The position numbers were made by a program, and so were the translations under genes. Positions 1 to 64,000 of a DNA stretch of 64,000 bases are shown piece by piece. Origin of the DNA: Heloderma charlesbogerti (Eukaryota; Chordata; Lepidosauria; Squamata; Helodermatidae); NCBI GenBank assembly GCA_026122225.1, contig JANEZZ010001666.1, positions 1-64,000 on the forward strand, in the 5' to 3' direction. The first letter of the stretch is position 1. Each line of letters begins with the position of its first letter. Under the pieces are notes generated by a model. It searched no databases. It was not told where the DNA came from and saw only the letters and a program-made list of their open reading frames with translations.

Positions 1-491
1 AGCATAGGATCATGTATAATTAACAGTTCAGCATACATTCAGTTCACAAGAGGCAACAACAGTGCCATACTGCTGCTGCCCATCAAAAAAGGAAAGGACA
101 TGTTTGTAGTTTATCCTTCCCATCAAAGGCAGAACAAGCACAATCTTTCATGGCTTCTTCAAGCCTCAACAAATTAACTTTTCACCTATACATAAACTTG
201 TTTAAAACGGACACCACAAGAATGACAAATTATCAGTTTATAATATAAGGCTAGTCCTCGAACTCTCAAAGAGCTAAAAAAAATCCTGCCTTAGTTCTGG
301 AACTTAATTCTTCTGTCAAATATTTGTTCCAGCAATATTATTGTTTGACTATTGGATGCCAGATGGAAAGTCTCAAAACTTCAATAAGTATTATGTCATT
401 CTGGGATTCAGTATAAAATATTTTGAATTCAATTCCAGTTTAGATTACTGAAGTGGGAAATCACAAGGAAAACCCCCCCAAACCTGGATCA
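1..491. other. unassigned non-coding sequence
   Basis: AT-rich sequence in which I see no reading frame of interest, recognised repeat or RNA gene. Confidence 0.4.
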
Positions 492-499
492 CTTTAGAC

Positions 500-721
500 C
501 AGCATTCCCCAACTTGGTGGCTTCCTGATGTTTGGGGGCTTCCAGGTGGCCTTCAGCCACCCAGCAAGCTTTGGCTATTGAATGGTATACAAATGCAATC
601 AATCAATCAAATGAATAAAAATAAATAAAATCTCATCAGCCCCCGGCAGCATAGCTAATAGTCAGAAATGCTGGGAGTTGTACTCCAAAGCATCTGCACG
701 GCACCAGGTTGGGGAAGGCTG
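500..721. mobile_element. hAT-like MITE, 222 bp, with 8-bp target duplication
   Basis: The ends form terminal inverted repeats: CAGCATTCCCCAACTTGGTG on the left and, read in reverse complement, CAGCCTTCCCCAACCTGGTG on the right. The flanks CTTTAGAC (492-499) and CTTTGGAC (722-729) match at 7 of 8 positions. An 8-bp duplication and a CAG start are typical of the hAT superfamily. The inside holds AT-rich sequence with AATC and AAAT runs and no reading frame, so the element is non-autonomous. Confidence 0.75.
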
Positions 722-754
722 CTTTGGACAATCAAGGATTGTTCTAAATGTGTG

Positions 755-1018
755 GTGTAGCCAGTATAGTGTGGTGTAGTGGCGAGAGTGTTGGACTAGC
801 AGTCAAGAGACCTGGGTTCTAGTCCCCACTCAGCCATGAAGCTCACTGGGTGACTTCGGGCCAGTCACAGACTCTCAGCCCAACCTACGTCGCAGGGTTG
901 TTGTCGTGAGGATAAAATGGAGAGGAGGAGGATTGTGTACACCACCTTGGGTTCCTTAAGGAGGAAAAAAGGTGGGATATAAATGTTATAATAAATGAAT
1001 GAATGAATGAATGAATGT
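755..1018 (+). mobile_element. tRNA-derived SINE with L2-like tail (copy 1)
   Basis: The head carries a tRNA-like region with a B-box-like GGGTTCTAGTCCCC. A conserved body follows (AGCTCACTGGGTGACTT, CAGACTCTCAGCCCAACC, GGATAAAATGGAGAGGAGGA), and the tail reads AAGGTGGGATATAAATG before a TGAA microsatellite. About 30 bp upstream (from 734, AAGGATTGTTCT) is shared with the copy at 5132, although the flanks otherwise differ. Confidence 0.85.
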
Positions 1019-1090
1019 GGAACTAAAGTTGTGTGAAATGGGGCCACCGTTCTGACCAAGAACAGGCGCCTATGGGACATGATTAAGGCT

Positions 1091-1560
1091 TAGGGCCAAA
1101 CTAGTTATGACATTAATTGCTTAAATGCAATTAATGCACACATTTCTGTTATATAAATAGCAGTGATGGGGAAACCTGAAGAGCCTCAGGAAAGTGGTAA
1201 GGGGACGGAGATGTTTAACTCTTTCTGTCCCTGCCACAGTCCTGACAAAAACAAACAAACAAACAAACAGAATCTTTCTGAAGCTGTTATTTTCATTTTA
1301 GGGGAAGCTCTCACTGGTGTCACTGGAGGCTTCCCTTGAAGTGCAAAAAGCAGCTTCAGAAGGGACATTTTTGTTAGGGTCATGGCTGGGAGAAAAAGAG
1401 TTAAACTTCTCTCTCCCCCTGCCACCCACTATTCTAGAGCCTGCTCAGGCTTCCCCACGACTTCTGTTTACACAGTGTGTGCATAATACATAATGTACAC
1501 ATAGGAAAATGCATGCATGGTAATCCATGCATACCATTAATATCTCATCTAGTTTGGCTT
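1091..1560. mobile_element. MITE with CCAAACTAG termini (family AA, copy 1)
   Basis: The left end GGCCAAACTAGTTATGACAT is matched in reverse complement by the right end (AAGCCAAACTAGATGAGATA). Inside, a second imperfect inverted repeat pairs about 1167-1250 with 1378-1458; both arms contain a GTTTAACTCTTT motif. An (AAAC)n run lies between them. Related copies are at 31757 and 54155. No reading frame is credible. The superfamily is not assigned. Confidence 0.55.
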
Positions 1561-1592
1561 CTATTCAGTCAGTAGAAAAGTAGCACATAGTG

Positions 1593-2097
1593 TCAAGATG
1601 GATTTGCAGGACCCCGGATAGCACTCCGCACCGATGAACAGGCACCAGAGAGCGTGAGGCACTTGGTGTAGAGAAATCTGCAGAAATCTGGCTCAGATGC
1701 TGCTGTTTCTGGGGATTGTGGCTCAAAGGGCTTCTGGCTGACAGGCTCCATCTTAAGCTTGATACTATGGCGTGGGTCTGGATTTAGCACCTCCGTGACT
1801 TGTGCTGCTGGCCCTGCTGATTCATCTGGCTCCTCTTCTTCTGTGTCAGAGTGCTGGCTGCTGCTTGGGATTGTGGGAGATGTGACAGGCACCACCAAAA
1901 ATGCTATCACTGGGTTGTTTTCTCCTCCACTCCCTGCATAATATTGATCATGCATTTTCTCATCAATGCTGTACATCATTGGCATCGTTACATTCAAAGG
2001 CAGTCTACTAGATACTGCTTGGGACAAATAACAGGGTATGGCCATCATCTTCATGTCCTTGCTTGGGAGCTTACAGAGCCATTTGCCTGGCTACTGT
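1593..2097 (-). CDS. unassigned reading frame, possible exon or old transposon fragment
   Basis: On the minus strand a frame is open from about 2094 down to a stop near 1593, roughly 167 codons. Its first internal Met is at 2054 and opens a 153-codon stretch. The upstream edge has a pyrimidine-rich run ending in CAG at about 2098, which looks like a splice acceptor. The translation is mixed in composition rather than low-complexity. It has an acidic Ser/Glu patch (SDTEEEEPDESAG) and a KLKMEP motif that would fit a sumoylation consensus. I do not recognise a family. It could be a last exon, a processed gene fragment or part of an unrecognised transposon. Confidence 0.25.
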
Positions 2098-2156
2098 GAG
2101 GAATGAAGGGCTGCACTAGGCCTACCTTGGCCCGGTGAAGCAAGGCAATACTTACC

Positions 2157-2192
2157 CCATCCATCCATCCATCCATCCATCCATCCATCCAT
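2157..2192. repeat. (ATCC)n microsatellite
   Basis: Nine perfect tetranucleotide units. Confidence 0.95.
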
Positions 2193-2322
2193 TTTTAAAA
2201 GCCTATTTCTCTTCTTGAGCTGGATCACAATTCTATAAACCTTGATATACAATAACATCAAGATTAAAAATCGCAATAAACATGTCCCAACCCATTTTTA
2301 AACAACAACACAATCTTATAGT

Positions 2323-2407
2323 ACAATCCTATCCATGTCTATCCAGAAGAAAATTCCATTGAATTTGATGGAGGTTATTCCCAGGTAAAAGCCTATAGGA
2401 TTTCAGC
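2323..2407 (+). repeat. short CAATCCTAT-family inverted repeat element
   Basis: An 85-bp unit begins ACAATCCTATCCATGTCTA, contains ATTCCATTGAATTTGATGG and TTCCCAGGTAA, and ends ATAGGATTTCAGCC. The outer CAATCCTAT and ATAGGATT are complementary. Copies of the same unit recur through the window. Confidence 0.6.
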
Positions 2408-2409
2408 CA

Positions 2410-3550
2410 AAAACATCACATGTATCTGTATTGTTTGCATGTGCACCCAGGACATGGTGTCCACTTAATTTCTTCACCACCACTATCATGCAGACAGAAA
2501 GAAGGACAACATGGAGAGCATTACATCTTACTTCAAGATGAATCAAGCTTCTGCAGAGCAACACAAGCAGGAGAGGAACCCTTGGCCATCGGGATCACCG
2601 CACAGAAAACAGCATTTGCCATTGGGAGCATATATATGACATTATATCACACTAATATTGATGCTGTCCATAAAACTCACTGTCTAATTCTGCTGCTTAT
2701 GTATGGAGGAAACTGTTGAATGCTGCATTTAATTATTTCAGAATTCTCATCAATGCAGGCATATCCTTTGCAAGACTGGGGATATGGTGCCTGCATGTTT
2801 TCTTTCTACTTACTATGCTTTCTATAATTTTGATATTTATTTTTTTTTACTTTTTGAGGCAGAAGGTTTATTTCAGAAGAACTGAAGATAATCTTGGCTG
2901 TGTTTTAAGTGAGGCAATTTCTCACTAGTTTTAATGTGATGAAACCCATCTCATTGATCTGCTAAAGTCCAAGTGTATTGATCCATTTAGGTGAGTCTTT
3001 TGGAGTTAGACTTTTATACTAGGTAATAACAGCTTCCAACCCTGCTAAGTTGTAAATGCTAGCCTCTGGTGAAATCAAGTCTGTTAAGGATGTGGAGGAG
3101 GTAATTTCACATAAACATTTTAACTAGCTTAGGCACTAGCTGAATTACCATTTTTTCCCTCTCCCCTAAATACAAAACTGCTAGCTTTTCACTGAGACCA
3201 TTAACCAAGGCCAAGACCTTAATGTCATTTTCTTTTGAAAATGCATCCTTTGAAAGAGTCACTATTCTGAACTTGTTGGGAAAAGGGCATTTACATATGA
3301 GTACACTTCTCTGTGACAAAATGATTGACCAAAACTACAAGAGAAACATTACAGAGCCCAGAATGACCAGTACCAAGAACAGCTGTACCTTGTACCTGCT
3401 TGTACCTTGTATTGGGAGCAGAAATAGGGAGCCAGCCAGGTGAGCACCTGCCTCAGTCATCAGCATTCACAGATTTGCCACTGTCCTGGAGTCAAACAAC
3501 CAGAATAGCTTTGCTGCAAGTAGAAATACACTAATGGAACAGGATGAATA
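2410..3550. other. unassigned non-coding sequence
   Basis: I see nothing I can name here. The short open frames have no recognisable composition and overlap on both strands. Confidence 0.4.
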
Positions 3551-3553
3551 TCA

Positions 3554-3735
3554 GAGCAATCCTATGAATATGTACACAGAAGTAAGTCCACCTGGGTTCA
3601 GTGGAGATCAGTCCCAGGTACGTGTGCACAGGTCTGCAGCCTAACCATGGAGTCTATATATGCCTAATTAGAACAAAGCCCCATTAAGTTCAATGGGACT
3701 TACTTTCAGGTAAGCGTGGTTAGGATTGCAGCATA
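3554..3735 (+). repeat. two CAATCCTAT-family units in tandem
   Basis: The first unit (3554-3641) starts GAGCAATCCTATGAAT and ends GTCTGCAGCC. The second (about 3660-3735) lacks its head but keeps AAGTTCAATGGGACTTACTT and TTAGGATTGCAGC. Both are divergent. Confidence 0.55.
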
Positions 3736-3794
3736 AATCTCCTTTATATGTATAACTAGCAGAAGTACCCGGCGTTGCCCAGAGTAATTTAAGT

Positions 3795-3917
3795 AGGGCG
3801 CAATCCTATGCATGTTAGACAGAAAGAAGTCCCACAACTCTCAACATTCCCCAGCCAGCAAGGACTTGTTTGTAGCTGTAGGACTTTTTCTGTCTAACAT
3901 GCATAGGACCATGCCCT
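3795..3917. mobile_element. 123-bp MITE with ~31-bp inverted termini
   Basis: The left end AGGGCGCAATCCTATGCATG continues into TTAGACAGAAA. The right end is its near-complement, TTTCTGTCTAACATGCATAG followed by GACCATGCCCT. The two ends make a long hairpin with a loop of about 60 bp. It sits inside an older repeat whose left flank contains ACCCGGCGTTGCCC. A half copy is at 27593. Confidence 0.7.
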
Positions 3918-4202
3918 TGGAACATCCAGTTTACAGTGGATGGAACTCAGGCATCCACATGGCGAGGGGCAGGGGAGCAGGCAATTAGAATGCTCCCTTT
4001 CTTCCTGGAATTGTGGGCTAAATGTCGAATTTGGTTTTAATGGAGATGGAGATGGGTGCATAACATAGAAAAGGGATTATAAGTTGATGTGAGAAAGTTG
4101 TGTATTGTATTTATATTACTTTTCAGCCAATTTCACTTTTTGTTTACTGATTGCTATTAATTTTATAGTGTTTTTCTGTATAACCAGTCAATGCTACATA
4201 TT

Positions 4203-4612
4203 TAGAGCATCTCTACACCACTTTAAAATCCAGCATTTAAAATGGGGCTTTCTGCTTCCATTTTAAATGCAGGACCACAACAAACTCTCTTTGCACGTGT
4301 TTCCTCCCCCACTTCCCCGCTCCTTTCCCCCATTGTCTGAGTCTTCCATATGTTTCATTATACAGCCACTAGATGGCACTGTAGTCTAGCTTCTCTTATT
4401 GCAGGTTTTCGTCTTTTCATGGTGGGAACTCAAGCATAACTCAAGTGCAGTAATTTGATAGTTCATTAACTCCAAGCTATAAAAATATGAAATAAAGGTC
4501 ATTTAGTGTGGGAGCCACCCTGGAGGTTAAAGAAGTAATCTAAAGGACCCACAAACTTCTGTGAGTAACCAATCACACTAGCAGGATAAAATCTCCCTGT
4601 GAAGAAGCCCTT
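4203..4612 (+). mobile_element. MITE family O, copy 1
   Basis: The whole unit is shared in reverse complement with 26928-27309. Common motifs are TATACAGCCACTAGATGGCA, AAAGGACCCACAAACTTC and GAGTAACCAATC. The termini of the better copy are inverted repeats of about 28 bp (GGGCTTCTCCACACAG...). No coding capacity is visible and the superfamily is not assigned. Confidence 0.6.
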
Positions 4613-4675
4613 AGTGTTTTGTAATCAATTACATTTAATATTCTATTTCCTTTTTTGGATCCTTACAAATTAAAA

Positions 4676-5131
4676 TTAGGTCCCTGTGCAGGGACTCCAC
4701 GATCCAACTTGGAAGCGGCTTTGTGGCTTTTGGCCTGATTCAGCTCAGGCTGATTCGGGGGGGGGGGCAACCCAACTCGGCCCTGAACCCGAGTACGATT
4801 TGGCCATCTGGATCCTGCTTCAGGCCCCCCCTGACACCTCTGCGCAAACCCCCAGCTCCTGGCTACTGCCTCTGCCTCCTCCGCCGCCACCGTTGCCACC
4901 TCCACCGCCTCCACCGTTGCTACCTCCACCAACTCCACCATCACCAGTATCGCCGCCGCCATCATCCCTGCTGCCCACCACCACCAGCAGCTTCTGTGCC
5001 CTGAACGAGCGCCGGCTCTTTTTGGTGGGAGTCGCCATTTTAAAAATGGTGACTCCCTGCAACAAGAGCCAGTGCACATCCAGGGCTCAGAAGCTGGCGG
5101 TAGTGGGCAACAGCAGTGATGGAGGTGATGG
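4676..5131 (+). mobile_element. hAT-like element K, copy 1 (3' truncated)
   Basis: It matches the left two-thirds of the complete element at 10070-10951: a CTGTGCAGGGAC terminus, a CAGCTCAGGCTGATTCGG block with a long G run, a C-rich arm of CCT/GCC/ACC trinucleotides, and a central hairpin GCCATTTTAAAAATGG flanked by complementary GGAGTCG and TGACTCC. It ends where a tRNA-SINE begins. Apparent Pro-, Gly- and Ala-rich frames on both strands are products of the trinucleotide arms. Confidence 0.7.
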
Positions 5132-5400
5132 AAGGATTGTTCTGAATGTGTGGTCTAGCCAGTGTAGTGTGGTGTAGTGGCGAGACTGTTGGACTAGGAG
5201 TCAGGAGACCCGGGTTCTAGTCCCCACTCAGCCATGAAGCTCACTGGGTGACTTTGGGCCGGTCACAGACTCTCAGCCCAACCTACCTCACAGGGTTGTT
5301 GTTGTGAGGATAAAAAGGAGAGGAGGAGGATTGTGTACACCACCTTGGGTTCCTTAAGAAGGAAAAAAGGTGGGATATAAATGTAATAAATAAATAAAGC
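5132..5400 (+). mobile_element. tRNA-derived SINE with L2-like tail (copy 2)
   Basis: It has the same head, body and tail as the copy at 755, including the 5' extension AAGGATTGTTCTGAATGTGT. The B-box-like GGGTTCTAGTCCCC is intact. The tail AAGGTGGGATATAAATGTAA runs into AAAT and AAGC repeats. Confidence 0.85.
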
Positions 5401-5845
5401 AAGCAAGCAAGCCATACAGCCTGAGATGGGGACAATAGAAGCATTCTAAAAATGAATAAAGAACTGCGCAACTAAAAAAACAAGAAACAATGCTGTGGAG
5501 GAAGGGAATACATCATCTGAAATGGAAAATACATTCAGATTTTGATCAGTAATGAATACATGCAGGTTGTAACTTCTTTGTAAATCTTTTTATGATTGCA
5601 TTTGACATACTAAATGATTTTTTTACCATTAGCATTTTTACTGTTGAAGAACAAGACTTTAATCAAAAACATCAGGTTTTGATTAATCAAAAGGCTTCCA
5701 CAGATCTGACAGATAGATAGATACAGATATTGATATGGACACCATACACATACACACACTACTTGTGGTATTCTAGAATCAGAGCTCTTGAATGACCAGG
5801 GATATTTTTAGAGGTGTTTTTTTCCAATTAAAATCAATTAAATTA
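5401..5845. other. unassigned AT-rich sequence
   Basis: Contains a short (GATA) run near 5712 and an imperfect AAAACATCAGGTTTTGATT inverted repeat. Nothing else is recognised. Confidence 0.35.
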
Positions 5846-5849
5846 ATTA

Positions 5850-5941
5850 AGGTTGCAAACTTTTACCCACTTACCTGCCAGTACTCCCCGTTAAACTCAA
5901 TGGGGCTTATTTATGAGTATATATGTATAGAATTATGCTGT
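5850..5941 (+). repeat. divergent CAATCCTAT-family unit
   Basis: Keeps TTAAACTCAATGGGGCTTAT and a GTATAGAATTATGCT end. The head is badly decayed. Confidence 0.4.
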
Positions 5942-6960
5942 AAATTCAGTTAATGATTTTTTCCCCCAAGAAACGTTCATCAAGGAAACAAAACAAATTA
6001 AACTTTTTGACTACCAGTGTAGTCTAGAACTCTTTAAAGTAAATCCAACAAAATCTCAATGAAAACTGACCACAAAATATTAATTACTTAAGGTTAAAGC
6101 CAGCATTCAACTCATGCAGTGGGAGTTTTCCTTATCCTCTTCCCTCTGAAACCCACCCTCAATGCTCTCCAAATCTGCTCTGGAGGGTGCCGCAACCCTC
6201 AAGAGAAGATTTGGGGGTGCACAGGGGGCTGAAGGGGGAGGAGGAATTTGATCAGCCGGTAGCATCCAATCCTCTGGCAGAAGGACACCATTTAAACAGA
6301 AACACTACAAAGTGAGTTCAATTAAAAAAAATGGGTGGTTACTGAAAGAACAAATGCATATTGGACTGGGCAGACACTAAAGGTTTGTATCAGTTGGAGT
6401 TCTGAAACCGCTTACTCTGCAGTGGATTTGAAGCAACCCCAATATCTCAATAGTGCTTCAGTGACAAACTATATGGAGTACAGGGTTGAAGTCTGATGGT
6501 ACCTGATTGAGCTAAACACTTCAAGGAGTAATCCTAAATTAACTCTGCATTTTAAACCAAATAGTCAAATCTAGATCTAGTAAGACTTTGGCTGGATTTC
6601 TCAAGCTCCCATCAAGAAGAAGGCCCAATATATTAAGGGACAGCCTTTCTCTTTGTCCTGGCAGTTTTCTGGGTGCAGTGAAGGGTATTTTTCTTTTAAT
6701 AGGGCAGGGAGGCATTCCACATTTTATTCTCCTGCCTGGAAGTGGTACAGTCCACAAAGAGTTGAAACCATGACTGTACCAATTGTTTAGCTCAGTTCTA
6801 CTTAATCAGTATTTTGCTGCTCTTGAAGAAAATATATCAGCAGGGATATGCACCTTATTTGAGAGAAAGAAAGAGGGGAAAGTCCTTGAACTCAAGAAAG
6901 GTTTTTCAGCCGGGACAGATTCTTGGGTAATTGATGAGGAGAAAGGTGTCACCTTTCCGG
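5942..6960. other. unassigned non-coding sequence
   Basis: No repeat or gene recognised. Open frames near 6540-6770 on the two strands overlap each other and look fortuitous. Confidence 0.35.
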
Positions 6961-6967
6961 AGCAGGC

Positions 6968-7225
6968 ATCATGGAGCCCACTGGCAAGAGCCCCCTAGAG
7001 TTGCTCCTCTTTTTCACCATTGTGACCTGCTTGTTCACCTACCTCTTGCTCTGACCCACACAATGGTGGTGGTGAGAAGGAGGACCAGTGAGTGGACGCT
7101 ACTGCCTACGTGTTCGCTAGCTCTCTGCCTGATAAACAAGCCAGTGGTGGCAATGATAGTGTCTGAAGGAGGGACCCATTGAGGCTGTCTTGCCTAAGGA
7201 CCTTCCAAAGCCTGGAGCTGGCTCT
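6968..7225 (+). mobile_element. MITE family R, copy 1 (partial)
   Basis: Shares with 12425 and 24640 the blocks CACTGGCAAGAGCCCCCT, GTTGCTCCTCTTTTTCACCA, CTTGTTCACCTACCTCTTGC, a GTGGTGGTGAGAAGGAGG run and the end CTAAGGACCTTCC...CTGGAGC. The left end is missing or diverged. Confidence 0.55.
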
Positions 7226-7348
7226 GGACCTCCCCCTGAAGCATATTATATGTTATAGTCTGGAATGTGAAGGTTAATTTGTGTGGGGGGCTTGTGGACT
7301 TGTGGGGCTTGTGGACGATTGTTGCTGTCCCATTTAACCCTCTTCAGA

Positions 7349-8152
7349 TTCTATTTATTTATTTTATTTTATTATTAAATTTATTAATCACCCATCTGGC
7401 TGGTCACCCAGCCACTCTGGGCGATGTACAACATACAATAAAAACAGTTTAAAACAATAAAATGCTACAATAAAAACATTTTCTAAAATACCCTAACCCA
7501 CCCCAAATGCCTGCCTGAACAACAGCGTTTTTAATGCACGACGGAAGCTCATTAAAGAGGGGGCATGACGGAGTTCCCTAGGGAGGGAGTTCCACAGAGT
7601 GGGGGACACCACAGAAAAGGCCCTCTCCCTCGTCCCCACCAGTCTAGCTGTCCTGGCTGATGGGACAGAGAGAAGGCCATCTGAGGCTGATCTTGTTACG
7701 CGGCCTGTCTGGTGCTGCTGGAGGCGCTCCTTAAGATAGGCTGGGCCGGAACCATATAGGGTTTTAAAGGTCAAAACCAACACCTTAAATTTGGCCCAGA
7801 AAACAACTGGTAACCAGTGCAACTCCTTCAGCACTGGAGTGATGTGATCTCGCCGGCGGCTGCCTTTAATCAGGCGAGCCGCCGCGTTCTGTACCAGCTG
7901 CAGTTTCCGAACCGTCTTCAAGGGTAACCCTACGTAGAGAACATTACAGTAGTCTAAATGAGAGGAGACCAGGGCATGTACTACCGATGGGAGCAGATGG
8001 TTGGGAAGGAAGGGGTGCAGCTGCCATATCAGATGGAGTTGATACGGCGCTGTCTGGCTCACAGCTGACACCTGAGCCTCCATGGACAGCTGGGAGTCCA
8101 AAATGACCCCCAGGCTGCGGACCTGGTCTCTCAAGGGTAGCCGTACCCCATT
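7349..8152 (-). mobile_element. L2 LINE, 3' portion with complete ORF C-terminus
   Basis: On the minus strand this is a 5'-truncated L2. The coding part runs from about 8150 to 7493, and the 3' UTR continues to about 7349. The tail includes CATCGCCCAGAGTGGCTGGG and an AATAA-rich end. The subfamily is the same as the L2 at 29461: protein and UTR are nearly colinear. The 5' edge falls next to the LTR-like segment at 8160. Confidence 0.85.
7493..8134 (-). pseudogene. L2 ORF2 C-terminal fragment (after the RT catalytic site)
   Basis: A 213-codon frame encodes the thumb and C-terminal region of an L2 reverse transcriptase: [16 protein letters not shown], then [56 protein letters not shown] and a final LWNSLPRELRHAPS region before the stop. 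This motif order is characteristic of L2-clade LINEs. The catalytic YADD box and the endonuclease are absent because the copy is 5'-truncated. The start is an internal Met, not a true start. Compared with the copy at 29461 it keeps the segment LLPSVVHALVSSH, which that copy has lost. Confidence 0.85.
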
Positions 8153-8159
8153 CTAGGAT

Positions 8160-8697
8160 TCAGGAAGTGACTGTCAAGGGCTCCTTGGAGGGCTCTCAGT
8201 CTAATCCAGGACCCAAGTCTAGACACAGACAAAGGGATTTTTTTCAAAGCTTTATTCTTCTTTTACAACTTAACAGCTCTACAGGTAGCAACTAGATCTG
8301 AGCAGCAGCATCCCTATGCCCTAAGCTAGAACAGTTGGTCCCAGTTTAAAGGGCAATTACTGGCAGACCCCTAAATATAAGGACTAGGGAGAATCCCTCC
8401 CCTTTTCCCTTGGATCCTCTGGGCGCAACCGTTCTTTAAGTGCGAACCATTTGGCGCCGCTCTCTGCGTCTGTGCCACGCATCCCCCCCAGTCTGCTATC
8501 TGTGCTGAGTCACTCCCTGGACTGCTTTCTAAACTAGGAATGTGGGTGGGAGGAATCTCCGTCAGCTGTTGGTCCTGGGAAAAAAGGAGCGCGCTCCTCT
8601 CCCGAAGGAGTGACTGCTCTTCCTCAGCATCAGAACTACTCTGGGATTCTATGGGCTCAGTGTCCACACTGACAGTGACTTCACACATCCCTGATGA
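8160..8697 (-). mobile_element. LTR-like segment (possible solo LTR), unassigned
   Basis: Read on the minus strand it starts near TGTGAAGTCACTGTC. It contains a short acidic frame (8688-8371, with SSSDAEEEQSLLRE) and an AATAAAGCTTTGAAAAA polyadenylation-like signal near 8240, and ends in CTTGACA. TG...CA ends, an internal polyA signal and about 540 bp would fit a retrotransposon LTR. I see no second LTR, primer site or target duplication, so this is a weak call. Confidence 0.3.
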
Positions 8698-8713
8698 TTA
8701 CGAGTGAACTTAT

Positions 8714-8803
8714 AGTGCAATCCTAGGCATGTCTACTCAGAAGTAAGCTCCACTGAGTTCAATGGGATTTACTCTCAGGGAAGTGAGTACAGAATTGCCT
8801 AAA
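8714..8803 (+). repeat. CAATCCTAT-family unit
   Basis: Starts TGCAATCCTAGGCATGTCTA, holds ACTGAGTTCAATGGGATTTA and ends ACAGAATTGCC. Confidence 0.6.
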
Positions 8804-8994
8804 ACATCAGGCATATATGTGTGAACAAAGCCATTACAGGGGGATGGAAAATGGAGTGCTGTTAATATACCAATTCGGAAAATCCAATAAAAACTTAAAT
8901 GGGAATAGAGAAAAAACACCACGTCACAGACAGAAAGTTAATATCATCTCATGCCCAACATGATGCTTTTCAGCTGTAGCAGTCTGAACATTCA

Positions 8995-9228
8995 GTTGAG
9001 TCCTATATCTGTATAGGGTAGTCACGTATCCTACTTTACAGTCATCTGTTTGAAGGGCTGTTCAGCTCAAATCTGGTTTAAAGATAGGAGGAAGAGCTGG
9101 GCCTTGAAGTTGCCCAACAACAGCAGCCAGACAGCAGCCTGAGCAAGGCACACAAGTCACCTGGTCACAGTTTTCAACACTATAGTGATATACATTCTAT
9201 TTCTATTTAAATTATAGTAAATATATTA
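8995..9228 (+). repeat. repeat family Q, copy 1
   Basis: Shared with 28430-28732: TCCTACTTTACAG, TCTGTTTGAAGG, ATCTGGTTTAAAGATA, GGGCCTTGAAG, GTCACAGT and TCTATTTAAATT. No coding capacity. Class unknown. Confidence 0.5.
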
Positions 9229-9254
9229 TTTCTATCTATCTATCTATCTATCTG
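9224..9254. repeat. (CTAT)n microsatellite
   Basis: Short tetranucleotide run next to the foldback-like element. Confidence 0.85.
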
Positions 9255-9299
9255 TCGAGAGGTTGATATAAAGTGGCACAAGAGCAAAACAACAAGGAG

Positions 9300-9721
9300 G
9301 CTCTGGATCCATTGTGGATGCAGTCAGTCTTATTGTGAAATATATAAGAAAGATAGAAAGACTAACAACAGAGTATCCAAAAAATAGATTTAAGCAGAGC
9401 TCTGGATCCATTGTGGATGCAGTCAGTCTTATTGTAAAATATATTAGAATGATAGAAAGACTAACAACAGAGTATCCAAAAAATATATTTAAGCTAAATG
9501 TTTTGTCTTCCACCCCCATCAGTAGCTGTGCTGTTAAAACAGAACAGCTACCGATGAGGGCAGAAGCTGAAACATTTAGCTTAAATACATTTTTTGGATA
9601 CTCTGTTGTTAGTCTTTCTATCTTTCTTATATATTTTACAATAAGACTGACTGCATCCACAATGGATCCAGAGCTCTGCTTAAATGTATTTTTTGAATAC
9701 TCTGTTGTGAGTCTTTCTATT

Positions 9722-9725
<4 letters not shown>
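9300..9725. mobile_element. foldback-like element with repeated units in inverted arms
   Basis: Two direct units (9300-9398 and 9399-9494, period 99 bp) each begin GCTCTGGATCCATTGTGGAT and contain AAAGACTAACAACAGAGTAT. They are followed by inverted copies: one full unit (9579-9674, ending ATGGATCCAGAGC) and one partial unit (9675-9725). The centre (9490-9585) is itself an inverted repeat whose outer edges are AAGCTAAATGTTT and AAACATTTAGCTT. The whole region can fold into one hairpin with internally duplicated stems, the layout known from Foldback-type elements. The right arm runs into (TA)n. Open frames on both strands here only reflect the inverted duplication. Confidence 0.6.

Positions 9726-9726
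<1 letters not shown>

Positions 9727-9754
<28 letters not shown>
9727..9754. repeat. (TA)n microsatellite
   Basis: Pure TA run at the end of the foldback-like element. Confidence 0.9.
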
Positions 9755-9758
<4 letters not shown>

Positions 9759-10069
9759 TGCACATGCATGTTTTATGCAAATTTGTATCCTTTTTTGTCC
9801 TTTTTGTTTTGGCAGTCTGCAGGTGGCTACCCTAGACTTGCATATGATACAGCACAAAATGCCAAGTTCACACATACAAAATACCAGCCACTTTTCCCCA
9901 CTCTGTGTATGGGATAATGTGGGGAACCTCATTGTGAATCAGATTGCACATGGAGGTGGTCTGCAGCCATTCCTGCAGGTGGCTGCAAGTTGTTCCAGAG
10001 CTACTAGGAAAGACTGAAGGCTGTGTCCTTTAAAGCCTAGCTAATTCTGAGATTTCCCTGGGTGAATAC

Positions 10070-10951
10070 TAGGGCTGTGCAGGGACCCCCTAATCCGACT
10101 CAGAAGCTGCTTCGTAGCTTTGGCGGCAGGCCCGATTCAGCTCGGGCTGATTCGGGGGGGGGGGCAGACCTGACTCGGTCCCAAACCCAAAGTGGGATTT
10201 GGATGCCGAACCCCACTTTGGGTCCCCCCCAACGTCCCTGCACAACCCCCAGCTCCTTGCTGCTGCCTCCACTGCCTCTGCCGCCACCTTCTCTGCTGCC
10301 ATTGCCATCTCCTCTGCTGCCTCCTCCTCTGCCGCCTCCTCCTCTGCCGCCTTCTCCTCGCTGCCACCTTCTCCACCTTTGCCGCCATTGCTATCACCGC
10401 TGCCAGCTCCTGAGGCCTGGACACGCACTGGATGTGCACTGACTCTTATTGCGGGGAGTCACCATTTTTAAAATGGCAACCTCCTGGAAGTTCCTGCAAT
10501 AAGAGTTGGGGCATGTCCAGGCTTCAGGTCCTGATGGTGGTGATGATGGTGGCAGCAGACAAGAAAGTGCCAATGATGCCAGTGGAGGCAGAGGAGAAGG
10601 CAGTGGCGGCGATGACAGCGGTGGAGGAGGAGGAGGAGGCGGAAGAGGCGGAAGCAGAGAAGGTGGCAGTGGAGGCAGCAGGCAGCAGCAAAGGAGGTGG
10701 CAGTGGAGGTGGCGGTGACAGAGGTGGTGGCGGCGGAGGTGGTCAGCTCAGGTAAGGACCTGGAGGCACTGGCGTGGCTGGGCCAGGGGTGCCAAAGCGC
10801 CGAAGTGCACCGAGTACTTTGGAGAGCCCCCAACCTGCTCCAGGTTGCTTCGTGCCCCCTCCGCTTCACCACAGAAGGGGCTCAAAGTGAGCTGAAGCAG
10901 CCCGCATCTAGTCAGGGTTTGGGCCTTGGGCCAAAGCAAAGCACAGCCCTA
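10070..10951 (+). mobile_element. hAT-like element K, complete copy (882 bp)
   Basis: The termini are TAGGGCTGTGC and GCACAGCCCTA, an exact 11-bp inverted repeat. They are flanked by GTGAATAC (10062-10069) and GTGAACAC (10952-10959), matching at 7 of 8. The left arm is rich in CCT/GCC trinucleotides and the right arm in GGA/GGC trinucleotides, so the two can pair. Between them lies a hairpin around 10445-10510: ACTCTTATTGC is answered by GCAATAAGAGT, with ATTTTTAAAAT inside. No transposase is present. The frames of 100-130 codons on both strands are Ala-, Gly- and Pro-rich translations of the arms. Copies are at 4676 and 51700. Confidence 0.8.
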
Positions 10952-10959
10952 GTGAACAC

Positions 10960-12415
10960 ATACTTTCCAGTACAACGTCCCTTACTCAGGACCATATGGG
11001 GTTGCTGTTCCTAGCTAGGCCATGTTATTGTGTATAACGTGGCAGTGCTATCGAAGGGTGGCAACTTTTTCAAATGTGTCATGGCCATAACAGGAATTCA
11101 GTGGTGGGTATGGAGGGCATTATTTAAAGTGAACATGGGGCAGTATCCAATGGTGCTGTTGTGCTAATGAGAATGCCCACTACTGCAACAGGAAACTAGT
11201 GTTTGCTACAGTAACTGGAAACTAGCCTGAACTAGCGTTTCTGGAATGGAACAGGTCAGCAGAGCTTGTGGAATGGGCTCCGCTGATTTATCCCAATCCA
11301 TAAATGCTCATCTAAGCTAGTTTTGGGGGCTGCTGTAGCCAGCTCTAACTTCTTGCCGCACCATTGCACAACCTGATAAGTGCTGGTGGACTGCCAGCAC
11401 CGGATACTGTGCTGTGCTTCCACATCATTGTGGCTTAGGAAGATCCCAACAGTGGTCTGTAAGCTCTTCAGAGTACTCAAATTATAGAGATGTTGTGAGC
11501 GCCTGACTTAGCCCAGGAGGATGGCAAAATCCCGCACACCCAGCCCCCTCTCGGAGAACTCCAGGGCACTGATGGACCCAGCCAACAAGTGCCCTGGAGG
11601 CTGGAGCTCAGAAAGCAGCTGGGAACAGCTCAGACTTGGCAGCCCAACAGGCAGGAGGAAGAGGAGGTGGTTTCCCGTCCACTAGCCATCTCCTGCTTGC
11701 AAGCAAGAGAGAGCTAGTGGCTGGGGTGAGCTGGGGTGTGCCCCGTGCCGCATCCTGCTGTTGCCCTGTCAGCAGTCCTTGACAGCCCACCAGGCAGAAG
11801 GAAGAAGAGGCAGTGGCCCGTAGCAGGCAGCCTCCTGGCGGCTCCCCTCACTCACTCAGGCCCCATCCAGCAAGCACCAGCCATTTTGCTGGCTTGTTTT
11901 TTGTTTTTACAAAAAAAGGGGGCTAAAAGGAACTGCACTTATTTAAATGTGCACATTTTTAAAGCTTCCTTTCTTCGTAAAAAAAAAGAAAGTGGCAAAA
12001 TGGCGGGTGCTCACAGGATGCCCAGGGTGAGTGTGGGTTACTTGTCGAGCTCCTGGGGCCTCAAGCACAGGTCCAGGGGGAGGGGAGAGTGGGGGCGGCG
12101 CTTCAGCAGAGGGGCCCTGAGAACCCGGGCGAGGGTGGGTTCGCACATCTCTATTAAATTATGGAGGGCCTTTCATAAAAACTCACAGGCAGCAACCCCT
12201 GACTTCCCCAATTTTAGACAAACTAGGCTTTGCAGCAGCTTTCTAAAAGGGGCCATTACAAAAGTTAAGAGATCCCCCTCCCGTCCCCCGGCCTACTGTG
12301 TAATTTGAGCACTGCTCCTGGAGTGATTGTGTGGGGGAGCTATTCTTATACCTTATGTGGTAGACCTAAGAAATGTAGTGAGAATTTTATAGGCAAATTT
12401 ACTACTTTCAATATA
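10960..12415. other. unassigned, partly GC-rich sequence
   Basis: No gene recognised. The part from about 11590 to 12153 is GC-rich and ends TTCGCACATCTCTAT, which resembles a hAT-like terminus read inward, but I cannot place a matching left end. An open frame of 190 codons at 11736-12308 has no recognisable domain and is probably chance. Confidence 0.3.
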
Positions 12416-12421
12416 CATCCA

Positions 12422-12766
12422 GAGCTAGCGTCAAAGGTAGGCATGTTTGGGCATCTCCTGAGGGCCCACCCCCCTGCCGGGGCACACTGACAAGAGCCCC
12501 CTGCCGTTGCTTCTCCTCATCACCATCACAACTTGCTTATTCACCTGCCTCTTGCTCATGGTGGTGAGAAACAGTAGATGTCACTGCCTATTTGCTCACA
12601 ATTCTGCCTGTCAAGCAAGCAGCGATGAGAAAGAGGGCAAGGAGAAGCAGCAGCAGCTGGTGAGAATGGCAGTGAGAAGGCAGACTGACTGAAGGACAGG
12701 GCCCTTTGAGGATATCTCGCCCTCAGAAACCAAGGGCCCTCAGAAACCTGGCGCTTGTCCTATTTA
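12422..12766 (+). mobile_element. MITE family R, copy 2
   Basis: Left end CCAGAGCTAGCGTCAAAGG; right end GAAACCTGGCGCTTGTCC, which in reverse complement gives a short matching inverted terminus. Internal blocks (GGCATGTTTGGGCATCTCCT, AAGAGCCCCCTGCCG, CTTATTCACCTGCCTCTTGC, GGGCCCTCAGAAACC) match the copies at 6968 and 24640. Confidence 0.6.
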
Positions 12767-12769
12767 CAG

Positions 12770-14340
12770 CCTTCCCACTGCTTTTTTCTTTTACGTGATA
12801 ACTATCTTCCTGAATGAAAGGACATGCTGCTATGAGATTGCTTTTCTTGTGCTTCTGAATCATAATGTATTGAGTCTCACTGGAGGGGGGGGCGGTTACC
12901 CTTAGAAAATTTATTCCTCAGTTGGGCAAGGAAGCTCCGCAGCACATTAGGCTGGAGGGTACTGTGTATCCAGCTGTATAGCTAATTATGAACGAGGGCT
13001 TCTCTTTTATGTGCTGCAAAAGAATGTTTGCACACACAGCACCCTTTGCAAACAAACAAACATCAATAAGTTGGGTGAAAAAGACCACAGACAATCGTGC
13101 ATAAAGAGTAATTACAGCTATGTTTGTGCAAGCTGCAAATCCAGAATATGATTATGGAAAAATGGAAAATGGAGATTGTATCCTCTGCTTTTCAGTAAGG
13201 CTTGTTTAAAATCATGCTTACCATTTGAATACCTAAACACATGCTTTTGATTCCTTATGTGGTCTCATTGCCACACCATGACGGTATGGATCATTGACAT
13301 GACATCTATATGAAAGAGACCAACATACCATAAACAATTTTGTTGGAAAAAAAGTGTGTTCTTTTGTTTTGAAGAAGAAAAAAAAGACAGGGGCTACTGG
13401 AATATAATTTCTTAATAACTAGTTATCTGTCACTCATCATTAGAACTCCCCCGCCTCTCTCTCTCACACACATACTCTATAAACTATAAAATGGAGTGAA
13501 AAACTTATTTTGTGCTCAAGCTCTTCAATAATTCTTTTCTACTGCAGTTGTTTTCCATGGGCCACCAGGAATGGTTCAGAGACATCAGTAAAAAATACAG
13601 ACAGTTTTAAAACTGTTGACAAACCACATGATTTGTTAAATATTAAGCACAGCACCTTCGGCAAAACAGCCTCCAGTGTTATGTGTTGTTGGATTTTTTT
13701 AAAGGGATGTTCTTTTCCTTTTGAAAGTATTATAAATTTAAGTTTTTTCAGTCTTTTCATGTGGATGCTTTTAACTTTTATTATCTAGTATTTTGTTATT
13801 TCTAGCAGTAAAATGGGCAGGTTTGGAGTGATATGCCTATGATTTATACTGCAGGCCTCAAAGTCACTTTTACTGTATGACTTCAGCATCATTTAAAACA
13901 AAAGTGATCCTAATAAAGTATATATTGTTCAAGCATATAATACGAGAGAGTGCAACAACAAGGTTTATTTCTGTGAAGTCAATTTCAAACACATTTTCAG
14001 TAAACAAAGTCTTTTAGGAATTGCCACATGTTTAGAAATATTAATATTGCATCAGTCTGCCATTCTCCTACTGTGACAGACATAGCTAACAATCTTGGGT
14101 TCATTTACACAAAATGTATTCAGATCCTGTGGTTTGCATGTTTAAAAACAGGTACAAATGATAATCAAGATGCATGGATAAATGCTTCTGTGGTTTATCC
14201 TTGCCAATATGAAGATGTACATTACATCACATTCACTTTTTGTTTTTGTTTTTAAAGAGGATTGTTACCGAAATAAGCTCAGACAGATAACTGATCTTGG
14301 ACCTGTGAACTCAGTGTTCTTCACTTCCCAGTCTTGAATG
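12770..14340. other. unassigned non-coding sequence
   Basis: No repeat family or gene recognised. AT-rich, with several short frames that do not look coding. Confidence 0.35.
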
Positions 14341-14344
14341 CCCA

Positions 14345-14714
14345 TCTGTTTTGTGTGTGCATTCTGTGTGTGTGTGAATTCCGTGAATTCTGTGTGTGTG
14401 CATTCTCTCTCTCTCTCTCTGTCAGGCTCTCTCTGTGTGTGCATTCTCTGTGTGTGTGCATTCTGTGAATTCTCTGTGTGTGCATTCTTTCTCTCTCTCT
14501 CTCTCTCTCTCTGTGGGTGTGGGTGTGCATTCTGTGTGTGTGTGAATTCTGTGAATTCAGAATTCCATGAATTCTGTGCATGCACATTCTTTCTCTGTGT
14601 GTGTGCATTCTGTGTGTATGTGTGTGTGCATGCATTCTGTGTGTGTACATGTGCATTCTGTGTGCACGTGCGTGCATTCTCTCTCTCTCTCTTTGTGCAT
14701 GTGTGTGGTTTTTC
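14345..14714. repeat. compound TG/CT simple repeat with GCATTCT spacers
   Basis: About 370 bp alternates (TG)n and (CT)n tracts joined by GCATTCT or GAATTC-containing spacers, giving a higher-order pattern. Cys-, Val- and Ser-rich frames on one strand and His-, Arg- and Glu-rich frames on the other are translations of the repeat, not genes. Confidence 0.9.
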
Positions 14715-14761
14715 ACTCCATGCTCTTCAAATGTTATTTATGTGTTCTCTGTTTTTTACTT

Positions 14762-15084
14762 CAGGGGTGCAGAACCTCTGGCCTGGGGGCTAAATCCAGC
14801 CCTCTAGCATTGCCCAGATGGCAATGCTTGCTTCCCCTGGCCCCACCCTGTTTTCCCCAACCAACAATCATTTGGTGGCTTTCTGCTTGTGTTTTACCCT
14901 TTCCCAAAGGTGGAGATGCCTCTCCTAAGACTTAGTTTAGTTACTGGCAGTAAGAGCCTTCAGCTAATATATTTTTGGCCCCGCCCCTTTGGCCTCTAGC
15001 CCTGCCCACCACTGGAATGCAGCCCATGAAAGCATCTCCAAAATGGAATTCGGCCTTCGGGCTGAAAGAGGTTCTGCAACTCTC
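14762..15084. mobile_element. hAT-like MITE, 323 bp
   Basis: The left end CAGGGGTGCAGAACCTCTGG pairs with the right end CTGAAAGAGGTTCTGCAACT. The flanks TTTTACTT and CTTTACTC agree at 6 of 8, consistent with an aged 8-bp duplication. No coding capacity. Confidence 0.65.
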
Positions 15085-15089
15085 CTTTA

Positions 15090-16275
15090 CTCCCTGTTCG
15101 GAGGTATCCATCTTCTTGCAATATACATCCCCCCCTCTCTCTGTATCCTTCGTTCCACATTCATTTGTTGCTACCATGTAAGACAGAGGTGCTGCTGGCC
15201 CTCATCCTGCCCACACACATCTCTTTCCTCCTGAAGATTCCAGCTAGGCCCACACTATGCCCTCTTCTTCTGCCCATTCCTTGACAGTTCTCTGGCAGGC
15301 AGCTACTCTGTCCAACTCACTCCTGGAAGACATTATTTGGGTGCCTTTTTCTTGCAACCTAACACCCCATGCTGCTTTCCAGTAAAGCCCTGTAGAGATC
15401 CCAGTAAAGCCTTCCCAGCAAAGCCTTGCTAAGTTCCACTTGGATTCATCCTCTGATTCTGGCTTTTCCTCCCTCTAACATGTCTCTCAGCTGTTTAGGA
15501 TAGGTAATATCTCCTAACTTTCTCAATCCTAATCTTCCTCCCCTCCTCCCTCATTTTTCTTCCTCTTGTCCAAGATGACCTTCAGTAATTTATTTGACTT
15601 TTGCATTTGTTTTCCTTTATCAATAATCCCCCCCTTTTTTTTCCTAGAAAAGCTCTGATCTCAACCCTTGTTTCTCCCTCCTGGGTACCTTATGAGTGAA
15701 CTTTGCTGTGTGGCCCAACGTTTGTAATAGTACCCATGTTGTTTTTTCTGTTGTTTTGGTAAAACATGCTATTTTCTGGGCCAGCTCTACTGAACTCACA
15801 GAAACGTGTCCTTTGGCAGAATAGAGTGAAGCAGGTCCCCGAGCACCAGAATAAGTCTACCCCCATCATTTGTGTTCCAGAAGGATCTACTCCCCAAATA
15901 CGATAAAAAAAATAGGTTTTGAATTTGTGTGAGTGTGTATGATCTCCTGGCCAGTCAGTCCTGTGAGTTTGCCAGTGCTAACCATCTGGGGTGAACAAAT
16001 GATCCATGCTGTCAAAGTGGATTCCAATTTGTTTACTAGCCCACAGTCCAGCAAGGGGTGACACACTTATAATAATAGACACTTTTACATTATCCACAAC
16101 CCTTTCGCACACATGACAATTGCTGAATTGGAGTGCTCGTACTGGAGAGAAATGTGAGAGTGCACTTGGTTCTACTGTTTCAACAAGCCTGTTCAGAATT
16201 CAAACCACAGCTTTGAGAACACCTGCTAGCATTTTTTTTTTAAAGTATGTCTTTAAGATGATCATGTAAGCCACA
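15090..16275. other. unassigned non-coding sequence
   Basis: Pyrimidine-rich stretches around 15500-15680. No gene or repeat recognised. Confidence 0.35.
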
Positions 16276-16278
16276 TAG

Positions 16279-16538
16279 TAGCCCTATTCAGGTGTTCTCT
16301 TACTGGGCTTAGCTAACACACAAGGAAAGGGAGTGTTCCAGCCTTGCCTCTCTCCACTGTATCAGCTTTCTGGCTATCATGGAGAGGCCCCATGGATAGA
16401 GGAGCCCCCTCCTCTTCAGACAGTCACCCTCCACAAGTAGAGGGCAACAAATGCTACGAAGGAGAGAGGAGGGGCCCAAACATCCCCTTTCCTCACATGT
16501 TAGCTAAACCAGGTAAGGGTATGCCTGAACAGGGCTAT
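16279..16538. mobile_element. MITE family U
   Basis: The left end TAGCCCTATTCAGGTGTT is answered by the right end TATGCCTGAACAGGGCTATA. The inner flanks TTAGCTAACA and TTAGCTAAACC lie just inside. A similar left end (GCAGCCCTATTCAGGCATT) occurs at 18506, just before the element at 18709. Confidence 0.55.
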
Positions 16539-16559
16539 AGTGTCACTTAAAAAATAATA

Positions 16560-18500
16560 TTTGGTCTCAAAAGTTTCTGTTCCCTTGCTCTCGTCTTCTT
16601 ATAGCCAGTCCTTTTCTAAGTAGTGTCTTCCTCAAGTCTTCACTCCCACCTCACCCCACTTCTGAGGTTAATAATTTTCTTCCCCCTATTCAGAAAGTAC
16701 ATATTTAACACACCAAGTAAGTTTCCAGCAAAGGAAGAGTGTATTGCTTCATAAGGAGCACAGTATATAAAGAGCACATATTGGATTGATTCAGACATTT
16801 TGGGGAACCATGGCTTCCTGTTATGAAAACAAGACTGTACTTCCCTCAAGCTTTCATGCTGTCCCTTCCTTTTCCATCTCCCCCTCTCCATGTGATAGAA
16901 GGATATTGAAACTGCCTCCTTCCTCTTTTGAACTTATTCAGTTCCTCTTTAGTCCAAACTCAGGATATAGAACAATGTGGTTTGTTGTAGCTGTGGCTAT
17001 AGTTAACAAGTCAGGTTATCAAAACATAGTCTCATCCTTGTTTGTTTTTAGCTAAACACAAACCACAGTTTCCAGATTCAGACATAATAGGGTACTGTGG
17101 TTAGTTCAAAAGCTTTCTATCTCCTGTCTTGTGCCAAGGAGAAGAGGATGGGAGCAGAGTGCAAGGCTCATGCAGGCATATTCTTAAAACAGGGAACCAT
17201 GATTTCTTATTATGTCTGAGCTTGGTCACAGTGTTAGCTCTCTTACCAACTTATCTCAGAGACCAGCTTCTCATTCAGCAGGAGGCAGCTGCTTAACTTT
17301 TTAATTCAAACCTCACATCATCAAACAGCTTGAACTTCTTCGTGAGCAGATTTGGTAATTTGGATCTGAGAGAAGAAAGAGCTAGATGCAGGCAGATCAT
17401 TTGAGTATTAGTGAACTTTATAGCTTCATAGCACATATTCTGTACCAAAATGTAGGGGGCTGTGCCATGGTCCCCTCACCATATGAGTTAATATGAATGG
17501 GTGAACTTTATTGACATTAGCATTCTTGTTATAGTGAGCCAGTTGTATTATCACCACTCCTCTGTCATCTAAAAGAGAAAAAAGAAGAAGCTGTCTGAAG
17601 ACAAATTCCTTCATTAACACTCAGTGTTAATATACCATTATTTCTACAGTCAGTTTTCTTCTGTCCAGTGATGACGTAAACTCCAATGACAACAAAATTA
17701 AGATCTTCTCTATTCTTCAGTTTTGTTTTCTAGGTTTGTGCCTCTGATATTTTAGGGAGGCTGTTCCCACCTCCTTGCTGTTGATGGATTTTGTGTAATA
17801 ATATCCCAATTTCCAGAGTCAGCACCCAGAATGCCTTTATATTGTTATGGTCCTTTGCTTCTGCTATTGTATCACATGGAAAAGCAATTCTGCCTTTCCA
17901 CAACAGCCTTTCCACTCGGAGAGGGCCTTTTCAGAAAGTGGGGAGAATCTATCAGAAGCCATTAGAGATCAACCCACTTTGATAAAGGTTTCTGTCATTT
18001 GCCGAAAACCTCTCCTCTCCCATCATACACATCTAATCAATCATCCTGCAGCAGCCCATTCCACAGTAGCAAGTGTTGCTACTCGTTTCTCCTCCCTGCC
18101 TAAAATAAATTCACGCTTTATATCCTTCAGGAATGATGACATATGTATAATCAGCTGTTCCCTATACAGAAGTACTGCTTGTTGATCCCATACTAGGCTG
18201 CCTTCACCCAGAGGCCTTTTGAAATTGCACCTAACTATAAAGTTGACTATTAACCAGCTGCCATGTTATGAGTGTACATGTGTTAGAGAGAACTGGGCTG
18301 GGGGAGAGGGAGAATGTGCTCAGTGCATTGTTTTTAAGTTTACAGTCCTAGCTGATAATGTGTGTTAAAGGGTAACAGAACAGACAGATGTGAGCAGGTG
18401 GAATAAGAGAATGAACTGGATATGTCATATGTCATTGAATGCTACAAAATCCTTTAATAAACTCTTAAAAGTGGAATGATTATGTATTAAGATAAAGGTG
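16560..18500. other. mostly unassigned; possible decayed MITE at 16785-17225
   Basis: TTCAGACATTTTGGGGAACC near 16791 is loosely complementary to GGGAACCATGATTTC followed by a TATGTCTGA near 17193-17218, suggesting an old inverted-repeat element. Nothing else is recognised. Confidence 0.25.
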
Positions 18501-18587
18501 TCTGCAGCCCTATTCAGGCATTATTACCTTAGCCTATTGCGGAAGGAATGGGGTCATGCACACTAGTCCTACCTTCAACATACTCCC

Positions 18588-18590
<3 letters not shown>

Positions 18591-18631
<41 letters not shown>

Positions 18632-18633
18632 CA
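18591..18633. repeat. (CA)n microsatellite
   Basis: Dinucleotide run with a few interruptions. Confidence 0.95.
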
Positions 18634-18708
18634 CCAGCTCCACCCCAGACCTTCTTGTGTTGAGCAAGAAGGCCTGAAGGCAAATTCTTCTCATGGCTTT
18701 GCTCAGAA

Positions 18709-19391
18709 TTAGTGCTGTGCTGAAAATTTCTCCCACATGTTTTTCGGCCATTCTCGTTCAATTTGATTGAAAAGAAATTGCTTTTGAAAAGAAATTCAAA
18801 GGAGGAGAAATTTCAGAGAAATTCTCATGGGTTGGGTTTGGGGTTCTTGGCCTTACCTTACTTGTGAGGTGGCTGAGGAGTGTGCGTGAGTGTCCTGTCT
18901 GTCATTGTACAGTAATCTCTGTGGCAGCACGTAGCCTCCTCGGCTTTCCGCACTTCAGTTAAAGCCATCCTGAGGCAATTCCTCCCATGGGGCTTTTTCA
19001 GTTCAGGAAGTGCAAGTGGCCTGGGAGGCTGCAGAGCAGTGGAAAGATATGTAATACAGAGAGAAAACACACACAACACTCTCGGACACCTTGCATTGAT
19101 TAGGTAAGCTCAAAAATACCACCAAAAGAAATTCAAAATTCTGCTTCAAGAAAGTGAAGGCCTCAACATAGTTGATGCTGTTACCACTTACAGAAGCAGT
19201 GCGATAAACCAAAAACCCTGAGGAAAAAAGAAAGCACCTGTGCTACAGCCCCTGCCAATAGCAAGCCCTATCTGTGAGAAACTGTTGGAGAATTTCTCCT
19301 CTCCTAGGAGAAATTCAGTGAAATTATTCCCCCAGTTTTTCTGCCCAGAAATAGGCTGGAGAATTTTGAGAGGCCATTTGCACACAGCTCT
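18709..19391 (+). mobile_element. hAT-like element H, complete copy 1
   Basis: The ends TTAGTGCTGTGC and CACAGCTCT face each other and are flanked by GCTCAGAA and GCTTAGAA (7 of 8). Internal landmarks shared with the copies at 22530 and 35681 include TTTTTCGGCCATTCTCGTTC, GTAGCCTCCTCGGCTTTCCG, ATTCCTCCCATGGGGC and GCCTGGGAGGCTGCAGAG. No transposase. This copy shows how the family looks without the later insertions in the other two copies. Confidence 0.7.
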
Positions 19392-19399
19392 GCTTAGAA

Positions 19400-20540
19400 T
19401 CCCCCTTTGGGCTCAAGGTGGGAAGGTCGAGTGGAGCGGGCACATGCAGAGACCTTGAGGGTGGGGCTAGCATGCATGGCATTCTCCTTCTGCCATTTGA
19501 TTTGGTAATCACGTGTCAATAAGGCTTGTGATACATCTGTATCTAACATGTATTATGGATATTAGTGGTAAATGTCTGTTAAGGAGGAAAATGGGTGCAC
19601 AATGACTTTTGATGGGTAGTGCTAGGAGCTCTCCATCTGGAAGCGCCATAAGAGGCTTTGTAGAGGTTCTAATTCCTATATTTACATTAACCAAAGATGC
19701 TGGACACAGTCTTTTAGGAAGCAGAGCTACAGTACTTAGCTTCTGCTGTATATATGGGAGGAAATGAAAACAAAGAGATCCCTATTAATCTACTTTGATT
19801 AATCAGGCTTTACTATGCTAGAATTAGCATTTATTTCTTGAATAAAAATATGGTCTGATAGAAATAATCTTCTTAAAAGACAACACTCGTTATGTCAAGC
19901 TTTATTTTTAAACAATAGGAAATATTTGAATAGCTTAACACTGCCAAAGCAAGAATGCCTAACAAAAGAAAGCTCAATTCCTGCCCATAGTAACTGCCCA
20001 ACAATTAATCCCACCTACTGTATATTTTTCCAGTTAATAAATCTTGGTGGGAAGGCTCATCAAGCAGTTGCAAAAAGTTCTGCATTATTTTTGAACTAGA
20101 TGTGATCAGAAAGTACAAGCTGTTAAGATAAACACCGTCTCCTCACTGAAGTCTAATGAGATGTGAAAAAGGCAACATTCTAACTGTTCATTGAAACTGA
20201 AATATTAAGGGATGCCGTGAGATGTTGTTTTAATGAAAGCAAATCACTTGTGTATTTCTTAAGTTTCATACCTTGGGCCCATCAAATATAGCAAGGTGCA
20301 TTTTGCAGGGCTCTGAAATGGCTCTTTCAATCCCTCCTAGGTATGAGATCATTTGGGCATTAGCATTCGAAAAAAAACAACACATCAGCATTTCAACCAT
20401 CATATCTACATCTACAGTATATCCCCATTTCATCAACAGGGATGTTTAAGAGTATTTTTTTGTGTACTCCAAAATTTTCTTTGCATATCCCACTTAGAGC
20501 AATGGCCCTTTGCAACAAAACTCAGAATTGAAGAGACAGC
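19400..20540. other. unassigned non-coding sequence
   Basis: No recognisable gene or repeat. Confidence 0.35.
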
Positions 20541-20544
20541 ACAC

Positions 20545-21040
20545 CGAACACTGGGTAACTAACTTTATTAAATTACACCAAGAGGTCTGCAATGGTGAAA
20601 ACTGCACAGGTTTTACTAAGGTTATCTAGTGAGGGTAAGCCTAATCCAGCCTGGAGGTCAAAGACAGCCAAATGGCCCTGCTGCTGCCCCTTTAAGTATT
20701 GAGGAGTGCTCTCCTGAGGCCCAGTCCCATGGGTCCCAAGATTCTGACACCTGCAGACCCCAAAGGGTTGCTTTCCCTTCCAGTGGCAGGGCCCTAAGTG
20801 GCAGGTCCCTGAAATCCCCTTTCACCTTAAAGGCATTTCTGATTTCCGGGTGCTCACCAATGATGCACTCCCTATGTGCCCTACCCACTCTGCCCACCCA
20901 TGTTCAGATCACTTCTGACTTACTTGAAGGCTCAGTACAGAGTATGTGAAATAACCAAAGAATCTTGCCCCCAATCTGTCTGTTTGGCAAAATAATCCCC
21001 CTTAGTCCTTAAATGACCAATACTATCCACACTGAATCAT
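20545..21040. other. unassigned segment, possibly an LTR in reverse
   Basis: Contains ACTTTATTAAATTACACC near 20563 and GC-richer sequence beyond it, reminiscent of an LTR read backwards. No ends or target duplication were found. A segment at 32840-33045 has a similar ATTTATTAAACTTTATACAT stretch. Confidence 0.2.
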
Positions 21041-21415
21041 TCCTCGGGGCGGGAGGGTAGGGGCCAACAAATAGCAAGTGCATCTAGGTATGCACAGGGC
21101 CTTCTTAAATAATCTGGCTAAGCCTATCCAGTGCCAGCATAGGGATGCAATGTGCATCTGCGCACCATCATTGCATGCCTGTCTCCTTCTGGGACCAGCT
21201 GCAAAAGCTACCTCCCTGCACAACAGCTATGGCCTGCTGAGGAGAGTATTGGGTTGACGTATAGGATTTTATGTCATAAATTAGCACTAGCACAATAATT
21301 GGATCAATTTGGCTGGAGAGTGGGTGACAAGTGTCACTGTGCTAAATTTTTTGATCTATTTATTTTCAACCATTCATGGGGTGGGGGGAAGAAATTGCAT
21401 GCAAGAATTGTGGGA

Positions 21416-21791
21416 AGGGGTGAGAATTTAGGATACATTTCTCAATGTCCAGGGCTTCTGTGTTTACCTTACTGTAAGGAGATTGCTGAGGGGTGGTCCT
21501 CATCTTCTTTTTTTGGACTTTTAACAACAACAACAACAACAACTTCCTTAGCTTTCAGGCACTCATCAGGTGGCAGCACAGGAAAGCCCCAAGGAAGGAA
21601 GACCTGGTTAAGTCCTCCAGGGGACTTGTCAGAAAGTTCAAGCAGCCAGACAGGCTACATGGACAGAACAGGATAATAATTGTAAAATAAAGAGCACACT
21701 CTCCATCATCACCCTCAGCTACCTCCTTACAGTAAGGTAACCACTGAAGCCCTGCAGCCTGAGAAATTTCTCCAAAATTCTCAACATCCCT
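21416..21791. mobile_element. hAT-like MITE M with inverted arms
   Basis: The left arm (GGGGTGAGAATTTAGGATAC, then CAGGGCTTCTGTGTTTACCT and TACTGTAAGGAG) is complementary to the right arm (CTCCTTACAGTAAGGTAACC, CTGAAGCCCTG, then ATTCTCAACATCCCTG). The right terminus, read inward, is CAGGGATGTTGAGAATT, similar to the TAGGGATG ends elsewhere. The interior is unique and carries an (AAC)n run. Confidence 0.55.
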
Positions 21792-21799
21792 GCAAAAGT

Positions 21800-22520
21800 G
21801 GCAGAAAAACTACTGCCTCTCTTTCACAGGGAAAAGAAGAAGTTGTGAAGGGCAGGTGGAGTTTTGCCACAGCGCTAGCAACAAGTATGCTAGCAACAAG
21901 GGAGCCTATAACCATTGCCTGATAAGATTTCAGCAGTAGACTCTGGGGGTCCATTCAAAATCAGAGGCATCTAAACACAAGGAGTTAAAGAGAAATCTCT
22001 AAAGAAATTGGAGCAGAAAGGGGCCTTTCGTTATACTCTCAGTAAGGAAGTCAATATTATTGCTCTGTACACAAAACAGCAAAATGAGCAGAAGTAACAA
22101 AGGCTCTCCATCGTTTGTGCAGTTTCTTCAGGGTTGTTTTCAAGCTTCATTGCTCTTCTGCACAGCAAGGTGAATAAGATGTCAATGGGATAGATTTAAT
22201 ATGTTCAGGGTCTGCGTCATTTATAATATTTGCCAATTCTTCATTAAACAGATCGACATGACTCAGCTTTCAAGGTCAGTTAAATTTGATAAGGATGGGA
22301 ACAAAGGTGAGGAAGCTGCTCTCAGAGATAATCTATAAGTAGTTCAAAGATTATTGGCCCTGATATTTTTAAAAGGACATATCTCTGAACTTGGAAAGAA
22401 AGAAAAAAAGCTAGATTGGACAAAGAAATTTTAGAGAAATTAAACAAGTGAAAAAAGGGGGGAATCAAATCCCCAATTCAGTCAATGAATGGAAAGACTG
22501 AAGCAAGCAGTCCACACAGC
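21800..22520. other. unassigned non-coding sequence
   Basis: Nothing recognised. Confidence 0.35.
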
Positions 22521-22773
22521 CCCAAGCTGCGTTATTTCATGCTCTACCAGAATATGTCCCAAAGTTCTCTTCTCCCATGAAAAAGCCTTCCACATTTTCT
22601 GCTTTATTCTCAGGGCACTTTAGAATTTCTTTTGATGGTGTTTTGAGCTTACCTCATTGTTGTGATGTGGTTGAGGGGGATGTGTTTCTTTTTTCTTTCC
22701 CATCTCTTTCTGTTGCTCTGCAACCTCCCTGGCTGCCCACACTACCGGGTCTGAAAAGGCCCCATGGGAGGAG

Positions 22774-24117
22774 TAGGGATGGCAGAGGAATTCATCCAGG
22801 GAGTCAAGTCCACTGAGGTTTTGGCAGCTTGGCCCCCTGGACTCTGGCTCGCTTCTCCATGAGCTGGCCTGACATGACCTGTGTGAGTCAGCCAGCTCAT
22901 GGACTTCCGCTGCCAGCAAAACCCCTCATGCTCTCCATTGCCAACGCTGACACCGAGAAGGAGAGTGTGAGGGGTTGTGCATCATGGCATCGGCAGAGTG
23001 GGAGCCAGAAGGGGAGTACCATAGTGCTTCCCTCCTGGCTCCCACCCTGTTGCCATCACTGCCACCGCTAGGGGTGGGCGGATCACTTACCTGGTTCTGT
23101 TCCGGGGCATCTGCTGCACGGGGAAGGAGATCTGTCCCTCCCACCCAGAATCCTCCCTGGCTGGCTCTGCTCCACCACAAGGCCACGGAGCTGCCAGCCG
23201 GGCCTGTCCGCAGCTGGACTTCCGTCCGCTGCCGGCCTGTGGATGCAAATGGCGTCTGGCGTAGCGGACACTATTTGCATCCCTGCGTTAGCCGTGATAG
23301 GCTATGTAAATACTTACGTAGCCTATCATGGCTAAAGCAGGGACACAAATGGTGTAGTGGACGCCATTTGTGCCCCCGCTCTTTGCCATGATAGGCTATG
23401 TAAATACTTACATAGCCTATCACGGCTAAAGCAGGGACGGTCCTGCTTTTGCTGCACCACCACCTTCTCTGTTGTGCTATCTTCAGGAGACAACAGCCAT
23501 TTGCTCCCGCAGACGGAGCAGCGGACAGCTGCGGACAGACCAGCCCAGCCAATGACCAGGTAGGGTCCATCCCAGGGGGATTCCATGGGCTGGGCTGGGG
23601 TAGTCCATTCCACCACGGACTCCGGGGGGGGGGCAGATTCTAAAGAATCCGGCCTCAATGGAATCCGTGGCAGATTTCTCCACCATCCCTAGCCACTGCC
23701 GAGCAACCATCCCTCTCTCTGCAAGTCACCAGCAGAGAGAGAGGTGGTTGTTCGGCAGTGGTAGCAGGGTAGGAGCTCCCACCGTGTCACCACCACCAAG
23801 CAACCACCCCTGTCTTTGCTAGGCACCAGCCGGAATGCTATTTTGTTTTGTTTTGTTTTGTTTTGTGTGTGTGTGTAAATATGCACAAATTACCTCTGTA
23901 ATTTGCACAAATTAGACAAGAGAGTTTGCCTAATTTGCACAAATTACAGAGGTAATTTATGCACACAAACAAACAAACAAAAAAACTCAAGCAAGTTCCT
24001 GGGTTTCCAGGAAAATCCCCGGCTCGACTTGGCTCTCAAATGCAAGCCAAGCTGGGGGCAGCAGGGAAACCCAGCAAGCCCCAAAATGGCCAGATTTCTC
24101 TGCGACGACCAACCCTA
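22774..24117 (+). mobile_element. hAT-like element I, nested in H and interrupted by A
   Basis: The left end is TAGGGATGGCAGAGGAATTC. The right end ACGACCAACCCTA reads TAGGGTTGGTCG inward. The right half contains a strong hairpin, 23882-23964: GCACAAATTACCTCTGTAAT is answered by ATTACAGAGGTAATTTATGC. A (TTTTG)n tract precedes it. Element A sits inside at 23069-23691. I could not make a convincing 8-bp duplication at its ends. Confidence 0.6.
23069..23691 (-). mobile_element. palindromic-core hAT-like element, copy A
   Basis: The inward-reading ends are TAGGGGTGGGCGGATCACTT and TAGGGATGGTGGAGAAATCT. The flanks GCCACCGC and GCCACTGC match at 7 of 8, a hAT-type duplication. The core has two copies of the GTGATAGGCTA palindrome (23290-23333 and 23385-23427) separated by a second inverted repeat built on GGGACACAAATGG and CCATTTGTGCCCC. 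No transposase is present. Frames on both strands reflect the palindromes. Confidence 0.8.
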
Positions 24118-24639
24118 GAGTGGAAGATGTCATCATGACATCTTCCCCTGGGCTTCCACTGGCAGCCGCTTGCCACTGGACAGAAGATTGTGCAATGAAA
24201 GACAGTCACACGCACCCCTCAGCCACACTGTAACTAAGGTAAGTGCAAGAACCCTGCATCCCACCCACAATAATTTCACCAACGTTTTCTCCTCCTTTGA
24301 ATTTTTTTCAAAGGCAAGTTTTTTTTTTCTATCAAATTGGGATTAGTTGAAAAAAATGGAGAATGCAATTGAATCTCTCTTCAGACTTTCATACTGGATG
24401 TGCAAAGGTCATAACTGGAGCTGGAACATGCAGGATTGTCGGGAGCAGGGCTTGCAAGTGTGCCCCTCCATATTTTAAGCCCACACACGTTCACCTGAAC
24501 AGGGCTACTGTTAGCTTAGAAAGTAATTATTTCTATGCGCTTGGGCGGACTTCCTAGCTATGCAGAAGTACATAATTTGTAAATTAAAACAAAAGATTGT
24601 GTTGTTAAAGTTGTAATTAGTTTTTGGTGTTTCGACCCA

Positions 24640-25015
24640 GCAGAGCCAGTGTCAAGGGCAGGCATGGTTGGACACCTGCCAAGAGCCCGCATCCCAGCAG
24701 GGGCCCGCTGAAAAGAACTCCTTGGAGTTGCTCCTTGCCTTCACCATTGTAACCTGCTTGTTCACCTGCTTCTCACACTGGCTCAGTCAGTGGTGATGGT
24801 GAGGAGGAGGAGGAGGAGGAGATGCTGCTGCCTGCTTGCTTGCTCACTAGCTCTCTACCTGTCGAGCAAGAGAGTTGTACAAAGGATGAGAAAGAAAATG
24901 AGGAGCAATAGCAGCTGGTAACAAGGTTGGTGAGAAGGTAGATTCACCGAGTGAGGGGGCCCATGGAGGATGTGTCTTCCCTAAGGGCCCTCAAAAATCT
25001 GGAGCCAACACTGCA
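24640..25015 (+). mobile_element. MITE family R, copy 3 (most complete)
   Basis: Left end CAGAGCCAGTGTCAAGGGCA; right end TCTGGAGCCAACACTGC, a loose inverted match. Internal blocks GGCATGGTTGGACACCTGCC, GGAGTTGCTCCTTGCC and TAAGGGCCCTCAAAAATCTG match the other copies. A (GGA)n run lies at about 24802-24822. Confidence 0.65.
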
Positions 25016-25019
25016 ACCT

Positions 25020-25960
25020 AGTTATGTGCAATTAAGGTTGCGTATTAGAATCTGGACAAGTGCAATTAATGTCTATGCAAAAAGCAGGTTAGGTACAACT
25101 ATTAGTTGAATGTTTTAAGTAGTTAAAGGGGTTGTGTGTAAGCAAGGTTTTGATAAGGTTATGTGCATTTATTAATACTTGTGCTGCAAGTGGGTTATGT
25201 GCAATTAGCAGCAAAGGGGGCATGTGCAACTGAACTCTGATTTGATTGGGTTATATACAATTAGGGAGCAATCCTATGGCCGCTAGTCAGCAGCTAGAGA
25301 GCCATAGGGTATCTGGTTTTCTGGGAACTGACCTCAGAGCCCATGCTCTGAGGTTGGTTCCTGGAGAACTGGCCTTTCCCCCCTTCCACGCTGCCTCACA
25401 GGCAGTGCAGAACAGCCCTGCGCTCCAAAGAGGAGCACGGAGTGGCCAAAATGGGGTGTTCTGGGGGGCATTCCAAGGTGGGGAAAGCAGAAATGCCAGT
25501 ACGACACATCCTATGCATTGTCCAGCAGCCTTCTCCCCCGCTCCGCCTTCCCGCAGCTAGACAGCCCAAATTGGGGCAAATGCAGGGTGGCTGAAGTGTG
25601 GAGGGGACGATCCCCTCTGAACCCCTCCTGCCCTGCATTGGATAGGCGGTCACCTCTGGGTTCGGAGGTGGCCACCTATCCCCATAGGATTCCGCCCTTA
25701 CTGTATGTATTGTAACTAGTTTATGTGCAACTAAGGCTTGAGTAATAAACCACTTGTTAAGACACCCATCCTTGTTTAATCTACTAAGTTCCCGGTAACC
25801 TACTTTGAGTATTAATATATTGATTAGTAAATAAGCATTATGTGGTAAATGGGATATGTGTAATCAAGATTTATGCAATAATACTTTATGAACAATACAT
25901 TTTGTGCAATATATGGCCTATGTGCAATTAGGGAGTTAAATACAATGTCACATCAGAAGA
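25020..25960 (+). repeat. degenerate tandem array built on TTATGTGCAATTA
   Basis: Variants of TTATGTGCAATTA recur at about 25023, 25140, 25195, 25250, 25720, 25850 and 25915. They are spaced by roughly 50-70 bp of related AT-rich sequence with ACTAGTT, TTAAG and TAATAA motifs. The array is heavily decayed and is split by a MITE at 25264-25697. No coding content. Confidence 0.5.
25264..25697 (+). mobile_element. PIF/Harbinger-like MITE S, copy 1
   Basis: The ends are GGGAGCAATCCTATGG and, inward from the right, GGGCGGAATCCTATGG. Both sides are flanked by TTA (25261-25263 and 25698-25700). A 3-bp TTA duplication with G-rich termini is the PIF/Harbinger pattern. Internally GAACTGACCTCAGAGC and GCTCTGAGGTTGGTTC form a hairpin. 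Further copies are at 47013 and, partially, 46497. Confidence 0.7.
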
Positions 25961-25964
25961 CGTC

Positions 25965-26920
25965 TGTTTGTGCAATGGAACTTCCACTTGTTCACCTCTC
26001 CCCTGCATACCCTGTGCCCTTCAATTCTACTCCAGAGGGCCCTTCAATGGGGGGCTACAGGGGGAAGGGGAAATGCATTCCACCAATGGTTTCCATTCTG
26101 TTGGCGGATGGCCAGCATTGAATACAACCCAGGTTTTATTTGTTATATAAATTAAGAATGGATTGATTTGGAAAATATAACAGAGCTCTTTAATATCACA
26201 TGTATAATTATGTAGGTTAAAAATGGCTCAAATTCATGGTATCTTGGTTAGGATGGTTAGCAAGAGTAAAAATGAATATTTTCCTAAACATGTGTTTCTT
26301 TTTGTAATCACAAAAAATAAGTTATTGCTCAAATATTAGTTGTGTATCACATATCTAGAAAGCAGAAACTATTTACATAAAACCACTGTTATCAATACAT
26401 CTTAAATACTTGATGAAATCTGTCACAAAACATAGATCTGCAGAAACCTGATTATAATTAACAAGTACTTACAACATTCACTGTATCTAACACCAGAGCA
26501 ACTCAGTAATAGTAAAAAACAACAACAAAAAATGGTGGTCAGATCATCTAACAGACCTATAGACATACACATAGCCAGCTAGGCAAACTTTGAATTCACA
26601 AATCAGAGGTAAATTCAAGGTGAGATAAGTTCATATTTTTCCACCTTCAAGGTCACCAAAGGGGCATGCCCCTCTAGCCACACCTCTGCAGCAGCAACAG
26701 ACCACCTGGTGCTCTCCACAGTTTTTTTTTAATCATTCTCTTTGTAGCTTTATCAGTCATATTTTTATTTATGTAGCTTGTGCCTCAATAAAAATAGTTC
26801 ATCTGGGAATGTGTTCTTAAAGTTGCAGTTGCCTCAACAGAATATGGCTTACCTCACAATCACAGGTAGGAAACATGTGGGATCTGCAACTGTTGCATTG
26901 TGGAGTACTCTTTTTAATGG
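25965..26920. other. unassigned AT-rich sequence
   Basis: No gene or repeat recognised. Confidence 0.35.
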
Positions 26921-26927
26921 CTGACTG

Positions 26928-27309
26928 GGGTTTCTCCAGATGGGGCTTTTAGCCTGTGGTTAAGATTGGTTACTCATGGAAGTTTGTGGGTCCTTTACAT
27001 GACCTCATCAACCTCTAGCACCCCTTTCATAGTTTCCAACAATTTCTGTGGCTTAATTTGAAAAGGAAATAATGAGCTACTAAAAAGAAGCGGTTTTAAT
27101 TTCTCCATGTAAACTTTGTAAAGAGGAAGTGGTGCTATAACAACAGTGCCACCTAGTGGCTGTATAAGAAACCTATAGAACTCACAGATAAAGGGAAAAA
27201 TGGGGGGAGGGAAGCACATGTAAACGGGTGATCTTAATCCTGCAAAGAATTTGGAAGTAGAAGCCCCAGTAATATCACAGGATAAAAAGCTTCTGTGTGG
27301 AGAAGCCCT
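26928..27309 (-). mobile_element. MITE family O, copy 2
   Basis: Reverse-oriented copy of 4203-4612 (GTTTGTGGGTCCTTTACATG, TGCCACCTAGTGGCTGTATA). The ends, GTTTCTCCAGATGGGGCTTT and GCTTCTGTGTGGAGAAGCCC, are inverted repeats with TTTTATCCTG-like inner edges. Confidence 0.6.
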
Positions 27310-27319
27310 GGCTGAAGCC

Positions 27320-28425
27320 CTGCCCTCTTCCAGGATACTCTATTCCATCCCCCATCCACAGCAGCCAGCATTCCATGGCCACTGGGCATGGCCTTTTTGG
27401 ATGTTCCTCTTGAGGGTTTTTTTTTCTTCTAAAGATTTGTTTTTGGTACTCCTGCAAATCTTGGTGCTTTCCCAAGCCTGTTGATACCTCCCTCTTGTAC
27501 GTGGATGTTGCTGTTTTGGCTACATAAGGACCAGCATTTGAAGGATTGAGATCACTATTAGTATATATGGTATACCCAAATAAGAGTGCATCACTATGAA
27601 AAATACCCTGTTAGAATCCTCTTCATGTTTAGACAGAAAAAGGTCCTACAACTGCTAGCATTCCCCAGCCACATAGGTAGCTTTTCAGAAACATACATGT
27701 TTGGTAGAAATGGTTTATGCCAATGACTGCAGTGGTTTAAACATAACACATCTAGGAGCACTGAGGGAGATGTTAGTATATTCTTGGCTCATATGGGGCC
27801 ATAGAACATGCTTTACATTCTATTACAATTTTCCAGTTAGCTGGCTGCTTGAAAACACTTGGGTTCAGTGTGTGAGAAGCACAGTTTGCTGCTGCTGGGT
27901 TTTGGAGTACTGAGAGAATCACAACATACTGAGACCATTATGGGCAAACAGAGCAGAACCACCTATGTAACCTTTTAATAATTAAAATTTTCTGCTATTC
28001 TAAAAATCCTTCCAATCTGTACAGCAGGGTCAGAACCTTATTCATGTCTCACATGTTGAAATGGATCGGTAGTTGAAATGCCATTTGTTGAAAATCCTAA
28101 TTAAAGATATGAAAATGTCTTCCTCCCCCTGCATCCCCATGTTTAATGAAACTTCTATGTCTGAATGTTTACTAGATAATCATTTCCCCTCCCTGCTCTC
28201 AGCTGTTTCCCCGCTCTTTTCTCTTGGACCCCATTTCGGCCTTGGCTTGCTGCTTCCCTCTTATTCCTTCCCTTGTCTAGCAGTGTTGCCAAAGGTTGTA
28301 ATTCCTTGGCTCAAGATATGAACCTCCTCCGTGCTTGTGATGCTTGTCTCCAGTCCAAGCCATTATGACTCACAGAAATCTTCACTAGCTCAGAGAAGAA
28401 ACCCAAAATGGAAAAGACCTCTTCC
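27320..28425. other. mostly unassigned; half MITE at 27593-27680
   Basis: 27593-27680 (CATGTTTAGACAGAAAAAGG, CATTCCCCAGCCA) matches the left half of the 123-bp MITE at 3795. The remainder is not recognised. Confidence 0.4.
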
Positions 28426-28429
28426 TTCC

Positions 28430-28732
28430 TTCCCTCCCACCTCAGCTCACTCCCTCACAGGTGTCCATGTGTCCTACTTTACAGAGGACAGTCCTCTAGT
28501 TGAAGGGCTATCAGAGGACAATCCTCTATTTGAGAGCATTCTCTGTTTGAAGGTCTGTCCAGTTCACATCTGGTTTAAAGATAAAGGACCATGAGAAGGC
28601 ACAGCAGGGGCCTTGAAGATTCCCATCAGCAGTTACACCTGGAAATCAGAATGAGCAAGCACATGGGTTACCCGGTCACAGTCTTCCTCACTATGGTGAG
28701 ATGTCTTGTACTTCTATTTAAATTGTAGTAAT
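28430..28732 (+). repeat. repeat family Q, copy 2
   Basis: Colinear with 8995-9228. It contains a local duplication, AGAGGACAGTCCTCTA then AGAGGACAATCCTCTA, not present in the other copy. Confidence 0.5.
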
Positions 28733-28983
28733 TAGTGATGGGCAAACATACTCCAAGTGAATTCATTATTTACTTGGAAAGTAACAAATTCTGACAAGTT
28801 CTTTAATACAAGATCTCATTCCGTGTAGATGCGCTTTTGCAATATCAAAGTGCATCTTGTGAGCTGTAGTTTGCAATTGCATATTGCAGCATGATGTCAT
28901 GCATCACCAAATTATGTGCCCCCTTCTTGATTGGTTGTTTTTGAATGTCCTTCCTATATGATGATGTCATGTGATGTTTACTC
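28733..28983 (-). mobile_element. hAT-like element N, copy 1 (partial)
   Basis: The end TAGTGATGGGCAAACATACT matches in reverse complement the right end of the copy at 59949 (AATTCGCCCATTACTA). Shared internal blocks include a CATGATGTCATG motif, TGATTGGTTGTTT and GTGATGTTTACTCA. It stops abruptly at the CR1 at 28984. Confidence 0.55.
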
Positions 28984-29481
28984 ACTGACCACCAGTGCTT
29001 GGATACCTCCAGTGATGGAGAGCCCACCACCTCCCTAGGCGGCTGGTTCCATTGTCTGACTGCTCTGATAGTTAGGAAGTATTTCCTGAGGTTCAACCAA
29101 AATCTGCCTTTCTGTAACTTAAGCCTGTAATTGCATGTCCTACTGTCTTGGAGGATAGAGAACAGCTTGTGGCTGTGTGACAACCCTTTATGCACTTAAA
29201 AAGTGGTATCATCAGTGCTCAGCCTTCTCTTCTCAGGCTAAATGAGAGCCAGTGTGGTGTAGTGGCTAGAATGTTGGACTGGGAGTCGGGAGATCTGGGT
29301 TCGAGTCCCCACTCGGTCATGGAAGCTCACTGGGTGACTTTGGGCCAGTCACAGACTCTCAGCCCAACCCACCTCACAGGGTTGTTGTTGTGAGGATAAA
29401 ATGGAGGAGGAGGAGGAGGAGGATTACGTATGCCACCTTGGGTACCTTAAGGAGGAAAAAATCTCCTGGAGGGGTTGGGCA

Positions 29482-30387
29482 TTGGAGACACCGTATTGCA
29501 GTGGTTCCGGTCCTTCCTCTCTGGCAGGTACCAGAGGGTAGCACTGGGAGAGGAGATTTCGGGGTAACACAGGGTTCCATCCTCTCCCCGATGCTATTTA
29601 ACATCTATGTGAAGCCGCTGGGGGCTATCATCAGGAGGTTTGAGGTGCAGTGTCATCAATATGCGGATGACACGCAGCTCTACCTCTCGTTCAAATCTTC
29701 ACCAAGGTTGGCCGTAGAATCCCTGTCCAAATGTCTGGAGACAGTGAGTGGCTGGATGGGGAGGAATAAGCTGAAGCTGAACCCTGACAAGACCGAGGTA
29801 CTTTTGGTGGGAGACAAGAGGAGGCTGGGGGATGTTGACCTGGTGTTGAATGGGGTATGGCTACCTTTGAAAGACCAGGTCCGCAGCCTGGGGGTCATTT
29901 TGGACTCCCAGCTGTCCATGGAGGCTCAGGTGTCAGCTGTGAGCCGGACAGCGCTGTATCAACTCCATCTGATACGGCGGCTGCGCCCCTTCCTTCCCGA
30001 CCATCTGCTTTGTTTAGACTACTGTAATGCGCTCTACGTGGGGTTACCCTTGAAGATGTTTCGGAAGCTGCAGCTGGTACAGAACACAGTGGCTCGCCTG
30101 ATTAAAGGCAGCCGCCAGCAAGATCACATCACTCCAGTGCTGAAGGAGTTGCACTGGTTACCAGTTGTTTTCTGGGCCAAATTCAAGGTGTTGGTTTTGA
30201 CCTTTAAAACCCTATATGGTTCCGGCCCAGCCTATCTTAAGGAGTGCCTCCAGCAACACCAGACAGGCCGCTTAACAAGATCAGCCTCGGATAGCCTTCT
30301 CTCTGTCCCATCAGCCAGGACAGCTAGACTGGTGAGGATGAGGGAGAGGGCCTTTTCTGTGGTGGCCCCCACTCTGTGTGTGGGGTG
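29482..30387 (+). pseudogene. L2 reverse transcriptase fragment with YADD box
   Basis: The frame reads [17 protein letters not shown], then [13 protein letters not shown] (catalytic YADD at about 29659-29670), [65 protein letters not shown] and [14 protein letters not shown], up to the nested SINE. Compared with the L2 at 7493 it has lost roughly 13 residues just before LDYCN, an in-frame deletion. An upstream Met that extends the frame to 29390 lies in the SINE and is not a real start. The endonuclease is absent and the C-terminus is broken by the SINE, so the product is inactive. Confidence 0.85.
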
Positions 30388-30642
30388 TAGAGCCAGTGTG
30401 GTGTAGTGGCAAGAGTGTTGGACTGGGAGCTGAGAGATCCGGGTTCTAGTCCCCACTCGGCCATGGAAGCTCACTGGGTGACTTTGGGCCAGTCACAGAC
30501 TCTCAGCCCAACCCACCTCACAGGGTTGATGTTGTGAGGATAAAATGGAGAGGAGGTGGATGATGTAAGCCGCCTTGGGTTCCTTGCAAGAGGAAAAAAG
30601 GCGGGGTATAAATGCAATAAAATAAATAAATAAAAATAAATC
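30388..30642 (+). mobile_element. tRNA-derived SINE (copy 4) inside the L2
   Basis: Full head-to-tail copy: GAGCCAGTGTGGTGTAGTGG, GGGTTCTAGTCCCC, body, then AAAAAGGCGGGGTATAAATG and (AAAT)n. The L2 text on either side (ACTCTGTG before, TCTGTGGAATTCC after) shows a short target repeat of CTGTG. Confidence 0.9.
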
Positions 30643-31096
30643 TGTGGAATTCCCTCCCTAGGGAACTCCGCCATGCCCCCTCTTTAATGAGCTTCTGTCG
30701 TGCATTAAAAACGTGGTTGTTCAGGCAGGCATTTGGGGGTGGGTTAGGGTATTTTAGAAAATGTTTTTATTGTAGAATTTTATTGTTTTAAACTGTTTTA
30801 TTGTATGCTGTACATCGCCCAGAGTGGCTGGGTGACCAGCCAGATGGGTGATTAATAAATTTAATAATAAATATATAAATAAAAAAATAAAAAAATAAAA
30901 AGGCAGGATATAAATGTAATAAATAAATATACCCCATTCTTTCAATCTTTCCTTCTAGGACTTTGTTTATACAGTACCCTGAACATCTCTGTTGCCCTTC
31001 TCTGAACCTGTTCCAGTTTATCTGAATCCTTCTTAAAGTGTGGTGTCTAGAACTGAGCACAGTATTTGAGATGAGGTCTGACTAACAGAGTAGAGT

Positions 31097-31503
31097 GGAA
31101 CTATTATTTCCCATTTTATTTATTATTTATTTTATTTATTTTTATTATTTATTTATTTATTTATATTTTATTTTATTTTATTATTTATTTATTTATTTTA
31201 TTTATTATTATTATTATTTTTATTATTTATTTTTATTATTATTATTATTATTCATTTTATTTATTTATTGCATTTATATCCTGCCTTTTTTTCCTCTTGC
31301 AAGGAACCCAAGGCGGCTTACATAATCCTCCTCCTCCTCCTCCTCCATTTATCCTCACAACAACAACCCTGTGAGGTAGGTTGGGCTGAGAGTCTGTGAC
31401 TGGCCCAAAGTCACCCAGTGAGCTTCCATGGTCAAGTGGGGACTAGAACCCGGATCTCCCGGCTCCCAGTCCGTCACTCTCACCACTACACTACACTAGC
31501 TCC
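31097..31503 (-). mobile_element. tRNA-derived SINE (copy 5) with expanded (TTTA)n tail
   Basis: Reverse-oriented SINE body at about 31262-31503 with GGGGACTAGAACCCGG as the inverted B box. Its tail has grown into about 150 bp of TTTA/TTA repeats (31110-31262). Read on the CR1 strand both edges carry ATGGGA, a plausible target duplication within the host CR1. Tyr-, Phe- and Leu-rich frames here are tail translations. Confidence 0.85.
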
Positions 31504-31756
31504 CATGATTTCGTTGATTTTATTGATACTGTTGATGCAACCTAAAATTTCATTTGCCTTTTTTTGCAGCCACATCACCCTGCAGGCTCATATTCTGCTT
31601 GTGGTTGACTAGAACTCCAAGTTCCTTTTCACACATGCTATTGCTAAGGCATGTATCCCTCATCTCATACCTGTGCGCATTTGATTTCTTTTTCCTAAAT
31701 GAAGAACTTGGTACTTGTCTCTGCATTGTTGCTACTTTACATCAGATCATCCTGTC

Positions 31757-32105
31757 CCAAACTAAACTATACATGGTGTGACACTAAACGTAAAGTTGTG
31801 CTGAGTGTTTTTACAATTGCTGTTAGTAAGCATGGGGCTTGGGACCATCACATGTGGGGAATGGGGTTATCCCTTTCCACCCCCACCATGATGCCAACAA
31901 AAATGCCCCCTGAAGTTGCTTTTTGCAATGGGAGGGAAGCTTCTAGTTAGGGTCATGATGTGAGGGAAGACCTAAATCCTTCCCACCCCCAAAATCCCAA
32001 TTCTGATTGGTTGCCAGCCCTCGCTGTTATATGCTTTAGTTGTAAAAACATTCACAGAACTTAAAAGTGAAGTATTCACATCGAGTAGTGTCTGGACCTA
32101 ACACT
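31757..32105 (-). mobile_element. MITE family AA, copy 2
   Basis: Shares with 1091-1560, in reverse, the blocks CAACAAAAATGCCCCCTGAA, GTTGCTTTTTGCAATGGGAG and AGTTAGGGTCATGA. The ends CCAAACTAAACTATACAT and AGTGTCTGGACC are weakly inverted. Confidence 0.45.
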
Positions 32106-32109
32106 CTTT

Positions 32110-33045
32110 TCATTTCAACTTGCCCATCATTAATGGGATAGCTTAGGGAACACAACCCAATAACCATTCCTATTTGCCATGCATTGTTTCTTCATAAATA
32201 ACTCCTTTGAACATATGAAGCTTAATCAATTCTAGAAATACTTTTTGTTTTAAGAGGAGCAAAGTACTTTTAGTAATCACATTCCAATAGAAGGCTCAAT
32301 ACTTTAAATCATTTCTCATTTTTAGATGGGTGGATAAAATTAAAGCTGTAAAGGAAAATTATTGTATCAGTTGCCTATTGAATGTCACTTAATTAGCAAA
32401 AGGCAGCAATGCCTTACTGTGTAGGATGGTAAATGATTTGCCCTTGAAGAGAATCTCTGCCAGTATACAAAGCATAGATTGTTCAGTGATTTCTGTTCCC
32501 TGGAAGTATTGGCTGCCCTATAGCATTCGTAATGATTCTGTATATTTTTGATTGCAAATGTTTGTAAAATTACAAGGCCTTAGTTGTATTCAGAGCTCAT
32601 GCATTGTCTCTCATTTTGGTCTACTTTTTATTTCTTGTACGGTTGTGTGATAAATTTAAATGTTTTTTTAATTTGCACTGCAGCAAACTTTCTTCCTTTA
32701 TAATCACCCACACTTTGTATTTGTATCGATCCACCTTTATCTTCATGTCAATAGGATCATTTTGAGAACCAATGCTAGTTTCTTTTATTTATCTTTGCTC
32801 AAATGAGTCCATGTTTTATGCAAACAGTTCCTTTTGCAAGTGGAGACAGGAATAAAGAGGCGAGAGCAGGGCACAGGTAACTGGACTGAATTAGGGCCTC
32901 ATTTATTAAACTTTATACATAATCTGTTAGGGCACCCTTCACCAGCCTGTCGCCTTCCAGTTTCAAAGTATGTGATTTAACACTTGAGCTAAGGCCCTTT
33001 CTCTCATCCAGCCAGGAATACACATACAGAAACCTGCTTCCAGTG
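32110..33045. other. unassigned AT-rich sequence
   Basis: No gene recognised. The final 200 bp (from 32840) may be part of an LTR-like repeat, as noted for 20545-21040. Confidence 0.3.
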
Positions 33046-33051
33046 TGGGGG

Positions 33052-33571
33052 TAGGAGTGTCAGAGAAATCTGCAACGGATTCAAATGAGGTTGGATTTCT
33101 ATGAATCTGACCCATGGATTCTGCAGCAGTCCAGGTTTTTCTGAGTCATGTGGATTCCATGGACTTGTAGACCGGTTGTTGTTGTTGTTGTTTTTAACTT
33201 TCCAGGAATTGTACATAAATTTAGTCATACAAAAATATGAAGGAAAAATGTCACCAACCAAAATGTGCATTGCCCCCATAGGCTAAAGTGTGAAAATGCA
33301 GATTTATGGGGGATTTGGACATTTTTCATTTTTTCTACTTTGGGGGAGATTTGTGCAAATTCACACTAATATGCATTAGCGCTAATGCCCATTAGTTAGT
33401 GTGCATTCGTGCTAATGCATATTAACTGATTAGCGCACATGCAAATTAGCGCAAGTAGAACAAAATTGTCTTACAAAAAATCTGATTTCATTAATGAGTA
33501 GATGATGGAACGAAAGATGCCTGACAATCCATGAAACAAAATTTTGTTAAAATAAAATCCATACAACCCTA
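33052..33571 (+). mobile_element. hAT-like element X, 520 bp
   Basis: The left end TAGGAGTGTCAGAGAAATCT and the right end TCCATACAACCCTA fit the shared terminus pattern. The flanks TGTGGGGG and AGTGGGGG match at 7 of 8. The core (33360-33440) is an inverted cluster of GCGCTAATG, ATTAGCGC and TTAGTTAGTGTGC motifs, unrelated to the GTGATAGGCTA module. No transposase. Confidence 0.7.
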
Positions 33572-33739
33572 AGTGGGGGTGAATTTCAGGGTGGGAGTGA
33601 GCAATGGTTGCTTATTCCACCACCATGAAAGACAGGTAGTGTCAGCAAAGAAAATCAAAAGGGGACAAGTGATTTTACACTGCCCTTCAGCCCTGAATCC
33701 CATCTACAAGCATGATTTCTCTCACATTTGGCCTAGCAC

Positions 33740-34170
33740 TAGGGATGGGTGAGAAAATTTTAATGTGAAATTACCCTATCCATACCTCCTGGAACCAAAC
33801 ATGGACCACATGCAATTTGTGGTCAGGTATCTGTACATTTCTGAGCTTGTGTTCATTTTGCAAAAAAGAAAAGAAAAGAAAAAAGGTGTTTGACAACATC
33901 TGCACATTTGAAAAATGGGCAATGCAAAATGCATACATTTTTAAAATGTGCACAATCTTTCTTTTTTCAATGGTGCATGTGTAGAAAAACATGTTCATTT
34001 AAAAAATGCGTACAAAAAATGCACACATTTTGGAAAGCATGCACAAAAATACATGTGAATTTCTGTGTGAAAAGAAAGGCATGCACAGAACTGGGATGGA
34101 AAGAGCCTAGCAGTGGAAAACTGAGAATCTGAACATGATCAAACTTGACAGATTTGCTTGCCATTACCTA
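33740..34170. mobile_element. possible hAT-like element Y
   Basis: Begins TAGGGATGGGTGAGAAAATT and contains repeated ATGTGCAC/GTGCACA-like blocks in both orientations. A candidate right end, GCTTGCCATTACCTA, lies at 34156-34170, but no target duplication is visible. Confidence 0.4.
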
Positions 34171-34174
34171 ATAC

Positions 34175-35060
34175 TAGATTATTATACCCAGAGCGGCTGA
34201 GATTTATATGATTATAGTGGCCCTTGCCCACCAAGTGTCTGAATGTGTCCCAAGTGTTGAGTACGAATGTGATGGAAAAACAAATGATGTCCATGAATGT
34301 GTGTAAACTAGTCCAAGAAGAAGAAGAAGAACCCAATACCCCTGCAACAGCTAAACTATTTAGGCATCAGATTAGCTCTGCTAATGTCTGTACCTGTCTG
34401 TAGTGATAAATCTAGGTTTATTATTTTTGACAATGGAAACCTTTAAGTTCAGGAGCAATTTTGTCATTCTCTTGCAATCCCAGCTTTATGAATTCCTCAG
34501 TTATTACAATTGTATTCTGAATGGCAACAGCAGCTATCTTGATGGTGAGACACAGAAGTTCAGAAGTTTGTTTTTAGTAGAAAGTCAAGTACCTGAATCC
34601 AATTACACTTGTGTAGGCTTTGTTTTTTGCAACATTTCACCTAAAGGTCTTGAAATGCAGGGATCTGATGAAAAGCATCTGCACAACATTCTAAATTAGT
34701 AGTGCAAGAGGAAATAATTAGTGTTTACCAAAATTGTTGATCAAATATCTGTAGCCATTTGCTATGACAGATGCACAAATTCAGATTTGCTTTCTGAAAT
34801 AAATCTAGTACTTAAATGGGCAAAATTAACTATTGGTACACTTCTCTGTTCCAAACAAGCCAATACCACTTAGCTTTTACAAGGAGTTATTACCCATGGG
34901 ACACCACACCAGTGGGGAACTCTATTAAGATGTCTGCAAGAGAAGGTGAGATCAGTAAGCTGCAGTTTCTGCTATCCATCTAACCAAAGAAAACATGATC
35001 AAAATCACAGTGAGATGGGAGATGTGACTGAATAGGCATCAGCAGGGTAAGTAACCATAC
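34175..35060. other. unassigned non-coding sequence
   Basis: Nothing recognised apart from a short (AAG) run near 34318. Confidence 0.35.
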
Positions 35061-35062
35061 TG

Positions 35063-35450
35063 TTATTTTCTTTATTTATTGGGGAAATTTCTTGTCCAGC
35101 CAAAGGACTCTCAGAGCAACTAACAAAGATTTAAAAGCAATGAAACAACATAAAATTGGTACCATAAAAATGAACAGAGCAGCCAGAGTTTATCAGTGCC
35201 AGTCCAGGTGAACAGCAGTTTAAAAACTTAAAGATCTAAAAAAATCCAGCCAAATAACAAGGTCTTCACCTGGCATCAAAAAGACATCAAATTCTTGCCA
35301 GGGGACAGTGTTCCACAATCAGGTGTTACAACAAGGCCCTAATCTTGGTCACTGGAATTCTTGCTTCCAAAAGAGAGGGACCCCAACAAGGGCTTCTGAT
35401 CATGATCTTAATGTATCCAGGTTGGTTCATATGGGAGAAGACAACCCATC
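35063..35450 (-). mobile_element. old L2 fragment (3' UTR and end of ORF)
   Basis: The order matches the 3' end of an L2 read in reverse: an AAAATTGGTACC-type UTR with AAACAACATAAAAT, then AAGGTCTTCACCTGGC and GGGGACAGTGTTCCACAATC, as in the L2 at 39900-40740. Too decayed to translate. Confidence 0.5.
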
Positions 35451-35515
35451 CCCCCATGGACACCATGGCACCACCTTTAGCTGGCTGATAACCAGGACCA
35501 GATTGTTATTGTCCC

Positions 35516-35680
35516 CAGCAGGTCTTGTGGCTCAGTGGTAGAGCCCATGCCAGCTTTGCATGCAGAAGGACCCAGGTTCAATCCCCACCATCTCCAGGTA
35601 GGTGGGCTGGAAAAACCTCTGCCTGAAATCCTGGAGAGCTGCTGCCATCTGTGCCAATAGTACTGGGCTAGATGGACCAC
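35516..35680 (+). mobile_element. tRNA-Ala-derived SINE
   Basis: The head GGTCTTGTGGCTCAGTGGTA and the CTTTGCATGCAGAAGG anticodon region (TGC) resemble tRNA-Ala. The B box GGTTCAATCCC is at 35575-35585. A body follows (GCCTGAAATCCTGGAGAGCT) and then GGGCTAGATGGACCA, a motif also found at CR1 3' ends in this window (55385). The tail is cut off by the next element. Confidence 0.8.
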
Positions 35681-36951
35681 GTTTTTTTCGACCATTCTCA
35701 TTCAATTAGACATTCGCGTGGGTTGCTTTCAGGGGTTCTTGTATTTACTTATGAGGTAGCTGAGGAGTCTGTGCAGCTCTCCTGTCTTTCATTGTAAAGT
35801 CATCTTTAGTGATGTACGAAAGTCACTTACCTGGTCCCGCAGCTTGCTTCGTGGTGGGGGGGAGGCGCTTCGGTTCTCCCCCCGAAGTTCAGGCCGGGGA
35901 GAAGCGCCCCGTCTCCCCGGCCGTGAAATAAAAAGTGAATTGAAAACAAAACAAAACAAAACACCCGTGATAGGCTACGTAACGATTAACGTAGCCTATT
36001 ACGGCTGACTTTGGAAATCTAGCCGTGATAGGCTACATTAATCATTACGTAGCCTATCACGGGTGTTTTTGTTTTGTTTTTACTTTATTTTGTAATGGCA
36101 GCGGCGGCAGATGGTCGGAAGACCGGCCACTGCCCCTGCCCCTGCCGAAACGCCGCCGAAACGCCGCTGGGACCCGCCACTGAGAGGGACATTTGCATGA
36201 TGTAAGTCCCATCCCGGGGGGGGGGGTGGCGGAGAATTTCACCATCAATTTCGGGGGGCCGAATGCGTTGGCATTTGGCCTCCCTGAGAGTCGTGGAGAA
36301 ATTCACGGCCATCCCTAGTCATCTCTCCAGCCACCTGTAGCCTCCTTGGCTTCCTGCACTTCAATTAAGGCCTCAGGGAAGACATCATGAGGTAATTCCT
36401 CCCATAGGGCTTTTTCAGATCAGAAAGTGCAGGCAGCCTGGGAGGCTGCAGAAAAACAGAGAGATGTGTAACACACAGCAGCCTTGGCTGTATTGCAGCG
36501 ATTGAAACACCACCAAAATAATTCAAAAGGAATGACAAAACTCCCCGAGAATGAGGCAGAAAAACTGAAACCTTTTTCATGTGGAAAGAAAACTTTCAGG
36601 AAATTTGAGGGCAATTTTGGCGCAGCACCAGCTCCACCTCTTCCCTGGAGCTTCAAACAGCACTGCACTGTGGAAAATGCAAAATGGGGATCAGGCTGCC
36701 AACAGAGTTGATGCTGTTGCCGCTTGCAGTAGCAATGCAAAAAACCAGAAACACCTGGGGGGGGGGGGAGGAAAGAAGCTGTGCTCCAAGCCCTGCCACT
36801 GGTGAGTCCTTCGGTGAGTCCTTCCTGTGAGAATCTGTTGGAGAGTTTCTCTTCCCTTTGCAGAAATTCAGTGAAATTGTCCCCCCTACAAATTGCCCTT
36901 CTGCCCATAAATATTATGAAGAATTTCAAGAGGCCAGTTATGCACAGCTCT
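35681..36951 (+). mobile_element. hAT-like element H, copy 3, interrupted by B
   Basis: Colinear with 18709-19391 from TTTTTTCGACCATTCTCATT onward; the first 20 or so bases are missing. The right end is ATGCACAGCTCTAA. Palindromic element B is inserted at 35808, in a stretch that reads straight through in the 18709 copy. Confidence 0.7.
35808..36317 (-). mobile_element. palindromic-core hAT-like element, copy B
   Basis: The ends are TAGTGATGTACGAAAGTCAC and, inward from the right, TAGGGATGGCCGTGAATTTC. GTCATCTT precedes and GTCATCTC follows the element. The core has two module palindromes (35963-36006 and 36021-36065). Outside them, AACAAAACACCCGTG and CACGGGTGTTTTTG make a larger nested palindrome. 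The centre of each module differs from the other copies (AACGATTAAC, ATTAATCATTA). Confidence 0.8.
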
Positions 36952-36959
36952 AATAAAGC

Positions 36960-38038
36960 AGTTTCTTATGTTATCCATTTCCTTATCTACCCCATACAAC
37001 CCAAATGCATTGTTTATCACACCAGCAGAACCGGAGTCGGGATAGTCTGTGACCTGGTAAGGGTCTACACCTTGCCTGTGTTGGTACGTGTCAGCATATT
37101 TTCACATCTTTAACCATGGGTTGCAGGGGTGGGGGGAGAAGATGAGCTCCAATCAATGAGGATTAAGGAATGAGCCATTCTGAATAATAGAGGTTTAGAT
37201 TTGTGCTAGTAGGGTTAAAGTGCATCAAGACAAGCAGTAGAGACTAAATAAAGGGGAAAAAACTTAAGCTGTCAATCACAATCTGCTATAAGGCATCCAT
37301 CCATGAGTTCCAAATCTAATTGAGCAAACTGTTAAAAATATTTAACCAAAACATCAGCAAGCTAAATCCATTCCCCCCCACTTTTTAAAGTGCTTCTTTT
37401 TTGCTATGTACTAGCTAGTTAGCTCATTTACATTGTAATGAATCTCAGAGCCTTAAAGCTTCTCATTTTTGTTGGGAACTACTATTATGCATTATGCATG
37501 TTAAGCTGTAAAAAAAGAAAGGCTTCCATTCAATACAAGAGACAAGGGTGGGGAGAAAAAGGTGGAATCAGAGAGTACAGTTATGACTGTGTAGTATATG
37601 AAAGGAAACAAAGTCAACGGTAAATCCCAAATTTGCTCAGAGCTCCACAAATAATTCTTAGATGATGAGAACCCACTGAAGTGTTTTTTTGCTGACTCTG
37701 AAGACAGATATATGTTTTGTTTAGTGGAGATAAAGCTTTAGAAAAGTCCTGATGGAATAGACTGAATTTAATAAGGGCTTGGCAGCTTGACCCTCTGTAG
37801 TTCTGCAGGTTACTTCAGTGTAAAATAGTTGGAGGCAATTAAAAACCTACATCTAATATTTGGCAGGTGAGGTAAACCTTTTGCCCTGCCTTCTGCCTTA
37901 AGAAACCCCTTAGCACTTGGGAAAAGCATCACATAGATGAGTTACTTCAGGCTGCTTTGCTGCTATTCAAGAGGACAGAAGTCAGGCCAGGGCTGGAAGC
38001 ACCAAACTGAACAGGACTATGCTATGATCGTAGATCTG
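36960..38038. other. unassigned non-coding sequence
   Basis: Nothing recognised. Confidence 0.35.
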
Positions 38039-38040
38039 CC

Positions 38041-38130
38041 ATGATTTAACAGTGATTCCTATTCATGTCTACTGGGAAGTAAGTCCTACTAAGTTCAGTG
38101 GGACTTATTCCCAGGTAAGCACACACTGGG
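38041..38130 (+). repeat. CAATCCTAT-family unit
   Basis: CAGTGATTCCTATTCATGTC, then AGTAAGTCCTACTAAGTTCA and ATTCCCAGGTAAGC. Confidence 0.5.
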
Positions 38131-38559
38131 GCTGGGCGGGGCGGGGGGGGGGCTAAGAGCACACCTCTTGTGATGCATGCTGCACCAACTTCTCCTGTTT
38201 TACTGACCAATGTGAATGCCATCCCTGAACGTACACTTGTCCGAACTGGGTCTTGTTATGCAGTCAAGCTGGCCCTTTTGCTTGAGTCAAGCACATTTCT
38301 ACCTCCTTCTTCCTAACTTGACCATATGTATCTGTATAGCAGAGGTGCCAAACCACTTTCCATTGGAAAGCCAGATTCCATTTCGTAGACTCTCTTAGGA
38401 GCCACATTCCAGTGGTGGATGGAGCCAAAATCCACCCAATACCAGCCTGTTTGAGCTTAAAGCTCTTGCTGCCTGGTAACTCAGCCTTAGCAGAGGCATT
38501 TCAACCATTTAGAATGGGGGAGAAATTGCACAACAACCAGAAAAACACCAAACGACAGC

Positions 38560-39779
38560 TAAGGATGCTGGAGAAATCTGCTGTGGACTCAAATGAGGCC
38601 GTATCCCAAAGAATCCATGCTCTGGAGTCCATAGTGGACCAGCTGCACTTACCTCTGGAGGAATTCCCACAGGATGGCTCTCCAGCTTCCTAAAAAATGC
38701 GATATGCTAATGGTGGCCGCCATTAGCTTATCGCAGGAAAGTTACAGCTGTAAATGGCATATTGCACACCATTTGCAGCCGTAAAGTACTTACTTTTACC
38801 TAAATGCAGCACTGAACAGCTGCAAATCACATCAAATATGCCATTTATGGCTGTCATTTTCCTGTGATAGGCTAATAATGGCAGCCGCCATTTGTATTGT
38901 GCTTTTTGGAAAACCAGGGAGCTGCTCCACCACAAACTCTGGGGATGCGGAAGGGCTCCAGAGGACACCGAGGGGCCCCAAGCGGCCCAAATTGCCCCAC
39001 AGCAGACCCCTCCTAGGGATGTCAGAGTATTCTGCGACGGATCTCGGTGAGGCCGAATGCCAGTGCATTCGGCCCCCCGAAATCCATCGTGGAAAGAAGC
39101 CTCCGCTCTACCCCAACCCACGAAAGGTGCACGGGACGAAATCCCCGCTGCCCCAACCCACAAAAGGCATGCAAAACCGAGCACTTACCTGCTCCCGTCC
39201 GCACTGCTTTGCGAATGGCGGCCGTCCTGCGGCCGCCATTCGCTTCGTCTTCATAGCCGTGTTAGGCTATGTAAATACTTATGTAGCCTATCATGGCTAA
39301 CACAGGGACACCATTTGCATCCCTGCAGAGGCCGTGATAGGCTACATAAGTATTTACGTAGCCTATCACGGCAGGGGGGAAAAAAACCCAGCGTACGTAA
39401 ATGGTGGCAAAATTCCACCCCGCCGTGATAGGCTACGTAAATATTTATGTAGCCTATCATGGCTCAATACAGGGATGCAAATGGCAGCGGCTACGACAGC
39501 TGCCATTTGCGTCCCTGCAGGGCTGCTCAGCGGCCGGATGTCTGGCTACGGGCGGCTGAAGCCGGCTGGCAGCTCTGCAGCTTGGCCGTGGAGCGGAGCC
39601 GGCCGGGCAGGATTCTGGGGGGGGGGACTGGATCGCCTCCCCCCCCGTCGAGGATTCCGGGGGGAGGGACGGAGTGCCTCCCCCCCACTGTGGATTGCCC
39701 GGCGTGGAGCCTGGTAGGTGTTTCGTACATCCCTAACCCCCCCCCCCAGGCTGCACAGTGGGGAGTTCATACATCCCTA
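38560..39779 (+). mobile_element. hAT-like element J, interrupted by C
   Basis: The ends are TAAGGATGCTGGAGAAATCT and TTCATACATCCCTA. The flanks ACGACAGC and ATGACAGC match at 7 of 8. The interior has weaker, older inverted motifs (ATGCTAATGGTGGCCGCCAT, GATAGGCTAATAATGGCAGC). Element C lies inside at 39014-39735. Excluding C, J is about 500 bp. Confidence 0.7.
39014..39735 (+). mobile_element. palindromic-core hAT-like element, copy C
   Basis: The ends are TAGGGATGTCAGAGTATTCT and TTTCGTACATCCCTA, flanked by ACCCCTCC and ACCCCCCC (7 of 8). Three module palindromes lie at 39255-39298, 39331-39372 and 39422-39463. The spacers contain AAATGGCAGCGGCTACGACA followed by GCTGCCATTTGCG, the second inverted motif. 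The right part is GC-rich with repeated GGATTCCGGGGGG-type blocks. Frames up to about 127 codons on both strands follow the palindromes and are not genes. Confidence 0.8.
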
Positions 39780-39846
39780 ATGACAGCAGTCATAGGAGGG
39801 AAGTGAGAATCACTGGGTGATGTGGCCATCTGGGGAACCTGCAATC

Positions 39847-39897
<51 letters not shown>

Positions 39898-39899
39898 TC
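39847..39899. repeat. (TTTC)n microsatellite
   Basis: Thirteen perfect tetranucleotide units at the 3' tail of the adjacent L2. Confidence 0.95.
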
Positions 39900-40740
39900 A
39901 AACATTTGTATCCCACCCTATATCATTAAGATCTCAGGGCGGCATACAGATAAAATAATTTTAACAGTATAAAAGAATAAATAATTTAAACAGCTAAAAA
40001 CATATTAAACCATTAAACAAGCTAATACCAGTTAAAATCTAAAACAATAAAACAGATAAAACAGTGTGCTACTTTAGAGAATGCATTTAGCCCTCAAAGG
40101 TTTTGGTAAAAAGCCATGTTTTTACTTGGTGCCAAAATGAAACTAAAGTCTGCACCAATCAGGCCTCCAAGGGGAGGGCATTCCACAACCGGGGTGCCAC
40201 AGCAGAGAATACTCTCTCCCACATCCCACCATAGTGTATGTCTCTCACTGGTGGAATGCAGAGGAGGCCCCCTCCAACAGATCTCAGTCCTTGGGCAGGC
40301 ATATATAGGGAGAGGTGCTCCCCCAAATATCGAGCTCCCAAGCAGATTAGGGCTTTAAATGTCATCACCAGAACATTGAATTCTGACTGGAAGCATATTG
40401 GCAGCCAGTGCAATTCCTTTAAAACTGCTGTTATATGATCTTTATGAGCAGTCTATCTGCTGCATTTTGCACTAGCTGCTTCTCAGTTGTCTTCAAGGGC
40501 AGCCCCATGTAAAGTGCATTGCAGTAGTCTAATTCGGAAGTTACCAGTGCATGTACTACTGTAGCTAGGTTATCCTTGCCTAGGAAAGGCTGTAGCTGGT
40601 GGCTCGGCTGAAGCTGGCCCCAAGTACTCTGATCCACGGAGTCCACCTGGGGCTCCAGTGACAGGAATGGATCTAGGAGTACTCCCAGGCTATGCACTTG
40701 TTCCTTCAGGGGAGTGGAACCCCATCCAGGACAGGTCACT
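39900..40740 (-). mobile_element. L2 LINE, older subfamily
   Basis: On the minus strand the ORF remnant is split by frame changes. One frame (40739-40431) reads LKEQVHSLGVLLDPFLS and [14 protein letters not shown]. Another (40413-40159) reads MHWLPICFQSEFNVLVMTFK and ends LWNALPLEA. The 3' UTR runs to 39900 and ends CCGCCCTGAGATC...TAGGGTGGGATACAAATG, closely resembling the SINE tails (GGTGGGATATAAATG). Confidence 0.8.
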
Positions 40741-40773
40741 TACCCAATTCCTGGACTCGGGAGCCAGGAGTAA

Positions 40774-40855
40774 TTAAATGGGACTTACCTGCGAGTAAGT
40801 CCCATTTAATTCAATAGGACTTACTTTTGAATAGACATGCATACAACTGCACTGT
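40774..40855 (-). repeat. CAATCCTAT-family unit, reversed
   Basis: AGTAAGTCCCATTTAATTCA, then TAGGACTTACTTTTGAATAG and ACATGCATACAACTGCAC. Confidence 0.5.
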
Positions 40856-40904
40856 TAATGTGCTTGCTATAATTATTTCCTACATCCATGCCCAAAGCTG
40901 AAGA

Positions 40905-41712
40905 TAGGGATGTACGAATTGTGTACCTTCCATGCCGCTTGACTTCTGCAGTTTACGGCTAGGGCTCCGTTCCACCGTTCACAAGCCCCCGGAATTTTCT
41001 TTTTTTTCCGCTCGGAAAATTACGTAGATAAATCTGTACTGACAACCATAATTCCAGTGCCCAGCCATCTCCGTAAGTCTGCATAACTTCCCTAAGAATC
41101 ATTATTTTTTGTAAATATTTATGTATTTTTTTTTAATTGAAATCCTCTGTCTCCATTTACTTTCAGCCAAAACACTTCCTCTTCCTAGGGGCTTCCCAAA
41201 AGAAGGCTGTCTTAAGTGTGCCTGAGTGATAAACTATTTGTTTAAAGCAACGCTGTTTTAAAGAAAGAAAAAACCTTTCAAAATGACCATGCTGCTCCCG
41301 GACCGGCATGGTCATTTTAAAAGTTTTTTTCTTTCTTTAAAACAGCGTTGCTTTAAACAAATAGTTTATCGCTCAGGTACACCTAAGACAGCCTTCTTTT
41401 GGGAAGCCCCTAGGAAGAGGAAGTGTTTTGGCTGCAAGTAAACAGAGATGGAGGATTTCAATTTAAAAAGAACACCCACAAACAAGGCAGTGAGCACAGT
41501 TCATTTTTTTTTAAAAAAGTATGTATTTATTATCAGAATATACTACACTGCGTTTTTATTTACGAAAATTTCGCAACTCTTTGCGGAAAAAAAGCCACAT
41601 GACTGCTGGCTCCGCAGGACCTTGTGGTGCCATTCCGCAGAGGATTCCGTGGCACAGACTGAAGGGAATTCGATCCCATTTCAGTCCGTGGTGGAATTCT
41701 CTGACATCCCTA
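40905..41712 (-). mobile_element. hAT-like element L with ~160-bp palindrome core
   Basis: The ends are TAGGGATGTACGAATTGTGT and, inward from the right, TAGGGATGTCAGAGAATTCC. The 8-bp flanks are identical: GCTGAAGA (40897-40904 and 41713-41720). The termini are those of the GTGATAGGCTA family, but the core is different: a left arm (41131-41292) and a right arm (41306-41467) complementary over about 160 bp with few mismatches and a loop of about 13 bp. No transposase. The arms are similar enough to suggest recent formation or continued correction. Confidence 0.85.
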
Positions 41713-41714
41713 GC

Positions 41715-42980
41715 TGAAGATGCAATGTGCTACTAAAGTTTTGGATGAAAACTTAAATGTAGTATTGATTTTATCCTGAGTCAGAGGGAGCAGGGGTTGG
41801 ACAGGGCTGGGAGAACTGGAATAACATTGAGAAAATGTTGGGGAAATTAGGGAGGGAATAGGTGAGGAGCTTACTTTTGTTTTTATCAGTTGCGTTATGA
41901 TGTGAATTTCGTTTTTGTTTTCTGATGTTGAAACTGATGGATCTGAACTCAAATTTCAGCATTGTAAAGGTGGTAATGCTTGATCAAGAATGAGAGTTTA
42001 ATAGAAGTCCGTTCTTTCACATGCTATGGGAGGCATTTTGTTGAATGTCACATTTTGAAAGACCATTTGTAATAGGATTTTGTATCAAATATATAAATTA
42101 TTATAGCCAGAGACTCACAGCACACACTATTCTTGTTCAGTAAAATGCATTGAAGTATCAGAGGGATTTAGTATGAACTGTAATAAACATTATATGGATG
42201 ATACATTTAAAATCCATTTAAGAGCTTCACGCTTGGATTTAATGTGGTCAGTGGACCGTAGCATCTCTTTTAGCTGAGCCTTTGCAGTTTTTTGGAGGGT
42301 GATCAATTTTAAAAGGGTATTAAGAAAGTTTTGATTCACAAGGCACTGGCTGAAATAATGGCAACTTTAATAGTCTGGGAAAAGTTCAATTTTATTTTTA
42401 AACTGATGTTCACCTCATTACTGAGCATGCAAAGAGCAGTCTAAGCCAAATAACAGAATTCTATCTTTGTTGTATGTGTGAGTCCTCCCCTCCCCATTTT
42501 TAGCATCAATTTTTAAGTTTCCACACTGAATGCCACTTTGGAAGTGGAATTCAGTGTCTGGAAAAGAGAGCAAGGCATGGAAATAGGGATAAATTAGTTA
42601 GATGCTGATTTTGCCCCTTATTCATACCTGGAAGACCAATTTTGCACTTGTCAAACCAGCCCTTGTCTAGTTGTCCAAGCTGCCACATCTGTTGAAAGGC
42701 CTGGTCTTATGGGACCACAAGTATTCTTGTAGAAATGACCCCAGATTCCAGACATGGAGAAGGAGTCATGGGGTTGGAGGCAATGTCAGCTGTCCACCAA
42801 CAGAACAGAACCACTGGCAGAATGGATTTCCCTTCCCCTGCGTGCTCCCCAAATCTCTTTTTATTGCTTTTAATATTTAAACTGTTTTTATTTAATTTAC
42901 TGCTGCAAGCCACCTTTGGAGGGCTTCTGCCCTGAAAGGCAGCCAAGAAATGACCCCCCCCCCCCAGGGAATAGTCTGAA
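41715..42980. other. unassigned AT-rich sequence
   Basis: No gene or repeat recognised. Confidence 0.35.
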
Positions 42981-42984
42981 GGCA

Positions 42985-43118
42985 CTTGAGACAGCCACCT
43001 TGCTGAAGCTAAGCGGTTTTCGGTCTGGTCACTGCTTGGAGGGGAGACCACCTGGGAACCACATGTAGCCACCTTGAGTTCCATGATGGAAGAAAGGTGG
43101 GATATAAATGTAATAAAA

Positions 43119-43153
<35 letters not shown>

Positions 43154-43155
43154 AT
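42985..43155 (+). mobile_element. 5S rRNA-derived SINE with L2-like tail
   Basis: Positions 43004-43061 match the internal promoter half of 5S rRNA: GAAGCTAAGCGG, then GGTCTGGTCACTGCTTGGA and GGGGAGACCACCTGGGAA. This covers the A-box and C-box region. After it comes ACCTTGAGTTCC, then GAAAGGTGGGATATAAATGT and (AAAT)n, the same tail carried by the tRNA-headed SINEs. The first third of 5S is missing or diverged, so this is a SINE and not a functional 5S gene. Confidence 0.8.
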
Positions 43156-43159
43156 CTGC

Positions 43160-43512
43160 CTCCAAGGGTTGGGGGACTCTCCTGAGCAGATTTGGGTGGC
43201 ATAGGGGGCTGTAGGAGACCAAGGAAAGTATTGTAGAGTGAGCAGAAGTCCATTTCTATGACATTGGATTTAAGCCATAGCTTCAAAAGTATGGTTGGGT
43301 GTCATGCATGGTTCTTACACTCTTATGAAGAAAGGCTAAACATTGGGTGCTTTAACATTTAGAACAAAAATCACAAGTGTGACAGAGGGATAGAGGTCTA
43401 AAAAATTGTGTGGTGCAAAGAGACAGAGGGAAGTATCTCCCCCCCCCCACCTCCCCTCTCTCATTATAATGGAACTCCAATGAAATGGGTTGTCAATAGA
43501 TTCAAGTTAGAC
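43160..43512. other. unassigned non-coding sequence
   Basis: Nothing recognised apart from a C run near 43440. Confidence 0.3.
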
Positions 43513-43514
43513 AA

Positions 43515-43862
43515 GGAAAATCAAATCTTCACACAATGCACAATTCCAGTTCATGGAATTCATTGCCACAAGATGTGATGATGGCCACTGCTTAGACGGC
43601 TTTAAAAGGAGATTAGACAAATCCTAGAGGAGAGGTCAGTCAATGTCTAGTATGATGACTTATGTGGAGAACCTCCATCTTCAGCAGCAGGATGCTAGTG
43701 TATATCAGTTGCTGCTGGGACTGACAGTGGAAGAGCGCCCCTACCCGCATGCCCTGCTTGTGGGCTTCCTAGAAGCATATGGCTGTCTGGCCATTAATGG
43801 AAATAGTATACTGGCCTAGATGGACCTTTAGTCTGATCTGACAGGGCTCTTCCTAACCTGGG
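43515..43862 (+). mobile_element. CR1 LINE 3' end
   Basis: ATGGAATTCATTGCCACAAG and ATGTGATGATGGCCACTGCT correspond to the last codons of CR1 ORF2 (WNSLPQDVV-like), followed by the UTR to GGCCTAGATGGACCTTTAGT and CTGACAGGGCTCTTCC. Colinear with 55070-55440. Confidence 0.65.
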
Positions 43863-43869
43863 AGGGGAG

Positions 43870-44700
43870 GGGATGGCGGGAGCGGAGGGGTTGGCCAGGT
43901 ATTGCTACAGTTGTACCTGAATACTGTTATTGGTGTAACTGGCCACCACTCCCAACACCCTGTCTTCCATATGATCAAGGGCAATAAATAAATTATTAAG
44001 AGATAAAGAAGAATAACATTTGCATCAGGTATAGTCATAAAGGGCTACATAGAATGCATTCATTAGTTTGGAATAATTAGGTTGAAATCAATCAGTTCAG
44101 TCAATCAAGTCTCTTGTTGAGTGGAGAGAAAAGTGATACAAATTAATATACAGGATCACTTAACTATGCTTTCCAGTAAGGCTATAAAATCCAGCTTCTA
44201 CTGAATTCCCTTGCCTTTCAAAAATGATTTTACTATATATTCAGTCTGATATAGCCACAAAAAAAATCTTAATTTAACTTTGCAAATGGGAGCAAGCATA
44301 AATGAATCTGTTATTTCATGGTCTCTGCTTTGCTGCACATATATTAAATGCATGAACTGTACACTGCTAGAAATGAAGAACAGAATTATTTTCAATACTT
44401 GGGAATTCATAACAGGTAAATTACCCTGGGTAATTTAAAGTTTTTTTCCTTCAGCTGGGTGGCTGGATTTCTTTAGTAATAATTCTGTGAATGCAGGGAG
44501 CTGAACAGCTCATTATGTTACATAGCAGAAGTTCTTGTACCTGGATATATATATATATATAATCTTGCAATTACTATTTGTTACCTTCAATTTCTAATGT
44601 GCTCTAAAATCTTTCATTGTGTCCATTGTCATGACAATCATGAGGTTAACCATGATTGTTCCCATTTAATTGTTGGGGACCTTACCTGGTGGGCCACTAA
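43870..44700. other. unassigned AT-rich sequence
   Basis: A (TA)n run is at 44545-44562. Nothing else is recognised. Confidence 0.35.
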
Positions 44701-44703
44701 AAC

Positions 44704-45078
44704 TAGGTATGGGGGAGAAATTAGTTTGGTACACATTTTAATATGAACTGTCCTAATTCACACCTCTCAAACTAATACACAAACTGGAACTCATTTATCA
44801 TTCAGTTTTCTCTCTTCTCCAAATCTTGTGATGCTGTTCTCTGATAAAAAAATGTGTACAAAAAGGCATACATTAGGAAACATTACTTGGAGAAAAAAAA
44901 ACACCCACCAGTTCAGCATATATTAAGGAGGGTTATGTTCAAGAATGTGCATCTTTTTTTGTATGAAGATTTTTAAAAAACCATTGATGAACTGATGCAG
45001 AAACTGGATAGGATGAACTTGAGCTTGAAAAAATGTGAATGTTATAGAAAGTGAAACAAAATTGTCCATCCCTGACTA
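44704..45078. mobile_element. possible hAT-like element, decayed
   Basis: Starts TAGGTATGGGGGAGAAATTA and ends AAAATTGTCCATCCCTGA, loosely fitting the TAGGGATG terminus rule. The inside holds AAATGTGTACA-like and reverse blocks similar to 33740-34170. No target duplication found. Confidence 0.35.
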
Positions 45079-45827
45079 AAAGTAATAAGTGACCTGCCCA
45101 GGACCCAAAGGGAATACTTAGCACCCAGGTCTGTCAGATTCAAGTGCAATATGTTATCCAGTGAATTGAATTGCTCACATTATTTTAGTTATCATATTTT
45201 TAACCCACCTGCCCTCCAAAGGGCTAAAGATAGTTTGCATGAAATTATCCCATTTTACATGCATTACAACCTTGTGAGGTAGGTTAAGCACAGAGAATTT
45301 ATTTATTACCATCTGTGTGTATGACATTCTACAGAATACAAGAGGATATGTGATTGCTCCAATGAGTTTACAGACTAAATGCTGAAACAAGGGAAACACA
45401 GAGGAAAGAATGGAGAAAGAAGCAAATAGGGAAACTACATGAGACTGAGTTACAGGTACATAAGCTTGGTTAGAGGTGTGGTTGCAGTTGGGCATGGGAT
45501 CCAGGGTAACTGAGCCAAAGTCTTCACAGAAAAGGTGGGATTTAGCGGAGGACTGTGGATGAAATAAGAGAGGTGCATCACACATTCATTCAAGGAGGCA
45601 GTCTCAAGCATAACAGACAGAGTCTTTTGAGGGAGCAGGAGACCTTCAGAGGGTGGAGGATGGTGGAGCTAAAGGAGTAAATATCATGGGCAGGGAGGCA
45701 ATTGAATATAAGGACAGAGAGATATGGGATGCAGGCCATGGAAGGCTTTGAAGGTAAGAACAAGAATTTTGTGCTGGATCCAGAAGAGAGCAGGAAGCCA
45801 GTGTAGGCATTTAAGGAAAGGTGTCGT

Positions 45828-46999
45828 GCTTTTTAACATCTGCATGAAATCACTGGGGGAAATTATCAGGAGGTTTGGGCTGAAGTGCCATGAGTATGCG
45901 GATGATACTCAGAATTACCTCTCCTTTCCAACTACACATCCCAGAGAAGCTGTGGAACTCTTTACCCAGTATGGGGCGGCTGCTTTGGAATGGATGAGGA
46001 TGAACAACTGAGACTTAACCCAGACAAGACAGAAGTACTGTGGGTTGGGAAACCAACTACTCTGGATAGAGGTTTACAGATGGTCTTAGATGGGGTAGTA
46101 CTCCCTCTAAAAGACCAAGTTCATAGTCTGTGAGTTCACCTGGACTCTGCACTAACTGGGGATGCCCTGTTGGCTGCAGTTTCCAGGAGTGTGTTTTCAG
46201 TTTAGGCTGGTACACCAACTGTGACCCTGTTTGGAGAGAACAGACCTTGCCTCAGTTATCCATGCACTAGTGTCATCTTGGCTAGACTACTGTAATGCCC
46301 TGTACATGGGGCTGCCTCTGAAGATGGTTCAGAAACTTCAGCTGGTACAGAATGTGGCCGCCTGAGTATTGGTGGGAGCAAGGCAATTCAGTCATATAAC
46401 ACCTATATTCACTAGGTGCACTGGTTACTGGTGTGTTTCTGAGCCCAATTAAAGTGTTGGTTTTGACCTCTAAAGTTTTAAAATGTTTGGGACAGAGGGA
46501 GCAATCCTATGTGGAAAGAGGGCCACTTTCAAACATGGAGGCGACTGCCTATCCAAGGCATGGCAGGAGGAGCGCAGAGGGGATTGTCTCCTCTGTGAAG
46601 GACCACCTTCACCCTTATCAGCAACCCCACAATTTAAGAACAGAAGAGAGACTCTTCTCCCTTGCCCATCTGTGAGAGAATAGTTAGGTGAGACAGTACA
46701 TGAGAGAGGGCCTTTTCTGCAGTGGCCGCACACCTCTGGAATGTGTTTCCATCTGGGGTCAGCCAGGCCCCATCATTGCAGGCTGTTAAGAAAGTCCTGA
46801 AAACTTACCTGTTTACTCTGGCCTTCCCCGATTATGTTTTACCAGGACTGGGTTATCGCTTGCAATTGTGTTGTTGGTTATGTCTCATGCTGGTGTTTAT
46901 TATTCTGTGGAACTTTTGCTGTTTTAATTACTGCATTGTTTTTTCATTATATATGCTGCCTTGGGAGGGCTCCTGCTCAGAAAGGTAGCCTGTAAATAT
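45828..46999 (+). mobile_element. L2 LINE, plus strand, decayed
   Basis: Frames read VLFNICMKSLGEIIRRFG then HEYADDTQNYLSF (YADD near 45894). Further on come [16 protein letters not shown] and QLVQNVAA, and a C-terminal HLWNVFPSGVSQAPSL stretch (about 46725). Frameshifts and stops break it. A partial MITE S lies at 46497-46595. The tail is AGGTAGCCTGTAAATATTTT. Confidence 0.75.
46497..46595 (-). mobile_element. MITE S, partial copy inside the L2
   Basis: GGGAGCAATCCTATGTGG, then GCGACTGCCTATCCAAGGCA, matches the right end of copy 47013-47445 in reverse complement. The L2 reading resumes at about 46596. Confidence 0.6.
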
Positions 47000-47012
47000 T
47001 TTAAATAAATAA

Positions 47013-47445
47013 GGGCCCAATCCTATGGCTGCTAGTAAGTGGCTAGACAGCCATAGGACAGGTTGGTTTCCAGGAACTGACCTCGGAGCCTGCGCTCTGA
47101 GGTCAGTTCCCAGAGAACCGCCCCCACCCCCTTCGGCGCCACCTCATGGGCAGCACAGATCAGCCATGCGCTCTGCACTCATATGAGCAGCACAGAGCGA
47201 CAAAAATGGGGCATTTCTGGGGGCGGGGTAGGGCGGGGAGTTTGAAAATGCTGCTGTCGTCCAGCTTCTGCTTCCCACGCTCCGAGGTCCTGTGGCTAGA
47301 CAGCTGAAATTGGCTGTCTAGCTGTGAAAGCCGGGCAGGGGGAGCAAGGAGGAGATCCGCGCCTCACCATTCCTCCCACCCTGCACTGGATAGGCAGTCG
47401 GCCCCGGGATTGGAGGCAACTGTTGATCTCAGTAGGATTGCTCCC
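47013..47445 (+). mobile_element. PIF/Harbinger-like MITE S, copy 2
   Basis: The ends GGGCCCAATCCTATGG and GTAGGATTGCTCCC match copy 1 at 25264. Internally GAACTGACCTCGGAGC and GCTCTGAGGTCAGTTC form the same hairpin. TAA precedes it, but the right-hand 3-bp duplication is not preserved. Confidence 0.7.
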
Positions 47446-47699
47446 TCCATATAAATAAATGTGATCAGAGTGACAAGGCATGGATGATTGTTTTTGTCAA
47501 TGGGACATAGAGGAGGGGGCCATATTTTTCCAACTTTGTAAAGAAAGAAGTGACTTGACTCATCAATAGTCTGGGTATGGGGAACAAAGCAGAGCAATGT
47601 GCCTGTTCAACAAGGTGGAGGGCAAAATTGTGAGTGGATAAGGAGACCATCCAAGGAGAGGAAGGGTTTAAGAAGAAAGTTGAGAACTTTGATCTTAGA

Positions 47700-48455
47700 T
47701 GGATTGAGATAAGTGACTTCCTGTGGGGATGCTGGTGAATGGATGATTCTACCTCACAGCAGCAAGTTGGGCTAGATCAGTTTTGGGTTCTTAGATACCT
47801 ATAACTTTATAATGTATTCAGAGTTTTCAAAATCAAATTAGAGGAAATTTCTTTCAGGTTCTTTTCTGAATGAAGGCAGGATAGAATGCTCTTGCTTTAC
47901 TGATGTATATGTGTCCTCAGGTCAGTTTTAAGAACCTTCCAAAGTACAAATAGCTGTGAGAACCAATTTAGTGTTAAGAGAGGAGGAAACTTTCCAGTGG
48001 ATGATACATACTGCCTGTTTCTTTTCCCTGATTAAGTTTACCTTGCAATGTATGCCCATCTGGATAATTGCTGTATATAGTGTCCAAATATACATGCTGT
48101 TCAATTCTAAAGAAATAAATTAATGCAATTAAAATGGAAAGCTGGCAAGAACGGATGGTTTTAGTAGCAGCAAAGCAGCTTTTTGTATAACATTCATCTT
48201 GGAGTCCATTGATGCAGATATATTAATTTGTAACTGGGGTGCAATACAACAGACTGTGATTTGAAGGGAAACTTGAGTTTTTCAAAAGAGCACATGAGAA
48301 TTGCATCAGTTTGCAGGTATATCTGAGCCAAGTCCCATTATAGCACACCTTGATCCAGCTAGGGGCTATATAATCATGCAGAAGACAGCTTCTGCACATG
48401 TATTCCTAAGAGGACAAAAAATATTGTGCTTTAATGGGTGCTATGCATGCAATTC
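47700..48455. other. unassigned non-coding sequence
   Basis: Nothing recognised. Confidence 0.35.
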
Positions 48456-48461
48456 ATGAAG

Positions 48462-48628
48462 GATGAGGCTTTCAGTGGCTACCAGTCCTGATGACTATAT
48501 GCTGCTTTCTGTATCAGAGGCAGTGTGCTTAAGGACACCAGTTGCTGGGGAACATGGGCAGAAGGGTGCTGTTGCACTCAAGTCCTGCTTATGGCTTTCC
48601 TGTGGGCAGCTGGTTGGGCAGCTGTGAG
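48462..48628 (+). mobile_element. CR1 LINE 3' UTR fragment
   Basis: ACCAGTCCTGATGACTATAT, ATCAGAGGCAGTGTGCTTAA and GGGAACATGGGCAGAAGGGT match the UTR part of 55070-55440. Confidence 0.6.
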
Positions 48629-48639
48629 ATTTGAATTTT

Positions 48640-49200
48640 ATTTTATACCCAAGACTCTTTGGTTGATCAGGCTGAAGAGTTTGGGATCTTATCCTAAGAT
48701 ATCCTTATCTTAGGCAGGGACCAAATGGCCAGATTCAGACTTAACCTCTCCCATTCCCCACCAAACAGCTGCCAACCACAGTGTCCACTTGATAAAAGGG
48801 ATACAGAAGCAGAGCTATAATAGTTCTGCTGGATTGCACTTCCAATGCTTCCTGGCTGTTTAGTTAGATTCTGGTAGAATGTGAGGAAATTAGGCTTCAG
48901 GGTTTTTTTAGTACTTCATACAAGACATCTTAATTTCACTGAGCCATTCTTTATTTCTGGTTATGTAGACAATGCAAAATGGTGTGTGTGTGTGTGTGTG
49001 CGAGTGCACGTGTGTTCAGTAGGTTCAATTTAGAGAGAGTTGAGTTCTGTTGAAAGTGAAGCAGGCATCCTCCAAATCTGTCTGACCTAAATCTGATTCC
49101 TTTTGAAGCTTTTGGAGTAATTCTACTTGGAGCGACATAGACAGTGCACAAAATTGATATGTTTTCCTGCAAGGTCTCCATATAAGAGGAAGGGGATACA
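48640..49200. other. unassigned; (GT)n at 48978-49001
   Basis: No gene or repeat family recognised besides the dinucleotide run. Confidence 0.35.
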
Positions 49201-49203
49201 GAT

Positions 49204-50400
49204 AGGGTTGTACAAGCATTTTGTTGCAGTTTGCAAATCACTAAAAAAATGCCTCATTTGCAACCCTGAACATGTACACCACCAACAGGAACGCATGTTC
49301 TCCGAAAACGTTCACACGCTTTAAAAACTTTGCACTGTCACACTTCATTCAGTGGGGGAAAAGTGTGCACTTTAGAAAAATGCACACTTTCCCCATTTGA
49401 AATGCTCACTTTTCCTGGTTGAACAAACTGAAAAAAAGATGTCACAAACTAGGGATGGCAGAGAATTCCGCCACGGATCTCGGTGAGGCCGAATGCCAGT
49501 GCATTCAGCCCCCTAAACTCTGTGGCAGAACGGCCTGCTCCCTCCCGCCCCCCCGCGGATCTCCCCCGGGACAAGACTTACCTGGGGTGGATCTTCCGGG
49601 CGGCGGCGGCTCCGGCGGTGGCTTCGGCGGCAGCTGCTGCAGGGGCTGGTCTTCTGACCGGCTGCCGCTGCCACCATTTCCAGTGTTAAAAAAAAAGAAA
49701 AAGACGTGATAGGTTACGTAAAGATTTACGTAGCCTATCATGGCTAGGTTAAAAAACACACACGACGTGATAGGCTACGTAAATCTTTACGTAGCCTATC
49801 ACGTCTGACTTAAAAACAACAACAACAATGCGTGTATGTAAATGGCGGCGGCTATGGCCGCCGCCATTTGTGTTCCTTATTTTGGCCCATCTTAGTCTAC
49901 GTAAATATTTACATAGACTAAGACAGGCCAAAATACGGAACGCAAGTGGCGGTGGCCGTAGCTGCCGCCATTTGCTTACATGTGTTTTGTTTTTAAGTCA
50001 GATGTGATAGGCTACATAAAGATTTACGTAGCCTATCACAGCTGACTACAGGGACGCAAATGGCGGTGGCTACGGCCGCCGCCATTTGCGTCCCTGCTAG
50101 CCAGTGTCCGGATGTCCAGCTGCTGGCGGAGCCAGTTGGCGGCTCTGCGGAATCCCCACGGAGTGGAGCCGGCTGGCCAGGATTCCGGGGGGGAGGCACT
50201 TCTCGCCTCCACCCTCCGGCGAGGATTCCAGGGGGGGAACGGAGCGCCTCCCCCTCCCCAGCGGAACCCGGCGGAGCCAGGTAAGCCAATTTCGTACATC
50301 CCTATCGCAAACAAGAACAGGAGAGAACCAAATTGAGCTTTGAAGTGAAGTTCGGAGAAAATTTGTGAGCATAAAACCTTCCTGGTTCTCTCAGCACTAA
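49204..50400. mobile_element. decayed element interrupted by D
   Basis: Starts TAGGGTTGTACAAGCATTTT and contains AAAGTGTGCACTTTAGAAAA and related inverted blocks like those at 33740 and 44704. It continues after D (AACAGGAGAGAACCAAATTG). The right end is uncertain. Confidence 0.35.
49450..50304 (+). mobile_element. palindromic-core hAT-like element, copy D (largest)
   Basis: The ends are TAGGGATGGCAGAGAATTCC and TTTCGTACATCCCTA, flanked by TCACAAAC and TCGCAAAC (7 of 8). Four module palindromes lie at 49703-49746, 49764-49805, 49877-49935 and 50001-50043. Between them, AAATGGCGGCGGCTATGGCC with GCCGCCATTTGTG, and a second AAATGGCGGTGGCTACGGCC pair, form the alternate palindrome. The third module is a variant: both arms have CTTAGTCTACGTA-type sequence in place of GTGATAGGCTACGTA. 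Outer sequence is GC-rich. Frames of up to 161 codons here are not genes. Confidence 0.85.
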
Positions 50401-50404
50401 GTGT

Positions 50405-50797
50405 AGTTTTGTGACTGGCAGCTCTAGCTTCCAAGCAGGGAAGAGCTTGAGCTGGGCTCTCCTTGTTACTTTGGGGTGGGATGTAGAAGGAACATATCAG
50501 AGGCTGCTCCAGTTCTTTCACTGCATTTTGTGGCTGTGTGTCTAAGACAGCAGCAGCACTCAGGGTTTACAGGAATAGGTTGAGAGCCAGCACTGACTGG
50601 GGGATGGCTGTACCACCCACTGCTGCTAGTGGGTGGCTACTGCTGCTGACACTAATTCCCCACAACCTGAGTCAAGGGTACCCAGCACTTTTCGAGGTCG
50701 TTAGATCAGGGAGGGCAGGGCACCAGCTTCCTGCTATAGGTGATGTCTACCTGCAGCTTATAATAGAGGCGCAAACTCTAGGTAGGCAGGGAACATA

Positions 50798-50848
<51 letters not shown>

Positions 50849-51695
50849 GGTCTTGCCACCTCTGCTGCCCTCTCTCCAAATGCTTTATGATGAGCTAGGC
50901 TTCTCATTCTGAAACAAAGAATGAGAAAGATCCCCCCTCTCTACCTGAAAGAATACAGAGGGAGAGGGTGTTCTATGATCTTTATCATGCAAGGAGAGTT
51001 TTATGGTTGTACTAAGCACTACTCTAACAAGGTGTGTGTGTGTGTGTGTGTAACACAGTCACACAACAAAGAACACAGCAAATTCCCTACAAAAGGTGGG
51101 GAGAAAGGAATCTCCTTTGAAAACACCCCAAACTATAAAACTCCCCCTTGTGTGTAAGCTATACACATGGTCATATATTTTCTCAATAAAGTGTCATCCA
51201 TCCACTCCATCAAGGAAGAAGCACTCAAAGTTTCTCTGACTTTTGTGCTGTCAGTTGAGCAGAAAAAAGAACAAACAAAAACCACTGAATCTGTTTTTTG
51301 TTCATCATAGCTTCCTGACCCCTGAACCTATTCTTCTGAAATTTTGAAGGCTCCTTACCTAGATACCGCTATGCATTTTTCATTCAAATTGCCCCCCCCC
51401 AAAAAAAACTATAGGAGGGAAGTAAAAAAAGCCCCTTTGTATAACTTCCCCTGCACCCATCCTGAAATTGTACAGGTTACGTATGAAAGGACATCTCTAT
51501 GACATACGTTATTTTCATAGAAATTGCCTGCAAACAATCGGGCAGGGGGATAAGTGAATACTTTTTTAACCCCCAAGATTTGATTCTCCTTGCCCACACT
51601 TACCTGTCTGAAATTTGTCAGGCTCCATAGCCTCAGAAAGTGCAACTATTCCTGCAAATTTCATGCACTTCTGCCACCGAATAACAACGTTGTAA
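50405..51695. other. unassigned, with (GT)n(GA)n at 50797-50848 and (GT)n at 51031-51052
   Basis: No gene or transposon recognised. Confidence 0.35.
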
Positions 51696-51699
51696 GCAG

Positions 51700-52035
51700 T
51701 AGAGCTGTGCACTGCTTCGGCCTGAGACCCAAACCCCAAGTCGAAGCAGGCTACTTTGTGCTGTTTTGGGCCCCGTCCAAGGTGAAGCGGAGGGGGCATG
51801 AAGCGACCTGGAGCGGGTTGGGGGCTCTCCAAAGCGCTTGATGCACTTCGGAGCCTCAGCACCCCAGCCAGCTGTGCCTGCGCCTCTAACTCCTTACCTG
51901 AGGTGACTCACAGAGTCACCAGTGCTGCCACCACTGCCATTGCCACCGCTGCTATCACCGCCACTGCCGCTGCTATCACCGCCCGCCGCCGCCAGCTCCT
52001 GAGCCCTGGACATGCGCCGGCTCTTTATGGGGCTA
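51700..52035 (-). mobile_element. hAT-like element K, copy 3 (partial, reversed)
   Basis: TAGAGCTGTGCACTGCTTCG matches the inward right end of the complete copy at 10951. It continues GAAGCGGAGGGGGCATGAAG, GGGGGCTCTCCAAAGCGC and a GCC/ACC/GCT trinucleotide arm. It stops near the central hairpin. Confidence 0.65.
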
Positions 52036-52249
52036 TACACTGATAGGGGTGGGGAGAGGAAGACAGTGGGGGTGAGTGACTAATAAGTCTACCTTATTAC
52101 ACCACTGATTTTACCAGGGGCAAATCACTGTGCTTTGGGGAAGGTAAGGACTGGATTGTCAGATGGCCATTCTTCAAATGCCACCAGACGTCATTATGAA
52201 AAAAAAGCCTTTAACTGGTTTTCAGTCATCGCAATTCCTTAGCAGCTGC

Positions 52250-52800
52250 ATCTTCTGAAACTGCTATGGTTTCTTGCCTGAAGACGCCTCTATAATGTGT
52301 GCCATTTTCATATAAATTGCACCAAAAAACAAAACAAAAACAAAGGGGGAGCCCGCCCTTGTTCGGCATGCTGCCAAGATGCCAGACAGTCTATAGGTGC
52401 TCAGCGAGTGGCACCCAGTGTCCCTGCATGCTGCAAGCTGCCATTTTGCATAAAAATGGTGGCTCCACTATTTACGTAAGTCACAATTTGCATAAAATGG
52501 TGGCTGTAAATTAGCCTCATTTATGCAAAATTACATGCATAAATGGACACCTTTAATTTTGTGTAAATGAGTCTACTTATGTCCACCATTTTACACAACT
52601 AGTGACTTTATGTAAAGAGCAGAGCTGCCATTTTTATGCAAAATGGCAGCCCACAGACAAGCAAGGATTCCCACACTTGCCCAACTCAGCACACACTGAG
52701 TCAGGCAAGTGCAGGGATCTGTGGACTGGCATCCAGGGGGCCAAGCTGTCAAGAAATCGCCAAGCCTTGAGCCCCAGCTGGACACTCGTGACATCTCTAG
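52250..52800. mobile_element. palindromic MITE W
   Basis: 52437-52650 is an almost complete 214-bp palindrome centred near 52543. GCTGCCATTTTGCATAAAAA at the left edge is answered by TTTTTATGCAAAATGGCAGC at the right, with an inner ATAAAATGGTGG and CCACCATTTTACA pair. The right terminus GTGACATCTCTA fits a TAGAGATGTCAC end. The left terminus was not found. Confidence 0.6.
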
Positions 52801-52804
52801 TAGC

Positions 52805-54150
52805 AAATCACTCACTCTGCCCCCTACAAAAGACCAAGGACTCTCCTTCCACATAAACCTCTGTACATATTACTCTAAAAATTTTCAGTTTCATTCCTTA
52901 GGGCCACCTCTGTGCTGTATGTCATTTTCAGAAGAATGACCCACAAGAAATATAGGGGGAAAACATCTCCTTTTTTGGATTTGCTCAAAAAGTAAAGGCT
53001 GATCGTGCACAACAATCCTTGTATATATTCATCTGAAACATGGCTGGCTTAACTGCCTCAGAAGGAACAACTAAACCTCAGCATTTCATCAATTCTACCA
53101 AGAAATAAAAAGAAGTTATTTACAGTTCCCCTAAAAAAATCAAAATATGAAGGTGTATAACACAAAACCCACTGTACCTATTTTCTGACATTTGGCAGGC
53201 GTAATCTCCTCCTATGGGGGTACTATGACAGAAAATTTCATCGACTTCTAACATCCAGAAAAAGTTACCTGAATCTAAGGTTCTGTACCTGAGTCAAAGT
53301 GGACAGCCTCTGCATTAGTCTGAGCAGGATTGTGCCATTTGCTGAAGCACCAAATCAGGATCAGAGTCAAATCTTCTGATTGATGCACACCTGTATTATT
53401 TACCAAATTAAATGCATTTCTTACTATTAATCTATCTTGAAATTCATGCACAGAAGCTACCATGGTTACTAGAAGTATAACCTGAGATGCCTCGTAAGGG
53501 AATACATATTTTCTTACACTCATTGTGCTTGGAAATACACTTTATTTTCTCCAAAAAACTGCTTGCATTTCAGAGGACATTAGAGAAGCCTATTTCCATC
53601 AACAGCAAATTATGTTGGCTCACTTATTTCAATCATTCCTGATGTTTCTCCTGACAATAGCTTGGATTGTCACTATGAAGTCTATGCATTTGATTATTTG
53701 GATACCTGTCATGCATAACCAGAGGGCGATTGTTAAAAAACAAAACAAAAACCCACAACCCAACAGGATTAATCAAAGTAGGATTATAATTTTCTGTAAC
53801 ACCTGTTTCAACCAGCTGCCTCTGATTCTACAGCCTGTTACTCAGAGTCTTCCCAAATTAGAAAATAAAGTAATCCAGAGATCAAGAGAGAATTCTATGT
53901 CCTTTTGGTTGTGCAGAAGAAAAGTGGTTGAGCAAGATAACCATTGAGAAGTATATATTTTTGACTTTGCTCAGATTTCTTCTCCCTTAAAAAGTTAATT
54001 CAATAAAATGAAGTACATACCATGTGTTCTTTGTTTATATTCTCTTTCTCTAGTGTAATTATGCTATTGTCCCTTTCCACCCAGTCCTTCCTTTTGTATT
54101 GATTCTTATGCCTGCAACCTAGTACTGAGTTCATGCCGGCTTAAATGCAA
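52805..54150. other. unassigned non-coding sequence
   Basis: An open frame of 140 codons at 53525-53947 has no recognisable domain and a composition like AT-rich non-coding DNA. Confidence 0.35.
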
Positions 54151-54154
54151 TTGA

Positions 54155-54552
54155 GGATCAAATTACATGCTACGTTAATTATGTAGCAGAGCCCTCTCTT
54201 TGTTTTTTTACTCTAACATAAGTGCAGTTTGGCCTCAATTTGGATAGGGACTACAGTCCACTGGGAGGGGAAATCAAACTTCTCCACCCCACTGTTTCTT
54301 TCCTGAAATCCACCACCCTTGAGGGGGTTAAAACAAGAAAAAAGCTGATACCAAAATGGAGATTTTTTTTTTCTTGGTGGGTGGGGGCAGGATTTGGGGA
54401 GGCAAACTGTGGTAGTGTGAGTCTAATTGTCCCCCCTTGGTGCACTGTGGTCTTAATGCAAATCAGGGCAGTGCATGCTTACACTAAAGAACAAAGAGAG
54501 GGGTGTCAGCTACACACTACATAATTGACATAACATGTAGTTTGTCCTTTCC
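54155..54552. mobile_element. MITE family AA, copy 3
   Basis: The left end GATCAAATTACATGCTACGT is answered by the right end ACATAACATGTAGTTTGTCC. Inside, AATCAAACTTCTCC and GGGGTTAAAAC follow the layout of the copy at 1091. Confidence 0.5.
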
Positions 54553-54719
54553 TGAAGCCTATACAGTTGTTAATTTCTCTCATCCACTTAGAATCACATG
54601 ATGGAGAGTGGGGACAATCACCTTCGCTCCACCCCCTCCATCACTGTCTTCATCGCCTTCCGTAACTTAGACGGAAACTTGTCTACAATTGAGCTTGCTG
54701 TACTTGGTAGGCTCCCTGT

Positions 54720-54757
54720 ACAATTTAGAACCCTGGAAAATCAGGGTTCTAAATTGT
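54720..54757. repeat. perfect 16-bp-arm hairpin
   Basis: ACAATTTAGAACCCTG and CAGGGTTCTAAATTGT are exact complements with a 6-bp loop. It lies in a possible small MITE (about 54590-54850) that I cannot bound. Confidence 0.85.
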
Positions 54758-55069
54758 GCAGTAAGCTAACATGTGTAGGGCAGGTTTCTCACGGCAGATA
54801 ATCACCCTCCAATGCATGGAGGGTGACAGGAGGGCATTCCCAGTGTGCTTGACCCCACTTCCATTATGCAGGGCATTAGAATACTTGAGTATTGTGTATA
54901 TGCAACAGTGCACTGGATTGCAGCCATGGGTTTTGTTGGCATGTTGTGGTGAAGGATAAAGAATTAGTGTTAAGTAATTGTTGGTGGAGACTAGGAATTT
55001 GTCACCTTCATAGGTGAATTTTTGAATACGAGTGGCTTTTATCTCTCTCTTCCTGAATGCATTAACTGT

Positions 55070-55440
55070 CACGAATTCTGGAAATGTGGCATAACAAAAG
55101 GAAGTACTTCTTCACACAATGTATAGTTAAACTATGGAATTTGATACCACAGGATGTAGTGATGGCCAGCAATTTGGATGGCTTTAAAAGGGGATGGACA
55201 AATTCCTGGAGGAAAAGGCTATTAACAGCTACTAGTCGTGATGGCTATGTGCTACCTCCAGTACCAGAGGCAGTGAGCCTATGTACACCAGTTTCTGGGA
55301 AACATGGGTGGGAGGGTGCTGTTGCGCTTATGCCCTGCTTGTGGATACCTGTTTGACGGCTGGGTGGCCACTGTGTGAACAGAATGCTGGACTAGATGGA
55401 CCCTTGGTCTGATCCAGCATGGCTCTTCGTAAGTTCTTAT
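55070..55440 (+). mobile_element. CR1 LINE 3' end
   Basis: The frame reads LWNLIPQDVVMASNLDGFKRG, the end of a CR1 ORF2. The UTR follows, ending GGACTAGATGGACCCTTGGT and CTGATCCAGCATGGCTCTTC. A different CR1 subfamily from the copies at 56103 and 62222, whose ends carry ATTCTATG repeats. Confidence 0.75.
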
Positions 55441-55444
55441 GACC

Positions 55445-56100
55445 TCAAAAGGCATTTACTATGCTTAGAAAAATCTCAAGTAACAATAGCTTTTTCCATC
55501 TTTGTCTCTGTTCCTTCTGCTTTGCTTTCCCATATACCCGCTCACCGTTCATCTTTTCCTTTAAATCCCTTTTTAGGACCCATTGCCTCACCAAGGCCTT
55601 TCCTGTACCACTCCTGTGACAGCTTACCAGTTCCTCCACAACTACCTAACTGTCTCCTGTCCCTCAATCTTTCACCTATCCTTTATTCCTATCCTAATTG
55701 TCTGTAGACTGTATATTCGTAAGTGGCCATGTTTCTCTGTATAGTCCCTAGCTAAACAATGGCCTTAAATAAATGTTAAATAAGACAAGGACTAGTAGTA
55801 GCTAGCGATCCTACCAAATCCCGTAATTAGTCAGCTCATTGACTGAAAGCTGTGTGTTCATAATGCCCACCTGTGTAACAAGCCTGGAGGTCTATTTAAT
55901 GAACTTCACTATGGTTTGTTATTCATTCCGGAACTTGGCTATGAGTTTTTGGCACATGCAAAGTTGCATCTAGACACTGCCATTTCTGTTCATGTGGAGA
56001 GTTGATTGGTCTAATCCTTTCCCCCCAAATATAAAGACATATTATATAAAGATGTCTCTTTCCCTGACAGTGCCAACTCCATCCCTGAGAGCAGGGGCTC
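55445..56100. other. unassigned non-coding sequence
   Basis: Pyrimidine-rich around 55500-55680. Nothing recognised. Confidence 0.35.
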
Positions 56101-56298
56101 TCATATCTCTGCACAGAAATACAGGAGGATGAGCTTGGTAGCCCCCTCGAGAACAACTGGGTTAAAATAAACGGAGCAAAGAATAAAAGGAACATGGTGG
56201 TCAGAGTCTACTACCAGCCACCCAATGAAGGAGACGACTAGGATTAAACTTTTGCAAAGCAAATAGCCAATGTTTCAAGGAAGCATGATGTAGTCATA

Positions 56299-56781
56299 AT
56301 GAGGGACTTCAATTTCCCCGATATTTGTTGGGAGACAAATTCTGCAAAACAGGGCCCCTCCAAGAGATTCCTGACTTGTGTTGCAGGTAACTTCCTCCTA
56401 CAGAAAGTAGAGGAAGGAACTAGAGGATCGTCTATCCTTGACTTGATCCTAACCAAGAGAGATGACATAGTGGATAAAGTAGCAGTTACAGGAACTCTGG
56501 GGGAAAGCGGCCATGTTGTGCTTGCATTCTTGGTTCTAAAGGAAGCAAAAGCTGAGTGTAGCCAAATGCTTACCCTGTATTTTAGGAAAGTCAATTTTAA
56601 TAAACTCAGAACAATGATAAGTAAGGTCCCATGGCAAGCGACTCTAATGAGAAAAGGAGTCCAAGATGGGTGGGCATTTTTAAAAAAGGAAATTCTCAAG
56701 GCACAATTACACACAATTCCAACAAGAATAAAAAGGTGGAAGACAACAGGAGAAGCCAATATGGCTTCACAAAAAGCTTAG
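56299..56781 (+). pseudogene. CR1 ORF2 endonuclease fragment
   Basis: The frame starts MRDFNFPDICWE, where the right-hand copy has MGDFNFPDICWE, so the GDFN motif of the APE-type endonuclease is altered (G to R). The later motif reads GESGHVV where the right-hand copy has GESDHVV; the Asp next to the catalytic His is replaced by Gly. Both changes predict an inactive nuclease. The upstream ITETWW part is missing. Confidence 0.75.
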
Positions 56782-57516
56782 AGATGACCTGAAAACAAAA
56801 AAGGACACATATAGGAAGTGGAAGGAAGGGCAAGCTACAAAGGAAGGGTACAGGCAGGTAGCACAGAATTGCAGGGATGGCATCAGGAAGACTAAAGCTG
56901 AGAATGAGCTGAGGTTAGCAAGGGATGCTAAAAGCAAGAAAAAGTCTTTCTTTAGCAATGTGCATAGTAAAAGACAAAGGAAAGAAATGGTGGTTCAGCT
57001 ATTAAATAAGGATGGCAAAATGATAATGGATGACAAGGAAAAGACAGAAGGGCTCCATTCCTACTTTGGCTGAGTCTTCTCCTGAAAGTGGCTCTATGAG
57101 CCCTCTGGCAAAGGTGAAGTACAGGCTGAAGGGGCAAGATGGCAGCTTGAGATCAATAGGCACATGGTCAAGGAACACCTAATTCTTTTGAATGAGTTCA
57201 AATCTCCAGGGCCAGATGAACTGCATCCTAGAGTAATAAAGGAACTGGCAGAAGAACCTTCAGAACCACTGTTTATTATCTTGAGAAATCATGGACGACG
57301 GGAGGAGGGCTAATGCTGTCCCTATCTTCAAAGAGGGTTCTAAAGGAAGCAAAAGCTGAGTGCTAAAAGCAAGCTTTCTTCAGCTATATTAAATATGGAT
57401 GGCAAAATGAAATCAGATGACAAGGAAAAGGCAGAAGTGCTCAGTTCCTACTTTGGCTCAGTCTTCTCCTGAAAGAGGGTCCATGGCAAAGGCGAAGAAC
57501 AGACTGAAGGGCAGGA

Positions 57517-58647
57517 TTGCAGCTTGAGATTGATAGGCATATGGTCAAGGAACACCTAATTATTTTGAATGAGTTCAGATCTCCAGGGCCAGATGAACTG
57601 CATCCTAGAGTAGTAATGGAACTGGCAGAAGAGCTCTCAGAACCACTGTCTATTCTCTTTGAGAAATTATGGAGGACGGGTGAAGTGCCAGATGATTGGA
57701 GGAGGTCTAATCTTGTCCCTAGCTTCCAAAAGGGCAAAAAAGGGGAACCTGGGAACTACAGACCAGGCAGTCTGACATCAATCCCTGGGAAAATTCTGGA
57801 GCAGATGATAAAGCAATCCATCTGTAAGCACCTTGAAAACAATGCAGTGATTACTCAAAGCCAACATGGATTTGTCAAGAACAAATCCTGCCAGATGAAT
57901 CTGATCTCATTTTTTTGATCAGGTCACCTCCCTTGTGGACTGTGGGAATGCTGTGGACAGAATATACCTCGACTTCAGCAAAGCTTTCGACAAAGTGCCC
58001 CATGATATCCTGATGAGCAAACGAGCTCAAAGTGGGCTAGATGAGACAACTATCAGGGAACCCACAGTTGGCTACAGAATCGGACTCAAAGAGTGCTTAT
58101 CAATGGGATACCCTCAAACTGGGGAGAGGTAACGAGCATGGTACCTCAGGGCTCAGTCCTGGCCCCAGTGCTCTTCAACATTTTTATTAATGACTTGGAG
58201 GAGGAGGTACAGGGAATGCTGATCACATTTGCAGATGACATAAAATTGGGCGGGATAGCTAATACCCTGGAAGACAGAAACAAAATTCAAGATGGTCTTG
58301 ATAGGATGGAGTGCTGGGCAGAAAACAACAGAATGACATTTAATAGGGATAAATGCCAAGTTCTGCACCTAGGAAAAAGAAACCAAATGCACAGTTACAA
58401 GATGGGCAATACGTGGCTCAACAATACTGCAAGTGAGAAGAATCTTGGAATTGTTGTCGATCACAAGCTGAATATGAGCCAACAATGTGATGTGGCTGCA
58501 AAAAAGGCCAATGCTCTTTTGGACTTCATTCATAGAAGTATAGCTTCCAAATCCTGTGACGTTCTAGTTCCCCTCTATTCAGCACTGGTTAGGCCTCATC
58601 TGGAGTACTATGTCCAGTTCTGGGCACCAGACAAACTGGAGAGTTAG
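57517..58647 (+). pseudogene. CR1 ORF2 reverse transcriptase, frameshifted
   Basis: Three overlapping frames make one RT. 57517-57918 holds SPGPDELHPRVV, WRTGEVPDDWRRSN and SQHGFVKNKSC. 57935-58132 holds IYLDFSKAFDKVPHDIL (motif A). 58093-58647 holds PQGSVLAPVLFNIFINDLEE and FADDIKLGG (catalytic FADD near 58229). The first break is a run of seven T at 57909-57915 where the right-hand copy has six. The second lies near 58085. Downstream, after a stop at 58648, conserved ILARFWLNI-type C-terminal text continues to about 59010. Not functional. Confidence 0.8.
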
Positions 58648-59099
58648 CAGAGGAGAGCAACAAAGATGATCTGGAGACTGGCAACAAAGCCTTATGAGGA
58701 GAGACAGAAAGAACTGGGTATGTTTAGCCTTTAGGTGAGAAAACTGAGGGGAGATATGATAGCACTCTTCAAGTACTTGAAAGGTTGTCACAAAGAGGAA
58801 GGCCAGCATCTCTTCTCGATCATCCCAGGGTGGACATGGAATAATGGGCTCAAGTTACAGCAAGCCAGATTCTGGCTGAACATCAGAAGAAACCTCCCAA
58901 CTGTTAGAGCAATACGACAATGGGACCAATTACCTACAGAGGTGGTGGGCTGTCCCACACTGGAGGCATCCAAGATGAGGTTGGACAGCCATTTGTCAGG
59001 GATTCTCTGACTTGGATTCCTGCATTGAGCAGGGGGTTGGACTTGATGGTCTTGTAGGCCCCTTCCAACCCTACTATTCTATGATCCTATGATTCTATA

Positions 59100-59600
59100 T
59101 TTGCACAGAGGTGGTGATGGTGGCAGTGGTGGTGACAGGGAGGGTGGGAGGGCAGTGCCATGGCTCCCTGAAAAGGTGGAATTGGGGCAGCTGGTTGATG
59201 TCGGACCAGAGTCCAGAGGGCCGAGCAGACGAAACCTCATTGAGCTCCATCCCCAACCAGATTGCTCCAATATCTCTATTCCAAACCAATCAATGAGAAA
59301 AAATTGAGATTTGAACTCCTTCTACAAACCAATCATGTTTGAAGAAACAGGCACATAGGTTGCTAGCCACCCTCTTGTTCAATTTTTCTTTCTCACTCAT
59401 GGCTTGGTCTCTTATTAGCTCAATCAATGCCATCTCTCTCATTATCTCAGATTGAATCAGTCATACAGGACATTTTCCTGTTTGGTAAGGAAAAATTTAC
59501 TTTAGTGGGTGCTAGTTTGAGAGGGATACTGCAAAGGGAATCCAAGAAGGAGGAGGTCTTTAGTGGAGGGCACAACTTTGGGCAGCTGGCTGACATGGAG
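59100..59600. other. unassigned non-coding sequence
   Basis: Small overlapping frames on both strands at 59080-59310 have no recognisable domain. Confidence 0.3.
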
Positions 59601-59604
59601 GAGA

Positions 59605-59949
59605 GCATGGATTAAGTAGATGGAGAAGATAGCTTGTTCTTTACTTGGAGAGTAATTTCTGGAACACAATACATTCTATTGCTCATGGTGAGTAAACACA
59701 GGCAGGCCATGTGGAAACAACCAATCAGGAAGGCGAACACAATGTAGTGACACATGATGTCATGACATATTACATGGTTCAAAACTACATCTCCCAAGAT
59801 GCACTTTGATAATGTGCATGCATAAAAACTCATATATACTGAACGATATCTTGAACTAATGGTGAACTCTCATCCGAGATTAGACCGATGAAATTTGTCA
59901 CTTTCCAAGGAAATAAAAAATTCAATTGGGGTAAATTCGCCCATTACTA
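59605..59949 (+). mobile_element. hAT-like element N, copy 2
   Basis: The right end AATTCGCCCATTACTA matches the inward end at 28733. Shared blocks: GTGAGTAAACACA, AAACAACCAATCAGGAAGG, CATGATGTCATG and CTTTCCAAGGAAATAA. The left boundary is approximate. A (CAG)n run follows at 59950-59975. Confidence 0.5.
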
Positions 59950-60173
59950 GCAGCAGCAGCAGCAGAAGCAGCAGCTTGAATGGATATTTGCAGTGTTGAC
60001 CCCTCCAGATGCCATAGGAGGAGCCATCTCTATGGCCTGGGGGGCAAAAGTGTTGACCTGTGGGAAATATGTAACAGTAACAACATGTAAGGCCTAGGGA
60101 GTGGACTCTCCCGCCGACAACCCTTCAGCAATCACCTCTGCCTTAAAAAACAAAACATTATTTTATGAAGATT

Positions 60174-60262
60174 TAGGCTGAAATCCTAAGCACTCTTCTT
60201 AGGGAGCCAGCCCATTGAGCTCAGTAGGACTTAATTCTGAGTAAACATATTTAAACTGCATG
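60174..60262 (+). repeat. CAATCCTAT-family unit
   Basis: GCTGAAATCCTAAGCACT, CATTGAGCTCAGTAGGACTT and TTCTGAGTAAAC. Confidence 0.45.
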
Positions 60263-60528
60263 CCCCCGAATTGCTTCTTTTCTTATTCCTTCTTATCTCC
60301 CCCCCTCCCCTTGCATTAGGCTGTAGTAGGCCTGGAGACCAAGACTCTATTGTTGTTTTTAATCTTTGTAGTACACCTAGAAAAATTTAGGGTCTGGATG
60401 AGGATGATAATTACAGTTACAACAGAGCATACTGAACACAATCAGTTTCTTGTCACTGAAGCTCCAGGCTCCCTCCTTCACAGATGAAGCAGAATGTTTT
60501 TTCTCTTAAATATAAAGACTTCTAGAAT

Positions 60529-60579
60529 TTCTTCTTCCTCTTCCTCTTCCTCTTCCTCTCCTCCTCCTCCTCCTCCTCC
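60529..60579. repeat. (TTCCTC)n/(CTC)n simple repeat
   Basis: Hexamer units passing into trinucleotide units. Confidence 0.9.
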
Positions 60580-60867
60580 AATATTAGAGGGATTATACCT
60601 CTAATATTGTGCATATTTAGCTTTCCCAGCTCCAAACTGCGCATATTTGAAGATGCACATTTTTTTAACTTCCTGTTTTACACAGGAATCAAAGGCGCGA
60701 AAATGGCGGTGCTTACCGCATGAGTTTACGGTGAGTACAAGGGAGCACTAGCAGGCACAAGCAGGGGGCAAACAAGGACAGCGTCTCGGTGGGCACAGTT
60801 TGGGGGTCACAGGCAGGGGTTGCTTGATGAATTCCCGAACCCCGAACTGTGCTCGCGACATCCCTAA
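60580..60867 (-). mobile_element. hAT-like element T, right end recognised
   Basis: It ends TGTGCTCGCGACATCCCTA, which reads TAGGGATGTCGCGAG inward. Near the left edge a hairpin (CAATATTAGAGG and CCTCTAATATTG) surrounds GATTATA. The left terminus is uncertain. Confidence 0.4.
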
Positions 60868-60869
60868 TT

Positions 60870-61395
60870 GGGACAGTGTCTTTTGCAGCACCTCTTCCAG
60901 CTCCTTTTTCCTATATCTTTGTACCTCCAAGTCGTTTGTTATTTGTATTTGATTAGATTCTATCTCTCCTTTCCATACCTTTTCAAACTAACATAGCTTT
61001 TCCTTGCAAATTTCTGTCATGCTCCCCCTCCCCCACCATTCCTGTGTTTGTTTGTTTATCTCGATTTTGGACTCCGGAAAAGGCTACATTTGTTGTGTAA
61101 TGTCAACCCCTACTTCTGCTTTCTCAGTTCTATTTTCTTGTCGTTTTTGTCAGTCAATTGTGTCTCTGTTAGATTTTTACAAATACAGTCTTATTTAGAA
61201 TTTTAAAAACAGACATTGACTTCTGGGCATGTTCCCCTCACCCCCAACTTTTAAGTCACATTCAGGAGTTCAGTTTTTTCTTTCTTTCTAAATCCTTAAA
61301 GAAAGACATATTATAGCAGCCTATGTGTGTAGTGTTTGTTCCCCCACCCCCATGCTGAAGTGAACCGTCTTGTGTCTTCTCTGTGTTGATCCTCC
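60870..61395. other. unassigned non-coding sequence
   Basis: Nothing recognised. Confidence 0.35.
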
Positions 61396-61401
61396 CAAAA
61401 C

Positions 61402-61860
61402 TAGGGATGTCAGAGAATTTCGCCACGAATCTCAGGGAGGCCAAATGCCAGCGCATTCGGCCCCCTGAAATCAGTGGCGAAACGGTCTGCCCCCCCACCC
61501 CCCCGGGACGGGACTTACCTTGGGCGAATCTTCCTGGCAGCGGCGGCCATTTGCATATGCGCATTTTTTGTTTGTTTTTTACTCAGCCGTGATAGGCTAC
61601 GTAAACATTTACGTAGCCTATCACGGCTGACTGCAGGGACACAAACGGCGGCGGCTATGGCCGCCGCCATTTGCGGAGCCCGCCGGCCAGGATTTGGGGC
61701 GGGAGGGACAGAGCGCCTCCCCCCCCGGCCAGAATTTCGGAGGGGAGGGGCAGAGTGCCTCCCCCCTGGCCAGAATTTCGGGGGGAGGGACGGAGCGCCT
61801 CCCCCCCACCTCGAATAACATTTCGTTAAAAGGTAAGTGACTTTACATCGTACATCCCTA
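61402..61860 (+). mobile_element. palindromic-core hAT-like element, copy E
   Basis: The ends are TAGGGATGTCAGAGAATTTC and ATCGTACATCCCTA. The flanks are identical 8-mers, CCCAAAAC (61394-61401 and 61861-61868). It has a single module palindrome (61585-61627), then an alternate palindrome with AAACGGCGGCGGCTATGGCC and GCCGCCATTTGCG. Beyond it is a small tandem of GGGGGAGGGACGGAGCGCCT-like units. At 459 bp it is the shortest complete member and the clearest reference for the family. Confidence 0.9.
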
Positions 61861-61922
61861 CCCAAAACAGAAATTAAAGAGGGTGTTTTTTTTTTTTTTA
61901 AGGGTTTGATTTGGCTGTTATA

Positions 61923-62218
61923 TAGGGGTGCACGAAAGTCACTTACCTGGTCTCGCAGCTTTTTGCGGTGGGGGGGAGGCGCTTCGCTGCTCCCCCCGCG
62001 AAGTTCAGGCCGGGGGGGAGGCTTCCCGCCTCGCCCGGCCGTAATTCAGGCGGGGGGGAGGCTTCCCGCCTCGCCCGGCCGAAATTCAGGCTGGGGAGGA
62101 GGCGCCTCGCCTCGCCCGGCCGCGAAATAAAAAGTTAAAAAAACAAACTAAAAAAATAAACTAGAAAAATAAAATAAATAAACTAGAAAAATAAAATAAA
62201 TAAAAAGTTAAAAAATTT
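61923..62218 (-). mobile_element. palindromic-core family element F, truncated
   Basis: TAGGGGTGCACGAAAGTCAC followed by TTACCTGGTCTCGCAGC matches the right end of copy B inward. It continues with a GC-rich block containing three units built on GGCTTCCCGCCTCGCCCGGC, then an A-rich tract. The expected palindromic core is not reached because the CR1 begins at about 62222. Any remaining part would lie beyond the CR1. Confidence 0.65.
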
Positions 62219-62221
62219 TCC

Positions 62222-64000
62222 CAGAGTATGGGAAACAAACAGAACGAACTTGAACTCTTAATACAAGAGGGAAATTATGACCTGATAGGTATAACTGAGA
62301 CTTGGTGGGATGACTCTCATGACTGGAAGACAGCAATTGAAGGATATAACTTGTTCAAAAAGAACAGGAGGAACAGAAAGGGAGGTGGGGTTGCACTGTA
62401 TGTGAAAAATACATATCTCTGCACAGAAATACAGGAGGAGGAGCTTGGTAGCCCCATCGAGAGCATCTGGGTTGAAATAAATGGAGCAAAGAATAAAAGG
62501 AACCTGGTGGTCGGAGTCTACTACCGGCCACCCAATCAAGGAGAAGACAAGGATGAAACTTTTGAAAAGCAAATAGCCAATGTTTTAAGGAAGCATGATG
62601 TAGTAGTAATGGGGGACTTCAATTTCCCCGATATTTGTTGGGAGACAAATTCTGCAAAACATGGCCCCTCCAGGAAATTCCTGACTTGTGTGGCGGATAA
62701 CTTCCTCCTACAGAAAGTAGAGGAAGGAACTAGAGGATCGGCTATCCTTAACTTGATCCTAACCAACAGAGATGACTTAGTGGATAAAGTAGCAGTTACA
62801 GGAACTCTGGGGGAAAGCGACCATGTTGTACTTGAATTCTTGATTCTAAGGGAAGCAAAAGCCGAGTGTAGTCAAACGCGTACCCTGGATTTTAGGAAAG
62901 CTGATTTTCATAAACTCAGAACAATGATCAGTAAGGTCCCATGGCAAGTGACTCTAACGAGAAAAGGAGTCCAAGATGGGTGGGAGCTTTTAAAAAAGGA
63001 AATTATCAAGGCACAATCACAAACAATTCCAACAAGAAGAAAAGGTGGAAGACAACAGAAGAAGCCAATGTGGCTTCACAAAAAGCTTAGGGATGACCTG
63101 AAAACAAAAAAGGACACATATAGGAAGTGGAAAGAAGGCCAAGTAACAAAGGAATAGTACAGGCAGATAGCACAGAATTGCAGGGATGGCATCAGGAAGG
63201 CTAAAGCTGAGAATGAGCTGAGGTTAGCAAGGGATGTTAAAAACAACAAAAAGGCTTTCTTCAGCTACGTGCATAGTAAAAGGCAGAGGAAAGAAATGGT
63301 GGTTCAGCTATTAAATAAGGATGGCAAAATGATAACAGATGACAAAGAAAAGGCAGAGGTGCTCAATTCCTACTTTGGCTCAGTCTTCTCCCAAAACAGG
63401 GTCTATGACCCCCCTGGCAAAGGCGAAGTACAGGCTGAAGGGGCAGGATTGCAGCTTGAGATCGACAGGCATATGGTCAAGGAACACCTCATTACTTTGA
63501 ATGAGTTCAAATCTCCAGGGCCAGATGAACTGCATGCTAGAGTAATAAAGGAACTGGCAGAAGAACTCTCAGAACCGCTGTCTATTCTCTTTGACAAATC
63601 ATGGAGGACGGGGGAAGTGCCAGATGACTGGAGGAGGGCTAACGTTGTCCCTATCTTCCAAAAGGGTAAAAAGGAGGAACCTGGGAACTACAGACCAGTC
63701 AGTCTGACATCAATCCCTGGGAAAATTCTGGAGCAGATCATAAAGCAATCCATCTGGAAGCACCTTGACAACAATGCCATGATTACTCGAAGCCAACATG
63801 GATTTGTCAAAAACAAGTCCTGCCAGACAAATCTGATCTCATTTTTTGATCAAGTCACCTCCCTTGTAGACCGTGGGAATGCTGTAGACATGATATACCT
63901 CGACTTCAGCAAAGCTTTCGACAAAGTGCCCCATGATATCCTGATGAGCAAACTAGCTCGAAGTGGGCTAGATGAAACAACGATCCAGTGGATCCACAGT
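62222..64000 (+). mobile_element. CR1 LINE, young copy, continues past the window
   Basis: It begins in or just before ORF2 and runs to the last base. It shares its subfamily with the CR1 at 56103 but is far less damaged. The left edge abuts the A-rich part of element F. Confidence 0.9.
62228..64000 (+). pseudogene. CR1 ORF2 (endonuclease and reverse transcriptase), one visible stop
   Basis: ORF2 encodes the nuclease and polymerase for CR1 target-primed retrotransposition. The ATG at 62228 opens MGNKQNELE. The APE-type endonuclease motifs follow: ITETWW (Glu24), GDFN (Asp130) and SDHV (His199). A single TAG at 63155-63157 (codon 310) breaks the frame; the copy at 56103 has GGG there. The same frame is then open to the end of the window through SPGPDELHAR, WRTGEVPDDWRRAN, PVSLTSIPGKILEQ, SQHGFVKNKSCQTN and YLDFSKAFDKVPHDIL (RT motif A, Asp559). 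The FADD box would lie beyond 64000. No frameshift is seen. Product dead unless the stop is an error or is read through. Confidence 0.9.

Follow-up and report, generated by a model that had tools for sequence, protein, structure and literature searches.

The five elements A to E in the window (the whole stretch of 64,000 nucleotides analysed here, from the squamate Heloderma charlesbogerti) carry the same short palindrome in numbers that vary from one to four, which raises the question of what kind of family they belong to and how the variation came about. They are very probably copies of one very large non-autonomous family of hAT type, built on a nested palindrome of alternating alpha and beta units with matching arms, and shortened by deletion in some copies. 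Mobilization by a transposase acting in trans, old duplications and re-copying between arms would complete this picture.

Elements in the window

Elements A to E were confirmed as real, and make up only a minute fraction of a very large family (Table 1). The sequence-only reading had proposed a hAT-like non-coding family with common ends and a reiterated palindrome, present as several modules per element, and this was supported. The recount of modules agreed (two in A, two in B, three in C, four in D and one in E), and the shared TAGGGATG termini were recovered, with variants at the beginning of A (TAGGGGTGG), B (TAGTGATGT) and D (TAGGGATGG). The 8-bp target duplications already listed for E (8/8) and for A, C and D (7/8) were found again, together with one missing until now for B (7/8). 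Limits needed small corrections, as B starts at 35807 and not at 35808, and the best end of C is 39735. In D, the third module belongs to a divergent sister type (TAGTCTACGTA). A scan of the window against Rfam gave no match at the gathering threshold.

Table 1. Positions of the elements and palindromes in the window
Feature	Length	Positions	Strand	Internal features	Target duplication
Element A	623 bp	23069..23691	-	alpha-module 28-nt cores 23298-23325, 23392-23419	7/8, GCCACCGC/GCCACTGC
Element B	511 bp	35807..36317	-	alpha modules 35971-35998, 36029-36056	7/8, GTCATCTT/GTCATCTC
Element C	722 bp	39014..39735	+	alpha modules 39263-39290, 39338-39365, 39429-39456	7/8, ACCCCTCC/ACCCCCCC
Sister element W5	808 bp	40905..41712	-	other palindromic core 41123-41475	perfect, GCTGAAGA
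Element D	855 bp	49450..50304	+	alpha P modules 49710-49737, 49771-49798, 50008-50035; R-type 49893-49920	7/8, TCACAAAC/TCGCAAAC
Palindrome within D		49833..49980	.	centre is the R module; two 74-nt arms, 85% complementary, spacer 0	
Element E	459 bp	61402..61860	+	single alpha module 61593-61620	perfect, CCCAAAAC

Ends, target duplications and empty sites

Searching 25 sources for pairs of ends flanked by a duplication of at least 7/8 letters returned 22 pairs (two of them overlapping other pairs), of which nine had a perfect duplication and 15 contained modules, while four scrambled-end controls gave 0, 0, 1 and 0 pairs. When up to two mismatches were admitted (at least 6/8), 23 module elements displayed a target duplication, perfect in 13 of them, and no clear consensus for target-site preference emerged among these 23 sites. 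The duplication was shifted by one base in L016a and L025, and none was found for L016b and L028a, in which both ends were present. Empty sites were obtained in four cases: the 932-bp insert of L041 was missing in L039, and three inserts of the C1159 stretch were missing in C2113. The elements are thus discrete insertions.

Modules did not lie mostly outside elements with TAGGGATG ends, the outcome that the sequence-only reading had named as speaking against it. In 20 stretches chosen in advance there were 13 module clusters, of which ten had both ends and three had one end; chance alone yields one end-like 8-mer at a fraction of about 0.25 of random positions. In the reverse direction, 15 exact 26-nt right ends were located in the initial 3.3 Mb of contig 1, and ten of them had an exact half-module no more than 1 kb inward (11/15 with one place added from a second pattern search); alpha modules were also present at the remaining four, where the exact patterns had missed them. 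As a rule, the two ends of a copy had only the eight letters TAGGGATG in common. Full-length copies measured 800-970 bp, and lengths below 600 bp, usual for MITEs (PMC3573991), occurred only in deleted copies such as E and B.

Assignment to the hAT superfamily

The first eight letters of the ends are identical to those of the 11-letter terminal inverted repeat (TIR) of maize Ac/Ds (C/TAGGGATGAAA; PMC3260210), so that 8/11 letters agree and the difference is confined to the last three; hAT TIRs have been given as 15 bp elsewhere (PMC11008031). The eight letters common to the two ends of a copy fall short of both lengths. Candidate sources of transposase were sought with the hAT transposase domain PF05699, for which there were 871 candidates and all 150 of the matches scored exceeded the cut-off; genes of this kind are therefore abundant in the genome. 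One lineage of hAT transposases was read at five loci, and at all five the 12-nt end CGTACATCCCTA, with at most one mismatch, lay 179-313 nt downstream of the open frame. Around these transposase genes, homology extends beyond the end-like 12-mer, and the five loci, of which two were read out to about 12 kb, yielded no left end for the gene unit; no autonomous copy is therefore claimed. A full-length hAT with the same ends, called for earlier as a check on the family, was not found at the eight matches inspected among the 150 scored, none of which combined a transposase with the two ends. Three further PF05699 matches encoded proteins 22-23% like that of L039 and displayed no pair of ends with a target duplication. 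One of them (L049) is ZBED1, and the other two were taken for host genes. A tree of ZBED1 placed the host in Squamata but no more finely, raw identities to birds and a marsupial being of similar height (91-92%), and a 16S primer pattern gave no match.

The lack, in the loci examined, of a copy combining a transposase with the two ends would also fit membership of a different superfamily generating 8-bp duplications, with ends that resemble those of hAT by coincidence. This is very improbable given the letters shared with Ac/Ds, the 8-bp duplications themselves and the occurrence of CGTACATCCCTA, within one mismatch, at all five loci read of the transposase lineage.

Palindrome architecture

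Longer copies elsewhere in the genome contained as many as six modules, arranged in mirror order, and a second type of palindrome was located between the modules, inside the window as well. Taken as a whole, a long copy forms a single extended palindrome, composed of two classes of short palindromes that alternate with mirror symmetry: alpha palindromes, of types P, R and T around TACGTA, and beta palindromes, centred on CAAATGGCGG or CAAATAGCG. In a non-random set of 30 stretches, a self-complementary span of more than 250 bp was observed in 27, and an arm identity of about 87-93% was reached in 20. The palindrome was mostly central in the copies, with the exception of L028a, which was self-complementary at 75% across its entire length of 881 bp. 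In animal genomes, long palindromes that are nearly perfect are usually considered unstable, and this squamate carries very many of them. The single-module element E had a predicted single-strand DNA fold of -135.1 kcal/mol, against -81.2 kcal/mol (sd 5.1) in 100 shuffles.

Origin of the variation in module number

Varying module counts had been read as a palindrome multiplying inside the elements, a claim that was not supported as stated. In eight six-module copies, the nearest relative of each module was the module at the same position in another copy (48/48, the mirror partner being left out of the comparison). Among ten shorter copies, five or more have the appearance of a longer copy that underwent an internal deletion, as they align with it minus one block. 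Among elements of the window, B aligns as an L008-like copy minus L008 letters 372-832, E as an L028c-like copy minus L028c letters 147-593, and the three modules of C match modules 0, 1 and 3 of the four present in L030. Because of this positional identity and of the block deletions, modules do not appear to multiply generally inside elements.

Gain of modules within individual elements as the source of the differing counts is accordingly an improbable explanation, although duplication has taken place at some time. L005a carries a clear tandem duplication, the only one seen, with units spaced by 94 bp and 93% similarity between the module windows, and in X4 modules 1 and 2 are mutually closest. 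Types P, R and T are distant paralogues, with cores 79% alike, so that module multiplication probably dates to the early history of the family.

Symmetry between arms

Within a copy, the two arms correspond in sequence, while that sequence differs between subfamilies. Co-variation between arms was observed at 135 of 144 positions, against 70.6 (sd 8.1) after permutation, the observed 135 being reached in none of 20,000 permutations, and 13 core columns had changed in parallel in both arms. Such matching despite subfamily differences is unusual. In 11 of 17 copies, which were not oriented by their ends in this comparison and for which later arm analyses refine the result, an arm was more similar to the closest other copy than to its partner within the copy. 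Compared arm by arm, L041i and X3 likewise displayed fewer differences from each other than the two arms within each copy. Both results count against copying after insertion, so that arm likeness is shown at the level of the founder only.

Two explanations of this symmetry were weighed. Selection for pairing, by which copies forming good hairpins are transposed or tolerated better with no copying between arms, could account for the one-sided intermediate states present in some of the parallel columns (e.g., 59, 86, 137 and 243). It could also account for the sister element W5, which shares the two kinds of end of the module elements and is built on a long palindrome with a different sequence (core self-complementary at 322/353), no alpha module or half-module being found in it. 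Several parallel columns nevertheless lacked an intermediate, and column 262 even had three states. Moreover, L028d displayed a flipped centre, swapped asymmetries and a conversion-like tract, in which arm II carries the state of arm I in four adjacent columns; these features point to exchange between arms, in this sole copy among six examined. Selection by itself is therefore regarded as rather unlikely.

A self-renewing palindrome is tentatively put forward instead, with clearly less than even confidence. Arms of a founder would be equalised by copying from one to the other before each burst, in a hairpin or cruciform or during repair after excision, with an occasional flip of the centre. 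The occurrence of at least two different palindromic cores (that of W5 and the module array) between the same kinds of end suggests that the ends or the transposase may favour palindromic cargo.

The history of the family is inferred to have run as follows. Alpha-beta units would stem from old duplications, and an inverted duplication would have created the long palindrome, whose copies would be moved by a hAT transposase acting in trans. From time to time, one founder arm would template the other, through mismatch repair of a hairpin or cruciform or through break repair, making the arms alike again and possibly flipping the centre, and bursts of copying would spread each version. If arm-to-arm copying is real, about a hundred thousand dispersed copies record its natural history. 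The joint change of the two arms between subfamilies provides a natural experiment on the maintenance of symmetry in long palindromes, and the family allows direct tests of arm copying versus selection, of centre flipping and of block loss from palindromes.

Comparison with known systems

No described family with this layout was found in the open-licence literature searched, and crocodilian Chompy MITEs were dropped as a possible identity, as the literature naming them was of no help and the ZBED1 tree placed the host among squamates. Angel, found inside the fish hAT transposon Tol2, is itself a palindromic non-autonomous family. Like the present elements, it is an inverted-repeat element tied to a hAT transposon with 8-bp duplications (PMC8151067), but it is described with one inverted repeat, and an alternating array in mirror order is unmentioned in the available part of that source, the two systems being compared by description only. 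Ac/Ds shares, besides the first TIR letters, the 8-bp target duplications and short non-coding copies, some of them formed by deletion (PMC3260210). It differs by far fewer copies (331 Ds1 and 39 Ds2) and by having no nested palindrome array, as far as the available part of PMC3260210, in which palindromes are unmentioned, describes it.

Galileo and Foldback-like elements of Drosophila have inverted repeats that are long, vary in length and are repetitive internally, and a step copying one inverted repeat into the place of the other has been proposed for Galileo (PMC3573991). Galileo is, however, a member of the P superfamily with long repeats extending to the termini, whereas the ends of the present family share only about eight letters and the palindrome is mostly central. 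The Drosophila hAT MITE Mar resembles the present family in its non-coding copies, whose origin has been ascribed to loss of internal sequence from an element with a transposase, but the available part of its description mentions no palindrome, hairpin or secondary structure (PMC3517528).

Copy number

In the 2.30-Gb genome, the 15-nt half-module had 224,958 exact matches (3 for the reversed control) and the 32-nt module 65,076 (0 for the reversed control), from which the family is roughly estimated at 100,000-150,000 elements. The sources examined contained 130 modules, against none after mononucleotide shuffling (one shuffle per source). Complete copies accounted for 4.2% of a 197.5-kb sample, which makes the family relevant to the annotation of this genome.

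Insertion and abundance of the elements

The five copies (A to E) that the sequence-only reading had reported in the window were present as described, with target duplications of 8/8 letters in E and 7/8 in A, B, C and D. Module-bearing elements with ends and a target duplication numbered 23 in a list admitting at most two mismatches (13 perfect, 8 at 7/8 and 2 at 6/8). Across 25 sources, real ends gave 22 pairs with a duplication of at least 7/8, 15 of them with modules, and scrambled-end controls gave 0, 0, 1 and 0. Empty sites were also found: the 932-bp element that interrupts the transposase frame at locus L041 (duplication GCTGAGAC) was absent from the related locus L039, and three inserts of stretch C1159 (964, 559 and 948 bp, perfect duplications) were absent at matching places of stretch C2113. 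The elements are insertions. Of the five hAT transposase genes read, two had a module element with a perfect duplication within the coding sequence (Table).

In the genome of 2,302,168,690 bases, the exact 15-nt half-module had 112,660 forward and 112,298 reverse matches (reversed-pattern control 3), the exact 32-nt module 65,076 (control 0) and the exact 26-nt right end 10,156 + 10,189 (control 0). A fixed sample of 20 ten-kb stretches, with positions set before inspection (197.5 kb without N), held 13 module-bearing elements, a count that leaves out four lone loosest-threshold matches (L011, L013, L016:7933 and L017), and 6 exact modules vs 5.6 predicted by genome-wide density. Rough estimates of element number were about 141,000 (65,076 scaled by 13/6) and about 152,000 (13 per 197.5 kb extrapolated), both from a clumped sample with its elements in 5/20 stretches, six in one, and contigs not drawn by length, and about 106,000 (20,345 exact ends scaled by 26/5, the exact end occurring in 5 of a non-random set of 26 oriented elements). 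Both ends were present in 10/13 sample elements and one end in 3/13, the chance of an end-like 8-mer at a random place being about 0.26 (left) and 0.25 (right). The ten complete elements totalled 8,325 bp (4.2% of the sample); six belonged to the 23 with target duplications, the duplication was displaced by one base in L016a and L025, and none was seen in L016b and L028a.

Contig 1 had 15 exact right ends in its first 3.3 Mb; an exact half-module lay within 1 kb inward in 10 (11 with one place from the 32-nt module search) and none within 1 kb on the outer side, against a random-place chance of 0.016. The remaining four had alpha modules missed by exact patterns, three of them with perfect duplications.

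Architecture of the nested palindrome

Long copies formed a single palindrome composed of short palindromes. The alpha palindromes, or modules, were of types P (GTGATAGGCTACGTA-N6-complement), R (TAGTCTACGTA) and T (TAGCCTACGTA), and alternated with beta palindromes centred on CAAATGGCGG or CAAATAGCG; the order was P P beta R beta R beta P P in six-module copies and P R T R in a second copy type. Best self-complementary alignments in 30 stretches spanned 65-881 bp at 74-93% identity, exceeding 250 bp in 27 (values without shuffled control). Folded as single-strand DNA, a long L028 stretch reached -421.7 kcal/mol vs -156.3 (sd 4.7, 20 shuffles) and copy E -135.1 vs -81.2 (sd 5.1, 100 shuffles). 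Inside beta palindromes, AAATGGCGGC or its complement is similar to a YY1 binding motif. An L028 element had end I (the left terminus) at both termini, all 881 bp self-complementary (75%) and no visible target duplication, and may have arisen when an entire element was duplicated in inverted orientation.

Loss and gain of modules

Eight six-module copies, picked for six modules and including three closely related ones, were compared in 60-nt module windows. Likeness was 0.935 between mirror positions within one copy, 0.872 for the same position class across copies and 0.668 for outer vs inner P within one copy. Once the mirror partner was set aside, all 48/48 modules were closest to the same position class of another copy. 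When ten shorter copies were aligned to eleven longer ones, one internal block was absent in five (Table), several looser pieces were obtained for A, C, D and L006, and Y1 aligned as a single piece. In P-only copies, modules of C corresponded to modules 0, 1 and 3 of L030. L005a, another P-only copy, had a module duplicated in tandem (94-bp spacing, windows 93% alike). Loss is therefore common and clear gain was seen once, which does not support, as a general account, the multiplication inside elements proposed earlier. The module array itself must have arisen through older duplications.

Table. Coordinates of elements, missing blocks and other features
Feature	Coordinates	Description	Basis
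Copy B	35807 of window	start	
Copy C	39735 of window	best end	
E	147-593 of L028c	block missing	alignment
B	372-832 of L008	block missing	alignment
L024	499-757 of L041i	block missing	alignment
X2	330-670 of L016b	block missing	alignment
L020b	471-753 of L016b	block missing	alignment
L041 insert	3170-4101 of L041	element in transposase gene	
L043 insert	653-1211 of L043	element in transposase gene	
L028 long stretch	7564-8495 of L028	folded stretch	
L028 element	584-1464 of L028	end I at both termini	
Beta palindrome	61660-61674 of window	example of a beta palindrome with YY1-like motif	
W5	40905-41712 of window	sister element	
First candidate	10070-10951 of window	hAT-like	
Second candidate	11485-12153 of window	hAT-like	
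Open frame	58045-58647 of window	LINE-type	
Open frame	62204-63157 of window	LINE-type	
Open frame	29270-30406 of window	LINE-type	

Likeness of the two arms

Seventeen copies entered the arm comparison, 16 with both R modules, and arms were re-dealt among copies as permutation. Arms agreed at 135/144 for nine letters outside R (70.6 permuted, sd 8.1), at 94/96 for six central R letters (78.5 permuted) and at 231/256 for 16 inner letters (178.6 permuted), levels reached in 0, 0 and 2 of 20,000 permutations, which kinship among copies keeps from being strict probabilities. Left arms occurred in 14 distinct versions. Across the palindrome core of six oriented copies, 13 columns held at least two letters that were each shared by the two arms of at least one copy, 16 held an arm difference common to at least two copies (two also among the 13) and 28 one private single-arm change; differences amounted to 86/1273 between arms within a copy, 540/6384 for the same arm between copies and 589/6368 for the opposite arm.

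For 11/17 copies in an unoriented comparison, the arm-by-arm difference from some other copy was smaller than the difference between the copy's own arms. Like arms of copies L041i and X3 differed at 14/259 and 9/260, vs 28/252 and 32/256 within copies, over whole arm stretches that include non-palindromic outer parts. Both results count against copying after insertion, and arm likeness therefore belongs to the subfamily founders. Relative to these two close relatives, copy L028d had asymmetric columns 109, 227 and 240 and the central loop swapped with respect to the ends, the arm I state in arm II at columns 188, 193, 195 and 196, and column 186 unswapped. Copying between the arms in patches, together with inversion, explains this most simply. 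Arm symmetry could alternatively come from selection for pairing.

Transposase genes and mobilisation

A search with the PF05699 profile gave 871 candidates, of which 150 were scored, all above the cut-off and eight with an 879-residue open frame. The L039 protein matched PF05699 at 1.3e-16, and its best four named relatives among 7,991 candidates scored were squamate proteins (36-42% identity); the nearest named relatives of the lineage carried annotated BED, KRAB or SCAN domains. The end II (right terminus) sequence CGTACATCCCTA, with at most one mismatch, lay 179-313 nt past the open frame in 5/5 lineage loci read, which are relatives and not five independent cases; homology among the loci ran past this point, and a left end could not be located for the gene unit. 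The lineage (L039-L047) is multi-copy and lies within long stretches of homology in which element ends could not be recognised. An autonomous source among these genes is a lead, not a result. By one gene, ZBED1, the host grouped with a gecko, three snakes and one unlabelled sequence (support 100/99).

Of 26 oriented copies, 22 had AGGTAAG 24-30 nt from end II and 20 had the complementary sequence 92-170 nt inward of end I (both counts without control). Read outward at both ends, it has the form of the splice-donor consensus, and such sites could splice flanking transcripts; they may simply be subterminal transposase-binding repeats.

Element ends TAGGGATG were identical to the initial eight letters of the Ac/Ds TIR, given in an excerpt of PMC3260210 as C/TAGGGATGAAA with 8-bp duplications. 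The family is real, very abundant, non-coding and hAT-type, and its nested palindrome is unusual, subject to comparison with Dfam and Repbase. A hAT transposase would cut and paste the element in trans via its ends and subterminal sequence; a strand could fold back on itself during replication or repair, and mismatch repair or template switching might then transfer the sequence of one arm to its partner, invert the centre or remove blocks. A related arm-copying step was proposed for Galileo (excerpt of PMC3573991). Taken as a whole, a trans-mobilised hAT-type family with founder arms made alike is very probably the best explanation. That the palindrome renews itself, founder arms being made alike by arm-to-arm copying before each burst, is a tentative and rather doubtful addition. 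Both readings are held slightly less firmly because of the 11/17 copies and the L041i and X3 differences.

Other elements in the window

W5 was complete (808 bp), with both kinds of end seen in the module elements and a perfect 8-bp duplication; it had no alpha module, and its palindromic core of 353 bp (91% self-complementary) was a different one. These ends carry more than one palindrome. Two hAT-like candidates, with ends TAGGGCTGTGC (11-letter inverted) and TAGAGATGT respectively, each had a 7/8 duplication and no half-modules. Among three LINE-type open frames, two matched RVT_1 and one Exo_endo_phos.
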